Positions 1 through 64,000 of a stretch of DNA of 64,000 bases are shown here, piece after piece. Both the position numbers and the translations under genes were made by a program. The DNA is taken from NCBI RefSeq assembly GCF_000003815.2, contig NC_049987.1:16195390-16259389 (forward strand). The letters run 5' to 3'. The notes beneath the pieces are model-generated. The model saw only the letters and a program-made list of their open reading frames with translations, searched no databases and was not told the DNA's origin. The number at the start of each line of letters is the position of its first letter. The stretch's first letter is position 1. This DNA comes from Branchiostoma floridae. Its lineage: Eukaryota > Chordata > Leptocardii > Amphioxiformes > Branchiostomatidae.

Positions 1-595
1 CCTAGGCCTAAGAAAAAGCAAGGCTTGAAGCAATTTACTACCAGTACTAGTACTATAGCTAGGTTAAACCTGTCTTTCTGTGATTAAACAATAAGTAAAG
101 AAATACAGGGTGTTGAGCTACATTAAGAATTATGTCCCTTTTGTGCTATGTCTTTTAGCAGTTAACATACATTTTGTTCCAAACAGCTAAAGACAGTTAT
201 ACTTTAATAAGCATTTTTGTGATGATTATGTGTGTTAACACATTACATTTAAACTAATAACTTAGATTTTACACAAATAATGAATTAAATATTTATTCAA
301 TGTTTTTGAAATGTTGGCCACTCTCACATTCTGTAGTACATATGTATTATGCACAAAACTTAAGACCTAGTAGTCATTTAACACACTGCAATAAGAGTGA
401 AAATTGTGATGTTATTTAGTATGAAGAGCTTAAGCAGCATGTTTAAAGCTATATCTACTAACAACCATTTTGGCTGCTATCTAAGCTTAGAATTCAGGTC
501 TTTGACATTATTACTTGACCCATTGAATGATCATTTTGATATTAATTTCACCTGTATGTTTAAAAAGGGCCGAAATTCTTATCTTTATATCACAG
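1..595. other. Intron or intergenic DNA
   Basis: AT-rich sequence with no convincing coding signal on either strand. If the exon proposed at 596-779 is real, this is its upstream intron, ending in a pyrimidine-rich tract and CACAG. Confidence 0.4.
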
Positions 596-779
596 GTACC
601 AGACTCAACACATGGCCGAACTGTTGATGCAGATGAGGATTAAGCAGACCCACCTGGACCAGTCTGCTTGCCTTTGGGACAAAGCGCGATATGGAATAAC
701 CTGTGTTGTACTCTATTTATATCATGCCAACCTGAGCAAACTCAAGTTTATTGCTAGAAAGGACAAGAAGCTCAGATAA
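596..779 (+). CDS. Possible terminal exon of an upstream + strand gene
   Basis: A good splice acceptor (TTATATCACAG) ends at 595. From 597 the frame stays open for 60 codons to TAA at 777-779, starting YQTQHMAELLMQMRIKQTHL and ending in a basic RKDKKLR tail. The first part looks amphipathic and could be coiled coil. I do not recognise a family. An alternative frame from the same acceptor gives a short acidic tail ending TVDADED before a stop at 641-643, so the frame is not settled. The AATAAA signal at 1816 and the AT-rich stretch between fit a 3' UTR of about 1 kb. Confidence 0.35.
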
Positions 780-1840
780 TCGTGCAGCAGCGGATTACCC
801 GTTTCTACATGGATTAATTATTCAGTAACACCAACCAAGTCCTATTTTTTAATGCAGTGAGGTTTAAACAAATTTGTCTCATCCTGCTCATCGGTCCCTT
901 GACCGGGGGTGGTTGTTGGAGCACTTTGCTACTGAGGAAATGAACAATGAGTCTGTTAAACTAGTAGTAGTAGAGATGTACAGACAGCTTGTATATAGAA
1001 AGTTTTTTTGTAATTTCTGCAGTGTGTTGTGTTTGTTATCATGTTATAATGGCTGTAACTCAGATTCAGATTCTTTAAAAATCATGTCTCTTTGGATTGA
1101 GGATGTAGTTCTAGTAGAGTACAATACAAGTTGTATCTGTTTTGCGTGTTAATTACAACTAACTTGTATTATACATTCCATGATGCAGAGAACTTTCTAA
1201 TGTTCTGTGTTGTTAGATATTCCATGTAACAGCCTTTGCATGTAAGGTAGCTATGGGGAAGGATGGGTTAGTTGTATGTTTCAGATGCTCATCCAAAAAT
1301 GTTTAAGTATATGGGCAATTGCTGATGACTTTCCAAACACCAAAACACAGCGTTGGAGCTATTGAGCTTAAACTGTACAGTTGTACATGTATGAGGTCAC
1401 TGTCAATGTCAGATACATGTGATGAGACCTAATGCAAGTCTTGCTATGTAATCCTGACATAAGTCATGATGATGAGAAATAACAGGAATAGGAGTTGTTT
1501 TTATTTTGTATTAATATACTGGGTAATCTGGATATTTCCATATCAATTTATTACATAAATGTGTGCGCCTGCTGAGAACTGTACATTCCACTAAAAGCCC
1601 AGAGGTTGTATGTGAATGAAGCTAACTGGGATTGGGATTCGGTCATTATGATCTGTACAGCGGCATGGAAGATTTATACAAAGTATCAACTTTGTAAGTA
1701 TTAGCTGTAAAGGGTTAGAAGATTTAGTGCAATACTGTATTTGTCCAAAATTAATCAGTAGTTTCTTATATGTATACAAATAGATAAGTGCAAACACAAA
1801 GGATTATGAATTTGCAATAAAGATTATTACTATTTCTAGT
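780..1840 (+). other. Probable 3' UTR
   Basis: AT-rich sequence without long open frames, running from the proposed stop codon to just past the AATAAA signal at 1816-1821. Confidence 0.35.
1816..1821 (+). promoter_or_regulatory. Polyadenylation signal AATAAA
   Basis: A canonical AATAAA in TTGCAATAAAGATTATTAC. It is the only strong one downstream of the exon proposed at 596-779. Confidence 0.45.
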
Positions 1841-2786
1841 TGCATGTAAAAGTTGTTGGTCTGTCTTATCCATGTGTGGGACCCTATTTTGTCAAGCTTT
1901 ATTTCATTGTAGTCAAGTCATCACGAAATGAATAGTGGACTTTGAAAAAGCAACATCTGCTTCATGAGTTTAAGTCCATAATTTTAGGACAGGTAAGCAG
2001 TCATGATCAAGATTCCTTAGTAAAGGAGGAAACATGTGTTTTTGTTTTGACTTATCATAGTTATGTTAGGTTATATACAGCACTCAAAGAAAGGCTACCA
2101 TATGCATAGTTTTGAAGTTGTTATGTTTTGGATAAGTGATACTGAATCTTCTAGCTGACATAGCAAATTACTTTCAGTAAGTATTGTTTGTGGTATCTCG
2201 CCTATAAAACAAATATGCTTTCTTTCACGTTTGGCTGGCATATATGTGCATTATTATTACCTTTGCCAGAATGGCTAAGGTTATGTTTTGGGCTTGTGAG
2301 TCTGTGTGTGTGTGTGTCTGTCTGTTAACAGCATAACTCAAGAAGTCTTGGATGGATCCCGATAATATTTGGTAGGTGGGTAGGGGTCGGGAAAACGAAG
2401 GTCAAGTTCGATAATGGGCCCCCTAGCGGCTTGCTAAGGTACTGCAGCAGAACCTCAATTTTTGATATCTCGTGTTCTGGACATGCTGTGATCATGATTT
2501 TTGAGTGGTAAATAGCCCTCGAGGCAGAGAGTAAGTGCTGTGAGTTTGGGCCCCCTAGCGGCTTTTTTGGAACTGCAGGCGCCGGTTTCCTTTCAAACTT
2601 TGGATGAGAATAACTCTTCAACGTGTTGACGGATCGTCATGATTTTTGGTATGTAGATAGAATGAGTGATGACTTACATAATGGTATACTAATTATGCAA
2701 ATCAGCAGCTAATTTGCATAATTAATGAGGAAAAATTATAAATCCACTACATTCCATGATAGGACTTTCAAACTTGTCACATATGC

Positions 2787-3941
2787 CCTGATAATGGATT
2801 TTAGCAAGGCATTCGACAAAGTTTGCCACTCCCTACTCATCCATAAGTTAAACTACTACGGCATCACAGGGTCGCTGCAGACCTGGATCCAGAGCTTCCT
2901 CACCGACCGCCGGCAAGCGGTAGTAGTGGAAGGCTCAATTTCAAGTTTTGTACCAGTAGATTCAGGAGTGCCGCAGGGATCTGTTCTAGGCCCCACCCTG
3001 TTTCTGTTATATATAAACGACCTCCCTACCAGTTTGTCGTCTATTGCTCGTCTGTTTGCAGACGACACCTTGGCACACAAAACCATCAGCTCGACTAGGG
3101 ATCAGGAAGTACTTCAAGAAGACTTGGATCGTCTTGCTGAGTGGGAGCAAACCTGGATGATGAGTTTCCATCCAGACAAGTGCCAAGCACTCCATATCAC
3201 AAGGAAGAGGGTCCCCCAAACAATGAACTACAAACTTCATGGTCACACTCTTGTCTCAACCAAGGAAGCCAAGTATCTAGGAGTGACAATTACTTACAAT
3301 CTCACTTGGTGTACGCACATCGCAAACATCACCAACAAGGCCAGCAGAACCCTAGGTTTTCTGAGAAGAAACATAAAGGTAGGATCCAAAAAGATAAAAA
3401 ACCTTGCTTATGTTACATTAGTCCGACCATTACTAGAATTTGCTAGTCCCGTTTGGGACCCCTATACAGCAAAGGATATAGCGAAGCTCGAAGCGGTCCA
3501 GCGTAGGGCTGCCCGGTGGGTGTCAAACAGGTATCGACGGTCCTCCAGTGTCAGCGAAATGCTTCACGACCTTGAGTGGCCAACACTCCAGGAGAGACGA
3601 CGGAGGGCCAGATTGGTCACTTTTTATAAATACCACTCAGGGGATCTGGCTATTAACTGCAAAACGAGTCCCGCTCCACAAGCTAGAAGTTCGAGATCGA
3701 CCCATCCCGCAGCATACAAGGTACCGACTAGTAGAACCCAATATAGGCAAAATGCCTTCTTCCCACGTACAACTAGAGACTGGAACGGCCTCCCAGCGGA
3801 GGTGGCGCTATCGCCATCCTTGTCTATGTTTAAATCCAAAATATAATCCCCCCTCAGTCTGCGCAGTGAACCTCTCCATGTTGCCACGGCTGCAGAATCC
3901 TCAAAAAGATGAGGTTGGCAGGCTAACCGAAAGAAGAAGAA
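2787..3941 (+). mobile_element. 5'-truncated APE-type LINE, reverse transcriptase C-terminal half
   Basis: An open frame from about 2788 to 3846 encodes the later part of a non-LTR retrotransposon reverse transcriptase. Visible motifs are MDFSKAFDKV (motif A), SGVPQGSVLGPTLF (motif B) and RLFADDT (motif C), followed by a typical LINE thumb and C-terminal region with WDPYTAKDIAKLEAVQRRAA. Endonuclease and ORF1 are absent, so the copy is 5' truncated. Upstream sequence matches the host repeat until CACATATG near 2787, which marks the insertion point. The 3' end runs into a GAAGAAGAA tail before a gap, as expected for these elements. The group is probably CR1/Jockey-like; I cannot fix the clade by eye. 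The frame has no internal stop. Confidence 0.85.
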
Positions 3942-4078
3942 NNNNNNNNNNNNNNNNNNNNNNNNNNNNNNNNNNNNNNNNNNNNNNNNNNNNNNNNNNN
4001 NNNNNNNNNNNNNNNNNNNNNNNNNNNNNNNNNNNNNNNNNNNNNNNNNNNNNNNNNNNNNNNNNNNNNNNNNNNNNN
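3942..4078. other. Assembly gap (N)
   Basis: A run of N directly after the LINE 3' tail. The LINE insertion boundary on this side cannot be read. Confidence 0.99.
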
Positions 4079-5298
4079 AGACCTACATAATGAGATAACA
4101 ATTATGCAAATCAACAGCTAATTTGCATAATTAATGAGAATATTTTATAAATTCACTACATTCCATGATAGGGCTTTAAAACTTGTCACATATGTAGCTG
4201 AGAAAGAGAGAAATGCCAATACATATTTATCATGCAAATGATGATTTCATTTGCATAATTAATGAGAAAATATTAACGTGTTGACGGATCGTCATGATTT
4301 TCGGCATGTAGATAGCCTAAATGAAGACTTATATAATGTGATACTTATTATGCAAGTTAACAGCTAATTTGCATAATTGATTAGGAAAAGTTCATAAATC
4401 CACTGCATTCCATTATAGTACTTTCATCAAAGTTGTCACATATGTAACTGAGAAAGAGGGAAGAGAGTAAGAGGTGTATTTAAAGACTTTGAAAGAGAAT
4501 AAGTCAAGAATGGATCAAAGGATCATCATGATTTTTGGTATGCTGATAGCTTAAGTAATGCTTGATACAATTTGATATCAATTAATTGTAAATTGGGATC
4601 TAATTTGCATAATAAATGCCGATATTTTATAAACCAACTCCAAGCATTTAATTATAAAGAAAATGAAATGAGTAACGCATTTGTCTACAGACATCATTCT
4701 ACATAAGAAACCTGGTTTATTTGGCAAAGGTATGTGTTCGTGGAACTCTAGTTGTTATATAAATTGATTTCATACCTGAGGTAATATTACGTTATTGAGA
4801 TATCTATGATTTAACATATCTCCGAACATTCATTAACTGCAAACGCCCATAAACACTTTTAGTGGATACAACCGAAAGCTAAGGACTTCCATAGAAAATG
4901 ATAACATCGATATCTGCGCCTTTGTTAGGGTAAGTTAAGTATTTTTTTAAACATATTTGAGTGTTAAGTATTTTTTTTAAACATACTTGAGTGCACTGAA
5001 AAGACCTGAACAAATGAAATGTCACAATAAATCGTACCGCGCCAGGGAAATTTCTGCAGTACCGCTGAATGTTGCTAGGTTATATACTGTCGCTTTTACA
5101 TATTATTCGTATGTTTTTTGTAAATATATTTATCAAAACACACTCTGAAAGCTATTTGACAAATGGAACATCAACATACGGATGTTTGCTAGTTATGCAG
5201 AGCATTAAAAAGGCATTCCAAGCCAATGCAACATCTGAGGATGGCAAAGCATTCCGAGACGCAATCAAAACATACTCTTTCATGGCAACGGGGTCAAA

Positions 5299-5800
5299 NN
5301 NNNNNNNNNNNNNNNNNNNNNNNNNNNNNNNNNNNNNNNNNNNNNNNNNNNNNNNNNNNNNNNNNNNNNNNNNNNNNNNNNNNNNNNNNNNNNNNNNNNN
5401 NNNNNNNNNNNNNNNNNNNNNNNNNNNNNNNNNNNNNNNNNNNNNNNNNNNNNNNNNNNNNNNNNNNNNNNNNNNNNNNNNNNNNNNNNNNNNNNNNNNN
5501 NNNNNNNNNNNNNNNNNNNNNNNNNNNNNNNNNNNNNNNNNNNNNNNNNNNNNNNNNNNNNNNNNNNNNNNNNNNNNNNNNNNNNNNNNNNNNNNNNNNN
5601 NNNNNNNNNNNNNNNNNNNNNNNNNNNNNNNNNNNNNNNNNNNNNNNNNNNNNNNNNNNNNNNNNNNNNNNNNNNNNNNNNNNNNNNNNNNNNNNNNNNN
5701 NNNNNNNNNNNNNNNNNNNNNNNNNNNNNNNNNNNNNNNNNNNNNNNNNNNNNNNNNNNNNNNNNNNNNNNNNNNNNNNNNNNNNNNNNNNNNNNNNNNN
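5299..5800. other. Assembly gap (N) inside a retrotransposon
   Basis: A run of N that removes the 5' half of the R2/R4/NeSL-like element. Open frames drawn across it mean nothing. Confidence 0.99.
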
Positions 5801-7849
5801 TCTTGTGTTTCTAAAATCTTTCACCAAATCTTGTCCGAAAGATGGACGAAATACATGACCGACAATAACTTGATTGACCCTGAAACTCAAAAAGCTTTCC
5901 TAACGGGTATCAACGGCTGTGTGGAACACATCCAAGTCATGAGGGAAATCTTGGCCCATGCAAAAAAGAATCGGCGGACAGTCCATATAACCTGGTTCGA
6001 CCTTGCAGATGCATTCGGATCCGTTGAACACAACTTGATCTACTATCAAATGTCAAGGAACAAGTTCCCCCCCATCATCATGGAATATGTCAAAAACTTG
6101 TATTCACGCCTCGAAGGGAAAGTTAAAGGTCCCGGCTGGGAATCCAATCCATTTTCGTTTGGTAGGGGTGTATTTCAAGGAGACAACCTGTCACCTATCA
6201 TTTTCTTGACTGTGTTCCAACCCTTGCTACAGGACCTTAAGGCTGTGGAACAACAATACGGCTATGACCTTAATGGACAACGCTACATCACACTGCCTTT
6301 CGCGGACGACTTCTGCCTGATAACTACGAACAAGAAACAACACCAGAAACTAATCAGTGAAATTTCTTCGAACACCAAGTCAATGAACCTTTCACTGAAG
6401 CCGCGCAAGTGCAAATCCATGTCCATTACAAGTGGTAAACCAACAGAGACTACTTTCACAATTGATGGAAAACCTGTCAAGACAACTAAAGATGCTCCAG
6501 AGAAGTTCCTGGGTGGGTACATAACTTTCTCGGGTAAGACAAAAGAGACATATGACATTGTGGCGAAGACAATACAAACAGCAGTTGAAAACATAAACAA
6601 ATCGGCTATAAGAAACGAGTACAAACTCAGGGTCTACATGGAATACGCTTTTCCGTCATGGAGGTACCTTCTAATGGTGCATGACTTGACCGACACTCAA
6701 CTACAAAAACTCGATGCAATCCATACTAAAGCAATTAAGTCATGGCTCAAAGTGCAGGCTAGTGCCACTAACGCTATCCTGTACAACACAGCAGGACTAA
6801 ACTACAAAACCATTTCAGATCTGTATCTCGAGGCCCACACATTGGCCTACAGCAGATCGGCTCTCAAGGCTGACGACAAGGTGAAACATGCTCTCCATTC
6901 CAAACTAGATGGAGAATCACAGTGGACACGGAAGATGAAGAGATGGGGCCTTGGAAAATGACACTCAATCCACCAACAAGCTATGAATGCGACAACAGAC
7001 ACATGTTGGCCTTCGGTCCGAAAACAAATCAAACATCAAGTTACAAATATGCGTCACGAAACTTGGTCTGAACATCAAAAGAACCTACAACAACAAGGAC
7101 ACATGCTACAGCTTATCGAAGAAGAGAAATGTGATCTCACCTGGAAGTCAGTGATGTATGACCTCCCAAAGGGTATTCTCAGCTTCGCGGTACGTGCATC
7201 GATAGACGCTCTGCCGACATTCTGTAATCTAGCCACTTGGGGCAAGCGTACCAATGACAAATGCAAACTGTGCGGTAACAGGGAAACTCTACATCATGTT
7301 CTTAATAACTGTGGCGTCTCCCTTCAGCAAGGACGATATACGTTCCGGCACAATTCCATACTTAAACACATAGTGGATACCCTTCAGGAGAACATTGATC
7401 ACTCGCAGATAGACGTCCATGTCTACGCAGACTTGCAAGGGTATACAACTGACGGCGGTACTATTCCTGTTCAAACCATACCTACAGCACAGAAGCCGGA
7501 CTTAGTCATATTCCTGCCTAGAGAAAACACCATCCATATACAAGAACTAACTGTACCTTTTGAACAGAACATTAAAGCCAGCCACGAACGTAAGGTTAAC
7601 AAATATACTTCCCTTGTGTCAGACTTGAGCAAAACAGGCAATTCAGTTACTCTTACTTGTGTTGAGGTTGGATCAAGGGGGCTCATCACCCCAGATAACA
7701 AGAATAGACTCAGAAGGATGTTCAAGACTGTTAAGGCAAAAGTACCAAAGAAGCTCTTCAGAGACATTAGTCGAATGTCATTATTGTCCTCCTATGCGAT
7801 ATGGAGAGCTCGACATGAGCCACACTGGGAATACTGTGCAATAGAATGA
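5801..7849 (+). pseudogene. R2/R4/NeSL-type retrotransposon polyprotein with one in-frame stop
   Basis: The visible part starts at the gap edge and shows a reverse transcriptase: LADAFGSVEHNLI (motif A), GVFQGDNLSPIIF (motif B) and PFADDFCLIT (motif C). After TGA at 6959-6961 the same frame continues into a CCHC knuckle (CKLCGNRETLHHVLNNC, about 7264-7314). It ends in a restriction-like endonuclease with PDLVIFL then IQELTVPFE (PD-X-E type, about 7497-7565) and stops at 7847-7849. RT, then CCHC, then a C-terminal endonuclease is the layout of the R2, R4, NeSL and Hero clades, which cut DNA with this nuclease rather than APE. The first ATG after the stop is only a downstream methionine, not a separate gene. 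The copy is otherwise well preserved. The clade is not resolved. Confidence 0.85.
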
Positions 7850-8062
7850 TTTTAAGACGATACTGAACTAAAGTGTTTGATATCATTATTGTAATGTCGT
7901 ATGTCAATTTGTCCATGTCTCCCTGCATGTTTGATCTGCAAAGACCGGCATGACCTGGGATCAATGTCACTTTCCTTTATTTTCCGAATAAAGAATGATT
8001 TTACCCTACTGGATACAAGCTTTTTAACTCGACAGAAGACATCAATAAGCGCCACGGTGTTA
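7850..8062 (+). mobile_element. Probable 3' UTR of the R2/R4-like element
   Basis: Non-coding sequence after the polyprotein stop, with AATAAAGAATG at about 7987. Unrelated repeat units begin near 8063. The element's exact 3' end is not visible. Confidence 0.4.
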
Positions 8063-9275
8063 GGGAGACCAAAACTGCTAAAGGCACATATAGATCAGAT
8101 CAATAGCCTACCGTGGTGACAATTTCGTCGACAAATAACGCTTCTTTTCCGTTTTATGAACGAAAACGCACTTCGGTCATGTGGGGTTCAGATTGAGCTA
8201 GAATTGTCTATGTCGAACATAACAGGCGGACAGCGCCCTCGCTTTACGCGAAAGTGGATCGTCTTGGTTTTTCATAGCTCGCCAAAAAAACGCCGGATTC
8301 CTTCCAAATTTGGTCGATATATCAATGAAATCTTACTTAGTTGCTGTATGAATTCCCATGTAGTTATCTTAATCGATTATTGAGTTTTGAACCTTTGAAG
8401 TTTGGAACATAGCAGTCGGAGCGCGCTCTCACTTTGCGCAAAACTAGAACGCGTCTTGGTCTTTCGTATCCCTCCAAAGAAACGTCGAATTTCTTCCAAA
8501 TTTGGTCGAAATTTCAATGCAATTTTACTTAGTTGCTGTATTAACTCCCATGTAATCATCTTAAATGATTATTGAATTTTGAACTGTTGAATTTTAGAAA
8601 CTGTGTAATCTATTTCTTGCACAACTCGTAGCACGGTGCTCATAGATAAAAGTTCACATTTCTCCTAATAAATTGAGTGAAGCTACTCACAAAGGAAGCG
8701 ATGATACCACAAAAATATCATTAACAGAGTCATATGTCTATTTCACCATGTAGATCCCTTATTGGACATCATTTTGTGATGTCGGACTGACTTTGCGGGT
8801 TTCGTATGGTCAAAAATGAACAAAGATTAATTGCCTATATCTTCAGTTGCATCAAAGGGAGACCAAAACTGCTAAAGGCACATATAGATCAGATCAATAG
8901 CCTACCATGGTTAAAATTTCGTCGACAAATAACGCTTCTTTTTCGTTTTATGAACGAAAACGCACTTCGGTCATGTGGGGTTTAGATTGAGCTAGAATTG
9001 CCTATGTCGGACATAGCGGGCGGACAGCGCCCTCGCTTTACGCGAAAGTGGATCGTCTTGGTTTTTCATATCTCGTCAAAAAACGCCGGATTCCTTCCAA
9101 ATTTGGTCGATATGGCACTGAAATCTTACTTAGTTGCTGTATGAATTCCCATGTAGTTATCTTAATCGATTATTGAGTTTTGAGATTATTGAGTTGGAAC
9201 ATAGCGGTCGGAGCGCACTCTCACTTTGCGCAAAACTAGTACGGCTTGGTTTTTCATATCTCTCCAAGGAAACGG
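8063..9275 (+). repeat. Direct duplication of an about 420-bp repeat with internal sub-repeats
   Basis: Copy 1 starts at 8063 and copy 2 at 8857. Both open with GGGAGACCAAAACTGCTAAA and share CGCACTTCGGTCATGTGGGG and CAGCGCCCTCGCTTTACGCG. Inside copy 1 an about 195-bp sub-repeat recurs, seen as TTACTTAGTTGCTGTAT at about 8331 and 8525. There is no coding content. The 380 bp between the copies are related only in places. Confidence 0.75.
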
Positions 9276-9280
9276 GTTTG

Positions 9281-10866
9281 AACTGTTGTGTGGTCAAAGA
9301 AAAACAAGGGAAGATAAATGTACTAGGTATTTGCAAGCAGGATAACGGAAAACTTTTTCAAAATATACAAGTAGTATGTTTAGAATACCCCTCTCATTTC
9401 GTTTGATGAAGACAAACGCACTTCCGTACAGGTGTATGTGGTTCGTTTGGACGTGGGTTTCTGGCTAGAACGTGTAGGACTTCATGTCTCCTATTAGAAT
9501 CAGATTTCTTAAATTTGGCTGAAATGTTGATAAATGCCTGTGAAGTCGTTATGTCAAATGTTATGCTGAAATCATGGATCATTATCAAGTTACTTGTTGC
9601 TTGGTAATATCATTAGTGTGGAACACATAGGGCATTCACCATTCCCCACCTCCGCACGTTTTCCAAACACCATGTCTACAAAACTCTACACTGATTGGGT
9701 TGGCATACATCTGTCTCGGAAGATAATTGTAGGTAGACATGGTAAGGTCTGCATGGCCTGCACTTGGGTTTCTAAGGTGTAGGAGGGGTGTGCAATTCCT
9801 TCTCCGCCCTCTCGTCTACTGGTGCACTAACATATTCACATACATAAACACATAACCAGTCCATTTATTCACATCCACACCTGAGGTGGATACGGCTTCG
9901 GCTTAATAAAGTCCAGGTTTAGGTCCACAGGTTTGGGCTCAGATCCGAACCTGACCATGTCTAGTTGACATATTATAAGACAGAAGTTCTTGGTGAGAAG
10001 ATTCTTAAGTCAAACCAATTGTGATATATTTGAACACAAAGTTGCACAAAATTACCATTTGTACCTCATGGTTAACTCAGGAACGTATGAAATGTATTGT
10101 CCTAAAACAGAATCAATATGATAAAGAGTCATATCATATTTCATCGAGGCAATCAGATCTAGATTTACTTTATTTATCCCCTTTCTGTCAAATCACCTAC
10201 TAGGATTTCTAAATATAAATGTCGACATTTATACTTTGTTCAATTTTGTTTAAATTTCAGAATTAGGTCAGGTAATTTGGTATCTACCCATGTTCTACAC
10301 ACATGTATACAATTTTAACACATATTATACAGATAAAGTCAATCAATGATGACAATAGGCCAACCCATCAATATCCGCCCCAGAGTCTATTATATCAAAA
10401 TGAATGAATAAAGAGGCTCTTTTTCTCACAACTCTTTCTTTATTTCACGCCAACGTTTCAGTAACCATCTGTCACCTTCCTTGGGACAATATTGGGCAGT
10501 ATATGCACTGTAGCTATATACACAGATGTAGATCTTGTTGCTTTCAGATACAGTCACAAGCGTTTACATATATACAGTAATTGCAGATGTACGGATTCAA
10601 GGATGCACATTTATCAGGCATCGAAATATGAACCAATGAATATGACACACTGCACACAAAAGGCATTCGAAACAATAGAGTTAACAGGTGTAGTTTAGTT
10701 TTTTTTTTCTAAATGGCATATCAAACTATCACAAATAGAGGTATATACAGTACTCCAATTGGTAAAGCAAACTCACATTACACTTAGTATCAGCAGGATA
10801 CAAATTATTGTGCTAAATACAAGATTCATTGCACATTCACTTAGTATATGCTTTATACAGTTTCAT
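9281..10866. other. No gene seen
   Basis: Mixed non-coding sequence. At about 10,440-10,490 a TTTCTTTATTTCACG stretch is followed by CAACGTTTCAGTAACC and CACCTTCCTTGGGACAA. That resembles the end of a Penelope- or DIRS-like element, but it also holds an inverted AATAAA that could serve the exon at 11,203-11,301. Confidence 0.4.
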
Positions 10867-10985
10867 TAGCCTGAGTATCATCCTCCGTAGTGACTGCTGG
10901 CTCAGTACTTTCCCTTGCTAATCATGGTGGTTAGCAAGCAAAAGTGCTGAGCTAGCAGTCACTACGGAGGATGATACTCAGGCTA
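10867..10985. repeat. Near-perfect 119-bp hairpin (MITE-like)
   Basis: TAGCCTGAGTATCATCCTCC at the left end is matched exactly by its reverse complement at the right end. The two halves pair over almost their whole length, with a short loop around TTGCTAATCATGGTGGTTAG. No coding capacity. It looks like a foldback element or MITE. Confidence 0.85.
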
Positions 10986-11202
10986 CAGTTTTATAGAGAC
11001 CTTGTCCTAAATATGTGCAACTCAGATGACTTGGCATCAAAGAGAACAAAATAAAACAACACAGTCCTATTCTACAATTCATTAGGACATCTATTTCTAA
11101 CCAATCTACCTGACAATTTCATATTTGTCTACTAGTATATGACCAGTAGTCTTCAATCAGACCAAGGACATGGTAAACAACTGAAGCTGGTGTTTGACCA
11201 CT

Positions 11203-11301
11203 CTATACTGACAGACAGCAGTGATGCATGATGAGCTTCATCTCCTGCTGTGTAATCTGCTTCCCTATTTCTGCCAGTTCACGTTTCCAGACATCGATGA
11301 A
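11203..11301 (-). CDS. Possible terminal exon of a - strand gene
   Basis: On the - strand, a pyrimidine-rich acceptor (TTCTTTTTTTCAG) is followed by 32 sense codons and TAG at 11,203-11,205. The peptide starts FIDVWKRELAEIGKQITQQ and ends HHCCLSV. The phase is clean and the composition is protein-like, with a charged amphipathic stretch. The family is not recognised. Upstream exons were not found in the window. The downstream 3' UTR would run to the TTTATT (inverted AATAAA) at about 10,440. Confidence 0.45.
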   Translation of the reverse strand, partial: FIDVWKRELAEIGKQITQQEMKLIMHHCCLSV

Positions 11302-11767
11302 CTGAAAAAAAGAAATACGTTTATGAAGGTTAGACATCCAGGTAAACAATATTAAAATAGAATTCATTCTCTAGAACTGGATAAAAAAACAGATATTTAC
11401 TTCTGGACGTTTCGAGTGACATCCATCACTATTCTTCAGCATCACTAGAATGAACTGGCAGGACAATTCAATACAAAGAAAAAAAAGAAGTGTTCTAGGT
11501 GATGTACTTCTGATTAAACAGTTGTAACATCCAGTCACCAATGGAGATGTGAAGGGCATTTATCTTGTTCTCAGATAGCTAAATTAAGTGATGAACCTGT
11601 ACAATACATTACATGTACCTTACCTTACCTAGCCTAGATACCAGACCCCAGCCTGATCTCCAATAAAATATCTATCATAGATATTTTTGAGGCTACACAT
11701 TACCTGTTTGGTACTTTACCTCAGTGTCCAGCTTAGATCAAGGAACCACGCATACATTACCTGTACA

Positions 11768-12706
11768 CAGGGCTCGAAATGCCTTTTTCCTGCATACCTG
11801 CACTGGTGCAGGTAAAATTGAGAATTACCTGCACCAGACAAATTTTGCCTGCACCACTCTGAACTTAGGAAGTATGGCTCACGGTGACCACTTCACCGCG
11901 AACTTAAAACCACCGCGAAAATTTTTCTATTATGGTATTAGATTGCAGTCTATGGTGTTACCGCGAACTTAAATCCACCGCGAAANNNNNNNNNNNNNNN
12001 NNNNNNNNNNNNNNNNNNNNNNNNNNNNNNNNNNNNNNNNNNNNNNNNNNNNNNNNNNNNNNNNNNNNNNNNNNNNNNNNNNNNNNNNNNNNNNNNNNNN
12101 NNNNNNNNNNNNNNNNNNNNNNNNNNNNNNNNNNNNNNNNNNNNNNNNNNNNNNNNNNNNNNNNNNNNNNNNNNNNNNNNNNNNNNNNNNNNNNNNNNNN
12201 NNNNNNNNNNNNNNNNNNNNNNNNNNNNNNNNNNNNNNNNNNNNNNNNNNNNNNNNNNNNNNNNNNNNNNNNNNNNNNNNNNNNNNNNNNNNNNNNNNNN
12301 NNNNNNNNNNNNNNNNNNNNNNNNNNNNNNNNNNNNNNNNNNNNNNNNNNNNNNNNNNNNNNNNNNNNNNNNNNNNNNNNNNNNNNNNNNNNNNNNNNNN
12401 NNNNNNNNNNNNNNNNNNNNNNNNNNNNNNNNNNNNNNNNNNNNNNNNNNNNNNNNNNNNNNNNNNNNNNNNNNNNNNNNNNNNNNNNNNNNNNNNNNNN
12501 NNNNNNNNNNNNNNNNNNNNNNNNNNNNNNNNGACTGTTAACATACATAAAGTAAAAAAGAAAATAGCAATAGTTCCTGAACAATTTTAGCATGATCCAT
12601 ACTTCCTAAATTCAGAGTGGTGCAGGCAAAATATGTCTGGTGCAGGTAATTCTCAATTCTACCTGCACCAGTGCAGGTATGCAGGAAAAAGGCATTTCGA
12701 GCCCTG
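11768..12706. mobile_element. Non-autonomous element with CAGGGCTCGAAAT termini (hAT-like)
   Basis: Both ends read inward as CAGGGCTCGAAATGCCTTTT, then GCATACCTGCACTGGTGCAGG. The arms pair over about 110 bp, and both contain many CAGGT/ACCTG words. The CAGGG terminus recalls hAT elements, but the flanking 8 bases (CCTGTACA and GCATATGT) are not a duplication. Most of the middle is an N gap. A satellite-like motif (ACCGCGAACTTAAAACCACC) lies next to the gap at about 11,895. Confidence 0.65.
11986..12532. other. Assembly gap (N)
   Basis: A run of N inside the CAGGGCTCG-terminated element, bordered on the left by an ACCGCGAA satellite-like repeat that may have caused the break. Confidence 0.99.
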
Positions 12707-13106
12707 GCATATGTAAGGCTTCCTTCAGTCAATATTGACCATGGGAAACTAGAAGCATCAATGTTTTGGATTAATGTTACTCACAATTTTGGATTTTACC
12801 ATTGGAGGGACCCAGGTGGCCATGCAGTATAGCTGGCAGCTATACAGTGAGTATCAATTTCTACAGGTGCACTAGTAGAGCTATACAAAAACATTTTATG
12901 CTGACTGAAGAGACCTTCTCTCTCAAACAAGAAGAGGTGCTGCCCACATCATTGCAATGCAAGGTATCTATATATATTCAAGTAAACTAGGATTGGAAGC
13001 CTGGCCTACATGTATGTCAGGACATAGAGCTGTGGACAGGTACACAGGTTTATAAGGTACAGGTTCGGATCTGAACATGTACCTAAAAAGTTTGATCAAC
13101 TACATG

Positions 13107-13544
13107 CAGGGCTCGAAATACCACCTGCATATGCAGGTTAGTGCAGGTAAAATTGGAGCTGTGCAGGTATTTCAAGTGTCTACCTGCACCTAACCTGCAC
13201 TGGTCCATGTACTGTGGGTTTTACACATAAATGTCCTATAATGTAGCTGTGTATGGATTGTTACTAGCTGCATTAACTGTAACCACCTATAAATAATTAA
13301 GTATAAAAGAAAAATTGCAATGGTTTCTGAACACTTTTAGTATGATCCATACTTCCTAAATTCAGACTGGTGCAGGTAAAATTTGTCTNNNNNNNNNNNN
13401 NNNNNNNNNNNNNNNNNNNNNNNNNNNNNNNNNNNNNNNNNNNNNNNNNNNNNNNNNNNNNNNNNNNNNNNNNNNNNNNNNNNNNNNNCAGGTAATTTTA
13501 AATGTTAGGTACTTTGTATGCAGAAAAAAGTATTTCGAGCCCTG
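13107..13544. mobile_element. Second CAGGGCTCGAAAT-terminated element
   Basis: It starts CAGGGCTCGAAATACC and ends with TATTTCGAGCCCTG, the inverse. It shares GATCCATACTTCCTAAATTC with the element at 11,768-12,706, so the two are one family. A 100-base gap sits at 13,389-13,488. There is no matching flanking duplication. Confidence 0.6.
13389..13488. other. Assembly gap (N, 100 bases)
   Basis: Exactly 100 N, probably a gap of unknown true size. Confidence 0.99.
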
Positions 13545-13981
13545 ATATGTAAGTTATAAAAATAGCCAACTGACTGTTATGGTAATGAACTGTCATCATT
13601 GTATGATTCTATGAATATTAACATACATTGTATTTGAGCTTCATAACAAAGTTTTCTTAATTTTCAATTGCAAGCTAATAGTATAACAAATCATTAATCA
13701 AATCATCATTAATTTGGAATTGACTTATCTGTGGTCAATTTACACTTTATGTAAAACCCACTATTGATTTAGTTTGTTATAGGTACAGGAACAGGTCCGG
13801 ACCAGTACCTAGACGATTTTACAGGTACAGTACAGACTAGTACAGGTACAGATATTTAGGTCCACAGCCCTACAGGGATTATGACTGTTCTGACACTGCT
13901 TCAATATTTCTTCTTACCACATGCAATCATAGAATCAATCAACTTCAGTACATCGTGGTATCATACAAAAGTCAATTTTCC

Positions 13982-14072
13982 TAGCCTGGGTACCATCCCT
14001 ATTCTACCAGGGCTCCTTACACTCGCTACCCTAAAAAAGCCCCGGTAGAAAACGGATGGTACCCTGAGGCTA
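13982..14072. repeat. Short hairpin MITE
   Basis: TAGCCTGGGTACCATCC with TTCTACCAGGGC on the left is mirrored by TAGCCTCAGGGTACCATCC with TTCTACCGGGGC read inward from the right. It is about 90 bp and starts with TAGCCT like the hairpin at 10,867. Confidence 0.7.
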
Positions 14073-14582
14073 AATTTTCCACCATTTCACAAAAAAGTTT
14101 CCAACCATGATGTAAACCGTACAAAGCAGCTGGAAACATGAGGTAAATTGAAAAAAAAAATAACACATTCTAAGTATATGCTAATGTTACAGAATGCCAA
14201 CATCAATTTCACGGTCAAAGAAGATGTCAAATAACAAAAAAAATTCTATTGTTCTACATTCAATACGCTATATCTGGTCATTTGTCTAACCTTCCTGGGC
14301 ACTTAGATTTCATAATAAAGTTGGCCAAACTGTTTAGTTGCACGCTCGCATCATTTTTGGGGTTCCCATAGGATGTAATCCATATTTCAACATGGCCTTA
14401 GTTCAGTTTCTGGAGGTGGCCTACACCAGCCTTGTATTGAGCAACACCATTAAAAAAATATAAAATAGAAAGATGGAAGCAGTTATTGTGTACTAGTAGC
14501 ACAATAAGTTACATTTTCAAACTGGTACTAGTAGACTTGTGTGGCACACTACTGTGCTACATTGCTTTGAACCTGAATTTAA

Positions 14583-15626
14583 GAGTCATTGCACGAGAAA
14601 ACCAGGCAGAGGCCGGAAGATGGGGGTCGGCCAAATCGGTTCATACTTTGTATGTATGATAGGTATGTGGAACTATTAACAGCCATATACTTAAAACCCT
14701 CCAGCTATTTTCCGTTATGGCGTTCTGGGACCCCCCTCAGAGAACCTCAAAAAACCAACAATTTATGGCTGAAAATTACTCAAATTGCGATGGCTATCCT
14801 GAAAAATGTACATTAGATACGAACCTACCTTATATATTTTCATATAGCATGGGTCCTTAAGTTTTACAGATCAAAAGTTAAAGATGATACATCGAAGTTA
14901 AGAGGGTGTACTAGGGGGTTACCTGAACCACTGAAAGCAGATTTTCATCACTGTAAATTTTGGTGATTTTTAAGGCCCATTATCTGCTATACGCAGTGGC
15001 TCTGGTGAATGGTTTTACTGTTGCTAGATAGAGGAACATCTACTTATTCAAAAACAATCGTCATCTATTTGGGCCATACATAACGCGGGCCGTGAGAGGG
15101 GGGTCTTTATGGGGACTTTTCGAGTTTGGGGCTATAATAAATCGGGCAATTATATTATAATATGGGGTAAGTCACGGCAAATGTTTGTATAGTTGTTTGT
15201 AAACAATGTATAACTGTCAAAAATATTATGATTGATTAGTTATGTTAATTGGGCTCCACATGGGGGATATAAGGATACTGGAAACGGTATTTTGCCGATT
15301 TTACACGTTTTAATTATTGCTTTCTTATGTGATTAAGCTGGTACCTTCTGAAATCACTTCGTATATACCTATTTTGTAGTGCGCAACTGAAAAGGCTCTA
15401 CATGGGGGTTACCAGGACTCCACAAATGTGATACTATTTAATAAACAGGGCACATGGATGCATACCTACTTCAGAAATGTTGAAACAAGACCACAACAAA
15501 AGTCAAAATTAATGCTATTTTGGGATGGATACAAGTGCATCGTACTTTTGTTATTAATTACGCAATACAGTACATGTACAGCTATAGACAAAGTGCTGTA
15601 CACCAATGGCGTGTTAGTATACCTGG
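14583..15626 (+). repeat. Left terminal inverted repeat of the giant element
   Basis: About 1.04 kb, reading inward from TTAA. It is the inverse of 38,956-40,035, and similarity fades after GTTAGTATACCTGG. The 10-base motif GGGGGTTACC occurs at 14,914-14,923 and 15,404-15,413 and is kept at the matching places in the right arm. No coding frame is conserved between the arms. Confidence 0.9.
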
Positions 15627-16419
15627 TCCTGTTGATTTGTCTATGTGGATGACATGGCCAAATGGCCAAAAAGTTGCATTCATTATGAAATCAGGTGAGT
15701 TACTGTAGTCCGAAAGGAGGAACATTGACAAAACACGCAGATTATGATATACCAAACAACAGATTCTGATTTTCGTTCCTTCACATCTTCTTGTTTGTCA
15801 CTAAAATTGACTTTGGCATTCTAAGACATTGGCATACATTTGTCGATACAGTTGCAGCCTACGGCATATATTTGTTCATTTTGTAGCTGCTTTGTTTGAT
15901 ATACAATATGGTTTAATTTTTTTTCTTAATGTGAAAATGGCCAATAACTGACGTGAACACGGATGTCATCCAAAACAACTTGGCCTATAGTCATTAGTTA
16001 AAAGTAAACTCTATGGCAAACCCTTTACACATAGAGCCACATAATAAATCATACGATCGGCAAAAAACAAAAACACACAAGAAATTATACTTAAAAAAAA
16101 CTTTTAAAATGCATTCTTACAAAAAGAAAAGTTTACTTTTGTTGGACTACTGATACAATAAAGAACTAAGTTAAACCTTATCTGTAATTGCTAACAGATT
16201 CTTGTGAGACCTTAAACCTGACATACTCGTATTGCAATTGAGTAAAAAAACTCTTGAAAGCTTTTTTTTACATTTTAATTTTGTACAAATTGCGCAACCA
16301 AAACTGAAATGAGAAAAAAGGCAACTTGCACATGTGCATCTGCCAAGGATAGTCTCTAATGCCTGTATAAAAATAACTTTCCTTGTCACGGAGCCTGTAA
16401 TGCCACTGGGGGAAAGGGT
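15627..16419. other. Element interior between left arm and repeat array
   Basis: Non-coding, AT-rich. I see no match to the corresponding stretch of the right side (38,481-38,955). Confidence 0.5.
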
Positions 16420-17095
16420 ATCGGATGTAGCCATATTCGAGCAGGGATATTTGCGTATTTGTAACAAATGCTAGCGAATGCAAACGGATTCGAGTTGGAT
16501 ACCTAAAATATCCGAAATTTGGATTTTTTGCATCCGGAATGAAAAGACTCAAAAATATCCCAAAATGGGATTTTCCACGGATGCGAAGTCGTTTTTTTAG
16601 GGATTTCTTTGGATACCTGGAATGATCGGATCGCAAAGAATCCCCAAACGGTATTTCCCTCGGATGCGAAGTCGTTTTTAAAAGAATTTCTTCGTATACC
16701 TGGAATGAACGGGTCCCAAAACGGCCATTGCCACCTATGCGAAGTTGTTTTCATAGGAATTTCTTCGTATATTTGTCATGGTCGGATCCTAAAGAATCCC
16801 AATACGGAATTTGCCGCGGATGCGAAGTCGTTTTTATAGGATTTTCCTCGTATATTTGTCATGGTCGGATCCTAAAGAATCCCAATACGGAATTTGCCGC
16901 GGATGCGACGTCGTTTTTAGAGGATTTTCCTTGTATATTTGGCATGGTCGGATCCTAAGAAATTCCAATACGGCATTTGCCCCGGATGTGAAGTCGTTTT
17001 TTTTAGGAATTCGTCGTATTTTTGGAATAATCGGATCCTAATTAGTTTTGAAAAAACGGCTTTTGTTGCGGATACGAAATCGCGTCTTCGTTTAC
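16420..17095 (+). repeat. Left subterminal array of GGAT-containing units
   Basis: The best-preserved part, 16,600-17,050, is a tandem repeat with a unit of about 83-85 bp. Typical phrases are GGTCGGATCCTAAAGAATCC, CAATACGGAATTTGCCGCGG and GATGCGAAGTCGTTTTTA. Upstream (16,420-16,560) the units are looser but keep GGAT and CGAAT words. A related array lies in the mirrored position at 37.4-38.5 kb. Confidence 0.8.
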
Positions 17096-17238
17096 TTCAC
17101 ACATTCCTGAATATTAACGTTATTCTCACCTATACCTTCACCTCAGTAGGCAGATCCGACATGCCTATTGAGAAAATATTTATACTACTGTATGCCTATA
17201 AAATACATAGGAGTGAATGGATGTATGAATGATAAACC

Positions 17239-17244
17239 TTTATT
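17239..17244 (-). promoter_or_regulatory. Polyadenylation signal of gene A
   Basis: TTTATT on the + strand, that is AATAAA on the - strand, about 200 bp downstream of the gene A stop codon. Confidence 0.6.
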
Positions 17245-17445
17245 CAAAACCAAATACTAAGTGATTGAAACTACAGAAAAGAACAAAAAGAGAAAATACA
17301 ATGTGATTGATGATATGATATACTACTTGTACAATCTAATGTATGTCACAGTATGTCTCTTTGTTACCTACTCTAGCATTGTTGAACCTTTCGTTGTCTA
17401 TACATTGCCACTGATGCAATTTAACTACATATAACATCATCTCAA

Positions 17446-20400
17446 TCAGCCACTAGCCTCTTCATTCTCCTCATTTTCAAATGGACGTATTCCATCTTCC
17501 ATTTCATACTCTCCGCCTACTGACCAGTCACTTCCCTCTGACACCTCACTTTCCTCTGAGTCTGACACCTCACTTTCCTCTGACACCTCACTTTCCTCCG
17601 ATACCTCACTCTCTTCCTGTACCCCACTCACCCCACTCTCTCCCTGAACCCCACTCTCTCCCTGTACATCACTCTCTTCCTGTACCCCACTCACCCCACT
17701 CTCTCCCTGAACCCCACTCTCTCCCTGTACATCACTCTCCTCCTGTGCCTCACCCCCCTGCCCAACGTCTAGGTATTCCTTCCCTACAAAGTGTATGTCT
17801 GGCACATCTCTTTTACTAGGCTCGGTAGAGCGAATCCTTTTGTATCTAGATTGGGGGTTCTTTCTGATCACGGCTTCCACCCCTGGCTGGCATCTGTCAA
17901 TGATATCGGTGAGTCGCTTTGCCCGCCAGGATGGACGCCTGACCACCCATGTTTTCTCCTGCTCTTCGTCCGTTTCCTCATCCGACATGAGGTCAGGCTT
18001 GGCGTCGCTCAGGTACTTCAGGGATGCTGGACTCAGGATGTCCTGGCCGACCTTGACCCTGAGCTCCTTCATCTAAAAAAACAGAACAAATATGGTTTAG
18101 AACATTGGCATCAGAGTCATAGGCTTGGAATTGTGATAACCACAAAGTCCATCCAATCTGAGGACTATTATCAAATAATTAGCTAGAGAAAATCTAACAT
18201 TATGTTAACATTATGAGTAACAAAAATACTTTGGGGGAATATATTATCTTACGTGTTAGCAATTCTGTTTCAAAGAATGAAGTCTCTAAGTGTAATAAAT
18301 CGTTAGTTAGGAGTGGGGCTGGGTACTGGTTTGGCCAGACCGTTTTTTACCAGAACCGATTCGCAAGTTAAAAAATTTCAAGAAATCTATTGTATTTAGA
18401 CAATGTCACATCCCACTATTACTTTGGCCATGGAATTGGAAAATACCCATGAAACAAAGATGATTAGCCTACAATATATCAATATTCAATTCATTGTGTC
18501 GGTTCTAATTAAGTGAACAATAAAAATGCGCTACGAAAAAAAAACACATCAAATTTGCAAGACACAAGGTTGGTTCGTGCTATTGTGGAAAGTTCCTCAA
18601 CAATCCTCGTAAAATTTCACTCATAACGAAAAATCAGTGCTCAGAAAAAATAAGCCTGGGGGCAAACAACATTTCTTCTTTCTTGTGCATGTGTATTCAA
18701 TCCATATTTCCGAGTTTGAGGCATATCTATGTCGTATTCAAAAAAAGAAACTTCAGCGACCAACGAAAACAACAACAACAAGCAGTTATATGCATAGTGG
18801 ATGAATTGCATGGTTGCTACAAGGCGTTGTTTGGAGTTTTCGTGTGAAGTGATTGGCTAACATTGTTATATTCTTGTGTGGTTTGGTGAGAAACCACGAG
18901 ACTTGTCCGGCGATTCAAGATGGAGTTGTTGTTTTAATACGTCCGGCACAAAACCTTCTTTCTTTGGGCCACATTTCTGCCACTTAAACTCAGCCAAATG
19001 GATTGTATACATGCTCACAAGAAGGAAAGAAATATTGTATGCCCCATGGTTAATTATTCTGTTCACTGATTCTTGATTTAGATTGAAAATTTACGAAGAT
19101 GATTGAGAAATTTTCCACTCGAGCTAAGTATGTACCAACCTCAGCCTCTGTGTATATTGACGGACAGGACCAGGTCCAGACCTGAAGTCAGAACCAAAAC
19201 CTCTGGCCTGAACTGGACTTGAACCCGATCAAGCAAAAGGGTATCCACCCCTAGTCAGTAGTTAAGAATATTAAGATAACGCTTTTCCAGCTACATTATT
19301 CAATGATGGAGAGAGACGAAAATCCTTACCCTAGTCCGTCTGTTGACCCGCTTGGTCTTGTCTTGTTCTTCCGCAGACGTCCCATCCCTCTCACTCTTCT
19401 CTGCCCGCCGTATGTTGTACTGTATGTTCCTGCATGCCCCTAAAAAGAGAGTATGAATTATAATCCATGATCACATAGGAATATTCTAGTATGCATATTT
19501 TCATTCACCAATTTTCCATTTGTCTCTTGATATACATGTGTTTAGTCTTACACTGCATTATACTTCTTCAGCAGCTTTAAAACATGTCAAATATGCTTGT
19601 AAGACAACCAAGGAAGCATGTTCGAAGGAAGTGGAATGAATTAACCTAAATCAAGTGCTGAACATAAGGCAGTTTTTCTTTTTATCTGTGAAGATTCTGA
19701 TTAACTGGTTTTACCAGACTGCGCCAGACTTACTATTAGGAAACTAACTTTTGACAGACAACACCTGTGACTTACTTCTTATGGCTCTGTCGGGGTATGG
19801 GACATCACCATCCTTGATGGCCTGAGTGATGCGCCTGGTCACCTCCTGGTTGTGTTGGCCTTCCATGAACCTTTAAAAATAAAGTGTATGTTAATCCTAA
19901 AAGCATCATAGAAGTCTTTGGCATAAGGTATGGCCAGTAATGGATCATCATTCAATGCATATCCCTGCGGTGAACACCCACCGTGGTAGACCTACTTTGA
20001 ACGTGTGCATTTTTTTCAAATCTTTTCATTACTGATATCTTGTTGAAATCCATATACATGCAAGCTTATTTTAATTACAGTGTTGTGTCTGAGACACCTT
20101 TTTCACATGCTATTTGGAAGATCACAGCAATAATTTGTAATTCATAACCTTTCATAGCTAGTATGTCAAAGATTCTCTGTAAACAAGCATGACATTTTTG
20201 CAATGCAATGAAGTGTAATATCATATTTTACTTACTTTTGATCCCCACGGTAGGTCATGTCCTCCCCCAGTGCCTTGTAGATTCGCTTTGCCTCACGCTG
20301 CAAAGATCCAATGAAACAAATTTAAGTCTTGCTATCACATTTCATACATACATGTTATCTTTCCAGCTTTAAAAGGCAAAGGCAATAAATAAAATTCCCT

Positions 20401-23400
20401 GAAATTACATTCATCCATCATAATATTGCTTGATATAATGATAATAATAATGATAATAATAACATATACATCTGCATAAAAACACCTTTCTGATGTTATT
20501 GAACATCGAACCATCCCATCAAAAATCAAAGTTCTTGGTCCCTCTCATGCCACCAGGTATCAAGATTAAACAGTGACTTAAGTTAATGGCTCATAATGTC
20601 ATTAAGGTCATGAACTCCTTTCAGCGATGAAGGACAGTTTTTGGAATTGGAGGTCAAACTCTGTGTGCTTCACCTCGTGATGAAGATGAATGTCGCAGTG
20701 AACATGGCAGCCGAGCTGGAACTTTTGAACTTTTCAATAGCCCAGGTAAACAAATAAATTTAAAGGTGGCAAAATGGACAGCAAACATCATTCACAAAGA
20801 TTTCAAAAAATTGTGGAAAGATTGACATAACAGGTGACTATCACCTTTTCAAGATGTCAACTCCGAACATTAATAAAGGACTGCGAAAGTTTCTGCATTT
20901 TTGGTACATCCCTAATCTAAGCTTGGTACTCATTTCCCCTTAGTGAAGTGAAGTGAAGAAAGTCGTGTTAAGTGCCTTTCCCAAGGGCACAAGGTTGTTG
21001 ACATAGCAGGATCCGAACCTGGGACCACTTGGTCCTGAGCCAAACATTCTACTACAAACCTACCATTATATTGTCTTTGATTGTATATAATCAGGATGAG
21101 AAATTGAACAATGTTTTTCACAAGCTGTAGTGACAGGTTCCAAGTAGGCTGCCATGTTCAATGTGACATCGTGAGAGCGTATAGTCACCATTTTTTTTTA
21201 ATTACACCAATCTAATAACCTAGTGGGAAGATTCAAGAGCTGGAGGTATAATTTTGGATGGCTCAATAACATCAGAAATGTTTGTATTCCACATTGTATG
21301 TTCACTGAAAGACACTATTCTAATGTCACAGATACTAAGAAACTGTTGTAGTTTGGTGTAATATGCCTTTTAAATCTTAAATGATACCAGATTTAAAAGC
21401 TGACATTTTGAGGTTTTACTACAGATAAAACATTTGCCAAATACTAATCAGTTCAGGGACTGATTGGGCCTCCTCTCGGAGAGGCGTGACCTGAGTGAAA
21501 GGGTACAAAGAATACTTGACAAGAAGTACAAGTGTGTGTGAAGTATGAACAATGTAATAGATTTGACAAGCGAGCAAACTTACTACCAGTTCTTTAGAGG
21601 GTTTGGGGGTTCTGGGAGAAGGAGGGACGACTCGAGGGTGAGTCTGGTTCTGGTTCTGGTTCTGCTGAGTGAGCATATCCATTAGCTGTCTGGTACTCTC
21701 CCTGTTCTCCTCCTGACTGTCCTGGACATTTTTGGAGAGTGTCCTGACCTCTTTAGTTACCTGATGTAGAATCCTGGAAAACAGGCAGAGATCAACATAA
21801 AGATTGCATAGTCAGTCATACCATAGGCAATTAATATAGACAGAAGATAGGCATACAGGGCTCTAGCCAGCTAAAAATTTATATCGGTCAGCCAGTTAAT
21901 TCCTATTGTTTCGCAAACCGCGAAAAATTAACTGTTGATACTACAAAGTTTTTGAGAGAAAATAAGATGCCACGCGGACGTTTTGTAATCTAACTTTTAT
22001 ATGAACAACTTTTAAAGTCGAAACATGCGGGTCGTGTGCACGGGGAATCCCCGCGACCCCCAACAGTGCTCTTGGCAGTGCGACGGAATGAATTCATTCA
22101 TAGAAGAAATGTAGGACATAAAAACAATAAGTATAACTTTGCTTTCGTTCTGATATGAGTTTTGAGGCCATAAAATCTCCTGAGTGGCACAAATCTAGAA
22201 GATAAGCAACACTCGAAACTTGGCAGCAACAAACTCAACGGTTCAAACCGGATTTGAACCGGACAATTACGTCTTAATACTGGCGACAAGGAAATCCTCC
22301 TTACATTGTAAGAAAAATCTAACTACTAGTACAAGTAATGTTTAGATCCGATGAAAGTTAATAGAATGCACTATTCCAGGGTTTGGAAGGACTGAACTGT
22401 GGTAGTAAATGTGACATTGATAAAATAGTCACTTTCTTTCCTCAAACAACCTCTGCTTGGGGTATGATGTATGCCCCAGGCACAGATGGGGAAGGCCTGA
22501 CTTTACTGGCTATCTAGATCTAGTCCATTTCATGAATTTAAACTTTGACTTGAACTTTCAATTACATTTTATCAGAATTTTGACCACTTAATTGAGGGGC
22601 ATCGCTTTGCTGACCAGTTTATGAAAAACTCTGGCATTGACCTTGAGGGTCAAGCAGTTTGTCACAGTTTTTTTATCATTCAGCCAAGTGGACTGACTTG
22701 GCTACATGGATTTTTGAACCCAGGCATTTTTCAACTGTCACACTCATAAGGGTTACTGTAGTTTGTTATGTTTCGTGTGTGAAGAGGTGAAGGTTGTTTA
22801 CCAGAAGATGCCTGGCGGAAATATCTTTTATCTATTACTTGAGAAGTCGAGAGATCTCTAAACAACCTTACAGGAGAAAAATGAATGTATGTTTTGTGTG
22901 TTTTGTTGTCTTTTCAATCACACTTTTACATTCTGTCGGTGGTCGCAGCGTGTGGTATTTTACTTTGAAAGGAATGCACCGGAACGCGCGGGGGGGTGGG
23001 GGAGGAGAGGAGATGGCGCCCATAAACCCCCTAGTGTTTTACATATGGGGACAACACCAGAGCTATACCGACAAAGAAGGTTACGGCCACACATGTCTTT
23101 TGTCCTTTTGAAACAAGAAAACTGTTATGCAAATTTTGTTTCGACTATTGTTTCGACTTTTGACAATTCACCTCGATGCCTGGTACCAGTGGTGTAACGT
23201 TACACACAGAGCAGTCATTGTTGGATCAATTATCACCGGGTCTGCTCACCGCTTCACACCCTTTGTCTAGAACGTTTAGCAGGCAAACTTGATCAAAGGC
23301 AAGTTTGCAAAATAAAACAAACAATTCAATATTCATTTCATTCTGTTCGGCACGACTTGTGAAATAATTCATGCTTCTAAGGGTGAAAATACCAGAGTAG

Positions 23401-24019
23401 GGTTTTGAATAACCATCCACATGACGAGACTGAACAAATACATAATTCTTGTGAATTGGATCGGGTGAAAATGCATAAAAGTGTAAATTTCGAGAAACAG
23501 CGCTTAGAACAAATTGAAGAAAGATGAAGAAAAAAACATGCACAAAAATATCTAACGTTACTCCCGACCGTAGTCTGAATGGCCTGATGCGTTTGTATAA
23601 TCCACCTCCAAAGTTTTTCAATTATGATACATTTCAAGTTTAACAGTTCAAAAATCAAAGAAGAAAAAAAAAGTAATCTGACACCGCTACTAAAAATACT
23701 ATAACGTTATAACTTACTTCCACATGTCGTCAATGGTCGGTTTACGGCCATGGTTGTCGTTCGGCTGGTCCCGCGGGCTTCTGCTGTTTCCAGGTAGCCT
23801 CGCCCCGTTCCCGATGCCTCTCCCCGCCCCGACCCCAGCGCCACGGCCCGGCGGTGTGTTGTCGGTCGGCTGGTCCCGCGGGCTTCTGCTGTTTCCATCC
23901 AGACCGTGCCGGTCTGATGGCGTCGTTCGTGCCATCTCCGCCCCGTTCAGAGCCGGAGCGCGCGGAGACTTGTTCAGTGCGCCTTTACCTTTGCGGCCAC
24001 TTTTCTTGGACTTTGGCAT
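17446..24019 (-). CDS. Gene A: C14orf93/DUF4616-like protein, six exons
   Basis: Exons on the - strand: 24,019-23,718, 21,773-21,584, 20,297-20,236, 19,871-19,777, 19,439-19,330 and 18,072-17,446. All borders are GT-AG and the phases join without error: 1,386 nt, 461 aa. The N-terminus is basic (MPKSKKSGRKGKG), a likely nuclear signal, and contains GNSRSPRDQP twice. Residues 101-135 look coiled-coil. The core (about 165-310) has RAIRRACRNIQYNIRRAEKS, then MSDEE (282-286) and TWVVRRPSWRAKRLTDI. This order of a helical basic block, MSDEE and W-V-x-R-x-P-x-x-R-A-x-R-L-T is what I recall from human C14orf93. The tail is a Ser/Glu-rich acidic repeat. The function is unknown. It starts 373 bp from, and divergent to, the transposase, and lies inside the inverted repeats, so I infer an accessory gene of the element. 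The exon model is strong; the family name is moderate. Confidence 0.8.
20925..21065 (-). repeat. tRNA-derived SINE copy
   Basis: Read on the - strand it has a box-B-like CCCAGGTTCGGATCCTGC, then TTGTGCCCTTGGGAAAGGCA. It shares these with the copies near 40,080-40,245 and 54,030-54,290. It lies in an intron of gene A. Confidence 0.65.
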
Positions 24020-24392
24020 TGCTGAGTTGGTCTGTTATGAACCACAAGAACCTGAAATTCTGGAGAAATGCAGTCGGGAGATCACGGCCGAGTGGTGACT
24101 CTGCAGGCTCGCCTCTGCAATGATTATTTTCCCAGGGAATTGGACCAGACCCCTGGGGCTTAGTGTTGCAGTATTCGAGTAGAGCAGAGTTCTGATTGGT
24201 CATCGGAAAGATGACAGCAGAGCAGATGTGAATCAAAGTAGTTTACCGACAGTTCTTGTACATGTGCTAAATAGTTGGAATCCACCGGGCCATTCAAATT
24301 GATATTTGCTGTGAAATGTCACAGGGCTTAGAGCGTAGTCTGTCTAGTCAGTTCTTGTCCAGTGGTTCGTGTGGTTGTGGAGGTTTATAGAC
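24020..24392. promoter_or_regulatory. Shared divergent promoter of genes A and B
   Basis: A spacer of 373 bp separates the ATG of gene A (-) from the ATG of gene B (+). It contains CTGATTGGTCATCGG at about 24,192, an inverted CCAAT box, and GC-richer sequence on the gene A side. No TATA box is obvious. Divergence from one short spacer would give linked expression. Confidence 0.5.
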
Positions 24393-24682
24393 ATGCCCAG
24401 GCGAAAGGGACAAACTGGAAGCGAGTACGACAGAAATCGTTGGTGCGCGCATTGTAGCGACCTCATCCCAAAATCGACATACTACGACCATGTCAGAAGG
24501 TACGGGGATGATGCCTGTGGGAACGGCGATCAGCCTTGCACAAAGAGGGTAAGTACCTTGGCTGAAAACACTCTCTTTATTTTCTTTACAAAATTAGACT
24601 GCCACATAGATAACAGTTAATACAGCTGCGTGAGTATTGTCTAAATGATTGTGAAACATCTCCTCGCTAGACCTCCTCTCCC

Positions 24683-24812
24683 TAATCTCCAAGCAGATCC
24701 TACGGTGCCATAAGATAGTATCAAAGCTGGCCAAGGAGTGTAGCCGGCCAAAGGAAGTCAAACGGTGGGTTTGATACTAATATTACGCCACAGTAGGTCT
24801 GCTTGGAGATTA
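24683..24812. repeat. MITE, TAATCTCCAAGCAGATC family, copy 1
   Basis: Terminal inverted repeats TAATCTCCAAGCAGATCCTA and its inverse GGTCTGCTTGGAGATTA. It lies in intron 1 of gene B. A related copy is at 27,095-27,264. A C-homopolymer run follows directly. Confidence 0.75.
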
Positions 24813-26294
24813 GACCCCCCCCCCCCCCCAACCGGACTAATACCCCATAGACTCGAGATTTCTTAGCCGGAACTAGCAGAAGGACCATCTTGTGTCCAGG
24901 CTTCGAGGATCACTGGACAAATACTAGCATAAATTGGACAAATAGAAAGAATAGTTTGATAGAGGAGCCGGCCAGCCAGAAAGGATTACTAGTATGTATG
25001 CGAGGACGCATGCATTTATTGCCTGCATATGCAAATAATAATCAATAGGCTTTAAAATCCTTGGACTTACCAAGTGCTCTTATAATTTGGGGATGGATTT
25101 GCTTTGATTTTATAGTATGAATTTAATGGAATTTTTTCCATTTAACAGTTGACAATCTCACAATGATGATGATGATGGTAATAAATCTCACAGTACATCA
25201 GTATGGAGCTGCAGAAATATGTATTGATGCTGTATTGATATGTTATACTTAGTAATGGGCAGAAGTCAAATACTTGAAATGTACTGGTCATGCTGTATGT
25301 AATATAAATGTATGTGACATTGTGTGTCTTCTCCTTTCTTTACAGCAAAAGTTAGCTGGAGCAACAGTTGAAGTATCTCAGGACTTGATGTCAGGTGACC
25401 CCAGCCTATCCTCAGAGTCAGATGTGGATGACACAAGCACCCCCCAAGTGATGTCAGAACTGAGAAAGGTAATTTTGATCTCCTTTAGACCCCATTCACA
25501 CTAACAACGAGTGGATTAAACAACAATCTGGGTTAAAATTTGCAATCCGATTGAAAAAAATGCCTTCACACTAATTTTTAGACAGTCTTAAATTATCAAT
25601 TGCCAACACTCCAAGCCATTTCTGCTCCTCTTGTTGTGGCTTAATTGGAAATTTACATTAAAATCATATCTTCCTGAAAGGGAGGTCACATGATGGTGAT
25701 CTCATGGTCACCTCCAGTTGCTTTGTCTAGTGTTTGTGAATTTTTTTTTAGATATTTGATATTAGCACTAGGTGTTCTATGAAGGCAGCCAACCCTATAA
25801 ATTTGACCACTGGGTGCAAAATTTTTTTCTTGATTCTCACCGACTGCTTTGCTTCTTGCCGCGAGTAGCTCATTCCCGGCATATTCAAATCTTAGCATAG
25901 ACCTGTGCAATACCTTTGGCTTGTATCAATTTGGTTTTAAACTTTGCCAGACCTTCTTCAAAGTGCGCATGGCATCTTTTACACTAAACTTGCATAGACA
26001 CCATTGTCATTCATGCATAATTTATCACCCCTGTGTGCTTCTGCCCTACCTAATGTCTCCTTCTTTTATTCTCAACTGCTGTGAAATGCCCTATTATCTT
26101 TGCGAATCTACCCTTGCAAGGTGAAACTTGCCCCTATCTGTGAAATAGTTGCCTCTGTTCATTTTGTGGGAAATTTTAAAGATTGTCAACTGTTGTTTCT
26201 GCAGTGGTCCCTATTTTGCATCCAAATTTGTTATGTCGTATTCTATTGTCCTTTCCCAAATCTGTTGGTTTAGGCAACAGGTGACAACTTTGTT

Positions 26295-26787
26295 AGGCCT
26301 AGGAAAAAAAATGTTGTGTTTCCTCAAGGAGCTTTTATCAAAAGCTCCTTGGTTTCCTGTTTCAGTCCTGAAAAAATTAGGGTCGGTAGGTAGGGATTAT
26401 CTTTTTTTTTTCTTGTATTTTTTTTTAGGCTGGCCAAAATTCTAGTGATACATATTTACAATACAGTTGAACAAAGTAAACTGAAATGTATGATGACACT
26501 TGTCTTTTCATGTCAAACTTTAATTTTGTGCATGATAGATACATTTATCCTTCATTAGATGGCACTTGTCTTTCAATGTCAAACTTTAATTTTGTGCATG
26601 ATAGATACATTTATCCTTCATTAGATGGGACAAGCAGTGTTTTACTTCAATAGGAAGCAGGCCAAATAAAAATTCTAACTGGAAGCTATGTGACTCCACT
26701 GCCCACCCAAAAAAAAGTCTAGGGTCGGCAGTTTTTTTTAGGGTAGGTAGGGAAACAGGAAACACAACATTTTTTTTCCTAGGCCTT
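26295..26787. repeat. Inverted-repeat element with TAGGCCTAGGAAAAAAAATG ends
   Basis: The left end TAGGCCTAGG, A8, TGTTGTGTTTCC is mirrored at the right by TAAGGCCTAGG, A8, TGTTGTGTTTCC read inward, followed by a shared GGTAGGTAGGG region. Near the left end, AAGGAGCTTTTATCAAAAGCTCCTT forms its own small hairpin. A 67-bp unit is tandemly doubled within it (26,497-26,629). It lies in intron 2 of gene B. Confidence 0.75.
26497..26629 (+). repeat. Two tandem copies of a 67-bp unit
   Basis: Each copy contains TGTCAAACTTTAATTTTGTG and CATTTATCCTTCATTAGATG. They differ at only a couple of positions, so the duplication is recent. Confidence 0.85.
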
Positions 26788-27094
26788 ACGTTTCCAAAAT
26801 TGACTAGCTCCCGACAGCAGACTTCCACTCCCTCTATCCCTTCCTTGATAATTTTGAATAAGCGCTCATCCCCTCAAAATAAGAAAGAGGGCGATATAAG
26901 AAATAACCTGGGTGTGCTAAAGAATTTGTAAATTACTAACAGTGCATCTAAAGCAGTGGAAGACGAAACAGATTTTATTTCCAAGTGTTCTTTTAACCTC
27001 ACTGAAAGAACCACATTGTTTAAAGAAATCACAATTATATTCCCCAGCTTCCCTACATTTACGGACAAACAAAAAGCAACTTTCCTCTTAAAAT

Positions 27095-27264
27095 TAATCA
27101 GATCCTATGGTAGCACAAGATAGCATAAAAAGCTGGCAGACGAGTGAAGCCGGCTTAGGAGTATGTTTTGCTACATGGCAAATGTACACCTCTTATTAGC
27201 TGACTACACTAGTTGGCCAGTTTGGTACTATCTTATGCCATTGTAGGATCTGCTGGGAGATTAC
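27095..27264. repeat. MITE, TAATCTCC/AGATCC family, copy 2
   Basis: The right end GTAGGATCTGCTGGGAGATT and the left end TTAATCAGATCCTATGG are related to the termini of the element at 24,683. Both share an AAGATAG...GCTGGC internal stretch. Confidence 0.65.
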
Positions 27265-28195
27265 TTAAAATCACAAAACCCACAAATTATAGAAAAAGTG
27301 TGACTTGTCTTCCTTAAAAAAAGACATCAAACCCAACCTATCTTGATCAACACTTTAGCATTCCAGTAGTCCCTTTGTATACTAAGTATTTATCAAAGTC
27401 CATTGTTACATTCATATTCCCTTTATAGTATATGATCTTGTTTGTACCATGTTCTTGCACTGATTAGCCTATGGGCATGAACTTGCAACTAAACTTTCAA
27501 TGCGTTTTTTCCTACCACTGTAGCAGTCACACCTTCCTGATAAAGTGGCGAACTCTGATGCACAAGACTGCAGTACTAGTAGTCAACAGGACATGGAAAC
27601 AGAGGACAATGGACAAGCAACAGAGGGGTCTTCTGGGAACTCTGACTCTGAGTCAGACTGTGAGGTAATTCCAATATCAGCTTGTCTGATTTTGTTTAGA
27701 ACATCTAATTCTAAGTTACGCATTTGTGAGAAGGGGGAGGTTGTCAGAGGGATTTCAAGCGTTTTTTGCCAAGATGCCAGACTGTTTTCAGGGCTCACAC
27801 AGACAGCCCAGGCTTTAGAGCCCATATGATCCCCAGAATGGATTTTAGATTAGAAGTGTCACTAGTTGATGACCCCTGTTTCACTGAATGTCCATTTTGT
27901 TATTGTTTACCATTCAGTATCATTATCATCATTGTACTTCATTCATGTATCTTTGCAATTAGCCTTCGGGTATCGATGATTTTGCAATAAAGAATATTAT
28001 TTTTACCTATATAGTCAGTGTAACACAAACTCTGCTGTCCGGGGCTGTAACTGGCCCCTCCACGCGGAGGCTGGCAGTTGTGGGCAGGCTGCTATAAGCG
28101 AGATTAAATCAGGCTAATTTTTACCCCAGACTCAGAATTCAGGTTGGCTGCCAACTCTTGTGGGGGGAGGATAGTAACTATCATAATTCTACTAT

Positions 28196-28397
28196 CATAA
28201 TTCCACCAAGTGCCATAATACCGTCACCTCAAAAAACGTTAGTATAGAGGTCTTCCCAAGATTGTCTTGAACACTAAATGTTAAATATCCTAAATATAAT
28301 ACAATTCAAATATTTAGGTGTTGAAGACAATCTTGAGAAGGCCTCTATAACAACGTTTTTTTGAGGTGGCGGTATAATGGCACCTGGTGGAATTATG
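28196..28397. repeat. Hairpin MITE, CATAATTCCACCA family, copy 1
   Basis: The ends pair as CATAATTCCACCAAGTGCC against CATAATTCCACCAGGTGCC, continuing through ATACCG-CACCTCAAAAAA and AGGCCTCTATA. It is about 200 bp and lies in intron 3 of gene B. Confidence 0.8.
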
Positions 28398-29565
28398 CAA
28401 ATGTATGTTACCTACAGTCAGTATTTTGAAGCTCACCCTATCTAGGTGGGGGATCATAGCACCTTGTATAATCTGTAGACTCAGGCTGCTCAATTTCAGT
28501 AGAACTATACGGTATTAGCCAGAGATGATCTGTCAAGATTTCCATGGAAGAGAAAAATGGATGGTGTCACAGAATTAAATTTCATTGAATCTAGTTAACC
28601 CTCCAGTACTAGTGTTAACTCTGAACGTCATATCAGAATCTGGGATGTGGAGACTTTTTTAAAGTGGATAAAGAAATTCTGATCCAAATTAAAATGTTTA
28701 ACTCAATAACTGTAACTAACTTTGTTTTATTTTTTTGGGGGTGTGATCAAAGGGGTCTAACTTCTAACATGGTAAGGACATGAAGAGTAGAGGTTTTCCA
28801 GAAAACAAGAACACAGATCTTCTGATAAATGTAGTAGCATAAAAAAAAATATAACTGCAATGCATTTATCATAACTGCCCTGAGTGTATCTTGGAATGTT
28901 CAAATCTGCAGGAAGGATATCTTTTCTTTGACAGATAAAGAAATACTAGATTACTGAATTAAAGAACTGTCATAATGAGTTGACTGACAAAATTGATTTG
29001 TCTGCCTCGATACAAGGCTGGAAATACTTGTATCAATGTATGTAACGTTATACACTTTTGTGTTCCCCAAATTTGAGCTGTGCACCTAATCTTCGAGATA
29101 TTGTGTAAAATGTATAATGTTATATGTATGTAGGGCCATGTATGGTAAAGGTACCATTGATTTGTACGCTAGTGTACAGCATGCTGTTGACATTTAGATT
29201 TGTCAGAAAAAATGCTAAAATCTTTGTTGTAATACCGAGTTTGAAATTACTCAAGTTGTATTCCAGCTTTTCAGGTGATGTTTTACTTTTGTGCAACCAG
29301 AATGTTTCTGAGCACCTAAAAAATTTTACAACTCAAACTTCTGACTGTCTAGAATTTGAAGTTAAGGCTTCTTTGTATCCCTTTAAGCCTGCCACAGGTA
29401 TTTTGCAATGCAAAAGGTGCTAATTTCTACTGGCTGAGCTTAGGAGACGAGAAGAAGTTAGATCAAACAACTGAACTGATACTAGTGATTGACAAGTCTG
29501 CCACACAGGCAGGTGTGGAAATTAGCACAAATAATTTTCAAAGAAAGATACAAGGAATGTAAGTT

Positions 29566-29665
29566 NNNNNNNNNNNNNNNNNNNNNNNNNNNNNNNNNNN
29601 NNNNNNNNNNNNNNNNNNNNNNNNNNNNNNNNNNNNNNNNNNNNNNNNNNNNNNNNNNNNNNNNN
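29566..29665. other. Assembly gap (N, 100 bases)
   Basis: Exactly 100 N, in intron 3 of gene B, so an extra small exon here cannot be excluded. Confidence 0.99.
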
Positions 29666-32600
29666 GAAAATGAATTGTGCCCTGAGATGCTAACTGTCTT
29701 TTTAGCTGATATAATTAATTTATTTAAACAATGTGTTTTTTCTTCTTTGGTTTGTTGTGGCAAAGTGGAGCAGAGCCCCAAGCTCAATTAATGATTGTTT
29801 ACAATGGCAGTCATTTGTACTAATACAAGCAGAAGTATTGGGCTGCTTTACACAAATGGCAAAACAAATGACTTGTCCTAAAAATGTCTTTCAGCACGCT
29901 GTGCTTTTTTGTCCACATAAAAAGATCTCCTGAGGTGCCACACTGCAGCGTGCCGCAGCACGTCATTTTGGTTTTTACGCTTACCTTTTCTGTAGTAAGG
30001 GACTTCTGGCCGGCTGACTCCCCTAGTGTACTATGACTCTATTTGTACAATTTCTACAGGTCACCGATATACAAAGCCTGGTAGAGACTAGGCAAAAGTC
30101 TGTACTACCTAACTTTAAAAGTCTGTTTTACTTGAGGAGTATTGTTCTACTTGACTATGAGGGTAGTTTAAAATTTGAAAAATCTCAGCGTAGAAAGGTT
30201 GGATGGAAATTAAGTTCTTGTATACAATTTATTTTCTTTTCACAGAAAGAGGACAAAGAGGATACTGAAATATGGAGTGATGCTGAGATGGAAGAAGATA
30301 CGCTGGACTTTCAACGTGGCACAGACATGGAGGACATCAATGATGCAGGCCAAACAGAATCAAACATGTTTATGCCTCTAATCTGTTTATTGTTGCTACT
30401 GCTAGCCAAGTGGAAGTCAGTTTTCACAATATCAGATTCAGCTGTAGAGGTACTTTTGAAGATTATTGGGAGTATTTTGATGGCCATAGGAACGACACTG
30501 TGTATGGAAACTCTGAAGAGCATTGCTTTGGCTATACCAAGAACCATATATATGTTTAGAAAGAAACTAGGTCTGGATAGAAATGATTTTGATCGCTATG
30601 TTGTCTGCCCTGTTTGTGATTCTGTGTATCCAGTTGAGGATGCAGTAGTAACTATTCGTGATGGCAACGGTAGAATTGTAAGAAAAAAATCAGCTAAATG
30701 TTCTCATGTTGAGTTTCCTAGGCATAAGCAGAGAAAGTTTCGAAAGCCATGTGGAACCATTTTGATGAAGACTGTCCTTGGTAAACATCAAAAAGAATTC
30801 CTATATCCCAAACGTACATTCTGTTATCGCAGTGTAGTAAAGTCCCTTGAGGACATGTTGCAGAGGCCAGACTTTATTGAGGCCTGTGAAGCATGGAGAA
30901 ATAGAAGTACACAACATGGAACTTACACAGATGTGTTTGATGGTCAAATCTGGAAAGACTTCCAAGTGGTCGATGGTGAACCATTTCTTGCTGAGCCATG
31001 TAACTTGGCTCTTATGTTAAATGTAGACTGGTTTCAGCCTTATGGTTTCAGCCTTACAAGAACATCAAAGAGTCCATTGGCATTATGTATTTGTCTGTAA
31101 TGAATCTCCCAAGAGAACAAAGGTTTAAAGAGGAAAATATCATTGTGGTTGGAATCATTCCAGGTCCACATGAACCCAAACTACACATCAATGGTTTTCT
31201 CGAGCCTTTAGTAGAGGAGCTACAAAAGCTTTGGAAAGGTCTATGGCTGCATGATAGCTCTTTGGTCAAAAAGCAACGTTACCGTGCTGCTCTGTTATGC
31301 CTTGCCTGTGACATCCCTGCAGCCAGAAAAGTTGCAGGTTTTTATGGCCACATGGCAACGAAAGGATGTAGTAAGTGTCTGAAGTCATTCACTAGAGATT
31401 GTAATAATCGTGTAGATTATTCTGGGTTTGAAGAGGAGTTTCCTCTCAGAAGTCACCAGGACCACTGCAGGTATGCTAAAAGGGCAAAAAGAGCAAATAA
31501 TAGAGCAGCAAGGGAAAGAATTGAAAAAGAGTATGGTGCTAGATATAGCTCCTTGCATGACCTTCAGTACTTTAATGTTATTAATATGCACATTGTGGAT
31601 GTTATGCATAACTTATTGGAGGGTACAGCAAAACGGGTTATGCAAGTGTGGAGAGATACTGGGGTGCTGTCAAAGGAACAGTTCTGCACACTGCAGGCTC
31701 GAGTTGATGAAATGACAGTACCCAGCAACATTGACTCCAGCATACCCGCAAAGATAGAATCGTCTTTTGAAGGATTTACAGCAGCCCAATGGAAATCCTG
31801 GGTTTGCATTTATTCATTGTTTGCATTGAAAGGAGTAATACCTGAGGAAGATTATAATATCTGGAGGTTGTTTGTATCTGCTACAAGACTTCTGTGCTCT
31901 AGGATTATAACAGAAGACCAACTTAATGATGCCCATCGCTGTCTGAAAATGTTCTGCAATGCGTTTGAAGGAAAATATGGAAAAGAATGGTGCACTCCTA
32001 ACATGCATTTGCACCTCCATTTAAGGGCATGTATTCAAGATTTTGGGCCTGTTCATGCATTCTGGTGCTTTTCCTTCGAACGTGCTAATGGATCCCTTGG
32101 CGACTATCATTCCAACAATCGACACACTGAAATAGATATGATGAGAAAATGGCTTATAGACTGGAAAGTTGCTTCCAAGCAGAACGAAGGATCAGATTAT
32201 GATGTAGATTTTGCCTCATTTTTCGATAAACCTGTTTCAAATAAGTCCATCTTAACTGCAGAGCAGGTAAACATGTTGAAAGAATTAGCCCAGAATGATG
32301 ATCTACAGCACAACAATTTTGAAGTAAATGATCAGTGCGAATCTATGTTACCACCAGTCAAGAGAAGCAGTATGTCAGTAGAGGAGAATGAGGCACTATT
32401 AGCCATGTTTCAGGTACTTTATCCCCATGAAGTTGTTAGGGTTTCTCTGATCCACAATTACTGTGACAGATACTTGTTAGGAGGTTTTCTACTGTGTCCA
32501 TCTGAATATAGAAAAGGATCCTCTTCATGTATAGATGCAAAATGGTTTAACCATAGGCAGATAACTGGTGAACCTATTATCGACCCCAGTGCTTCCCCCA

Positions 32601-32943
32601 GACCAGGTCGCATTTCTAAGATATGGAAAGTTTTTGTGTTCTTGAAGGCAGAAGAAACAGAACGAAAGATTGAACACACAGTGGCAGAAGTCAGGTGGTT
32701 CAAGGTACATGGGAAACGGTACTTCTATGGGATGAATAGTTCCTGTACAGTTTGGGAGGAAAGCTATGAACCCTGGTCCTATGCTTCCTTCCTTCCCATG
32801 AAAAGGATTTTGAATCAGTGTGCTTTCTGCACATATAAGGTGCCATTCAACAACAGATGGGAAGAAACTGTCAATGTTGTCTCAACTTTAACGTCAGTAA
32901 GGTGTGTATAATCTCGCACAAATAATTGTTACTGTTGAACTAG

Positions 32944-33092
32944 ATGCCATAATACCGCCACATGAGAAATACATGAAAGAGATGTATACAGCAAATGCAC
33001 CATCAGTAATCCTGAGCCACGTACACTTCAGATATTTAGCTGTCTTGAGAAGGCCTCTATAATGTGTTTTTGATGTGGCGGTATTATGACAT
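32944..33092. repeat. Hairpin MITE, CATAATTCCACCA family, copy 2
   Basis: ATGCCATAATACCGCCACAT at the left is paired with TGTGGCGGTATTATGACAT at the right. It shares GAGAAGGCCTCTATAA with copy 1 and lies just after the gene B stop codon. Confidence 0.7.
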
Positions 33093-33256
33093 CAGGAGTT
33101 GATGAAAAGGTATCCCTTAATGACTTTATCTGTCTGCTAAAACACACATTGATATTCAATGAAAGGTATCATTGATGATGATATGCTACATGTACTTAGG
33201 ATAGTACAATAGGGAGCAAATACCTTTGTTGTAACAAAATGAAATGTAAATGTAGC

Positions 33257-33262
33257 AATAAA
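33257..33262 (+). promoter_or_regulatory. Polyadenylation signal, probable end of gene B
   Basis: AATAAA about 350 bp after the stop codon of gene B. A second AATAAA lies at 33,677-33,682. Confidence 0.5.
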
Positions 33263-34456
33263 TGTGTCCTGATATGATCCCCCAGATGTTCATTTTTTTA
33301 GTTACATGATAATTTATATATGCATACATTCAATGATACTAGGTCTCTCCCAGTGAAGTGGCATGTTGATAGCACAATGTGTTAGCATTGATAGTCAGGA
33401 GTTTTACCTAGAATAAATATGCAGCACTGCAATGTTGTTTTTTTGTTGGGGTATATTTGGCAGTTGCATACAGAGTGGTGTACAGAAATTATAAGTGAAC
33501 ATACATGTGTCTAGTTCATGTAGCTATATATTTACCTTGTCTGGGGGTGATCCAGATATGTTATTAAATATGTAAATATGCTAATATTGCTGAAACTTGA
33601 CTTTTGCACATTATGTTTCTTAAATTGTTTCCTCACCAGTTTGTATCTGTTAGCACCTGTGTACCAGAGAGATGGGAATAAAATTTGTTACTTTTATATA
33701 ACATGACAGTTCTGCATGTGTTGTATTTCTGGTTTTATCGTGGTCCATATAAATGAGATAGTCAATAATTTTGTGGTAACAAACTTTTTAAATACAACAA
33801 TAAATAAATCTATAGTTGTAAAGTTTGAGCTTGATCTGAGACTTTCTGTCAATCATTGTAACATGAAATCTGGTCACGATCATATGGTGAGACCCATTTA
33901 TCAGCTCGCCTGGTTACAAGTACAGAGTCTGCCATGCTATAGTCTCTAATCTCTCCCACCCTGGAAACAGCTTGTCCCGCTGCCAAACACAGCACGCGGG
34001 TCATATTATAAGCTTTGGGTGCCAATAGAAATCGGGTGCCAACTCTCAACTTGTGACCATCTCGGGCGAAAGGGCTATACTTAAGTGTGAAAGGGCCATA
34101 GTTTAGAGCAAGGGTCTGGTATCCAGGCTATTTATCAGCATATATTATCTGGAGGTGCTAAACTGTCAAACAATATGAGGTCTGGTGATTTTTTTTTTGC
34201 GATAAAGCATATTGCAGTAACCTGGATGAAGCTAACAACTAAGAACTCCAGCTATGCTACTGAACCCAAGAAATCCAACCTACAGAAGCATTTTCAAAGA
34301 AAAGAAGATAAATTTTCCGTGACTAAGTGTGGGAATTTTCTCGGCTACTGTAGTAATCGACTTTTAGTTTCCTTGTCAAACAGAAGTAGTAAAACCTAAA
34401 TTTGAAAATCAGCATATCAGAGCTAAGCTAGCAGTATGAATGCCAGCTATCATCCA
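33263..34456. other. Spacer between convergent genes B and C
   Basis: AT-rich sequence with no convincing coding frame. It should contain the 3' end of gene C; on the - strand I see only GATAAA variants, not AATAAA. Confidence 0.4.
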
Positions 34457-36698
34457 TTATTCCACAGCCTGGGGAGAACCCTGCTGGCACAGACTTGAAA
34501 GCCATGCACTTAATGGCTTTTCATTAATATGCTCATCTAATGTTTTATAGTTATCCTGATTATTAACAAATGCACGGTGTTTTTCAGAGTTTAGATGAAA
34601 TGTGAGGTCATAGTACTGTTCATTGCAACACTCACAGTAGGATGGACATTTTCTTGTGACGGTATTTCCTGTCTTCTTGCACGTGGACCTGTTGGGATTT
34701 TTGTCATTACCATGAAGGAAAGACAACGATGTACATGTGCTCCATTCCCTATTCGTGAACTCTTTATATAATGGCCTATACTTCCCTGACAAATCTTCAA
34801 CCTTTACGAATGGTGACTTGAGTGTTCTTGTCTGTGGATTTGGCAGTTTGCTTTCTGCTGGCCTAGGTGGCCCACTGTTCGATAGTATGGAGATATCAAG
34901 TAAGGATGTGTCGAATAACTGTTTCCCAGAGTTGCGCAGTTTGTCAAAATCTATCTGAGGAGTTAGAGATGCAAGTATACCCTTTCTATCAAAAGCAATA
35001 CATGTCGTGTTGGTATCTAAAAACATAACATTTGCTCCACCCTTAGAAAGTATGAACTTCTGCAAGGCAGCAGCTTTCCCTTTAGCCATTCCAACTTCAT
35101 AAATAAAAACTTTTTCATTGCTTAAGCATGTGTTATCATCCAATATGTTTATACCGCTGGTGGATGTCCCATGTCCTTGCTCAGATGAAGTCTGTTCACA
35201 GTCAGTGGATGCATCGACAAATGGTGGCAGGTGTGCTTGAGATGATGACTCACTGGATACTGATTCCCTGCAGTCTGCATTGAAGCTCTTACATGGAGTA
35301 GGAATATCCTCCACATCTGTGCATTGTTTGATGGTAATATCAGAAATTTCTTTGCTCTTGCTAGGTTTATGCAAAAACTTCAAGCCAACATAGTGGGTAA
35401 TACGTTTACTGCCCAGGCGACGTTTCTTGAACTGTCCATGAAAGTGATGGTGAAGAATTTTGGCAAAAGTGTTTGGTTCAATGCCAGTGCCTGTAGAACT
35501 GCGAGTTTCACTGAGAAATCCATGAATGCAGTCCTTCAGCTGTAGACCACATGTCACATCACTTGTTGTGGAGATGTTGTCTTGGATCCTAAAAAAGCAG
35601 AACATTCCTTATAAGAAGAGCATACCATGCTTGCAGATGAATTTGTGGAGTAAAATGAGGTTTTAGTAGATGTTTAAACATTATCTCATATAATAAACAG
35701 CGCAAATCTTATGAATTTTCTGTCACACTAGCCCTATATATATTTCAAGGTACACCCTAGCATATAGTGATAAATATGACAAATACTATAATATTACTCT
35801 AGTAATCAGAATCAGGGTAAGCCCTACCCTGGGGGCCATCCGAGATCGAGCAGGCTAGGACAGTTTATTCGGTAGCCCAAGACAATTAGGTCCGCCGAGC
35901 TCCTATTAGCACCCCGGCCCCGGGGAGTTTAAGCCCGATTAGGGGTAACGATAACCCCCGGAGCGCTAATGTGATGTCGGCGGGCTGACTGCCTTGGCTC
36001 CCCGAACAAATCTCGCGAACAAATCTGCTAGCTACTCGGTTCTGTCTGACTCCCAGGGTAGGTAAGCCCCGGGCCTGAGCATATTATTAAGTTTCCCCCA
36101 GTAGATAGAAGGGCCAGGGCAGCCTGAATATCCAGTCGGCGGCAGTGCTCAAGGTGGCCGAAGAAGCAAGTCCGAAGCTTCGGGAGATTAGCGCGGCCTG
36201 CCTGCCGGTGGCCTGGCTAAGTTCCTTCGGCTTCCATGGCCGCCAGTATAATAACAGTTTATTCTCATGCACTGTGGCCCATATAGACGGACAAATGTAT
36301 ATGTATAAATCATATCTTGAATTGTGGGGTGTCCCTTCAAGCGGGGGTGTTGGGTTTCCCGCTGTAGGAGGCCCCGAGCGCAAAACTACCGAGTGCCATG
36401 GTCGGACCCGGCGGGCGGCGCACAACAACAGTCCTGAGAGGACCACCCAATACAGTCGGTAAACTGGTTACTGTAGCTTGACGGCAATTAAGCTCATTCT
36501 AGGGTAAAAAGACCACCACTGAAAAGACGTCGACTCGACGACTCGAGCAAAGCGTCTGAAATAAGACTAATTATTATAAATAATATAGCGAGCACAGACA
36601 CACATGTAGAGATTGAATATCTAATGTTAACCGCACAAAAATAAATCGATCGCTCCTTACCACTTTAGGCACTGTCGGTTGACAGAGTTGGAAAACAT
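34457..36698 (-). CDS. Gene C: RFX-type DNA-binding domain fused to Dbf4 motifs, two exons
   Basis: Exon 1 is 36,698-36,661 (13 codons, donor GTAAGG). Exon 2 is 35,588-34,457 (acceptor CTTTTTTAG). The join restores a Trp codon and gives 1,170 nt, 389 aa, without a stop. Residues about 10-86 match the RFX winged helix: QCLKWIQDN, NTFAKIL, KKRRLGSKRITHYVGLK. A Ser/Thr-rich linker follows. Residues 168-212 (SNEKVFIYEVG, LQKFILSKGGANV) resemble Dbf4 motif N, a BRCT-like fold. Residues 272-287 (PFVKVEDLSGKYRPLY) are Dbf4 motif M, which in Dbf4 contacts Cdc7. C331, C334, H344 and H350 with EKHRAF form the Dbf4 zinc finger (motif C). Normal Dbf4 has no RFX domain. The gene lies inside the right arm of the giant element, so I infer it is element-borne rather than the host DBF4. 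Confidence 0.85.
35818..36460. repeat. GC-rich insertion in the gene C intron
   Basis: The part 35,818-36,067 has short inverted ends (CTACCCTGGG and CCCAGGGTAG). The GC-rich part to 36,460 has a different composition from its AT-rich surroundings. No gene recognised. The insertion enlarges the single intron of gene C. Confidence 0.45.
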
Positions 36699-36773
36699 GA
36701 TGACTGCACCAAAGTTTCCCGGAAACTTCGCAATAAATCGTCTCTCCTGAAGTGCGACTGGACCCCTAGCGCC

Positions 36774-37480
36774 GTTGGCAAGTTTAGCTGACCACTTCCA
36801 GTGCCGAAAATCTTTACATACTCTTTGCTCGCCTTGGGCGTCGCGGACACACGTAAAATACGCAGGGATGCTGCATGTTGTGAGTGCGCCTTCTAGCGGC
36901 GTTCATAATTTCTACAACAACCAACACATCAGCTGTACATTACCCAGAAGGCATCTCTCCACTGGACGACACCACGGATGCAAAGAAAACCAAATTCGTA
37001 TATTTAACGTATCCCAATATTACTAGTACCCATTGGCAAGTTTAGCTGACCACTTCCAGTGCCGGAAATCTTAACATACTAGTACTCTTTGCTCACCTTG
37101 GCCGCCGCGGACACATGTAACACACACACGGAAGGAACTAATTATTTCACTTTGTCTTCTCGCTACCAAACTTTGACGGTCTGAGAAAATTTAACCTGTT
37201 CTCGGAACTAGATGTTCACTGTCGCGGCAAAAAGCTTAAGTCTGTGATTTATTTGTTATCAGCAATGAAGTTCAATGTTACAGTCGTCACCGTGAAAACC
37301 GTGAACATAACAGCACATTAAAAAAAACAGTATTTTGCTACATGTTGTGCGTGCGCCGTCTAGCGGCGTTCAAAATTTCTACAATCACCAACACACCAGT
37401 TGTAGATTACCCAAAAAGCATCTCTCCTATGGAGGACACCACGGATGCAAAAAAAAAAAACAATTTGAATATCTAAGATA
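36774..37480 (+). repeat. Direct duplications upstream of gene C
   Basis: TTGGCAAGTTTAGCTGACCA occurs at 36,777 and 37,033. A second unit with TCTAGCGGCGTTCA, AATTTCTACAA and GACACCACGGATGCAAA occurs at about 36,880-37,000 and 37,340-37,455. They lie between the gene C start and the right array and may carry its promoter. Confidence 0.7.
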
Positions 37481-38480
37481 TCCCACGATGACCTACGAGG
37501 CACTAAAAGCCAGAAAAACAAACAAACACTTGTCTCGGATCCCAAAGATTACAACGCTACCACAGTGGCATCCGATGGAACTGTTATGAAAAGAGAAATA
37601 ATAAACTTTGAATATGGAAGACCCATGGAATGATACGACAAGTAATATGTTTGGCATTTTTTGGTATCCATGCCGCTTCCGTTCGGAGGTTGCAAATTCG
37701 TATTCTTGGAATTCGGCTGCATCCGAGGCGTTTTGCGGGTGCGAAAAAAAAGCAGATGTGGATGTTCAAGGCATACCAAGATTGTCATAGGGCATTGCTG
37801 CAATGGTGTGGATCCAATGGATGCACCAGAAAAATACAAAACATCCTTACGAATTCCAGTGTATCGTGAAATGTCACACTTACATGGACACAGCACACTG
37901 TGGTATGCGATGTATAAAAAACAAGGAATGATACGCCCACATCAGTACAAGCAACATTTTGCTGATAAACAAGAGTCCTCACCACGTATTCTTTCGTTTA
38001 TGTTAGAAGTAAGTACCCATACGAATATGTTTGAATCTGTAGGTGATTTAAGGATACCAACGAATGCGTCGCGAATGTGTTTGGGATCCGTTAGCATCCG
38101 CCAGGATGTTGCAAATTCGTATTCTTGGTATCCGTCTGCATCTGAAGACTTTTCGTTGTAAACAAGAATCCTGACCACGTATTCTTTAGTTTACTCTAAG
38201 AGTAAGTATCCATACGAATACAATGTTTGAATCCGTTAGTGGCTTACAGATACTAACGAATCCGTGATTATAAGTAAGTATCCATACGAATGCCGTGTTA
38301 GCATCCGTTTGTATCCTCCGAGAGTTACGGATACCAACGAATGCGTTGCGGATGAAAGTGGGATCCGTCATTTTTTGGGATCCGTGATGGTTTTGGGGAT
38401 CCGTCAGCATTTGTCAGCATACGTCAGCATCCGTCAGGTGTTGCAAATCGGAATCCGTCAGCATACGTCTACATATTCGG
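37481..38480 (-). repeat. Right subterminal array of GGAT/CGAAT words
   Basis: Irregular repeats rich in GGATCCGT, CATACGAAT, ACGAATGCG and GTCAGCATCCGTCAG. The regular 84-bp unit of the left array is not kept, but the word content and mirrored position match. It lies about 1.56-2.55 kb inside the right end. Confidence 0.65.
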
Positions 38481-38955
38481 TCTTTTCGTCTAGTGATGGG
38501 CAGATGAAAATGGCCCGATACACGCATTTATTGCTTTAGCTTTAATGATTCGAGGCCACATTGGGCTTGAACAACAGCTTTGCACCAGCTACCTTAACTA
38601 GCTGCCTGGGCCACTTGACAATCATCAGCTTTCTGGCCAGACAAAGGAAGGGTAATCCAAGGCACGTGACTGTATGAGTGCAAGTTGATTTTTGTAATTT
38701 GTTGCTTTTATTGAATTTGTAGCATACTTTTCAGCAAAGTGCTTTATCACCACTCCAACAAAAAACAAAAGTGAACTGTCCTTTTGGTGAATATGCGTTT
38801 CGACGGTTTAGCTATTTGTAATTTCTTGTGAGTTATTACATGTACATGTATTTTGCAGATCTAACAGTAACTGTTCCCTTCTAAAGGCGTCTCACATATA
38901 CAGGTTTTGTGATAGGCTTTGTTTTTGGTTTGTCCTTATGTTGATACATGAATAG

Positions 38956-40035
38956 CCAGGCATACTAACCCCACATTTGATGGACAGTACTTTGTCTATA
39001 GCGGTATAACTAAACTGTACCCTACTGTATACCGTAATATTGATGAAAAAAGTAGCATGCACATGTATCCATCCCAAAATAGCTTTAATTTTGACTTTTG
39101 TTGTGGTCCTGTTCTTGAACTTTCAGCATTTATGAAGTAGGTATGCATCCTATGCCCCTTTTATTAATTGTACCATAGTTGTGGAGTCCTGGTAACCCCC
39201 ATGCAGAGCCTTTTCACTTGGGCACGATAAAGTGGGTATATATAAAGTGATTTCATAAGGTACCAGCTTAATCACCTAAGAAACCAATGATTAAAATGTG
39301 CTAAATCAGAAAAAATCCGTTTCCAGTATCCTTATATCCCCCATGTGGAGCCCCAACTAACATAACCAATCAATCATAATATTTCTTAAAGTTATGCATG
39401 GTTTAAAGACAACTATACAAACATTTGCCGTGACTTACCCCCATATCATAATATAATTCACCCAATTTATTATAGCCCAAAACTCGAAAAGTCCCCATAA
39501 AGACCCCCCTCTCATGGCCCGCGTTATGTATGGCCCAAATAGATGACGATTGTTTTTGAATAAGTAGATGTTCCTCTATCTAGCAACAGTAAAACCATTC
39601 ACCAGAGCCACTGCGTATAGCAGATAATGGGCCTTAAAAATCACCAAAATTTACAGTGATAAAAAATCTGCTTTCAGTGGTTCAGGTAACCCCCTAGTAC
39701 ACCCTCTTAACTTCGATGTATCATCTTCAACTTTTGATCTGTAAAACTTAAGGACCCATGCTTTATGAAAATATATAAGGTAGGTTCGTATCTAATGTAC
39801 ATTTTTCAGGATAGCCATCACAGTTTCAGTAATTTTCAGCCATAAATTGTTGGATTTTTGAGGGTCTCTGAAGGGGGTCCCAAAACGCCATAACGAAAAA
39901 TAGCTGGAGGGTTTTAAGTATATGGCTGTTCATAGTCCCACATACCTATCACACATACAAAGTATGAACCGATTTGGCTGACCACCATCTTCCGGCCTCT
40001 GCCTGGTTTTGCCTGGTTTTCTCGTGCAATGACTC
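38956..40035 (-). repeat. Right terminal inverted repeat of the giant element
   Basis: The inverse of 14,583-15,626. GGTAACCCCC (inverse of GGGGGTTACC) lies at 39,191-39,200 and 39,685-39,694. One 10-bp unit (AAACCAGGCA) is doubled here and single in the left arm. Confidence 0.9.
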
Positions 40036-40079
40036 TTAACTCAATCGGATTCCTATCATAATCTGAGAAGGATGTACAT

Positions 40080-40245
40080 AACCACAGTTACAGTAGTCAT
40101 TGTAGGTACCCATTTCCTCCTCAGTGACTGAAGTGATGTCAAGTGCCTTTCCCAAGGGCACAACATCAGTGGCATGTCAGGGGATTCAAACCCAGGACCT
40201 CTGTGTTCTCGGTCAAACAGCCTACTACTAGAAGTAACTGTTACT
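40080..40245 (-). repeat. tRNA-derived SINE copy just outside the giant element
   Basis: On the - strand: AGGCTGTTTGACCGAG, a box-B-like GGTCCTGGGTTTGAATCCC, and TGTGCCCTTGGGAAAGGCAC. Same family as 20,925-21,065. Confidence 0.65.
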
Positions 40246-40349
40246 AGTATGCCAATATGACACCAAGGTCAGGATGACACCACGGTTCATGTCCAGAGGA
40301 TCAGGTTCTAGTCCGGACCCACTATAGTAGTATAGTAGTCCTATATCAT

Positions 40350-40945
40350 CTGCCTAAACACCACATACGACCACAACAACCACAAACGACTCTAATAAGC
40401 AGTGTGTATGGGGCAATGACCTTGTGTGACGCACTGGAGACAGTATTTATACATTTATGAATTTAAAAAAACAAAGCAAGTCCTGTGCATTCACCAGTTT
40501 TTCGACTTATTTCGCTGATTTCAAGATCAAAGCAATTCATGGCCGCCATGTTGGATCGCCCGTGCTAGGAGTCTGCCTGTGGAAGTTCTCAATACATTCC
40601 TTGTTTCATAGACGACAGGGCGATAAAACTATGGAAGCTGTTGATTCATAGGTTATAGCATACCGCAATTCTATCATTGTCAACTTATAAAAACATGTAT
40701 TCTAAGAGTTTTTCAGGCTCAAATGTTAGCAAGCATGATCCAACATGGTGGCCAAGAATCTCTTTCATCTTAAAACGGAAATAACTTGAAATAACTGGTG
40801 AATACATAGGATGCTGCATTTTTTTTTAATTCATAAATGTATAAACAATTTCTCCAGAGCGTACACAAGGTCGTTGCCCCATATACACTGCATATTAGAG
40901 TCGTTTGCGGTTGTTTGAGGTTGTTTGTGGTGTTTAGGCAGACAC
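40350..40945. repeat. Large palindromic element
   Basis: 40,350-40,575 is the imperfect inverse of 40,715-40,945. Examples are CTGCCTAAACACCACA and GGGGCAATGACCTTGTG on the left against GGTCGTTGCCCC and GTGGTGTTTAGGCAG on the right, plus an ATTTATGAATT pairing. A foldback element, about 600 bp. Confidence 0.75.
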
Positions 40946-40949
40946 GCAG

Positions 40950-43900
40950 CACGCCTTGGATGATGATGATGATGAGGCAGACACCATATATTTTGGAGAG
41001 CGAGACACATGTAGAGGTCTCTCTGTTTACAAGTTACCGTTTGTACAAGTTGGAAGTCGAACATTTATGTTATTTTCATTATCAACAACTAATATGCAGA
41101 TAGAAAACGAAGGTGTAACATTCAACATTTCATTTTGTTTCTTACTTCATACTTTCTTTTTTCTCCTTTGGCATGGCTGACTGTTTAATAATTAATTTAG
41201 CAAACTCAGCAAACTATCTCCCCTAAAAGACAGAATAAGACCAATAACTCCTGTCAGTTTTTCCTGCCCGGTGCAGCAAGAATTTTGTGCCAGTCCCTGA
41301 TACTAGTACTAAGTACCCACGTGCACCTAGCCAAGCATAATAGAAAGGGTACTAGTACTGATTTCAACTGCTCTGGCGCTTGATTTTGGTGATGGCACAG
41401 TCACATTCGTTGCAGGCCGTTGTACAAATTTTCCAAATTTTCAATGCCATAGAATTTTCAATGGAACAGTCATGGTGCCTCAACATTTTTTTACCCATCC
41501 AGAGATCAAGGGATATCAAAATACAATGTAGGTGAGGTGAGGTGAAAACTTTTATGCAGTCTATGTGGACAGGCATCCTTTTTGGTACCAAGATAGCAGC
41601 ATTTTTCACAGCAATCCCTATCTATCCCTGACCTATCATGTGTTATGACAGGAACATTTTGAGTGCACAGTCAGCATCTTGTACTGTTGTAGTCTTGTTT
41701 TTGTTTCATAGAAATTCATAGAGAACTAGGGAACATCAGCTACCGGTGTAATGACTACTACTACTATCACCAGAAGTGGGTACCCAGTGGACATTGAAAC
41801 TAGCCCATCGTTTGCTGCCTTGTCCAGATACGAAATGTGTACGTGCAACACACAGTTAGAGCCACTCTCTAATTGCAGAAATCAAATTTTGTTCCCGTGT
41901 CATCACAGTAGTGTTTCCCTTTGTATGTTTGTTACAATGCAGGGCTTTGCTGGAGAATCGCAGAACAAATCTTGCTGATTACCAATTTGTGTGCGCTTTG
42001 CTGGTGCAGAACCAACATCCCACCACAAGGCAAAACACTGTGAGTGTGATTATGAAAATAAACGATTTGAAGGTAACTTGTGCATTGTTTGGGAAATATT
42101 TACAAGTTTTACAAGGAGAGTTGCATAGGGCCCCACTGTAGGCGGGCTGAATCTGCAGCTGGTACACCAAAATGGCAGACTTCACTTAATGTGATATTGA
42201 AGCTGGTTAGTTGCTATGGGGAGGATCATGTAACTGAATAAGCCGTATAAAAGGAGGATACTAGGACCTGCCATGGTAGCCTGCCCTACCTAGCCAGCCC
42301 ATATTTTCCTGGAACCCCCTGTAAATCACTACTAGTCATATGCAAATACATATGGGAAAATATCTCGGTATCTGGCTCACAGAGACAAGAAATATCTAAG
42401 ACTTACTTGTTACTTGATAAGGCCTTCTTCTTTGAATGGCCTGCATCAAGGAGTCTACTAAATTGAACTGAATATTGAAGCATGCAATATGGACAGTCAA
42501 TAAACAGTGTATGCCTTACCGTATATCTGCCCCGATGGAACAAAGGAATATTTTAGCCATCCTCTGAATACCGCCTAATACTTTACCTTTAGACTAAAGA
42601 GCCTTCTTTCCAGGGGAGTCCGTTCCTGCCACTGCCGACCGGATAATGCCAGGGATGGACGCCAGGCCAGGCAGGATACTGGGCAGCTGCATGCAATCAC
42701 TACGAAAAGGCCGCCATTTTGTTTGAAGTGATCAGCTGGTCAGCACGACTCCCATCACGCAATGCGCGTCACAGCGTCATTAGTCTAGCACCGACAAGCA
42801 TCGCTAATGGCAGCGATCTGGAACACTGGATCGTAATCTATACCCGATACTATCGCCTAATGATTTCCCATTTTTAACGACAAGAAACGCTAATGACAAC
42901 AGTATCGGGTGCGAGCCTTTCTGATAAGAGCACAGAAGCTAAATACATGCCATACATGAATGACTGACAGTGTTTTGGTTTAGAAGATCACAGTTTCTAA
43001 AGATGTTGTAAAATGATGCCTTAACATCCCCTCCTGAATAGTGCTATAAAATTCCGTCTAATATTTCTACTGAATATAGAAGGAAGTATAATGTTTGATG
43101 GAATATTGGCAGAACGACTTTAAGCTTTTTGTCATGTAGGATGGACTGATCAACATATAAGTACATGAAGCTGGGATACCATTTTTCAGGATGTTTTGAC
43201 CATACCAGTATGGTATACCACACCACACGGACAGCTAAGAACTCAAAGAATAAACCGAGTGTAGTGTGTCTGGACAGGAAAATGTCTACAGGTCAATGAC
43301 GCTCTGATCAGATTAGCGATTTAGTTCTCATAGACCCCTGAAAAGGTCACAAAGCACATCATACAGAACTATGACAACTTCTACATGTGCTTTACCACTC
43401 CAGATCTATATCTTAAAGCTCTCTATTCTTCATTGTTCTTGTGTTCCTTCATAAAGGCCTGACTGTCCCTTAACAGCTGTCGTTAGCTTAGAGACTCTAC
43501 CGTTAGCGAGAAATAGTGCTCGACGTCGGTCACACGAGCAGTTTTAGCGCCGCGAGTTTACGTTGACATTCTTTTTATCTTCTATTACCTTTGTAGAGAA
43601 TGGAAAAATTCAACCGCTCCCTTCTGAGTGGTCTCTGATAAGTGTCGACGTGTCAGCTGAATCATATCTCTGCTTTGTTTATTGTTCCTGCTGACGTGTC
43701 GTATTCTGGTCGCGCAGTATACTTGACAAAATGCTTCACAAACTGTGGTGTGGTGTGTTTTAGTCCTTTAACTTCATGGAATAAGCTACCAAGAGAGGCT
43801 AATAGTTAAATAGTTCGATAAAGTAAAACAAGGAATTTTCTCGAGATAATTTTGCAATCCATTAACGTAACAGCGAGATATTTCTTATCAAGGACATAAA

Positions 43901-44870
43901 TATGACGAAAAGGTGCCAAGTTGAACTAGTGGAAGGATTTTACTTATTGGAATGACAATGACAAAATACTTTTTATTGTAATACTTTTCATGGAACACTG
44001 TATGTATTTTGGGAGCCCATGATGATTCTTCTATCGTGTGCAGTTTCCATATAGTCAACGGGCTTTTCATTTAATAAAATATCAGGGGTGGGGGCAGTCT
44101 TTCATGAAAGAAAATGTCATGAGCATACATTTCTCGTTTTTTAAAATCATGTCATTTCTGATCGACCAGGTATTGAGTTGGTCAAGTGAGAATCGGCTTA
44201 GAGTCGCTTCACATCAAAGTCGACTCTCATACACTGACAAGTCATCAACATATTTATATCAATTTAAGAGCATCATTAATATATATCAAAAATAGAAGAG
44301 GGCGGTTTTGTGCCCAGTGGCACTCCAAAAGAAATTTCTTTAAAATCTGAGCATTTGGTGTGTTATCGGACACACTGACTTCGTTTTGAAAGAAAACTAC
44401 AGACCCATGACATAATGGACGTTTGTAACTGCAGTATTTTCTTCCGACCAAATGTAGGTGTTTCTAGTGTTGTTGCTGTTGTTTGACGTAAAATTTGAAA
44501 ATTTAAGAATTTTTTAAGATTTGTGTATTTTGTTGTCTTTTAGATAATACTTTTACGTCTTATACAATATTCAAATGATAACGTGAAGGCTGTAAACAAA
44601 TCCAGTTTTGGTCACTGTACTATTCGTTCAGCATGAATCTAAGATCATTCATACGTTCGGCTTGCTATTTTTTTAATCAAATTTGTCATGTAACTTTAAA
44701 ATGAATATTATCAATATGCCACGTTATTATTGTAAATTATAGAACAATGAAACAATATGATCTATTGAAAATATACACCTTGTCCTATCCGCCATTATAA
44801 CTTTACTGCTGAGATCACGTGGTCCAAGAAATCGTATGTTTATCTCTTTATTGCCTCTTATTATTTTGTC
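40950..44870. other. No gene seen; possible promoter of the Kelch gene
   Basis: No spliced or open coding sequence convinces. A short ATGATG run lies at 40,960. The 42.6-43.6 kb part is less AT-rich and could contain the start of transcription for the gene at 44,899, whose reading frame is preceded by a splice acceptor. Confidence 0.35.
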
Positions 44871-44898
44871 TTATAGCAGAACCAAGCCAACAGCCGTC

Positions 44899-46833
44899 AT
44901 GTTCCGTTCTGACGACTACAATGAGTTTGGCGGGTATTGTGACTCCGACGTCAATAGCGGGAGCGACAGAGAATCAATTGAAGAGGGCTCTTGCTATGTC
45001 AATATCAAATACAAAGCCCAGGGACGCAAGTTCCTTGCTGAACTTGCCAGCCAGCGTAAGAACGGGGAATTCCTCGATGTTGTGGTACAAGTAGAGGGTA
45101 GTGAGTTCCCTTGCCATCGCGCAGTGCTTGCATGTACACCATACTTCAAAACCATGCTGTCGTCCAACTTCACTGAAAGTACCTCAAAGGCCGTACAGCT
45201 GCATGGCATTGACCCATCCAGCTTCTCAAAAATCCTGGACTTCCTATATACAGGGGAAATCTGCATCGGTAAAGACGATGTCCAAGACGTTCTACAGACG
45301 GCGCATATGCTACAGTGCGAAAAGATTCTACAGTACTGCCAGAAATTCATCCAAGACAACCTTTGCCCGGATAACTGTCTGGGCGTCTTGCGCCTGACAG
45401 ACATGTATGGTGATCTTTCTGACCTGAAGAAGAGCGCGAGGACCATGACAGTCTCAAACTTCTCAGAGGCCACAAAAGATGAGGAGTTCCTTAGCCTTTC
45501 GTTGGAAGATCTCTTAGATCTACTTGGAGATAAAGATCTGAAAGCTGAAGACGACGTTGTCAATTCTGTGATGAGGTGGCTCGACCATGCCCCCGAGAGC
45601 CGTCAAACAGCAATCTTAAAGATTTTGCCAGAAATCCGTTTATCTTGCGTGAAAGTTAGCGTGCTACGGAAGCTCGAGTCACACCCTGCGATACGGGACT
45701 CCGCTGAATGTCTGGCAAAGATCACAGCAGCCAGAGAGAAACATCTTCTCGGTACACATGTAGAGAAAGAAGAGGCAAGGAGTAACAGATGCGGGGTATC
45801 GGACAAGCTGGCAATCATTGTCGGCGGTTGGAAGGCAGTCAATAAACCACATCTCCGCATAAACGGCGAGTCAGAACCCCTTTCTGTACATCCTTCGCCC
45901 GGACCCCTGCAAAGCATAATTTGCTTAGATCCAGATAATCAACAATATTACCACATAGCTAACCTTCCAACGCCTGTCAATGGGTACATGAGCGTGGCAA
46001 ATGCAAGGGAACACCTGTACGTGACAGGTGGGCGGGAGAATCGTCTTATCGGCAAGGGTCCTTACCCTAGCCCATCCAGGCAAGCATTTCGGTACCATTT
46101 CCCCTCAGACAAGTGGCTGAGGTTGCCCGACATGCCCCTCGGAAGGGCAGGGCATCAGTCGGTGGTCGTTGACGGGAAACTCTTTCTGACCGGCGGTGAC
46201 GCTGAGGAGAAGCCTTTGGTGACCATGGATTGCTATGATCCCGAAGAAGCAGCTTGGATAAAGCTACCCGTGCCACCTACATTATTCACTCAGTCATCCA
46301 CAAAGTTGACAATGACAGCTTTCGGAGACAAGGTTGTATTCATCACGGTGACTCCAACTGAGTTAGAGAGACTCTTTAACCTGTGTGTGCATTTGTTTAA
46401 TGTGAAAACCAACGGTTGGAGGAAAGCCGATACATTTTTGGGGAACGCTTGGGCGGAGGTCCCAGACGTCTTTCTTCCGTCCTCTGCCAATGGCAAGCTT
46501 TATATCCGTGCCGTATATACAGCGACATCACATTATTCCGAACAGTACATTTTCGATGACGAGACGCAGACCATCACTTCTGAGAGGTCTGACGATAAAC
46601 AGTGTTTCATAGATGACCTCCTTTGCGCGCAAAGGGAGTACTACTACTTCTCCACGAAAGGAAAAGAAATTGTAGATAACATCAGCAACTACGGGTCTGG
46701 AAATAACTACTGTCCAAAAAAGTGCGCGCCTCTTCCCTTTGCCTTATTCGGCCAAAGCTTCCTTGACATCCAAAAGAGCCTAGTAGGATGGTACTGCCGA
46801 GACCTTGCCGCACTGGAGGAAGAGAACGAGTGA
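44899..46833 (+). CDS. BTB-BACK-Kelch (KLHL-like) protein
   Basis: A single-exon frame of 644 aa from ATG at 44,899. The upstream in-frame ATG at 44,836 is rejected because an acceptor-like CTTATAGCAG lies between them, suggesting a non-coding first exon. Residues about 48-150 are a BTB domain (FLDVVVQVEGSEFPCHRAVL, YLYTGE-type pattern LDFLYTGEICI). BACK follows to about 260 (NCLGVLRLTDMY, VMRWLDHAPESRQ). Then come divergent Kelch repeats (LAIIVGG, LYVTGGRE, LFLTGGDAEEKP, MDCYDPEEAAW). Members of this family are usually substrate adaptors of Cullin-3 ubiquitin ligases: BTB binds the cullin and Kelch binds the substrate. The acidic N-terminus (DDYNEF, DSDVNSGSDRES) is typical of some amphioxus expansions, but I cannot name an orthologue. 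No damage is visible. Confidence 0.92.
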   Translation: MFRSDDYNEFGGYCDSDVNSGSDRESIEEGSCYVNIKYKAQGRKFLAELASQRKNGEFLDVVVQVEGSEFPCHRAVLACTPYFKTMLSSNFTESTSKAVQLHGIDPSSFSKILDFLYTGEICIGKDDVQDVLQTAHMLQCEKILQYCQKFIQDNLCPDNCLGVLRLTDMYGDLSDLKKSARTMTVSNFSEATKDEEFLSLSLEDLLDLLGDKDLKAEDDVVNSVMRWLDHAPESRQTAILKILPEIRLSCVKVSVLRKLESHPAIRDSAECLAKITAAREKHLLGTHVEKEEARSNRCGVSDKLAIIVGGWKAVNKPHLRINGESEPLSVHPSPGPLQSIICLDPDNQQYYHIANLPTPVNGYMSVANAREHLYVTGGRENRLIGKGPYPSPSRQAFRYHFPSDKWLRLPDMPLGRAGHQSVVVDGKLFLTGGDAEEKPLVTMDCYDPEEAAWIKLPVPPTLFTQSSTKLTMTAFGDKVVFITVTPTELERLFNLCVHLFNVKTNGWRKADTFLGNAWAEVPDVFLPSSANGKLYIRAVYTATSHYSEQYIFDDETQTITSERSDDKQCFIDDLLCAQREYYYFSTKGKEIVDNISNYGSGNNYCPKKCAPLPFALFGQSFLDIQKSLVGWYCRDLAALEEENE

Positions 46834-47269
46834 GAAGGGTCGGATTTAGGATTTTTGTATTCATAATACACCAGCACTCAATATCACTCTTTATAAATCT
46901 CTCCCACCTCGCCATCGAGCGTCATTGGGTAATATAATGCATCTCAGTAAAATGGCTGTGTTCTAATAGTTAGCTTGACTTTTACTATTTATCAACCAAT
47001 CTTAGTCTTATTTTGATTTAGACAACAACATGCTCATCACGAAAGTTCTAGTTCTAAAATCATCTGGCAAGTATACATGGTATACCTATTATCATACAAA
47101 TTGAGGTATGAGCATAGTACGAAACAGCTCTATGGTATACGCTTGAAGTGTTTCGAAGGAAACTGCAATGCAGTATGTCAATCAATCAATCTATTAGTCA
47201 ATTGACCAATCAGATGAAAAGCTATATACACGCATGTATGCTCCTTAATTGTAGAGGATGTGTTTGTGT

Positions 47270-47294
47270 GTATATCTGTGTGTGTGTGTGTGTA

Positions 47295-47327
<33 letters not shown>

Positions 47328-47356
47328 GTTTCACTGTTTGTGTCTGTGTCTGTGTG
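47270..47356 (+). repeat. TG microsatellite
   Basis: (TG)n interrupted by a few A, T and C. Confidence 0.95.
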
Positions 47357-47379
47357 TAACAATATAACTCAAGGTCGGC

Positions 47380-49230
47380 TTTACGGATTGCCTTCAAACT
47401 TGAAAGTAATTCATCTCCGCCGTTCCTGGACCGAATGAACCGAATTTGGCACAGGGGTAGAATGGGCCAATACCTTGATGCTTTTTTCTCAGTTTTTTTA
47501 TATCTGCCTCTAAAATGATTTTATTGAGGTTTAAAGGTCATGTTTTGACCAAAACGGTATATTTGGCCCCCTGTACCCTGGTCTTACAATGGAATGGCCT
47601 GAAATTTGGTGTATATAGGCATTAGATAGTTGTTAAAATGATCCAAGTAAAAGTTTTGACATAAACTACTTTAAAATGATTAATTTTGGCACTTTTCTGA
47701 TGGGAAATTTGTTTTCTTTTGGCCTCCTGACGTGACCTTCCGTGACCCCGCACAGAGCCCACACCTGTGCGCGAAGAGGGCGAAGGCTAATTAATATTCA
47801 TAAGCGGGGCCCCACGATTCCGTATATACTGCAGTGTTCCCGCCAGAATTTTTTTCGGGGGCCGCCGAAGAACGCCGAAGGCCCCGGCCCGGCAGGGTCC
47901 AGGGGCAGAGCCCTGTTGGGGGTCCCAGATGGCGAAGTCCGCCTGAAACTCTTGCACTTTAGGCTATTCGGAAGGCTTATTGAATCAGTTTTTAGGGGCA
48001 TTTCTGTGATAATCGCAGCAGTCACTTAACTTCTCTTCAGGAGTTTAGCGTAACAGTATTTCAGGTCAAACCGTCAAAGGCAACTAAAAACAAACTTTAA
48101 CGTTAATGACTTCAACAGTACTTATAACTTTTGTCCGGTTTGCCATCGAAGTTGAATCGCTAGCGATGGTAGTTTCGCTGCGCTGTTAGCTCCGTACGTT
48201 TTGAGAAGGTTCCGTTTATCACGGAACTGCTGTTGTTTCAGAAATCTCACGGACTTATGCTTACAAACACGTAAATTCCTAACTTGTGTTTCTTCTTTCT
48301 TTCTTTCTCCAAATTTTCAAATCGAATCATCTCCGTCGTTCCTGGACCGAATGACCTGAAATTTTGGTACAGGCGTGCATGGGGTATTTATTTAAAGAAC
48401 CTAATTTTCATTTTTGGCGTATATCACTTCAAAATGACCCATTTCGGGGTTTTACGGGACGTGTTTTGGCCATTCTCGACGTTTAGTGCGTTCCATATAT
48501 GGCAAACAAAGCAATAACTCCCGCCCTGGGCGACAGGTGACAGGTGTCGGTCTGCTAATTAATTGAATTGTGCCGCCAGCCAATCAGCGAAGAGAAAGGA
48601 ACACTTCGTCGGCAATTACACAACATCTGATTGTCATGTTTAAATGTAGACGGAACCATTCATTATATTTCAGCCATACATAGTATGGTGAAATATATTG
48701 TATCCGTAATGTTTCTTCTTCTTTCTTTCTTTCTCCTGTCAAATCTTCATCTCCGCCGTTCCTGAACCGAATGACCTGAAATTTGGCACAAGGGTAGAGT
48801 GGGTCAATACCAAGGTGTTTTTCTCATTTTATTCATATCTGCCTCTAAAATGATTTTATTGAAGTTTAAAGGTCACGTTTTGACCAAAACGGTATATCTT
48901 GGCCCCCTGTATACTTGAATTACAATGGAATGACCTTAAATTTGGTGTAGATGGGCATTAGATAGTTGGTAAAATGATCCAAGTAAAATTTTTGGCATAA
49001 ACCAATTTCAAATTATCAATTTCTGCACTTTTCTGAGGGGAAATTGGTTTTCTTTCGGTCTTCTCCCGTGAACTCCCGTGACCCCAGAGCCCACACGTGC
49101 CAGGTGCCAGCGGTCTGGGGAGAGCGAGAGTTAATTTCTTTATGGACACCAGCCAATCAGCGACGAGAAAGGCGAATGCTAGGTAATATTCATAAGCGGG
49201 GCCTTGCAATCCCGTATATACACAAACAAA
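47380..49230 (+). repeat. Three partial copies of one repeat in direct order
   Basis: Starts at about 47,410, 48,325 and 48,745 share CATCTCCGCCGTTCCTGGAC (with small changes) and CCGAATGA. Copies 1 and 3 also share TATCTGCCTCTAAAATGATT, TTGACCAAAACGGTATAT and, at their ends, ATATTCATAAGCGGGGCC (47,795 and 49,185). Copy 2 is shortened and joined to different sequence. Non-coding. Confidence 0.8.
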
Positions 49231-50690
49231 TGCATATTACAGCCTTACAGTGGCCACATGTTACCCTGTGCCCGGTTTTAGATTGTACTTTGCGAGGATT
49301 TGGAGTTCAGACAGGGTCATTTGAGCGGTAGCGGACGGTACGCGTGCCTTGAACGTTAGAATACAAGTCTGTGTCGATGAATTTACCAACATTCCGCATG
49401 GCACTATCAATCATTTTCGGCAGATTTGACTTTGGGGGTTAGTTGAGACAATCGAGAAAATGTTACTTGGCAGAAAACGCGGGAAAATTGGACAGTTTGC
49501 ATTTAGTTTTGATACGTAAGTTTGACAGTGGCGAGAATGCATGTATTTTTTTCCGAACAAATGTAAGTACTTCTAGTGTTGTTGTTGTTCTTTTTTGACG
49601 TAAACTTTGTACATTCAAATTGTAAGTAACTTTAAACTGCCAGAGTTTGAGCCCAATAAAACACTCTCAGTACCAGAGTATCACCACTGACCTCCGAACA
49701 GAAACCCCCGAACAAGGTAGAAACTCCTATCCTCCGGGTCTCGCACGCTACGAGCAGGAAATTATAACACTCAGAGAAGATTACGTCCGATGGCTGATTG
49801 CATACAAAGTAAAACAATTTAACAGTAGTATGCAAGGGGCATATACTTAACAAAGAATTCGAAGGAAAATGAAATATGTAGATAAAGCCAAATCAAGTTA
49901 ACTTGTTGGTCCTGGGATTTTTCAGAAAAGAAATGAAGTGACAGGGTGGTAAAATTCTTGTAAAAATTCGAGACGTCTCCGTTTATGTAATGGCTCATAC
50001 AAAACAAGAAGAAGATTGGAGTGTTTAGCTTGAAAAAAACACTCCTACTACACAGTACCTGCACCTGCTTGACAATTATCAAAACGTATGCCCTACTTGA
50101 TTAAAAAAAGTTCACTGCAATAATAAATGTACCCACATCACAAGGAGATTATAACGGTACTTAGACCTAGTTATCGAAGTGGAAATTGTTGAATGGCGTC
50201 ATGTAATTTCATGATGAAAAGCTTCTGAATGGAAGTTGCGTTTTTTTTCACTCTCGGAAAAAAAGGAGCTGCCGCAATTCTAAAAACCAATCAGTTATGC
50301 ATAGGCGCTCCTGTGGAAGATTATATTCTTCCATATGGGCCCGGGCATATTGGGCAAGGTCTGTTTTGACCAGGAATCAATTCACAATATTAGTTCTCTT
50401 TTAGGGATAACTTGCAGTTGAAATATTGCATTTTTGGTACAGGGGTGACTTGGCACAGTTCAATGTTGCGTGGAATGGGTATGGCTGGAATATGCTGTAT
50501 TTGCACCCAAGCAAATGTCGGCCTTTCTAGTTCATGTACTTAATAATATATCATATACACTTGTGTTCACAGTCTTTTAGCTCATAATGATGTATAATAT
50601 AATACACGTGCTACCATGTTTGAAAATTTGGCATACATTTGGTAAAGATATCTCAAAATAACTCAATGTAAAACGCCAATGATTATCTTC
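49231..50690. other. No gene seen
   Basis: Non-coding. A stretch near 49,560 (CAAATGTAAGTACTTCTAGT) is related to 44,450, both followed by GTTGTTG and TTTGACGTAAA, so a further dispersed repeat is present. Confidence 0.4.
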
Positions 50691-52260
50691 GCCAAGAAGA
50701 CTATGTTTTCTGTTACATGGGTCTGTATGTAGGTCAACAGCATATAAGTCGAGAAATTGTGAATGAATCTTTTTCACTTTTGGTAGGTGTGTAGCGGTTG
50801 TGAAAATGTATGCCTAGTTCGACAACGGTTTACCTGGCGTTTTCCTACGGCACAGCAGCGAGCTTGGTAATTCTGCGGTTTGTTTTGGGCAGCATAAGTC
50901 AAAATGCAGCTGGGGGATTTTCACGATATTTGGTAGGTGTGTAGCTGTTATGGAGAGGATTGAAGAGAACTGCGAGACTGGCTTATCTAGCTTTTACCTT
51001 TAGTTCTGTAGCTAGCTTTGTACGTAAGTGCGCTTGTACGTAACTCGAGATGTTCTTGATGGATGTTGATGATTTTTGGTGGATAGGTAGGGTCACAAAA
51101 AGGGAGGTCAAGTTCGATAATGGGAGGGAGGTCAAGTTCGACTGGTTTTGGTATTGCAAGTGTGCATCAAAGTTTTCACTGAAATTTTCTTGAAGTGTCA
51201 GGTTTATCATTTTTAAGTGGTGGATAGCTGGGAGTAAACGGTGTAAGTTTGGGCCCCTAGCAGCTTGTTTGGAACAGCAGTGAGTCTTATAGTTTGTAAC
51301 TTTTGAGAAGGATAGTAATAACTTTTGGTAGGTAGGTACCTTGGGTGATAATCAACATAATGAGATGCAAATTATGCAAATAGATATCTATTTTGAACAA
51401 TTACTTGGAAAAACTTCTGTGACCGCTGTATCATGCTGCATTGTGTTAAGGTAGCAGAACACAGTTTTCGGCCAATGGGGATTTCTATAGTTAAGGGCCT
51501 CAAGGTGACTAGCTTCGACGCATTGAAAAATATAGTAGGGTGCACTTTTGGAATACCAAAATCGGATATGTTTGAGTTGAAGGTACAAGCCACAATATAT
51601 TAAGAAACAAAAAAATACTGTCGGCGTATCGTCTTCTCACGCCCTCTTTGAAATGCCCCTCTGCGGAGGTCACAGAACTGCAGCCGGCTCACGCTAGAAA
51701 GGCAGTTGCGTAATGGGGCGCATTTATACACAAAATAGAAAACTTTCACAATCCAAACCATGCAGTCTCAGAGTCGACACCTTCCGTGACCACGTAGCAC
51801 AGGTTATATCTGGCTGCCCCTCAAATAAGGCTTTTTACCTCTCCTTCAACAAGTTTATCCGTACTATTTTATGTACCCGCGTCATACACCCCGGGGTTCG
51901 CGCATTAATACTGTGTTCTGCTACCTTAACGTCGGTAGCGTGATTTACAGCTGGTGTCTTTAGATCTAGGTCAATAGGTCAACATGATACAGCTGGCATT
52001 ATTGTAGTTAGGCCATTGGAAAACAAGACTGGTTTCATGGAGATAGTTTAAGTGAATCTGATGATAGGGAGATACTAATTATGTAAAAAGAGCTAATTTG
52101 CATAAATTATGAAATCCGACACTTTCCATGATAGTACAGGTTGTACGATGTGTCATCTGTCACTGAGAAAGAAAGGAATATCGATAAATATCAATTATGC
52201 AAATAAGGACCTCATTTGAATGATTAATGAGAACAAACTTTTTATACTATGATAGGAATT
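50690..52260 (+). repeat. Second copy group of the 2.2-4.6 kb repeat family
   Basis: TTGGTAGGTGTGTAGC occurs twice (about 50,780 and 50,930), with AGGTCAAGTTCGATAATGGG, GGGCCCCTAGCAGCTTG and GAGCTAATTTGCATAA, all matching the first family group. It is interrupted by the TTAA-flanked element at 51,446-51,929. Confidence 0.7.
51446..51929. mobile_element. Small non-autonomous TTAA element
   Basis: TTAA followed by GGTAGCAGAACACAG at 51,446, and CTGTGTTCTGCTACC followed by TTAA at 51,926-51,929: perfect 15-bp inverted ends and a TTAA duplication, 476 bp inside. The GG start and TTAA target suit Kolobok-type (less so piggyBac) elements. No transposase inside. It is inserted in an older repeat. 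Confidence 0.85.
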
Positions 52261-53427
52261 TTTACCATCGCCCAAAACAGGTTACGGTATGTTTTTGGTT
52301 GTGCCATGGTGGAGTGGCTGCAGTGTGGTTGTGTATGTATGTCATCAGCATAACTCAGGCGAAAAGCTGAGTGAGACCTTAGACTTAGAGTCACGAATAA
52401 AGACACTATCCATAACAAGCATTGTTACAAGCCTGCTATCATTTTACATCGCCATTTTATAAAACACCTCCCGAGACTATAGTAATGAAAGGGTGTGTGA
52501 CCAACATATGATATGACAGATAATCACCTTAGAGTATAGAGACAGTTACAGTATCATTTCCATACAGCAACAATAATTTGAAACTACACATGAATCATTG
52601 GAACAACATTGTCTACTTTATAATTCCGTTTCTAATTTTGCAATTGGAATAAGATAAGAATCATTTCCTTAATGGACGCCATGTATCAAAGGCAGTCATA
52701 ACGCCACTCTAGATCTCTAATCCTCACAGCTCTAGAACCTGTCATGAAATGCGGGTGTGTGATTCTTATCTTATGCCCGATACAGGGCATCTAGAAGTAA
52801 AACGAAGCGACATGAGATGTCATTTGCACCCCGCTCTGTACGATTGCTGTACGAAAGTGCTAGATGATCGGCAAAGAATGTTGATTCTGTCATGTATATT
52901 TTCTTAATCCGATTGCTGTCTAATTTTAAATGTTGTAAATGTATTAATGTTTTAAAGTTGATTCTGTGACTGATGACGTATTTCATGTGTATATACATGC
53001 CAAGTCATCCAGAAATAAAGCTGAAAAATCTGAGCCAGTAAAGGTGTGACACACCTGTTCTCTCACCACATTCAACGGGCTGTCCAACAATCTTTCTACT
53101 ACAGTACAATGCTACTTTTTCTAGTTAAAAAGGTATACTTAAAAAGAGCAAGAGTTAAAACAAAATAGTCAAAGATCACTATATCACTAGCACGAACGTC
53201 TTCATCAAACTGTCAAAACTGCTTTAAATACATTAATGAAATAAACATTACCAGTACTTTAAGAGTATACAGAACTTTCGTTCAATCATTTCCTCACTCG
53301 CTACTTGGATGCGAAAATAATGCGCTGTTACTCCAAGAAGTACGCCGAGACTTTCCAAATGTCGTCCAATGACGAGTGAATTTGATCGACGTATTGTCCA
53401 ACCATTTCATTACCAAATACAATGTCA
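52261..53427. other. 3' flank of the EGF-lectin gene
   Basis: Non-coding. The 3' UTR of the - strand gene must lie at the right side of this stretch. I see no clear AATAAA on the - strand. Confidence 0.35.
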
Positions 53428-56400
53428 TTACTTTGATTTCTCGCAAATGTATGGCTTCTTCTTGCTGCAGTTAAGATCCGCCCACTGTCCCGCTGTCCTA
53501 GGTTTGACGCCAGGCCACCAATGATCCCTTCCGGCCTATCGAAAACATCAGGTTTTGTTTATTGATCAACAGAATACAGTACAAGACAGAGGGGTGGTGA
53601 ACTCTAGCATCATGCTAATATTAACATCATATCTCAAGAAAAAGTTAACAACTGACAAAGACAAATGAAATAATGATAACCAGAACAGGCAATTCACAGC
53701 AAGTTAGAAAATGGTTTTGGTAGTCCAAGATACAGCGTAACAAGTTATAGATTGAAAGCTTTTAGTATGTAGTTACGAAGCGTTCAATATGTGCAATATA
53801 AGTTGGGGTTATGTTTGAAATACTGCAGTGGGGCAGTATAAAAAAATGCACATCGCTTTCGTTTCGACACAGTTACAGTTGGCGAATGGCAAGTTGGCAA
53901 ATGCAAGTCAGCCTATTAAAACTTTCGATACGAATATTAGTGATCAGTTCCAAGTCCTAGTGCAACATGATATATATCTTTTAATCTCAATACCTTCCTT
54001 GCCAATTTCGTCATTTCATTCTCTTTCAATTTCTGGTGCGGTTGTGCGGCTTAACGGTAGACTGTTTGGCCCAAAATGAGAGGTTTTGGGTTCGACTTCG
54101 TTAATATGCAACCGGTCGTGTGCCCTTACGAAAGTGAAACTTTTTGAAGACTTTCCTCACTTCACTCAGCTGAAGATGAATGGAGGTCTCGTGTTTGAGA
54201 AAAGACACACCTTTAGCACGTAAAGGACCCCGCAACACTTATTGAAAGAAGTAGGAGTTCTTCCCGGTGTAAATGGCTAGCAATATTACCGTCTTATGGA
54301 AACACCTGTCGTATTGAGGTCACCTGAGTTAACACAGGACTTAAAAGTGGAAGTAAAATCAGAGGCCCGAACCCTGACTGCTACTTCCAGAAACCTAAGT
54401 CTAAGTCTAACACTAAATAGAAATCATTAACAGCAGGTTCACAAAACATAGACAAACACATGGGCAGAGAGAGAAACTGCAACTAAAACATAAAACCTCC
54501 TTTAATTAGCAAATGTAGCAAAAACGAAGAAAGAATTCACACCTTATTGTACATGACGACGCATCCCTCCCCGTGAACCCAGCTGTTGTTATCCGGCTGA
54601 CCCTCTGCCCAGTTGGTGTAAGAACACGATGATCCATCCGTCCACTCAAATCCTTTCTTTTTGCGTTTCAGTCCAACCCATACCATGTCGCCCTCTGCAC
54701 CTGCAAGACATAATCACATGTTCATGTTAGTTGGCCTACCCAGTAAACAGCCTTTAAGGCGTAAAACACCACTTTTGTAATCAATGGTGTTCTCGCCAAA
54801 AAGCAAAAGATTTGAACAAAAAAAAAAGTTCAATTAAGTCAACAAACAACTGTACGCTCATTGTTGGCAGGAGTTAGGGATAATTATTCTGTGAGAAAGT
54901 ATGGAAATCATGCTGATATTAAAGAGTAAAGTAGGTAAAAAGATTCCGGATACTTCACAATTAAAAGGTTTAGGCCGGACCAATTGCAAAACACACTGAT
55001 GTAAAGTTCCATCGGCGTCGTCTTTGTTTACAAAACTAGCGCCTACTCAGACTGAGGACCTACAGAGACCGGGGAAAAAACGTGAGGGCACAAAGATTTT
55101 GACAGAACTCTGCCTCTCAGAGCTCAAGACCCTCAATGTATTTCACTTATCTTTTAATTAAGGGTTAATGACCCGCCCCGAGGTGTATATGGTGTCATAA
55201 CGCCTGGTCCTTTGCTATAACCACCGAATAAAACCACCGAGTGAGCGGCTTTATGACACAATATAAACCGAGGAACAGGTGGGTCATTAACCCTATTATC
55301 ATATAGCCTATACTACCCACACTGACACATTTAAGAGTAGAGTAGAGTTTCCGGTTAAGTAGGAGCGACAAATTCCTTTACAAAACATACATCTTTTATT
55401 CAGTACATAAATTTGAACAGTGAATTTGAACAACATAAAACTTGTACGTTAGATGTATTTCTGTTCCAAGGCTTGAAATAAGAACAAAGTCGATTCATTA
55501 TGTTACAAACTGTTGCACGCTCCGTATTTCTCCACTCGCCCATTCTCCAGTTTGTCGAGTTCGTATCAGGCGCTAAATCTCTGCCGGCTTTCCTGAGGCA
55601 TTCCGGGATCCCTGTGCTTCACAGCTCTTGAGAATCTCGTTCACTACGAACTCAGACACGACTTCTCCGAAGAAAGGTAGCATTTTGGTCCTCCAGCGCC
55701 ATGACCGCTACTCAATGGCGGACCGTGGTGTTATTGTCGTCTGAACTTGAATGGGCGGGGGTGCAAATAATCTTTTTTCCATTTGCAATTTAAATTGGCC
55801 ATGACTTGAAATAGATTTTATTGTCTTAAATATTATAGGTAAGTCAATGTTGTTTTAATACGGCAAATGTTTTCTTTGAACAAAGAAACACGCACTGCCG
55901 ATGTTAATAGAGGGAGCCATCCCCCCTGCCATGCCTGTACTTATTCGCCTATCTTGGCAGATGGACGATTCCTGGATATCTCATTCTGATTGGCCAGCGT
56001 CCTGTTTGTGTGTCCTTCTGATTGGTTTAAACTTTCAAAAGTTTTTAATGCACACGTGCAATAACCACCTGCCTGGCCTGAATCTACGTGTTACGGCGTC
56101 ATAACCAACGTGGAACGGGGCCTTCTGATTGGTCCGCGGCGCCTGGCTATATGATAATGACCTATAAAGAATGATTTCTAAATGATTGTTCAATGATTCT
56201 AAAATTCAATGATTTTTAGTCACTACTTAGTTGCAAAATGGTCACCGTTCTGTGGAAATAGAATAACAGTGATGCATTATTCTCATCATATTTCTTCAGG
56301 TGTATGAACTGTTACTAAGTTACTAAGTACTTCACCTTCGTTAGGGAGGAGGACGGAATTCGCCTTCCTATACCGTGCCATATAGGCACAGTGGATAGCA

Positions 56401-57295
56401 ACCTACTACCACTATGTCTTCACTCTTAAGGCTATAGGACTACATTTACCTTTTATGGTATTTGCGATGAATGTGTTCTCATGGCTGCTCCGGACAGAGG
56501 CAAGATTAGCACCCATTCTTCTGCACTTTTGACTCGCTGAATCCTGGCTGACACTTTCCATCATGAGCTTGTAGCACTGGTTCTTGTATTCTTTCCACCC
56601 AGTCTGGCATTGTCGGGCTAACGCTGACAGAGCAATGATAAGTAAATATCAATAACCTGATTTTTCGAAAGTTTACTTGTTTACGGTTTTGATAATTCCT
56701 TTCAGCGTTTTATCCTGTAACGTCATTCATGTAATACTATGTTTATTAGGCAATGGAATGATATGATATATAGTTTCTATCCTGATCGCAGTTCGTTAGT
56801 ACGTTATGAAAGGAAATATCTCTAAAAGAAGAAATGCGAGAAGCATATTTATTGTGCACAAGAAGACGAACAGTTGTAGCAATAAGAAATAAAACACATT
56901 TGCCGACAGACAGTTCTGTCCAATCCATTCAGGTGAGCATGCACATTTATAACCATATTCGTTCTCACAGCGTCCATGTAGATAATATCATGGATTTCTA
57001 ATGCATTCTTTTATGTCTGTGCTGTCATGAAACATGTACTGTCACCAAATTAAGCTAACCAAAGCATGTTTGATAAAGAATGTTTAAAGACCGGAAAAAG
57101 AGGATGGAAAAACTAAAAAGAAGATGTTCAAAATTCTTCCATTGAAAAAGCTTAAAAGACTTAGAACTCACCTTGTTGACAGTTCTTACCAGTCCATCCA
57201 GGCGAGCAGGTACATTTGTATCCGCCATCTTGGTTCACACAGCGTCCATTTTGACATGGTGCTTTGATGCATTCATTGATGTCTGTTTGATGTAG

Positions 57296-57334
<39 letters not shown>

Positions 57335-60300
57335 ACTAAACAGATTTGATTAAAGCTTAATTGAAACAATGAAAATCTAAATTGCCAGTAAAAAAAGACA
57401 ACTATTAAAATAGTGAAAACCTTAAAAAAAGTTCGGCGACCTCATGCCTCCATGAAATATTTAGAGCTTTTGTAAATTTAAGGCAATTGACTAACTTCAC
57501 TTCACTTCACCTCACTTGACTAACACATTAACATAATTCATGCATGGTGTTGTTCATCATTGACTAACGTACACGTGTCACAATAATAATTTTCCTATCA
57601 TTAATCATAAAGAGGTTTTGCAATTTTTACATAAGTTATGCAAATAAGTTCCTCATTACCATATTTGGTATCTGCTTATATTCCACCTATCATAATTAAC
57701 ATGTGTTACATATTGAACTCCAGTCATTGAAAACAATGGAATTATACAATTTCCTCATTGAATATGCAAATTAAGTCCTCATTTGCATAATATGTATATC
57801 ATTATGAACGTCTTTGCGTAAGGTACCCGCATGCCTAATATGATGCCAATCCGTCAATCCTTTCTGCAGTTATCCTCTTTGGAATGTCTTGACAAAAACG
57901 CCCATGCAGTTTCGAAATTAAATGTTAGGGGACTGAAACTTGCCGCACTTTGTCATGACACTAAAAGCTATCTACCACCGAAATGTCAAGACCATATCAC
58001 ATCTGGGACAAGAGATACATTGAAAAAACTGCTATGATAGAATATTCTCATTAATTATGCAAAGGTACTCCTATTTTGCATAATTAGTATCTTATCTTGT
58101 ACAACATTGTCTAAGGTACATACATAACAAAAATCATGAAAATCTGTTGTTTCCTTCTTGACTTATCCTCTTCAGAAGTTATTGACAAAAATGCCCCTGC
58201 TATCCCCAAATTAGACGCTAGGGGGCCAGTTATAACTTATATCACTTTTTCATGAGCACAAGAGCTATCTTACACTCAAAAATTGTGACCATAGCGTGTT
58301 CAGAACACAAGATAGCAAAACCGGAAGTTGTGCTGCAGTACCAAGGGAGCCCAAAATCTAATCATTTCCAGCTTTCATCCACCAATCCACCAAGCCGTTC
58401 TTGAGTTATCTTGTTTACACACACACAGACACACAGACAGACAAACGCAGTAAAATATAACCTCCATGACATTTCATGGAGGTAATAAAAGCACCTTGCT
58501 GGCAGTTCCGTCCAGTCCATCCAGGTGAGCAGATGCATTTGTATCCGCCATTTCCGTTCACACAGCGTCCATGTTGGCATGGATTTTTGATGCATTCATT
58601 GATGTCTGATTGAAAAAAAAACGTCGAATTTTTTAGGTGGTTACTACCTATTTTGCTGCAGTCATTAAACGTTTCATGTCAATTGAAGAAGAACGAAGGA
58701 GCAAAGTTTGCATTGACGACGTCACATGTGAAAATTCCTAACATTAGTGACCTCACAGGAAAAAAAAAACTGACCTTGCTGACAGTTTTGTCCAGTCCAT
58801 CCAGGCGAGCAGGTACATTTGTATCTGCCATCTTGGTTCACACATCGTCCATGTAGACAGGGCATTCCAAAGCATTCATCGATGTCTGTGTGATAAATAT
58901 AAAAACATCTTGTCACGAAATCAAGCTAATTAAAGCATGATTGGAAGAATGGGAGTTCGAAGTGTGAGCAGAACAAGACAACTGCTAAAACATGAAAGTC
59001 AGCTTAGTTACATTCAAACATAGAACCCACCTTGCCGACAGTTCTGTCCAGTCCATCCAGCTGAGCAGGTACATTTGTATCCGCCATCTTGGTTTGCACA
59101 GCGCCCATGTAGACATGGCCTTGCAGTGCATTCATTTATGTCTGTGTGAATAAGAAACTTATTGTCGCTAAATCAAGCTAATTAAAGCCTGATTGGAAGA
59201 AGGGGAGTTCAAAGTCTGAGCAGCCTGTGTTATAAAGATTAAAAAAATGTTGTTACGAAATCAAGCTAATGAAAGCATGATTGGAAGAACAGTGAGCAGA
59301 GAAGACTTATACTAAATCATAACATCAACTTCGAAACGTTCAAAAATAGAACACACCTTGCTGACAGTTCTCTCCAGTCCATCCGGGTGAGCAGATACAT
59401 TTGTAACCGCCAGCTTTGTTCTCACAGCGTCCATACCGGCATGGCTTTTCAATGCATTCATTGATGTCTGTGTGGTAAAAATGAAGCATATTGTCACGTC
59501 ATCAAGCTAATGAAAGCATGATTGGAAGAAGTGTAAGCGGAACAAGACAAACGATAACTCATAAAATCAACTTCGAAACGTTCAAAAATAGAACACACCT
59601 TGATGACAGTTCTGCCCAGTCCATCCAGGTGAGCAGATACATTTGTAACCGCCAGCTTTGTTCTCACAGCGTCCATACCGGCATGGCTTTTTGATGCATT
59701 CATTGATGTCTGTGCGTTCATAAAAACATGTACTGTCACAAATTAGCCTAATCAAAGCATGATTGATAAAGATGTTTGAATACTGGGGAACAGAGAATAG
59801 AAGAAAACTAAGTAGAATATGTTCAGAAACTACCTTTAAAAGTTTTGACTAAAATACTTCGCAAGAAGACTTCTTCTTGCGAAGTTCTTTTTGACCTTGT
59901 TGACAGTTCTGTCCAGTCCATCCAGATGAGCAGGTGCATTCATATCCGCCGTCTTGGTTCGCACAGCTTCCATGTCGGTATGGCGTTTTGATGCATTCAT
60001 TGATGTCTGTTTGATGTAGGAAAACAATGTATATTGTACCAAATGAAGTTGATTTAAGTTTGATTGAAAGCAGGAAGTCTTGATTACCGGTTGTAACCGG
60101 GAGCGACAGTTTAAGGGAGTTCGAGAAGAACTTTCAAAATATTTGACCTCACCTTGCTGACAGTTCTGTCCAGTCCATCCAGGTGAGCAGGTACATTTGT
60201 AACCGCCATCTCGGTTCACACATCGTCCACGCAGACATGGGCTTCCAATGCATTCATTGATATCTGTGCGTTCATGGAATCATATACTGTCAACAAAATA

Positions 60301-63300
60301 ACCGAACCAAAGTATATTTGATAAAGATGTTTAAAGACTGGGGAACAGAGAATAGAAAAGACTAAGAAGAACATGTTTAAAAAAAACTACCTTCAAAACA
60401 TCTTAATTGAGATACTTCACAAGAAGAAGTCACCTTGTTGACAGTTCTGTCCAGTCCATCCAGGTGAGCAGGTACATTTATATCCGCCGTCTTGGTTAGC
60501 ATAGCTTCCATGTCGGCATGGCTTTCCAATGCATTCATCCTTGTCTGTTGATCAAGGAAAACATATTGTTAAAAAGCATGACTAGAAGCAATAGGAAAAA
60601 CTAAGAAGTATATGTCCAAAAACGTCCTTCAAAACAGCTCCTTGTTCTTGCCCACATGGCATTTTAATGCATTTATTGATGTCTGTGCGATCATGGAAAC
60701 AGACATCAATGAATGCATTGGAAGCCCATGCAAACATGGACAATGTGTGAACCAAGATGGCGGATACAAACTGAATGTCACTAAGTAATCCTAAGCAAAG
60801 ATTGGTAAAAGGAAAGTATGAAGACTTCCTTGATCAATACTTCGGAAAACATCCTTGAAAACAACTTGAAATACTTGAAATAAAAGACAGGCTCACCTTG
60901 CAGACATTTCTGTCCAGTCCATCCAGGTGAGCAACTGCATTTGTATCCTCCATCGATGTTCACACAGCGTCCATGTTCGCATGGTTTTTCATTGCATTCA
61001 TTGATGTCTTTATGAATTAGAAAGATGTTTTGTCAATGAATAAACGTTATTGAAGTGTGGTATACGATGCCATGAGAAAGTTTGAAGACATGATACTGGG
61101 ATGTAAAGCTATTTAAACTCGTAGATCTTTAAAAAGAAAACTGACCTTGCTGACAGTTTCGTCCAGTCCATCCAGGTGAGCAGGTACATTTGTAGCCGCC
61201 ATCTTTGTTTACACAGCTTCCATGTTGACATGGTTCACTGGCACATTCATTTATGTCTAAGTGACAAAAGAAAAAAAGAAGTTTTAAGTATTCTTAAAAT
61301 ACCTCTTCACGTATGAGGTGCGTATTAAATTTATTTGTGGTTTAGTTAAAGTTTACAACGAAGACGTTTTCTTGTAGCCTGGGTGTCATGCTCCGTTGCA
61401 GTGAAGCTAACAAGCAAAAGGATTGAGAAAGTGAACATATTGAGTAAGGTTTATTAATTAGCCTGCGGTGATTATGGATGATGGTGGGATAAGATTAAGC
61501 TTCATGGCTTAATTTGAAAAAAATTACATTGAAAATAATGTGAAGTCGTGTCCCAAGCAGTGCCCGACTGTAAAGGTCTGTGCCCGGAAGCGCTATCAAT
61601 CACTATGATTGTGACGGGACAGTGATGATTAATTATTTACATTAATTATTTATGTTTCCAAATAAGGCTTGATTTTGCAAGATTTTGTGAGAGTTTCTTT
61701 CGAGAGTTGGAAAAAGTTTGGTACTAGTAGTTTGGCGGACCTTTTGTGTGCCAGGTGTCCAGAGGAACTGATTGAGAGAATTGAGATAACATATGCAGTT
61801 ATTTGTTTGCTTACAGCCCTGCTGTACTGTATAGTAACTTTTATTTCTCCCCCAGCGTGTCCCCAAACGTGCTTTTGCCCCAGGCACGGTTCTGGATACA
61901 CGTGGACTATCCAGGACTGTGACTGGGCACGGTTCTGGATAAGGCCTCTTTTATCCAGAACCGTGCCTAATGGTTAAATGTACAGTCTTGGATATATATA
62001 TATATATATCATTGCTGTAGAAATTCGTACTAAAGGTGGACTCTCACTGCACTTGGGGCCCGGTGCGACACTGCGGTGGTTGTAGATGACTCAACGAATG
62101 TCAGAGATTGAATAAAACGAATTTTCTTCCGTTTAGTGTAGTTTTTTTGTCTTTTAAGTCATATTTTACGTATTACGCAATATCTAAATTATAAAAAATA
62201 GCCAAAAAATATAAAACAGTGCCGCAGTGAACGAGCAACGCAGTGCCGCACAGGTACCCCAAACGCAGTGCTGCACAAGTGCAACTCTAAGTCTGTAAAT
62301 GATCCAACGCAAGCGTGAAATGTATTTTACTGGGCGAGAATTACACTGATTCTTCCTCATCCCAGCGCCCCGAAAAAAAGATGGCGGGGATGCAGAAAAA
62401 AAGCACTCCTCCACTAAAGTCACTAAGCTCCGCCCCAAAGCACAGTATCGGATAAGGCCCCTTGTGTGTCCAGAACTGTGTCCAGAACCGTGCCTTTGCA
62501 CCCTTTTAAGGTCAACGTTTGTGTGTTTGAGAGAGAAGGAGAGAGAGAGAGAGAGAGATTTAAGATACTACAAATCAAGATAATCATACTTACCATCAAT
62601 ACTGGTTCTGGTAGAGCTGGTAAGGACATCAGGTCTAGGTCCTATAACATTGAATATAACTGTTTAGTGTGTAGTGTGTAGTCTGTATGTGAGAAATCAG
62701 ACATTATCCACGAGCTAATATGACGTTCAAGTTAAAAGTACCACCATTTCAATGTACATGTCGTACAAGCTTTTCATGATTGTGTAACAGTAACTATACA
62801 TATGTCCCTATATGCATTTCCAATTAGTGACAAATGAATATACTTACATTCTAGCGAAGCCGGTTCAGAACGGCAGCTTCTTTAACATTGTAAATATATC
62901 AATAACGTTAAGTAAGTACATGCTAAATATCAAGACAAGTAGACAAAACATACCGTCAGTGCTGTGTAGAACAGAGTGCGGTGCACTAGCAGAGCGGGCG
63001 ATGAAAACTGGCATGGTAACCATCAACGTAGTCCGGTTTCTGGAGCCTTGGATATGTTTGGGCTGAAGAAAAACGTAATTTTCTAGCTTGAAGTGTCCGA
63101 AAGAACCTTGTCCCAAACTTGACGTGACTGAGTCTATACCCCTATATCTCCTTTCGTGAATGATGTTCCAAAACAAATGCAGTTGAAATCACCAAAAAGG
63201 TATAAAATTGACGTTGGTTGTGATGAAATAACGCAAGTAATACTTGTAAATGATGCATGATTTCACACCTTACCATTTCAATGCCGTGCTCCTGTGCGTT

Positions 63301-63395
63301 GTGGTACATCCCTGCGAGAAATGCTGCACCAGTCATTAGTCCTACCAGGACAACAGTGGCGATGAGGCAGAAACACCGCCGGATAGAACAAGAGC
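53428..63395 (-). CDS. Type II membrane protein with 11 EGF domains and a C-type lectin domain (5' exon missing)
   Basis: Exons on the - strand with exact phase agreement: 63,395-63,274 (membrane segment [20 protein letters not shown]), 63,062-62,954 and 62,641-62,594 (stalk). Then 11 EGF exons of 111 bp each, low ends 61,146, 60,897, 60,434, 60,153, 59,896, 59,599, 59,357, 59,031, 58,775, 58,495 and 57,172. Then the lectin exons 56,623-56,450, 54,700-54,541 and 53,497-53,428 (stop TAA). Each EGF exon is phase 1-1 and reads D-I-N-E-C...C-S-P-G-W-T-G, a calcium-binding EGF type. The lectin domain has [18 protein letters not shown], a QPD sugar-motif (galactose type in known lectins), GEGCVVM and [11 protein letters not shown]; the usual WND is WAD. 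I infer a single-pass signal anchor with the EGF/lectin part outside the cell, as in amphioxus immune or adhesion receptors. The first coding exon lies beyond 63,400 or outside the window. The donor at 54,540 (GTGAAT) is weaker than the rest. Confidence 0.88.
54030..54290 (+). repeat. tRNA-derived SINE copy
   Basis: Box-A-like TGCGGCTTAACGGTAGACTG, box-B-like GGTTTTGGGTTCGACTTCG, then GTGTGCCCTTACGAAAGTGA. Same family as 20,925 and 40,080. It lies in the last intron of the EGF-lectin gene. Confidence 0.6.
55161..55294. repeat. Hairpin MITE, AGGGTTAATGACCC ends
   Basis: AGGGTTAATGACCCGCCCC at the left, and its inverse form AGGGTTAATGACCCACCTG read inward from the right. 134 bp, in a lectin-domain intron. 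Confidence 0.75.
56903..57016 (-). pseudogene. Degenerate EGF exon
   Basis: Clear similarity to the 111-bp EGF exons, from the acceptor at 57,016 to GQNC. An in-frame TGA follows the second Cys position (ATCCATGATATT), there is extra sequence, and the donor (AAGGT in the others) has become AAATGT. It lies between the last good EGF exon (57,172) and the lectin exons and is presumably skipped. Confidence 0.8.
57296..57332. repeat. AT microsatellite
   Basis: (AT)n of about 36 bp in an intron. Confidence 0.95.
57580..58490 (-). repeat. Inverted copy of the 2.2-4.6 kb repeat family
   Basis: Contains TTATGCAAATAAGTTCCTCA, TCATTTGCATAATATG, CATAATTAGTATC, CTAGGGGGCCAG, then AACACAAGATAGCAAAA. It ends with TTGAGTTATCTTGTTTACAC, a CACACAGACAGACA stretch and the hairpin ACCTCCATGACATTTCATGG. 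It lies in the intron between two EGF exons. Confidence 0.7.
60645..60770. pseudogene. Two EGF exon fragments head to head
   Basis: On the - strand, 60,682 down to about 60,648 is the start of an EGF exon (ACATCAATAAATGCATTAAA). On the + strand, ACAG at 60,699-60,702 precedes 60,703-60,770, which encodes [20 protein letters not shown] and then leaves the EGF pattern. Both fragments carry the intron acceptor, so their 5' ends face each other across about 20 bp. Confidence 0.85.
61870..62510. repeat. Element with GGCACGGTTCTGGA inverted ends
   Basis: GGCACGGTTCTGGATACAC near 61,880 is matched by GTGTCCAGAACCGTGCC near 62,495. A further perfect 17-bp hairpin of the same motif lies at 61,926-61,967, and an (AT)n run at 61,987-62,010. 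It lies in the intron before the first EGF exon. Confidence 0.6.
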
Positions 63396-63479
63396 CTGTG
63401 TAATCCAATACAATTCATATCAGTGAGGGTGTAAGAACAGGAATGACTTCTTTGACCACATCAACCAAGTAACGTTAGA

Positions 63480-64000
63480 TGTTCATACAGGAGTCGAGTC
63501 AGGACAACATGCTCCTCTTCCTGTACACCAAAACTATCATAGATAAGGATGGCAACCTGAAGGCTAGATGCTGGTCAGTGAAACGGGAAACCGACGCGCA
63601 CAGATCAGTATCTGGCCCCAGACTCTCGGCACTCACTGGAACGCAAACTGGCATTGATAAAAATTCTCTTTCGCTGAAAAGTTTGCATCAATATCTCAAA
63701 CATACCCAAAACAGACGAACATTGATGTGCCCTGACCAAGTATAGCTACCAAAACTGGACCTCCAACAAAGCGCTAAAACCCTCGGACTAAGAAAACGTT
63801 CAAGTGCAACAATAAACTATCAGAAACAAGGTCAACATTACCATTTCATGTCAAAGAAATTTTGGAAGAGAATTCAGATCTCTCGAAACGTTAACATTGC
63901 CACTATTATATTATTGCACTATCTCTGTCAAATCTGGTACAACCTAAAGACAGACTTAGGAAAGGTATCAAGGCCAATGTAATCTACCAATTTGAAATCA
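63480..64000 (+). pseudogene. Broken Penelope-like retroelement
   Basis: One frame at about 63,506-63,600 reads LLFLYTKTIIDKDGNLKARC, resembling the LPFLDT-x-I-x-x-D-G-x-L-K region of Penelope-type reverse transcriptases. Another frame at 63,934-63,999 reads LVQPKDRLRKGIKANVIYQF. That is the conserved linker (PKD-R-x-x-K...N-V-I/V-Y) before the GIY-YIG endonuclease in this group. The frames differ, so at least one shift occurred. The element runs off the window end. Confidence 0.65.

Follow-up and report, generated by a model that had tools for sequence, protein, structure and literature searches.

The locus analysed here, a window of 64,000 nucleotides of Branchiostoma floridae DNA, raises the question of whether two inverted sequences at TTAA borders delimit a single mobile element and, if so, what would be contributed to it by the three genes between them, which encode a transposase, a C14orf93/DUF4616-like protein and a protein with RFX-like and DBF4-like parts (RFX-DBF4). 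The best explanation overall, with a probability of roughly two in three, is a single large DNA transposon whose transposase is of the CACTA family, whose tips differ from those of CACTA elements and whose target is of the TTAA type. It is very probable that the stretch is one element containing all three genes at this locus, its unity being read from one locus, the only copy observed with such ends. Among the papers listed in a literature search, outside which lay most subscription papers and Repbase, none showed an element of this kind.

Borders and terminal arms

The sequence TTAA followed by GAGTCATTGCACGAG starts at position 14579 (15-mer at 14583, forward strand) and its reverse complement ends at 40039, the exact tip 15-mer having no other occurrence within the 64-kb window. 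BLAST of each arm against the window (E ≤ 0.01) matched the arm itself and the other arm only, revealing no third copy; the two arms are about 90% identical (89-91% over 1,019-1,080 columns). The claim of an earlier note that inverted arms begin directly after TTAA at both borders was thus borne out, and the arms were not seen as lone short repeats within the window. The inverted repeats comprise segments of 348, 205, 195, 90, 75 and 42 nt with 86-98% complementarity (within 14579-15558 and 39039-40039). Per 100 columns, arm identity is 87-100% over the outer 800, then 84 and 81%, falling to 65% at 1.0-1.1 kb and to 28-46% further in, a gradual inward loss that leaves no sharp inner end visible. 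The tips read GAGTC if the border is TTAA, and AGAGTC if it is TA. TTAA does occur at both borders, as had been claimed, but in one copy it is not separable from TA plus a terminal A; a TTAA-type target is the best reading, and the TA reading would require two chance flanking bases (about 1 in 16). Neither Rfam nor tRNA scanning gave a match anywhere in the window. In viral contigs, the tip 15-mer matched once in each of 25 stretches, judged by our own estimate to be chance (15 bases, millions of contigs).

Table 1. Features of the candidate element, in window positions (amino acid positions where marked aa).
Feature	Position	Strand	Details
Candidate element, Branchiostoma floridae	14583-40035		25,453 bp between TTAA borders
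Left border TTAA	14579..14582	.	putative target-site duplication; TA inside TTAA is the alternative
Left terminal inverted repeat	14583..15620	+	about 1.0 kb, fades inward
GGGGGTTACC boxes in left terminal inverted repeat	14914, 15404		n=2
Left subterminal region	15960..17073	+	CGGAT motifs
83-bp tandem array	16557-17038		within left subterminal region
C14orf93/DUF4616-like gene	17446..24019	-	exons 24019-23718, 21773-21584, 20297-20236, 19870-19776, 19439-19330, 18072-17446
Intergenic stretch	24020..24392	.	373 bp between start codons; C14orf93-like and transposase genes head-to-head
tnp2/Transposase_21 transposase gene	24393..32911	+	exons 24393-24548, 25346-25468, 27524-27664, 30246-32911
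N gap	29566-29665		100 bp, inside element
14-bp tandem duplication	31029-31056	+	breaks transposase frame in this copy or assembly
RFX-like/DBF4-like gene	34457..36698	-	exons 36698-36661, 35588-34457; open frame of 389 codons
RFX-like domain	aa 10-82		of RFX-DBF4 protein
DBF4 motifs M and C	aa 262-368		of RFX-DBF4 protein
Right subterminal region	36975..38457	-	CGGAT motifs, mirrored orientation, dispersed
Right terminal inverted repeat	38991..40035	-	extra 10 bp AAAACCAGGC near tip
Right border TTAA	40036..40039	.	

Subterminal motif arrays

Behind the arms, the GGAT-rich arrays that had been described as mirrored proved to be so. CGGAT occurs 14 times forward and 3 times reverse on the left (15600-17250), and 13 times in the mirrored and 5 times in the opposite orientation on the right (36900-39030). 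Overall, 27/35 sites have the expected orientation (binomial p 0.0009, the left sites being partly non-independent because some lie inside the 83-bp tandem array); the right sites alone give 13/18 (p 0.048). The longer motif CGGAT[GC]C is found 21 times in the 3,782 bp of subterminal DNA (9 left, 12 right), once in the 19,649 bp of the interior and twice in the 38,549 bp outside the element (N runs counted in the lengths). The mirrored arrays provide new support for one symmetrical element. Strict RFX X-boxes (GTNRCC, 0-3 bases, RGYAAC) are absent from the window. Two copies of the half-site GTTACC lie in each arm (4 of the 17 in the window), and they are unconvincing as RFX sites because the four amount to two independent events.

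Gene content

In the three gene models all nine introns start with GT and end with AG and the exon frames join, in agreement with the exon joins proposed earlier. The four transposase exons are all matched by database proteins (tblastn), and a near-identical B. floridae transposase (P0001) is full length; the Transposase_21 domain scores 75.0 bits in P0001 (cut-off 28.6) and 56.3 bits in the frame of the window (Pfam). Judged by its sequence, the transposase is a member of the tnp2 (CACTA/EnSpm) protein family, with an N-terminal CxxC motif, a DDE core and, seen only in the structure predicted for the intact P0001, a C-terminal BAH-like fold. The putative catalytic residues D401, D491 and E747 are conserved in 62/68, 67/68 and 67/68, respectively; the DDE triad is our own assignment, since D587 equals D491 in conservation (67/68). 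The predicted order of strands and helices fits an RNase H fold, and the predicted structure is RAG1/Transib-like, RAG1 being the nearest among the solved chains compared (6dbo; 8-12% identity in the listed alignments to ProtoRAG, Transib and RAG1 folds). The DDE transposase of the earlier note thus stands as to its domain and conserved residues, but the copy as assembled is not intact: a 14-bp tandem duplication that the note had not reported breaks the frame immediately past the Asp that is probably the first of the catalytic residues. Nor had the note reported the 100-bp N gap. No other transposase domain was found in six frames of the window (Pfam, E ≤ 0.01), in a scan of limited sensitivity that missed the RFX-like domain and detected DUF4616 only at E 0.0065. 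B. lanceolatum has a transposase relative at 83%. In viral contigs, 12 stretches matched the transposase pattern and none was confirmed.

The C14orf93-like frame is open over 461 codons, with a basic N-terminus and an acidic, repetitive C-terminus. Database proteins match five of its six exons (tblastn), exon 1 being defined by frame and splice signal only, and the best relative of the 461-aa model is 54% identical, none being near-identical. The match to PF15394 (DUF4616) covers 104 residues (E 7.6e-6; 25.7 bits, 1.3 short of the cut-off of 27). The short stretch separating this gene from the transposase gene may be a shared promoter. A B. floridae gene model, P0124, combines C14orf93-like exons, matching the window at 94% and 70%, with a Transposase_21-like piece that stands at 38% to P0006 in 74 aligned columns (E 8e-4 without composition correction or masking; Pfam E 0.24). 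P0124 hints that the two genes are together elsewhere; it is not counted as proof, because in the window they lie on opposite strands. As a separate observation, P0125 of B. lanceolatum unites a C14orf93-like piece with a Mutator-type match of low significance (E 0.016). Three stretches of viral contigs matched the C14orf93-like pattern, with none confirmed.

The RFX-DBF4 model is identical, letter for letter, to the database protein P0121. Its C-terminal part aligns to 4f99_B (E 1.2e-11) over motifs M and C; zf-DBF scores 51.5 bits (cut-off 24.8), and the Pfam model of the motif M region alone stays below threshold (14.3, cut-off 25). The RFX match (PF02257) has E 0.0014 in a fragment (19.7 bits, below the gathering score of 27), E 0.021 in the whole protein and E 0.022 in a B. 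belcheri relative. Both further genes claimed earlier were recovered, RFX-DBF4 with DBF4 motifs M and C, while the DUF4616 and RFX matches fall below Pfam cut-offs. The 90-residue fragment before motif M has no Pfam or PDB sequence match listed up to E 10, BRCT included. The structure prediction for the RFX-DBF4 protein is poor (pLDDT 31). Only two of 1,417 candidate relatives passed, one being the gene itself and the other the B. belcheri gene model, which is without motifs M and C; none was found among these candidates for B. lanceolatum. P0001 and P0121 lie on different contigs (352,688 and 25,441,410 bases) and the P0121 cluster comprises one contig, so the intact transposase copy may lack the RFX-DBF4 gene. 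Viral contigs gave no stretches with RFX-DBF4 relatives.

Alternative explanations

The single transposon of the earlier note is partly supported, by the arms, the mirrored motif arrays and the transposase inside, and qualified by the broken transposase frame and the single locus. It is possible, at clearly below even odds, that the core element consists of the transposase and C14orf93-like genes, with RFX-DBF4 as a passenger that was captured from the host, as a gene or as a retrocopy, and contributes nothing to transposition. In hosts, DBF4 is spread over many exons, and nearly all of the RFX-DBF4 protein, motifs M and C included, is encoded in one exon, as after RNA-mediated capture; the single-contig P0121 cluster with its lone relative beyond the gene itself, the lack of a detected B. 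lanceolatum counterpart beside the 83% transposase, and the duplicated DNA upstream of the gene (36772-37456) point in the same direction. A mere passenger is, however, at odds with the frame open over 389 codons, the retention of motif M and of the zinc-finger Cys/His positions, and the RFX-like part common to the B. belcheri relative (62%). Rather unlikely is a role of RFX-DBF4 as a TNPA-like accessory factor on element DNA, whose DBF4 part would contact other proteins or DNA without CDC7: its RFX-like domain would suit such a factor, and plant CACTA elements are described as needing a second, widely differing DNA-binding protein (available part of PMC2613891), but the best-matched part is the very DBF4 portion that stimulates CDC7.

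The two remaining accounts concern the ends. On the first, an improbable one, they come from an element of Kolobok-like or other kind that targets TTAA and are moved by a transposase from elsewhere, the tnp2 transposase being internal cargo. TTAA and 5'-RR termini mark Kolobok, the candidate element starts with GA, and KolobokP is reported in three Branchiostoma species (accessible sections of PMC9587614); against this, the six-frame Pfam scan, which may hold no Kolobok model, gave no second transposase domain, the arms show no inner ends, and tnp2-type elements are described as carrying repeated subterminal motifs (PMC2613891, in the part available). It is very improbable that resident genes are bracketed by chance, either through a duplication in inverted orientation or through two insertions close together: the single locus and the nested repeats and gap inside would allow it, but both tips abut an exact TTAA, each arm is backed by a mirrored array, the arms enclose a transposase gene and the 64 kb contain no further copy of them, all of which speaks against it.

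Proposed mechanism and significance

For the preferred reading of one large transposon, the following scheme may be considered. The transposase would pair and cut the element ends. By analogy with TNPA, which in plant CACTA elements attaches to the subterminal repeats, the CGGAT[GC]C arrays could be where an accessory DNA-binding protein encoded by the element lands, a role for which the C14orf93-like protein, with its oppositely charged termini, is a candidate. The RFX-DBF4 protein would sit on element DNA and bring or activate the host kinase CDC7, leading either to early firing of element DNA or to a transposition complex tied to S phase; replicated first and then moved to unreplicated DNA, a cut-and-paste element would increase its copy number. 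That the gene works through CDC7, as its DBF4-like motifs might suggest, is considered unlikely, the more so as the P0121 record comprises one contig and the candidates included no relative from B. lanceolatum. Still more doubtful is the fuller proposal that the element encodes its own RFX-tethered CDC7 activator subunit, times its own replication relative to transposition and, with the BAH-like tail of its transposase, would read and steer replication origins (ORC1 also has such a fold). We know of no transposon with its own CDC7 activator subunit tethered to element DNA.

Should the element prove real and its DBF4-like protein act on CDC7, this would be a mobile element with a dedicated DNA-replication switch, and the old question of S-phase copy gain by cut-and-paste elements would become directly testable. 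Even without a role for CDC7, a tnp2-family transposase combined with ends of 1 kb and a target of the TTAA type would broaden the range of that family known in animals.

Comparison with known systems

Of the hallmarks of CACTA/EnSpm elements, subterminal motif repeats are present at both ends, and the terminal signature (CACTA in plants, CCC as suggested for animal TRC) is absent, the tips being GAGTC. Where that superfamily has a target-site duplication of 2-3 bp, the lancelet borders show TTAA on both sides, with TA as the shorter alternative reading. For animal CACTA-type elements (TRC), the available part of PMC1636069 puts those of Tribolium at about 5.2 kb and those of Aedes at about 9.2 kb, with terminal inverted repeats of 10-54 bp, a suggested CCC core of the tips and 2-bp direct repeats. 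SmTRC1 and other animal TRC share with the lancelet element a Transposase_21 domain in an animal and terminal inverted repeats, with spliced transcripts on the TRC side (same part of PMC1636069), whereas the lancelet element has 25.5 kb, approximately 1-kb inverted repeats, GAGTC tips at TTAA and three genes. The plant CACTA element Tgmt* is similar in length (20.5 kb), in encoding a tnp2 transposase and a second product presumed to bind DNA, and in its repeated subterminal motifs, but Tgmt* and En/Spm have 13-bp CACTA tips and a 3-bp duplication, and the accessible text of PMC2613891 does not mention RFX, DBF4 or C14orf93.

If the target is TTAA and not TA, the borders fit the TTAA duplication and 5'-RR termini of Kolobok, whereas KolobokP arms are direct repeats (PMC9587614, as far as available) and those of the lancelet element are inverted. 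On the same condition, TTAA at both borders would correspond to the piggyBac target; no piggyBac transposase domain, for which Pfam has a model, matched in six frames (Pfam, E ≤ 0.01). The RFX-DBF4 protein resembles the CDC7 activator DBF4 in motifs M and C, but has an RFX-like domain at its N-terminus, where DBF4 has a BRCT motif that sequence comparison did not detect here. The C14orf93-like gene shares the DUF4616 match, slightly below the cut-off, with its family and differs in its position between transposon ends.

The element occurs in the same genus as ProtoRAG, and ProtoRAG, Transib and RAG1 provide the nearest solved folds for the predicted transposase model. Its CxxC...HxxxH arrangement resembles the RAG1 zinc site. 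RAG2 had no match in the six-frame Pfam scan of the window. ProtoRAG differs in its 5-bp duplications and CACTATG tips (available part of PMC8289069), against the GAGTC tips and TTAA borders of the lancelet element.

Borders, inverted arms and subterminal arrays of the proposed element

Detailed examination of the window sequence revealed that the left border of the element, TTAA-GAGTCATTGCACGAG, starts at position 14579 and that its inverted counterpart ends at position 40039, with 25,453 bp enclosed by the two TTAA. The inverted ends that the earlier note had placed directly after TTAA at both borders were thus confirmed, although a TTAA border and a TA border with a terminal A are inseparable from one copy. 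Within the window the arms match each other only, with 89-91% identity over 1,019-1,080 columns and individual inverted-arm blocks 86-98% alike. Arm identity peaks at columns 400-500 (100/100), drops in the first 100 columns, mostly through the right arm's 10 additional bases (AAAACCAGGC), and declines beyond approximately 1 kb. Since the comparison of the arms showed no inner ends, they are read as long terminal inverted repeats rather than as two short elements. This reading of the element is drawn from one locus.

The mirrored GGAT-rich arrays described behind each arm were likewise recovered, with 27 CGGAT in the mirrored versus 8 in the other orientation in the two subterminal stretches combined, as compared to 6 in the element interior (both strands) and 40 in the window outside the element. 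The longer motif CGGAT[GC]C occurs 9 times on the left (8 forward and 1 reverse) and 12 times on the right (9 and 3 by orientation), versus once in the 19,649 bp of the interior and twice in the 38,549 bp outside the element. The left CGGAT[GC]C sites lie partly within a tandem array with an 83-bp unit, whereas the right ones are dispersed, so that the two sides have a common motif and not a common long sequence.

Coordinates of the element, its genes and other features of the window
Position	Strand	Feature	Remarks
2722-3846; 5069-7849		RVT_1 reverse transcriptase reading frames	Left of the transposon
3942-4078; 5299-5800		N gaps	In the region of the RVT_1 frames
14583-40035		Element	
15600-17250; 36900-39030		Subterminal stretches	Used for CGGAT counts
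17446-24019	-	C14orf93-like gene	
20925-21055; about 40105-40228; 54057-54134		Dispersed repeat, three copies, about 71% alike	Possibly a SINE; in a C14orf93-like gene intron, some 65 bp past the right border, and further right, respectively
24393-32911	+	Transposase gene	
24683-24725; 27221-27263		43-nt repeat, inverted pair	In two transposase introns
28196-28397; 32943-33093		Two related foldback repeats, MITE-like	Ends have CCATAATACCG in common; nested in the element, one of them right after the transposase stop codon
29566-29665		N gap	In a transposase intron, within the element
34457-36698	-	RFX-DBF4 gene	
36772-36989; 37030-37456		Duplicated pair, identity 84-94%	Precede the RFX-DBF4 start codon; possible duplicated promoter of that gene
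40375-40471; 40820-40915		Small foldback element, inverted arms of 53 and 43 nt	Right of the transposon
44761-46833		BTB-BACK-Kelch (KLHL-type) reading frame, 690 aa	Some 4.7 kb past the right border
59260-59714		Tandem repeat, 242-bp unit x1.9, 91% matches	

Genes carried by the proposed element

The transposase is a member of the tnp2 family, and the window copy is nearly identical to a B. floridae database record. Its gene and the C14orf93-like gene are arranged head to head, with 373 bp between the two start codons. The latter consists of 461 open codons from six exons on the minus strand, and the DUF4616 match of its deduced protein reached 25.7 bits, just below the cut-off of 27. Among 7,993 candidates scored, three relatives of this protein passed, all from Branchiostoma, and none of them was a near-identical record for the model; five of the six exons find a match in the B. 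lanceolatum one (P0123).

The RFX-DBF4 gene comprises two exons with 389 open codons, and its deduced protein is 100% identical to a B. floridae record over 389 aa. This match and the near-identity of the transposase identify the window as Branchiostoma floridae DNA. Residues 262-368 align to DBF4 of the CDC7-DBF4 structure (E 1.2e-11), with 18 of 36 and 18 of 44 positions identical in the motif M and motif C stretches, respectively. In the DBF4 zinc finger, the ligand Cys and His residues are conserved in the protein, and a BRCT domain was not detected in it by sequence. The N-terminus is RFX-like at a level below the cut-off (E 0.0014). A B. belcheri protein has this RFX-like part in common with RFX-DBF4 (62%), but its model is without motifs M and C.

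Proposed mechanism and comparison with known transposons

Beyond the anatomy of the genes, we infer every step of the proposed mechanism, in which the transposase would act on the inverted ends of the element, one accessory protein would coat the subterminal motifs, and RFX-DBF4 would recruit active CDC7 to it. The main rivals concern the role of RFX-DBF4. Its gene may be a captured passenger, which we consider possible but less likely than not. The cluster of P0121, the B. floridae database record matching the protein, comprises one contig, and the candidate search found no B. lanceolatum relative. RFX-DBF4 might instead serve as an accessory factor that works without the kinase, a role that we regard as slightly less probable than the passenger.

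The element as a whole lacks the terminal core of CACTA elements or of the animal TRC elements (the latter as described in an excerpt of PMC1636069) and is therefore not filed as a CACTA element; we describe it as a transposon whose transposase is of the CACTA family and whose ends are different. According to an excerpt of PMC9587614, TTAA and a 5'-GA start are marks of Kolobok, which the element here would share if its target is TTAA and not TA, but a six-frame scan at E≤0.01 found no further transposase inside it. In plant CACTA elements, TNPA binds the subterminal repeats, as stated in an excerpt of PMC2613891, and the window element likewise carries subterminal CGGAT[GC]C arrays.
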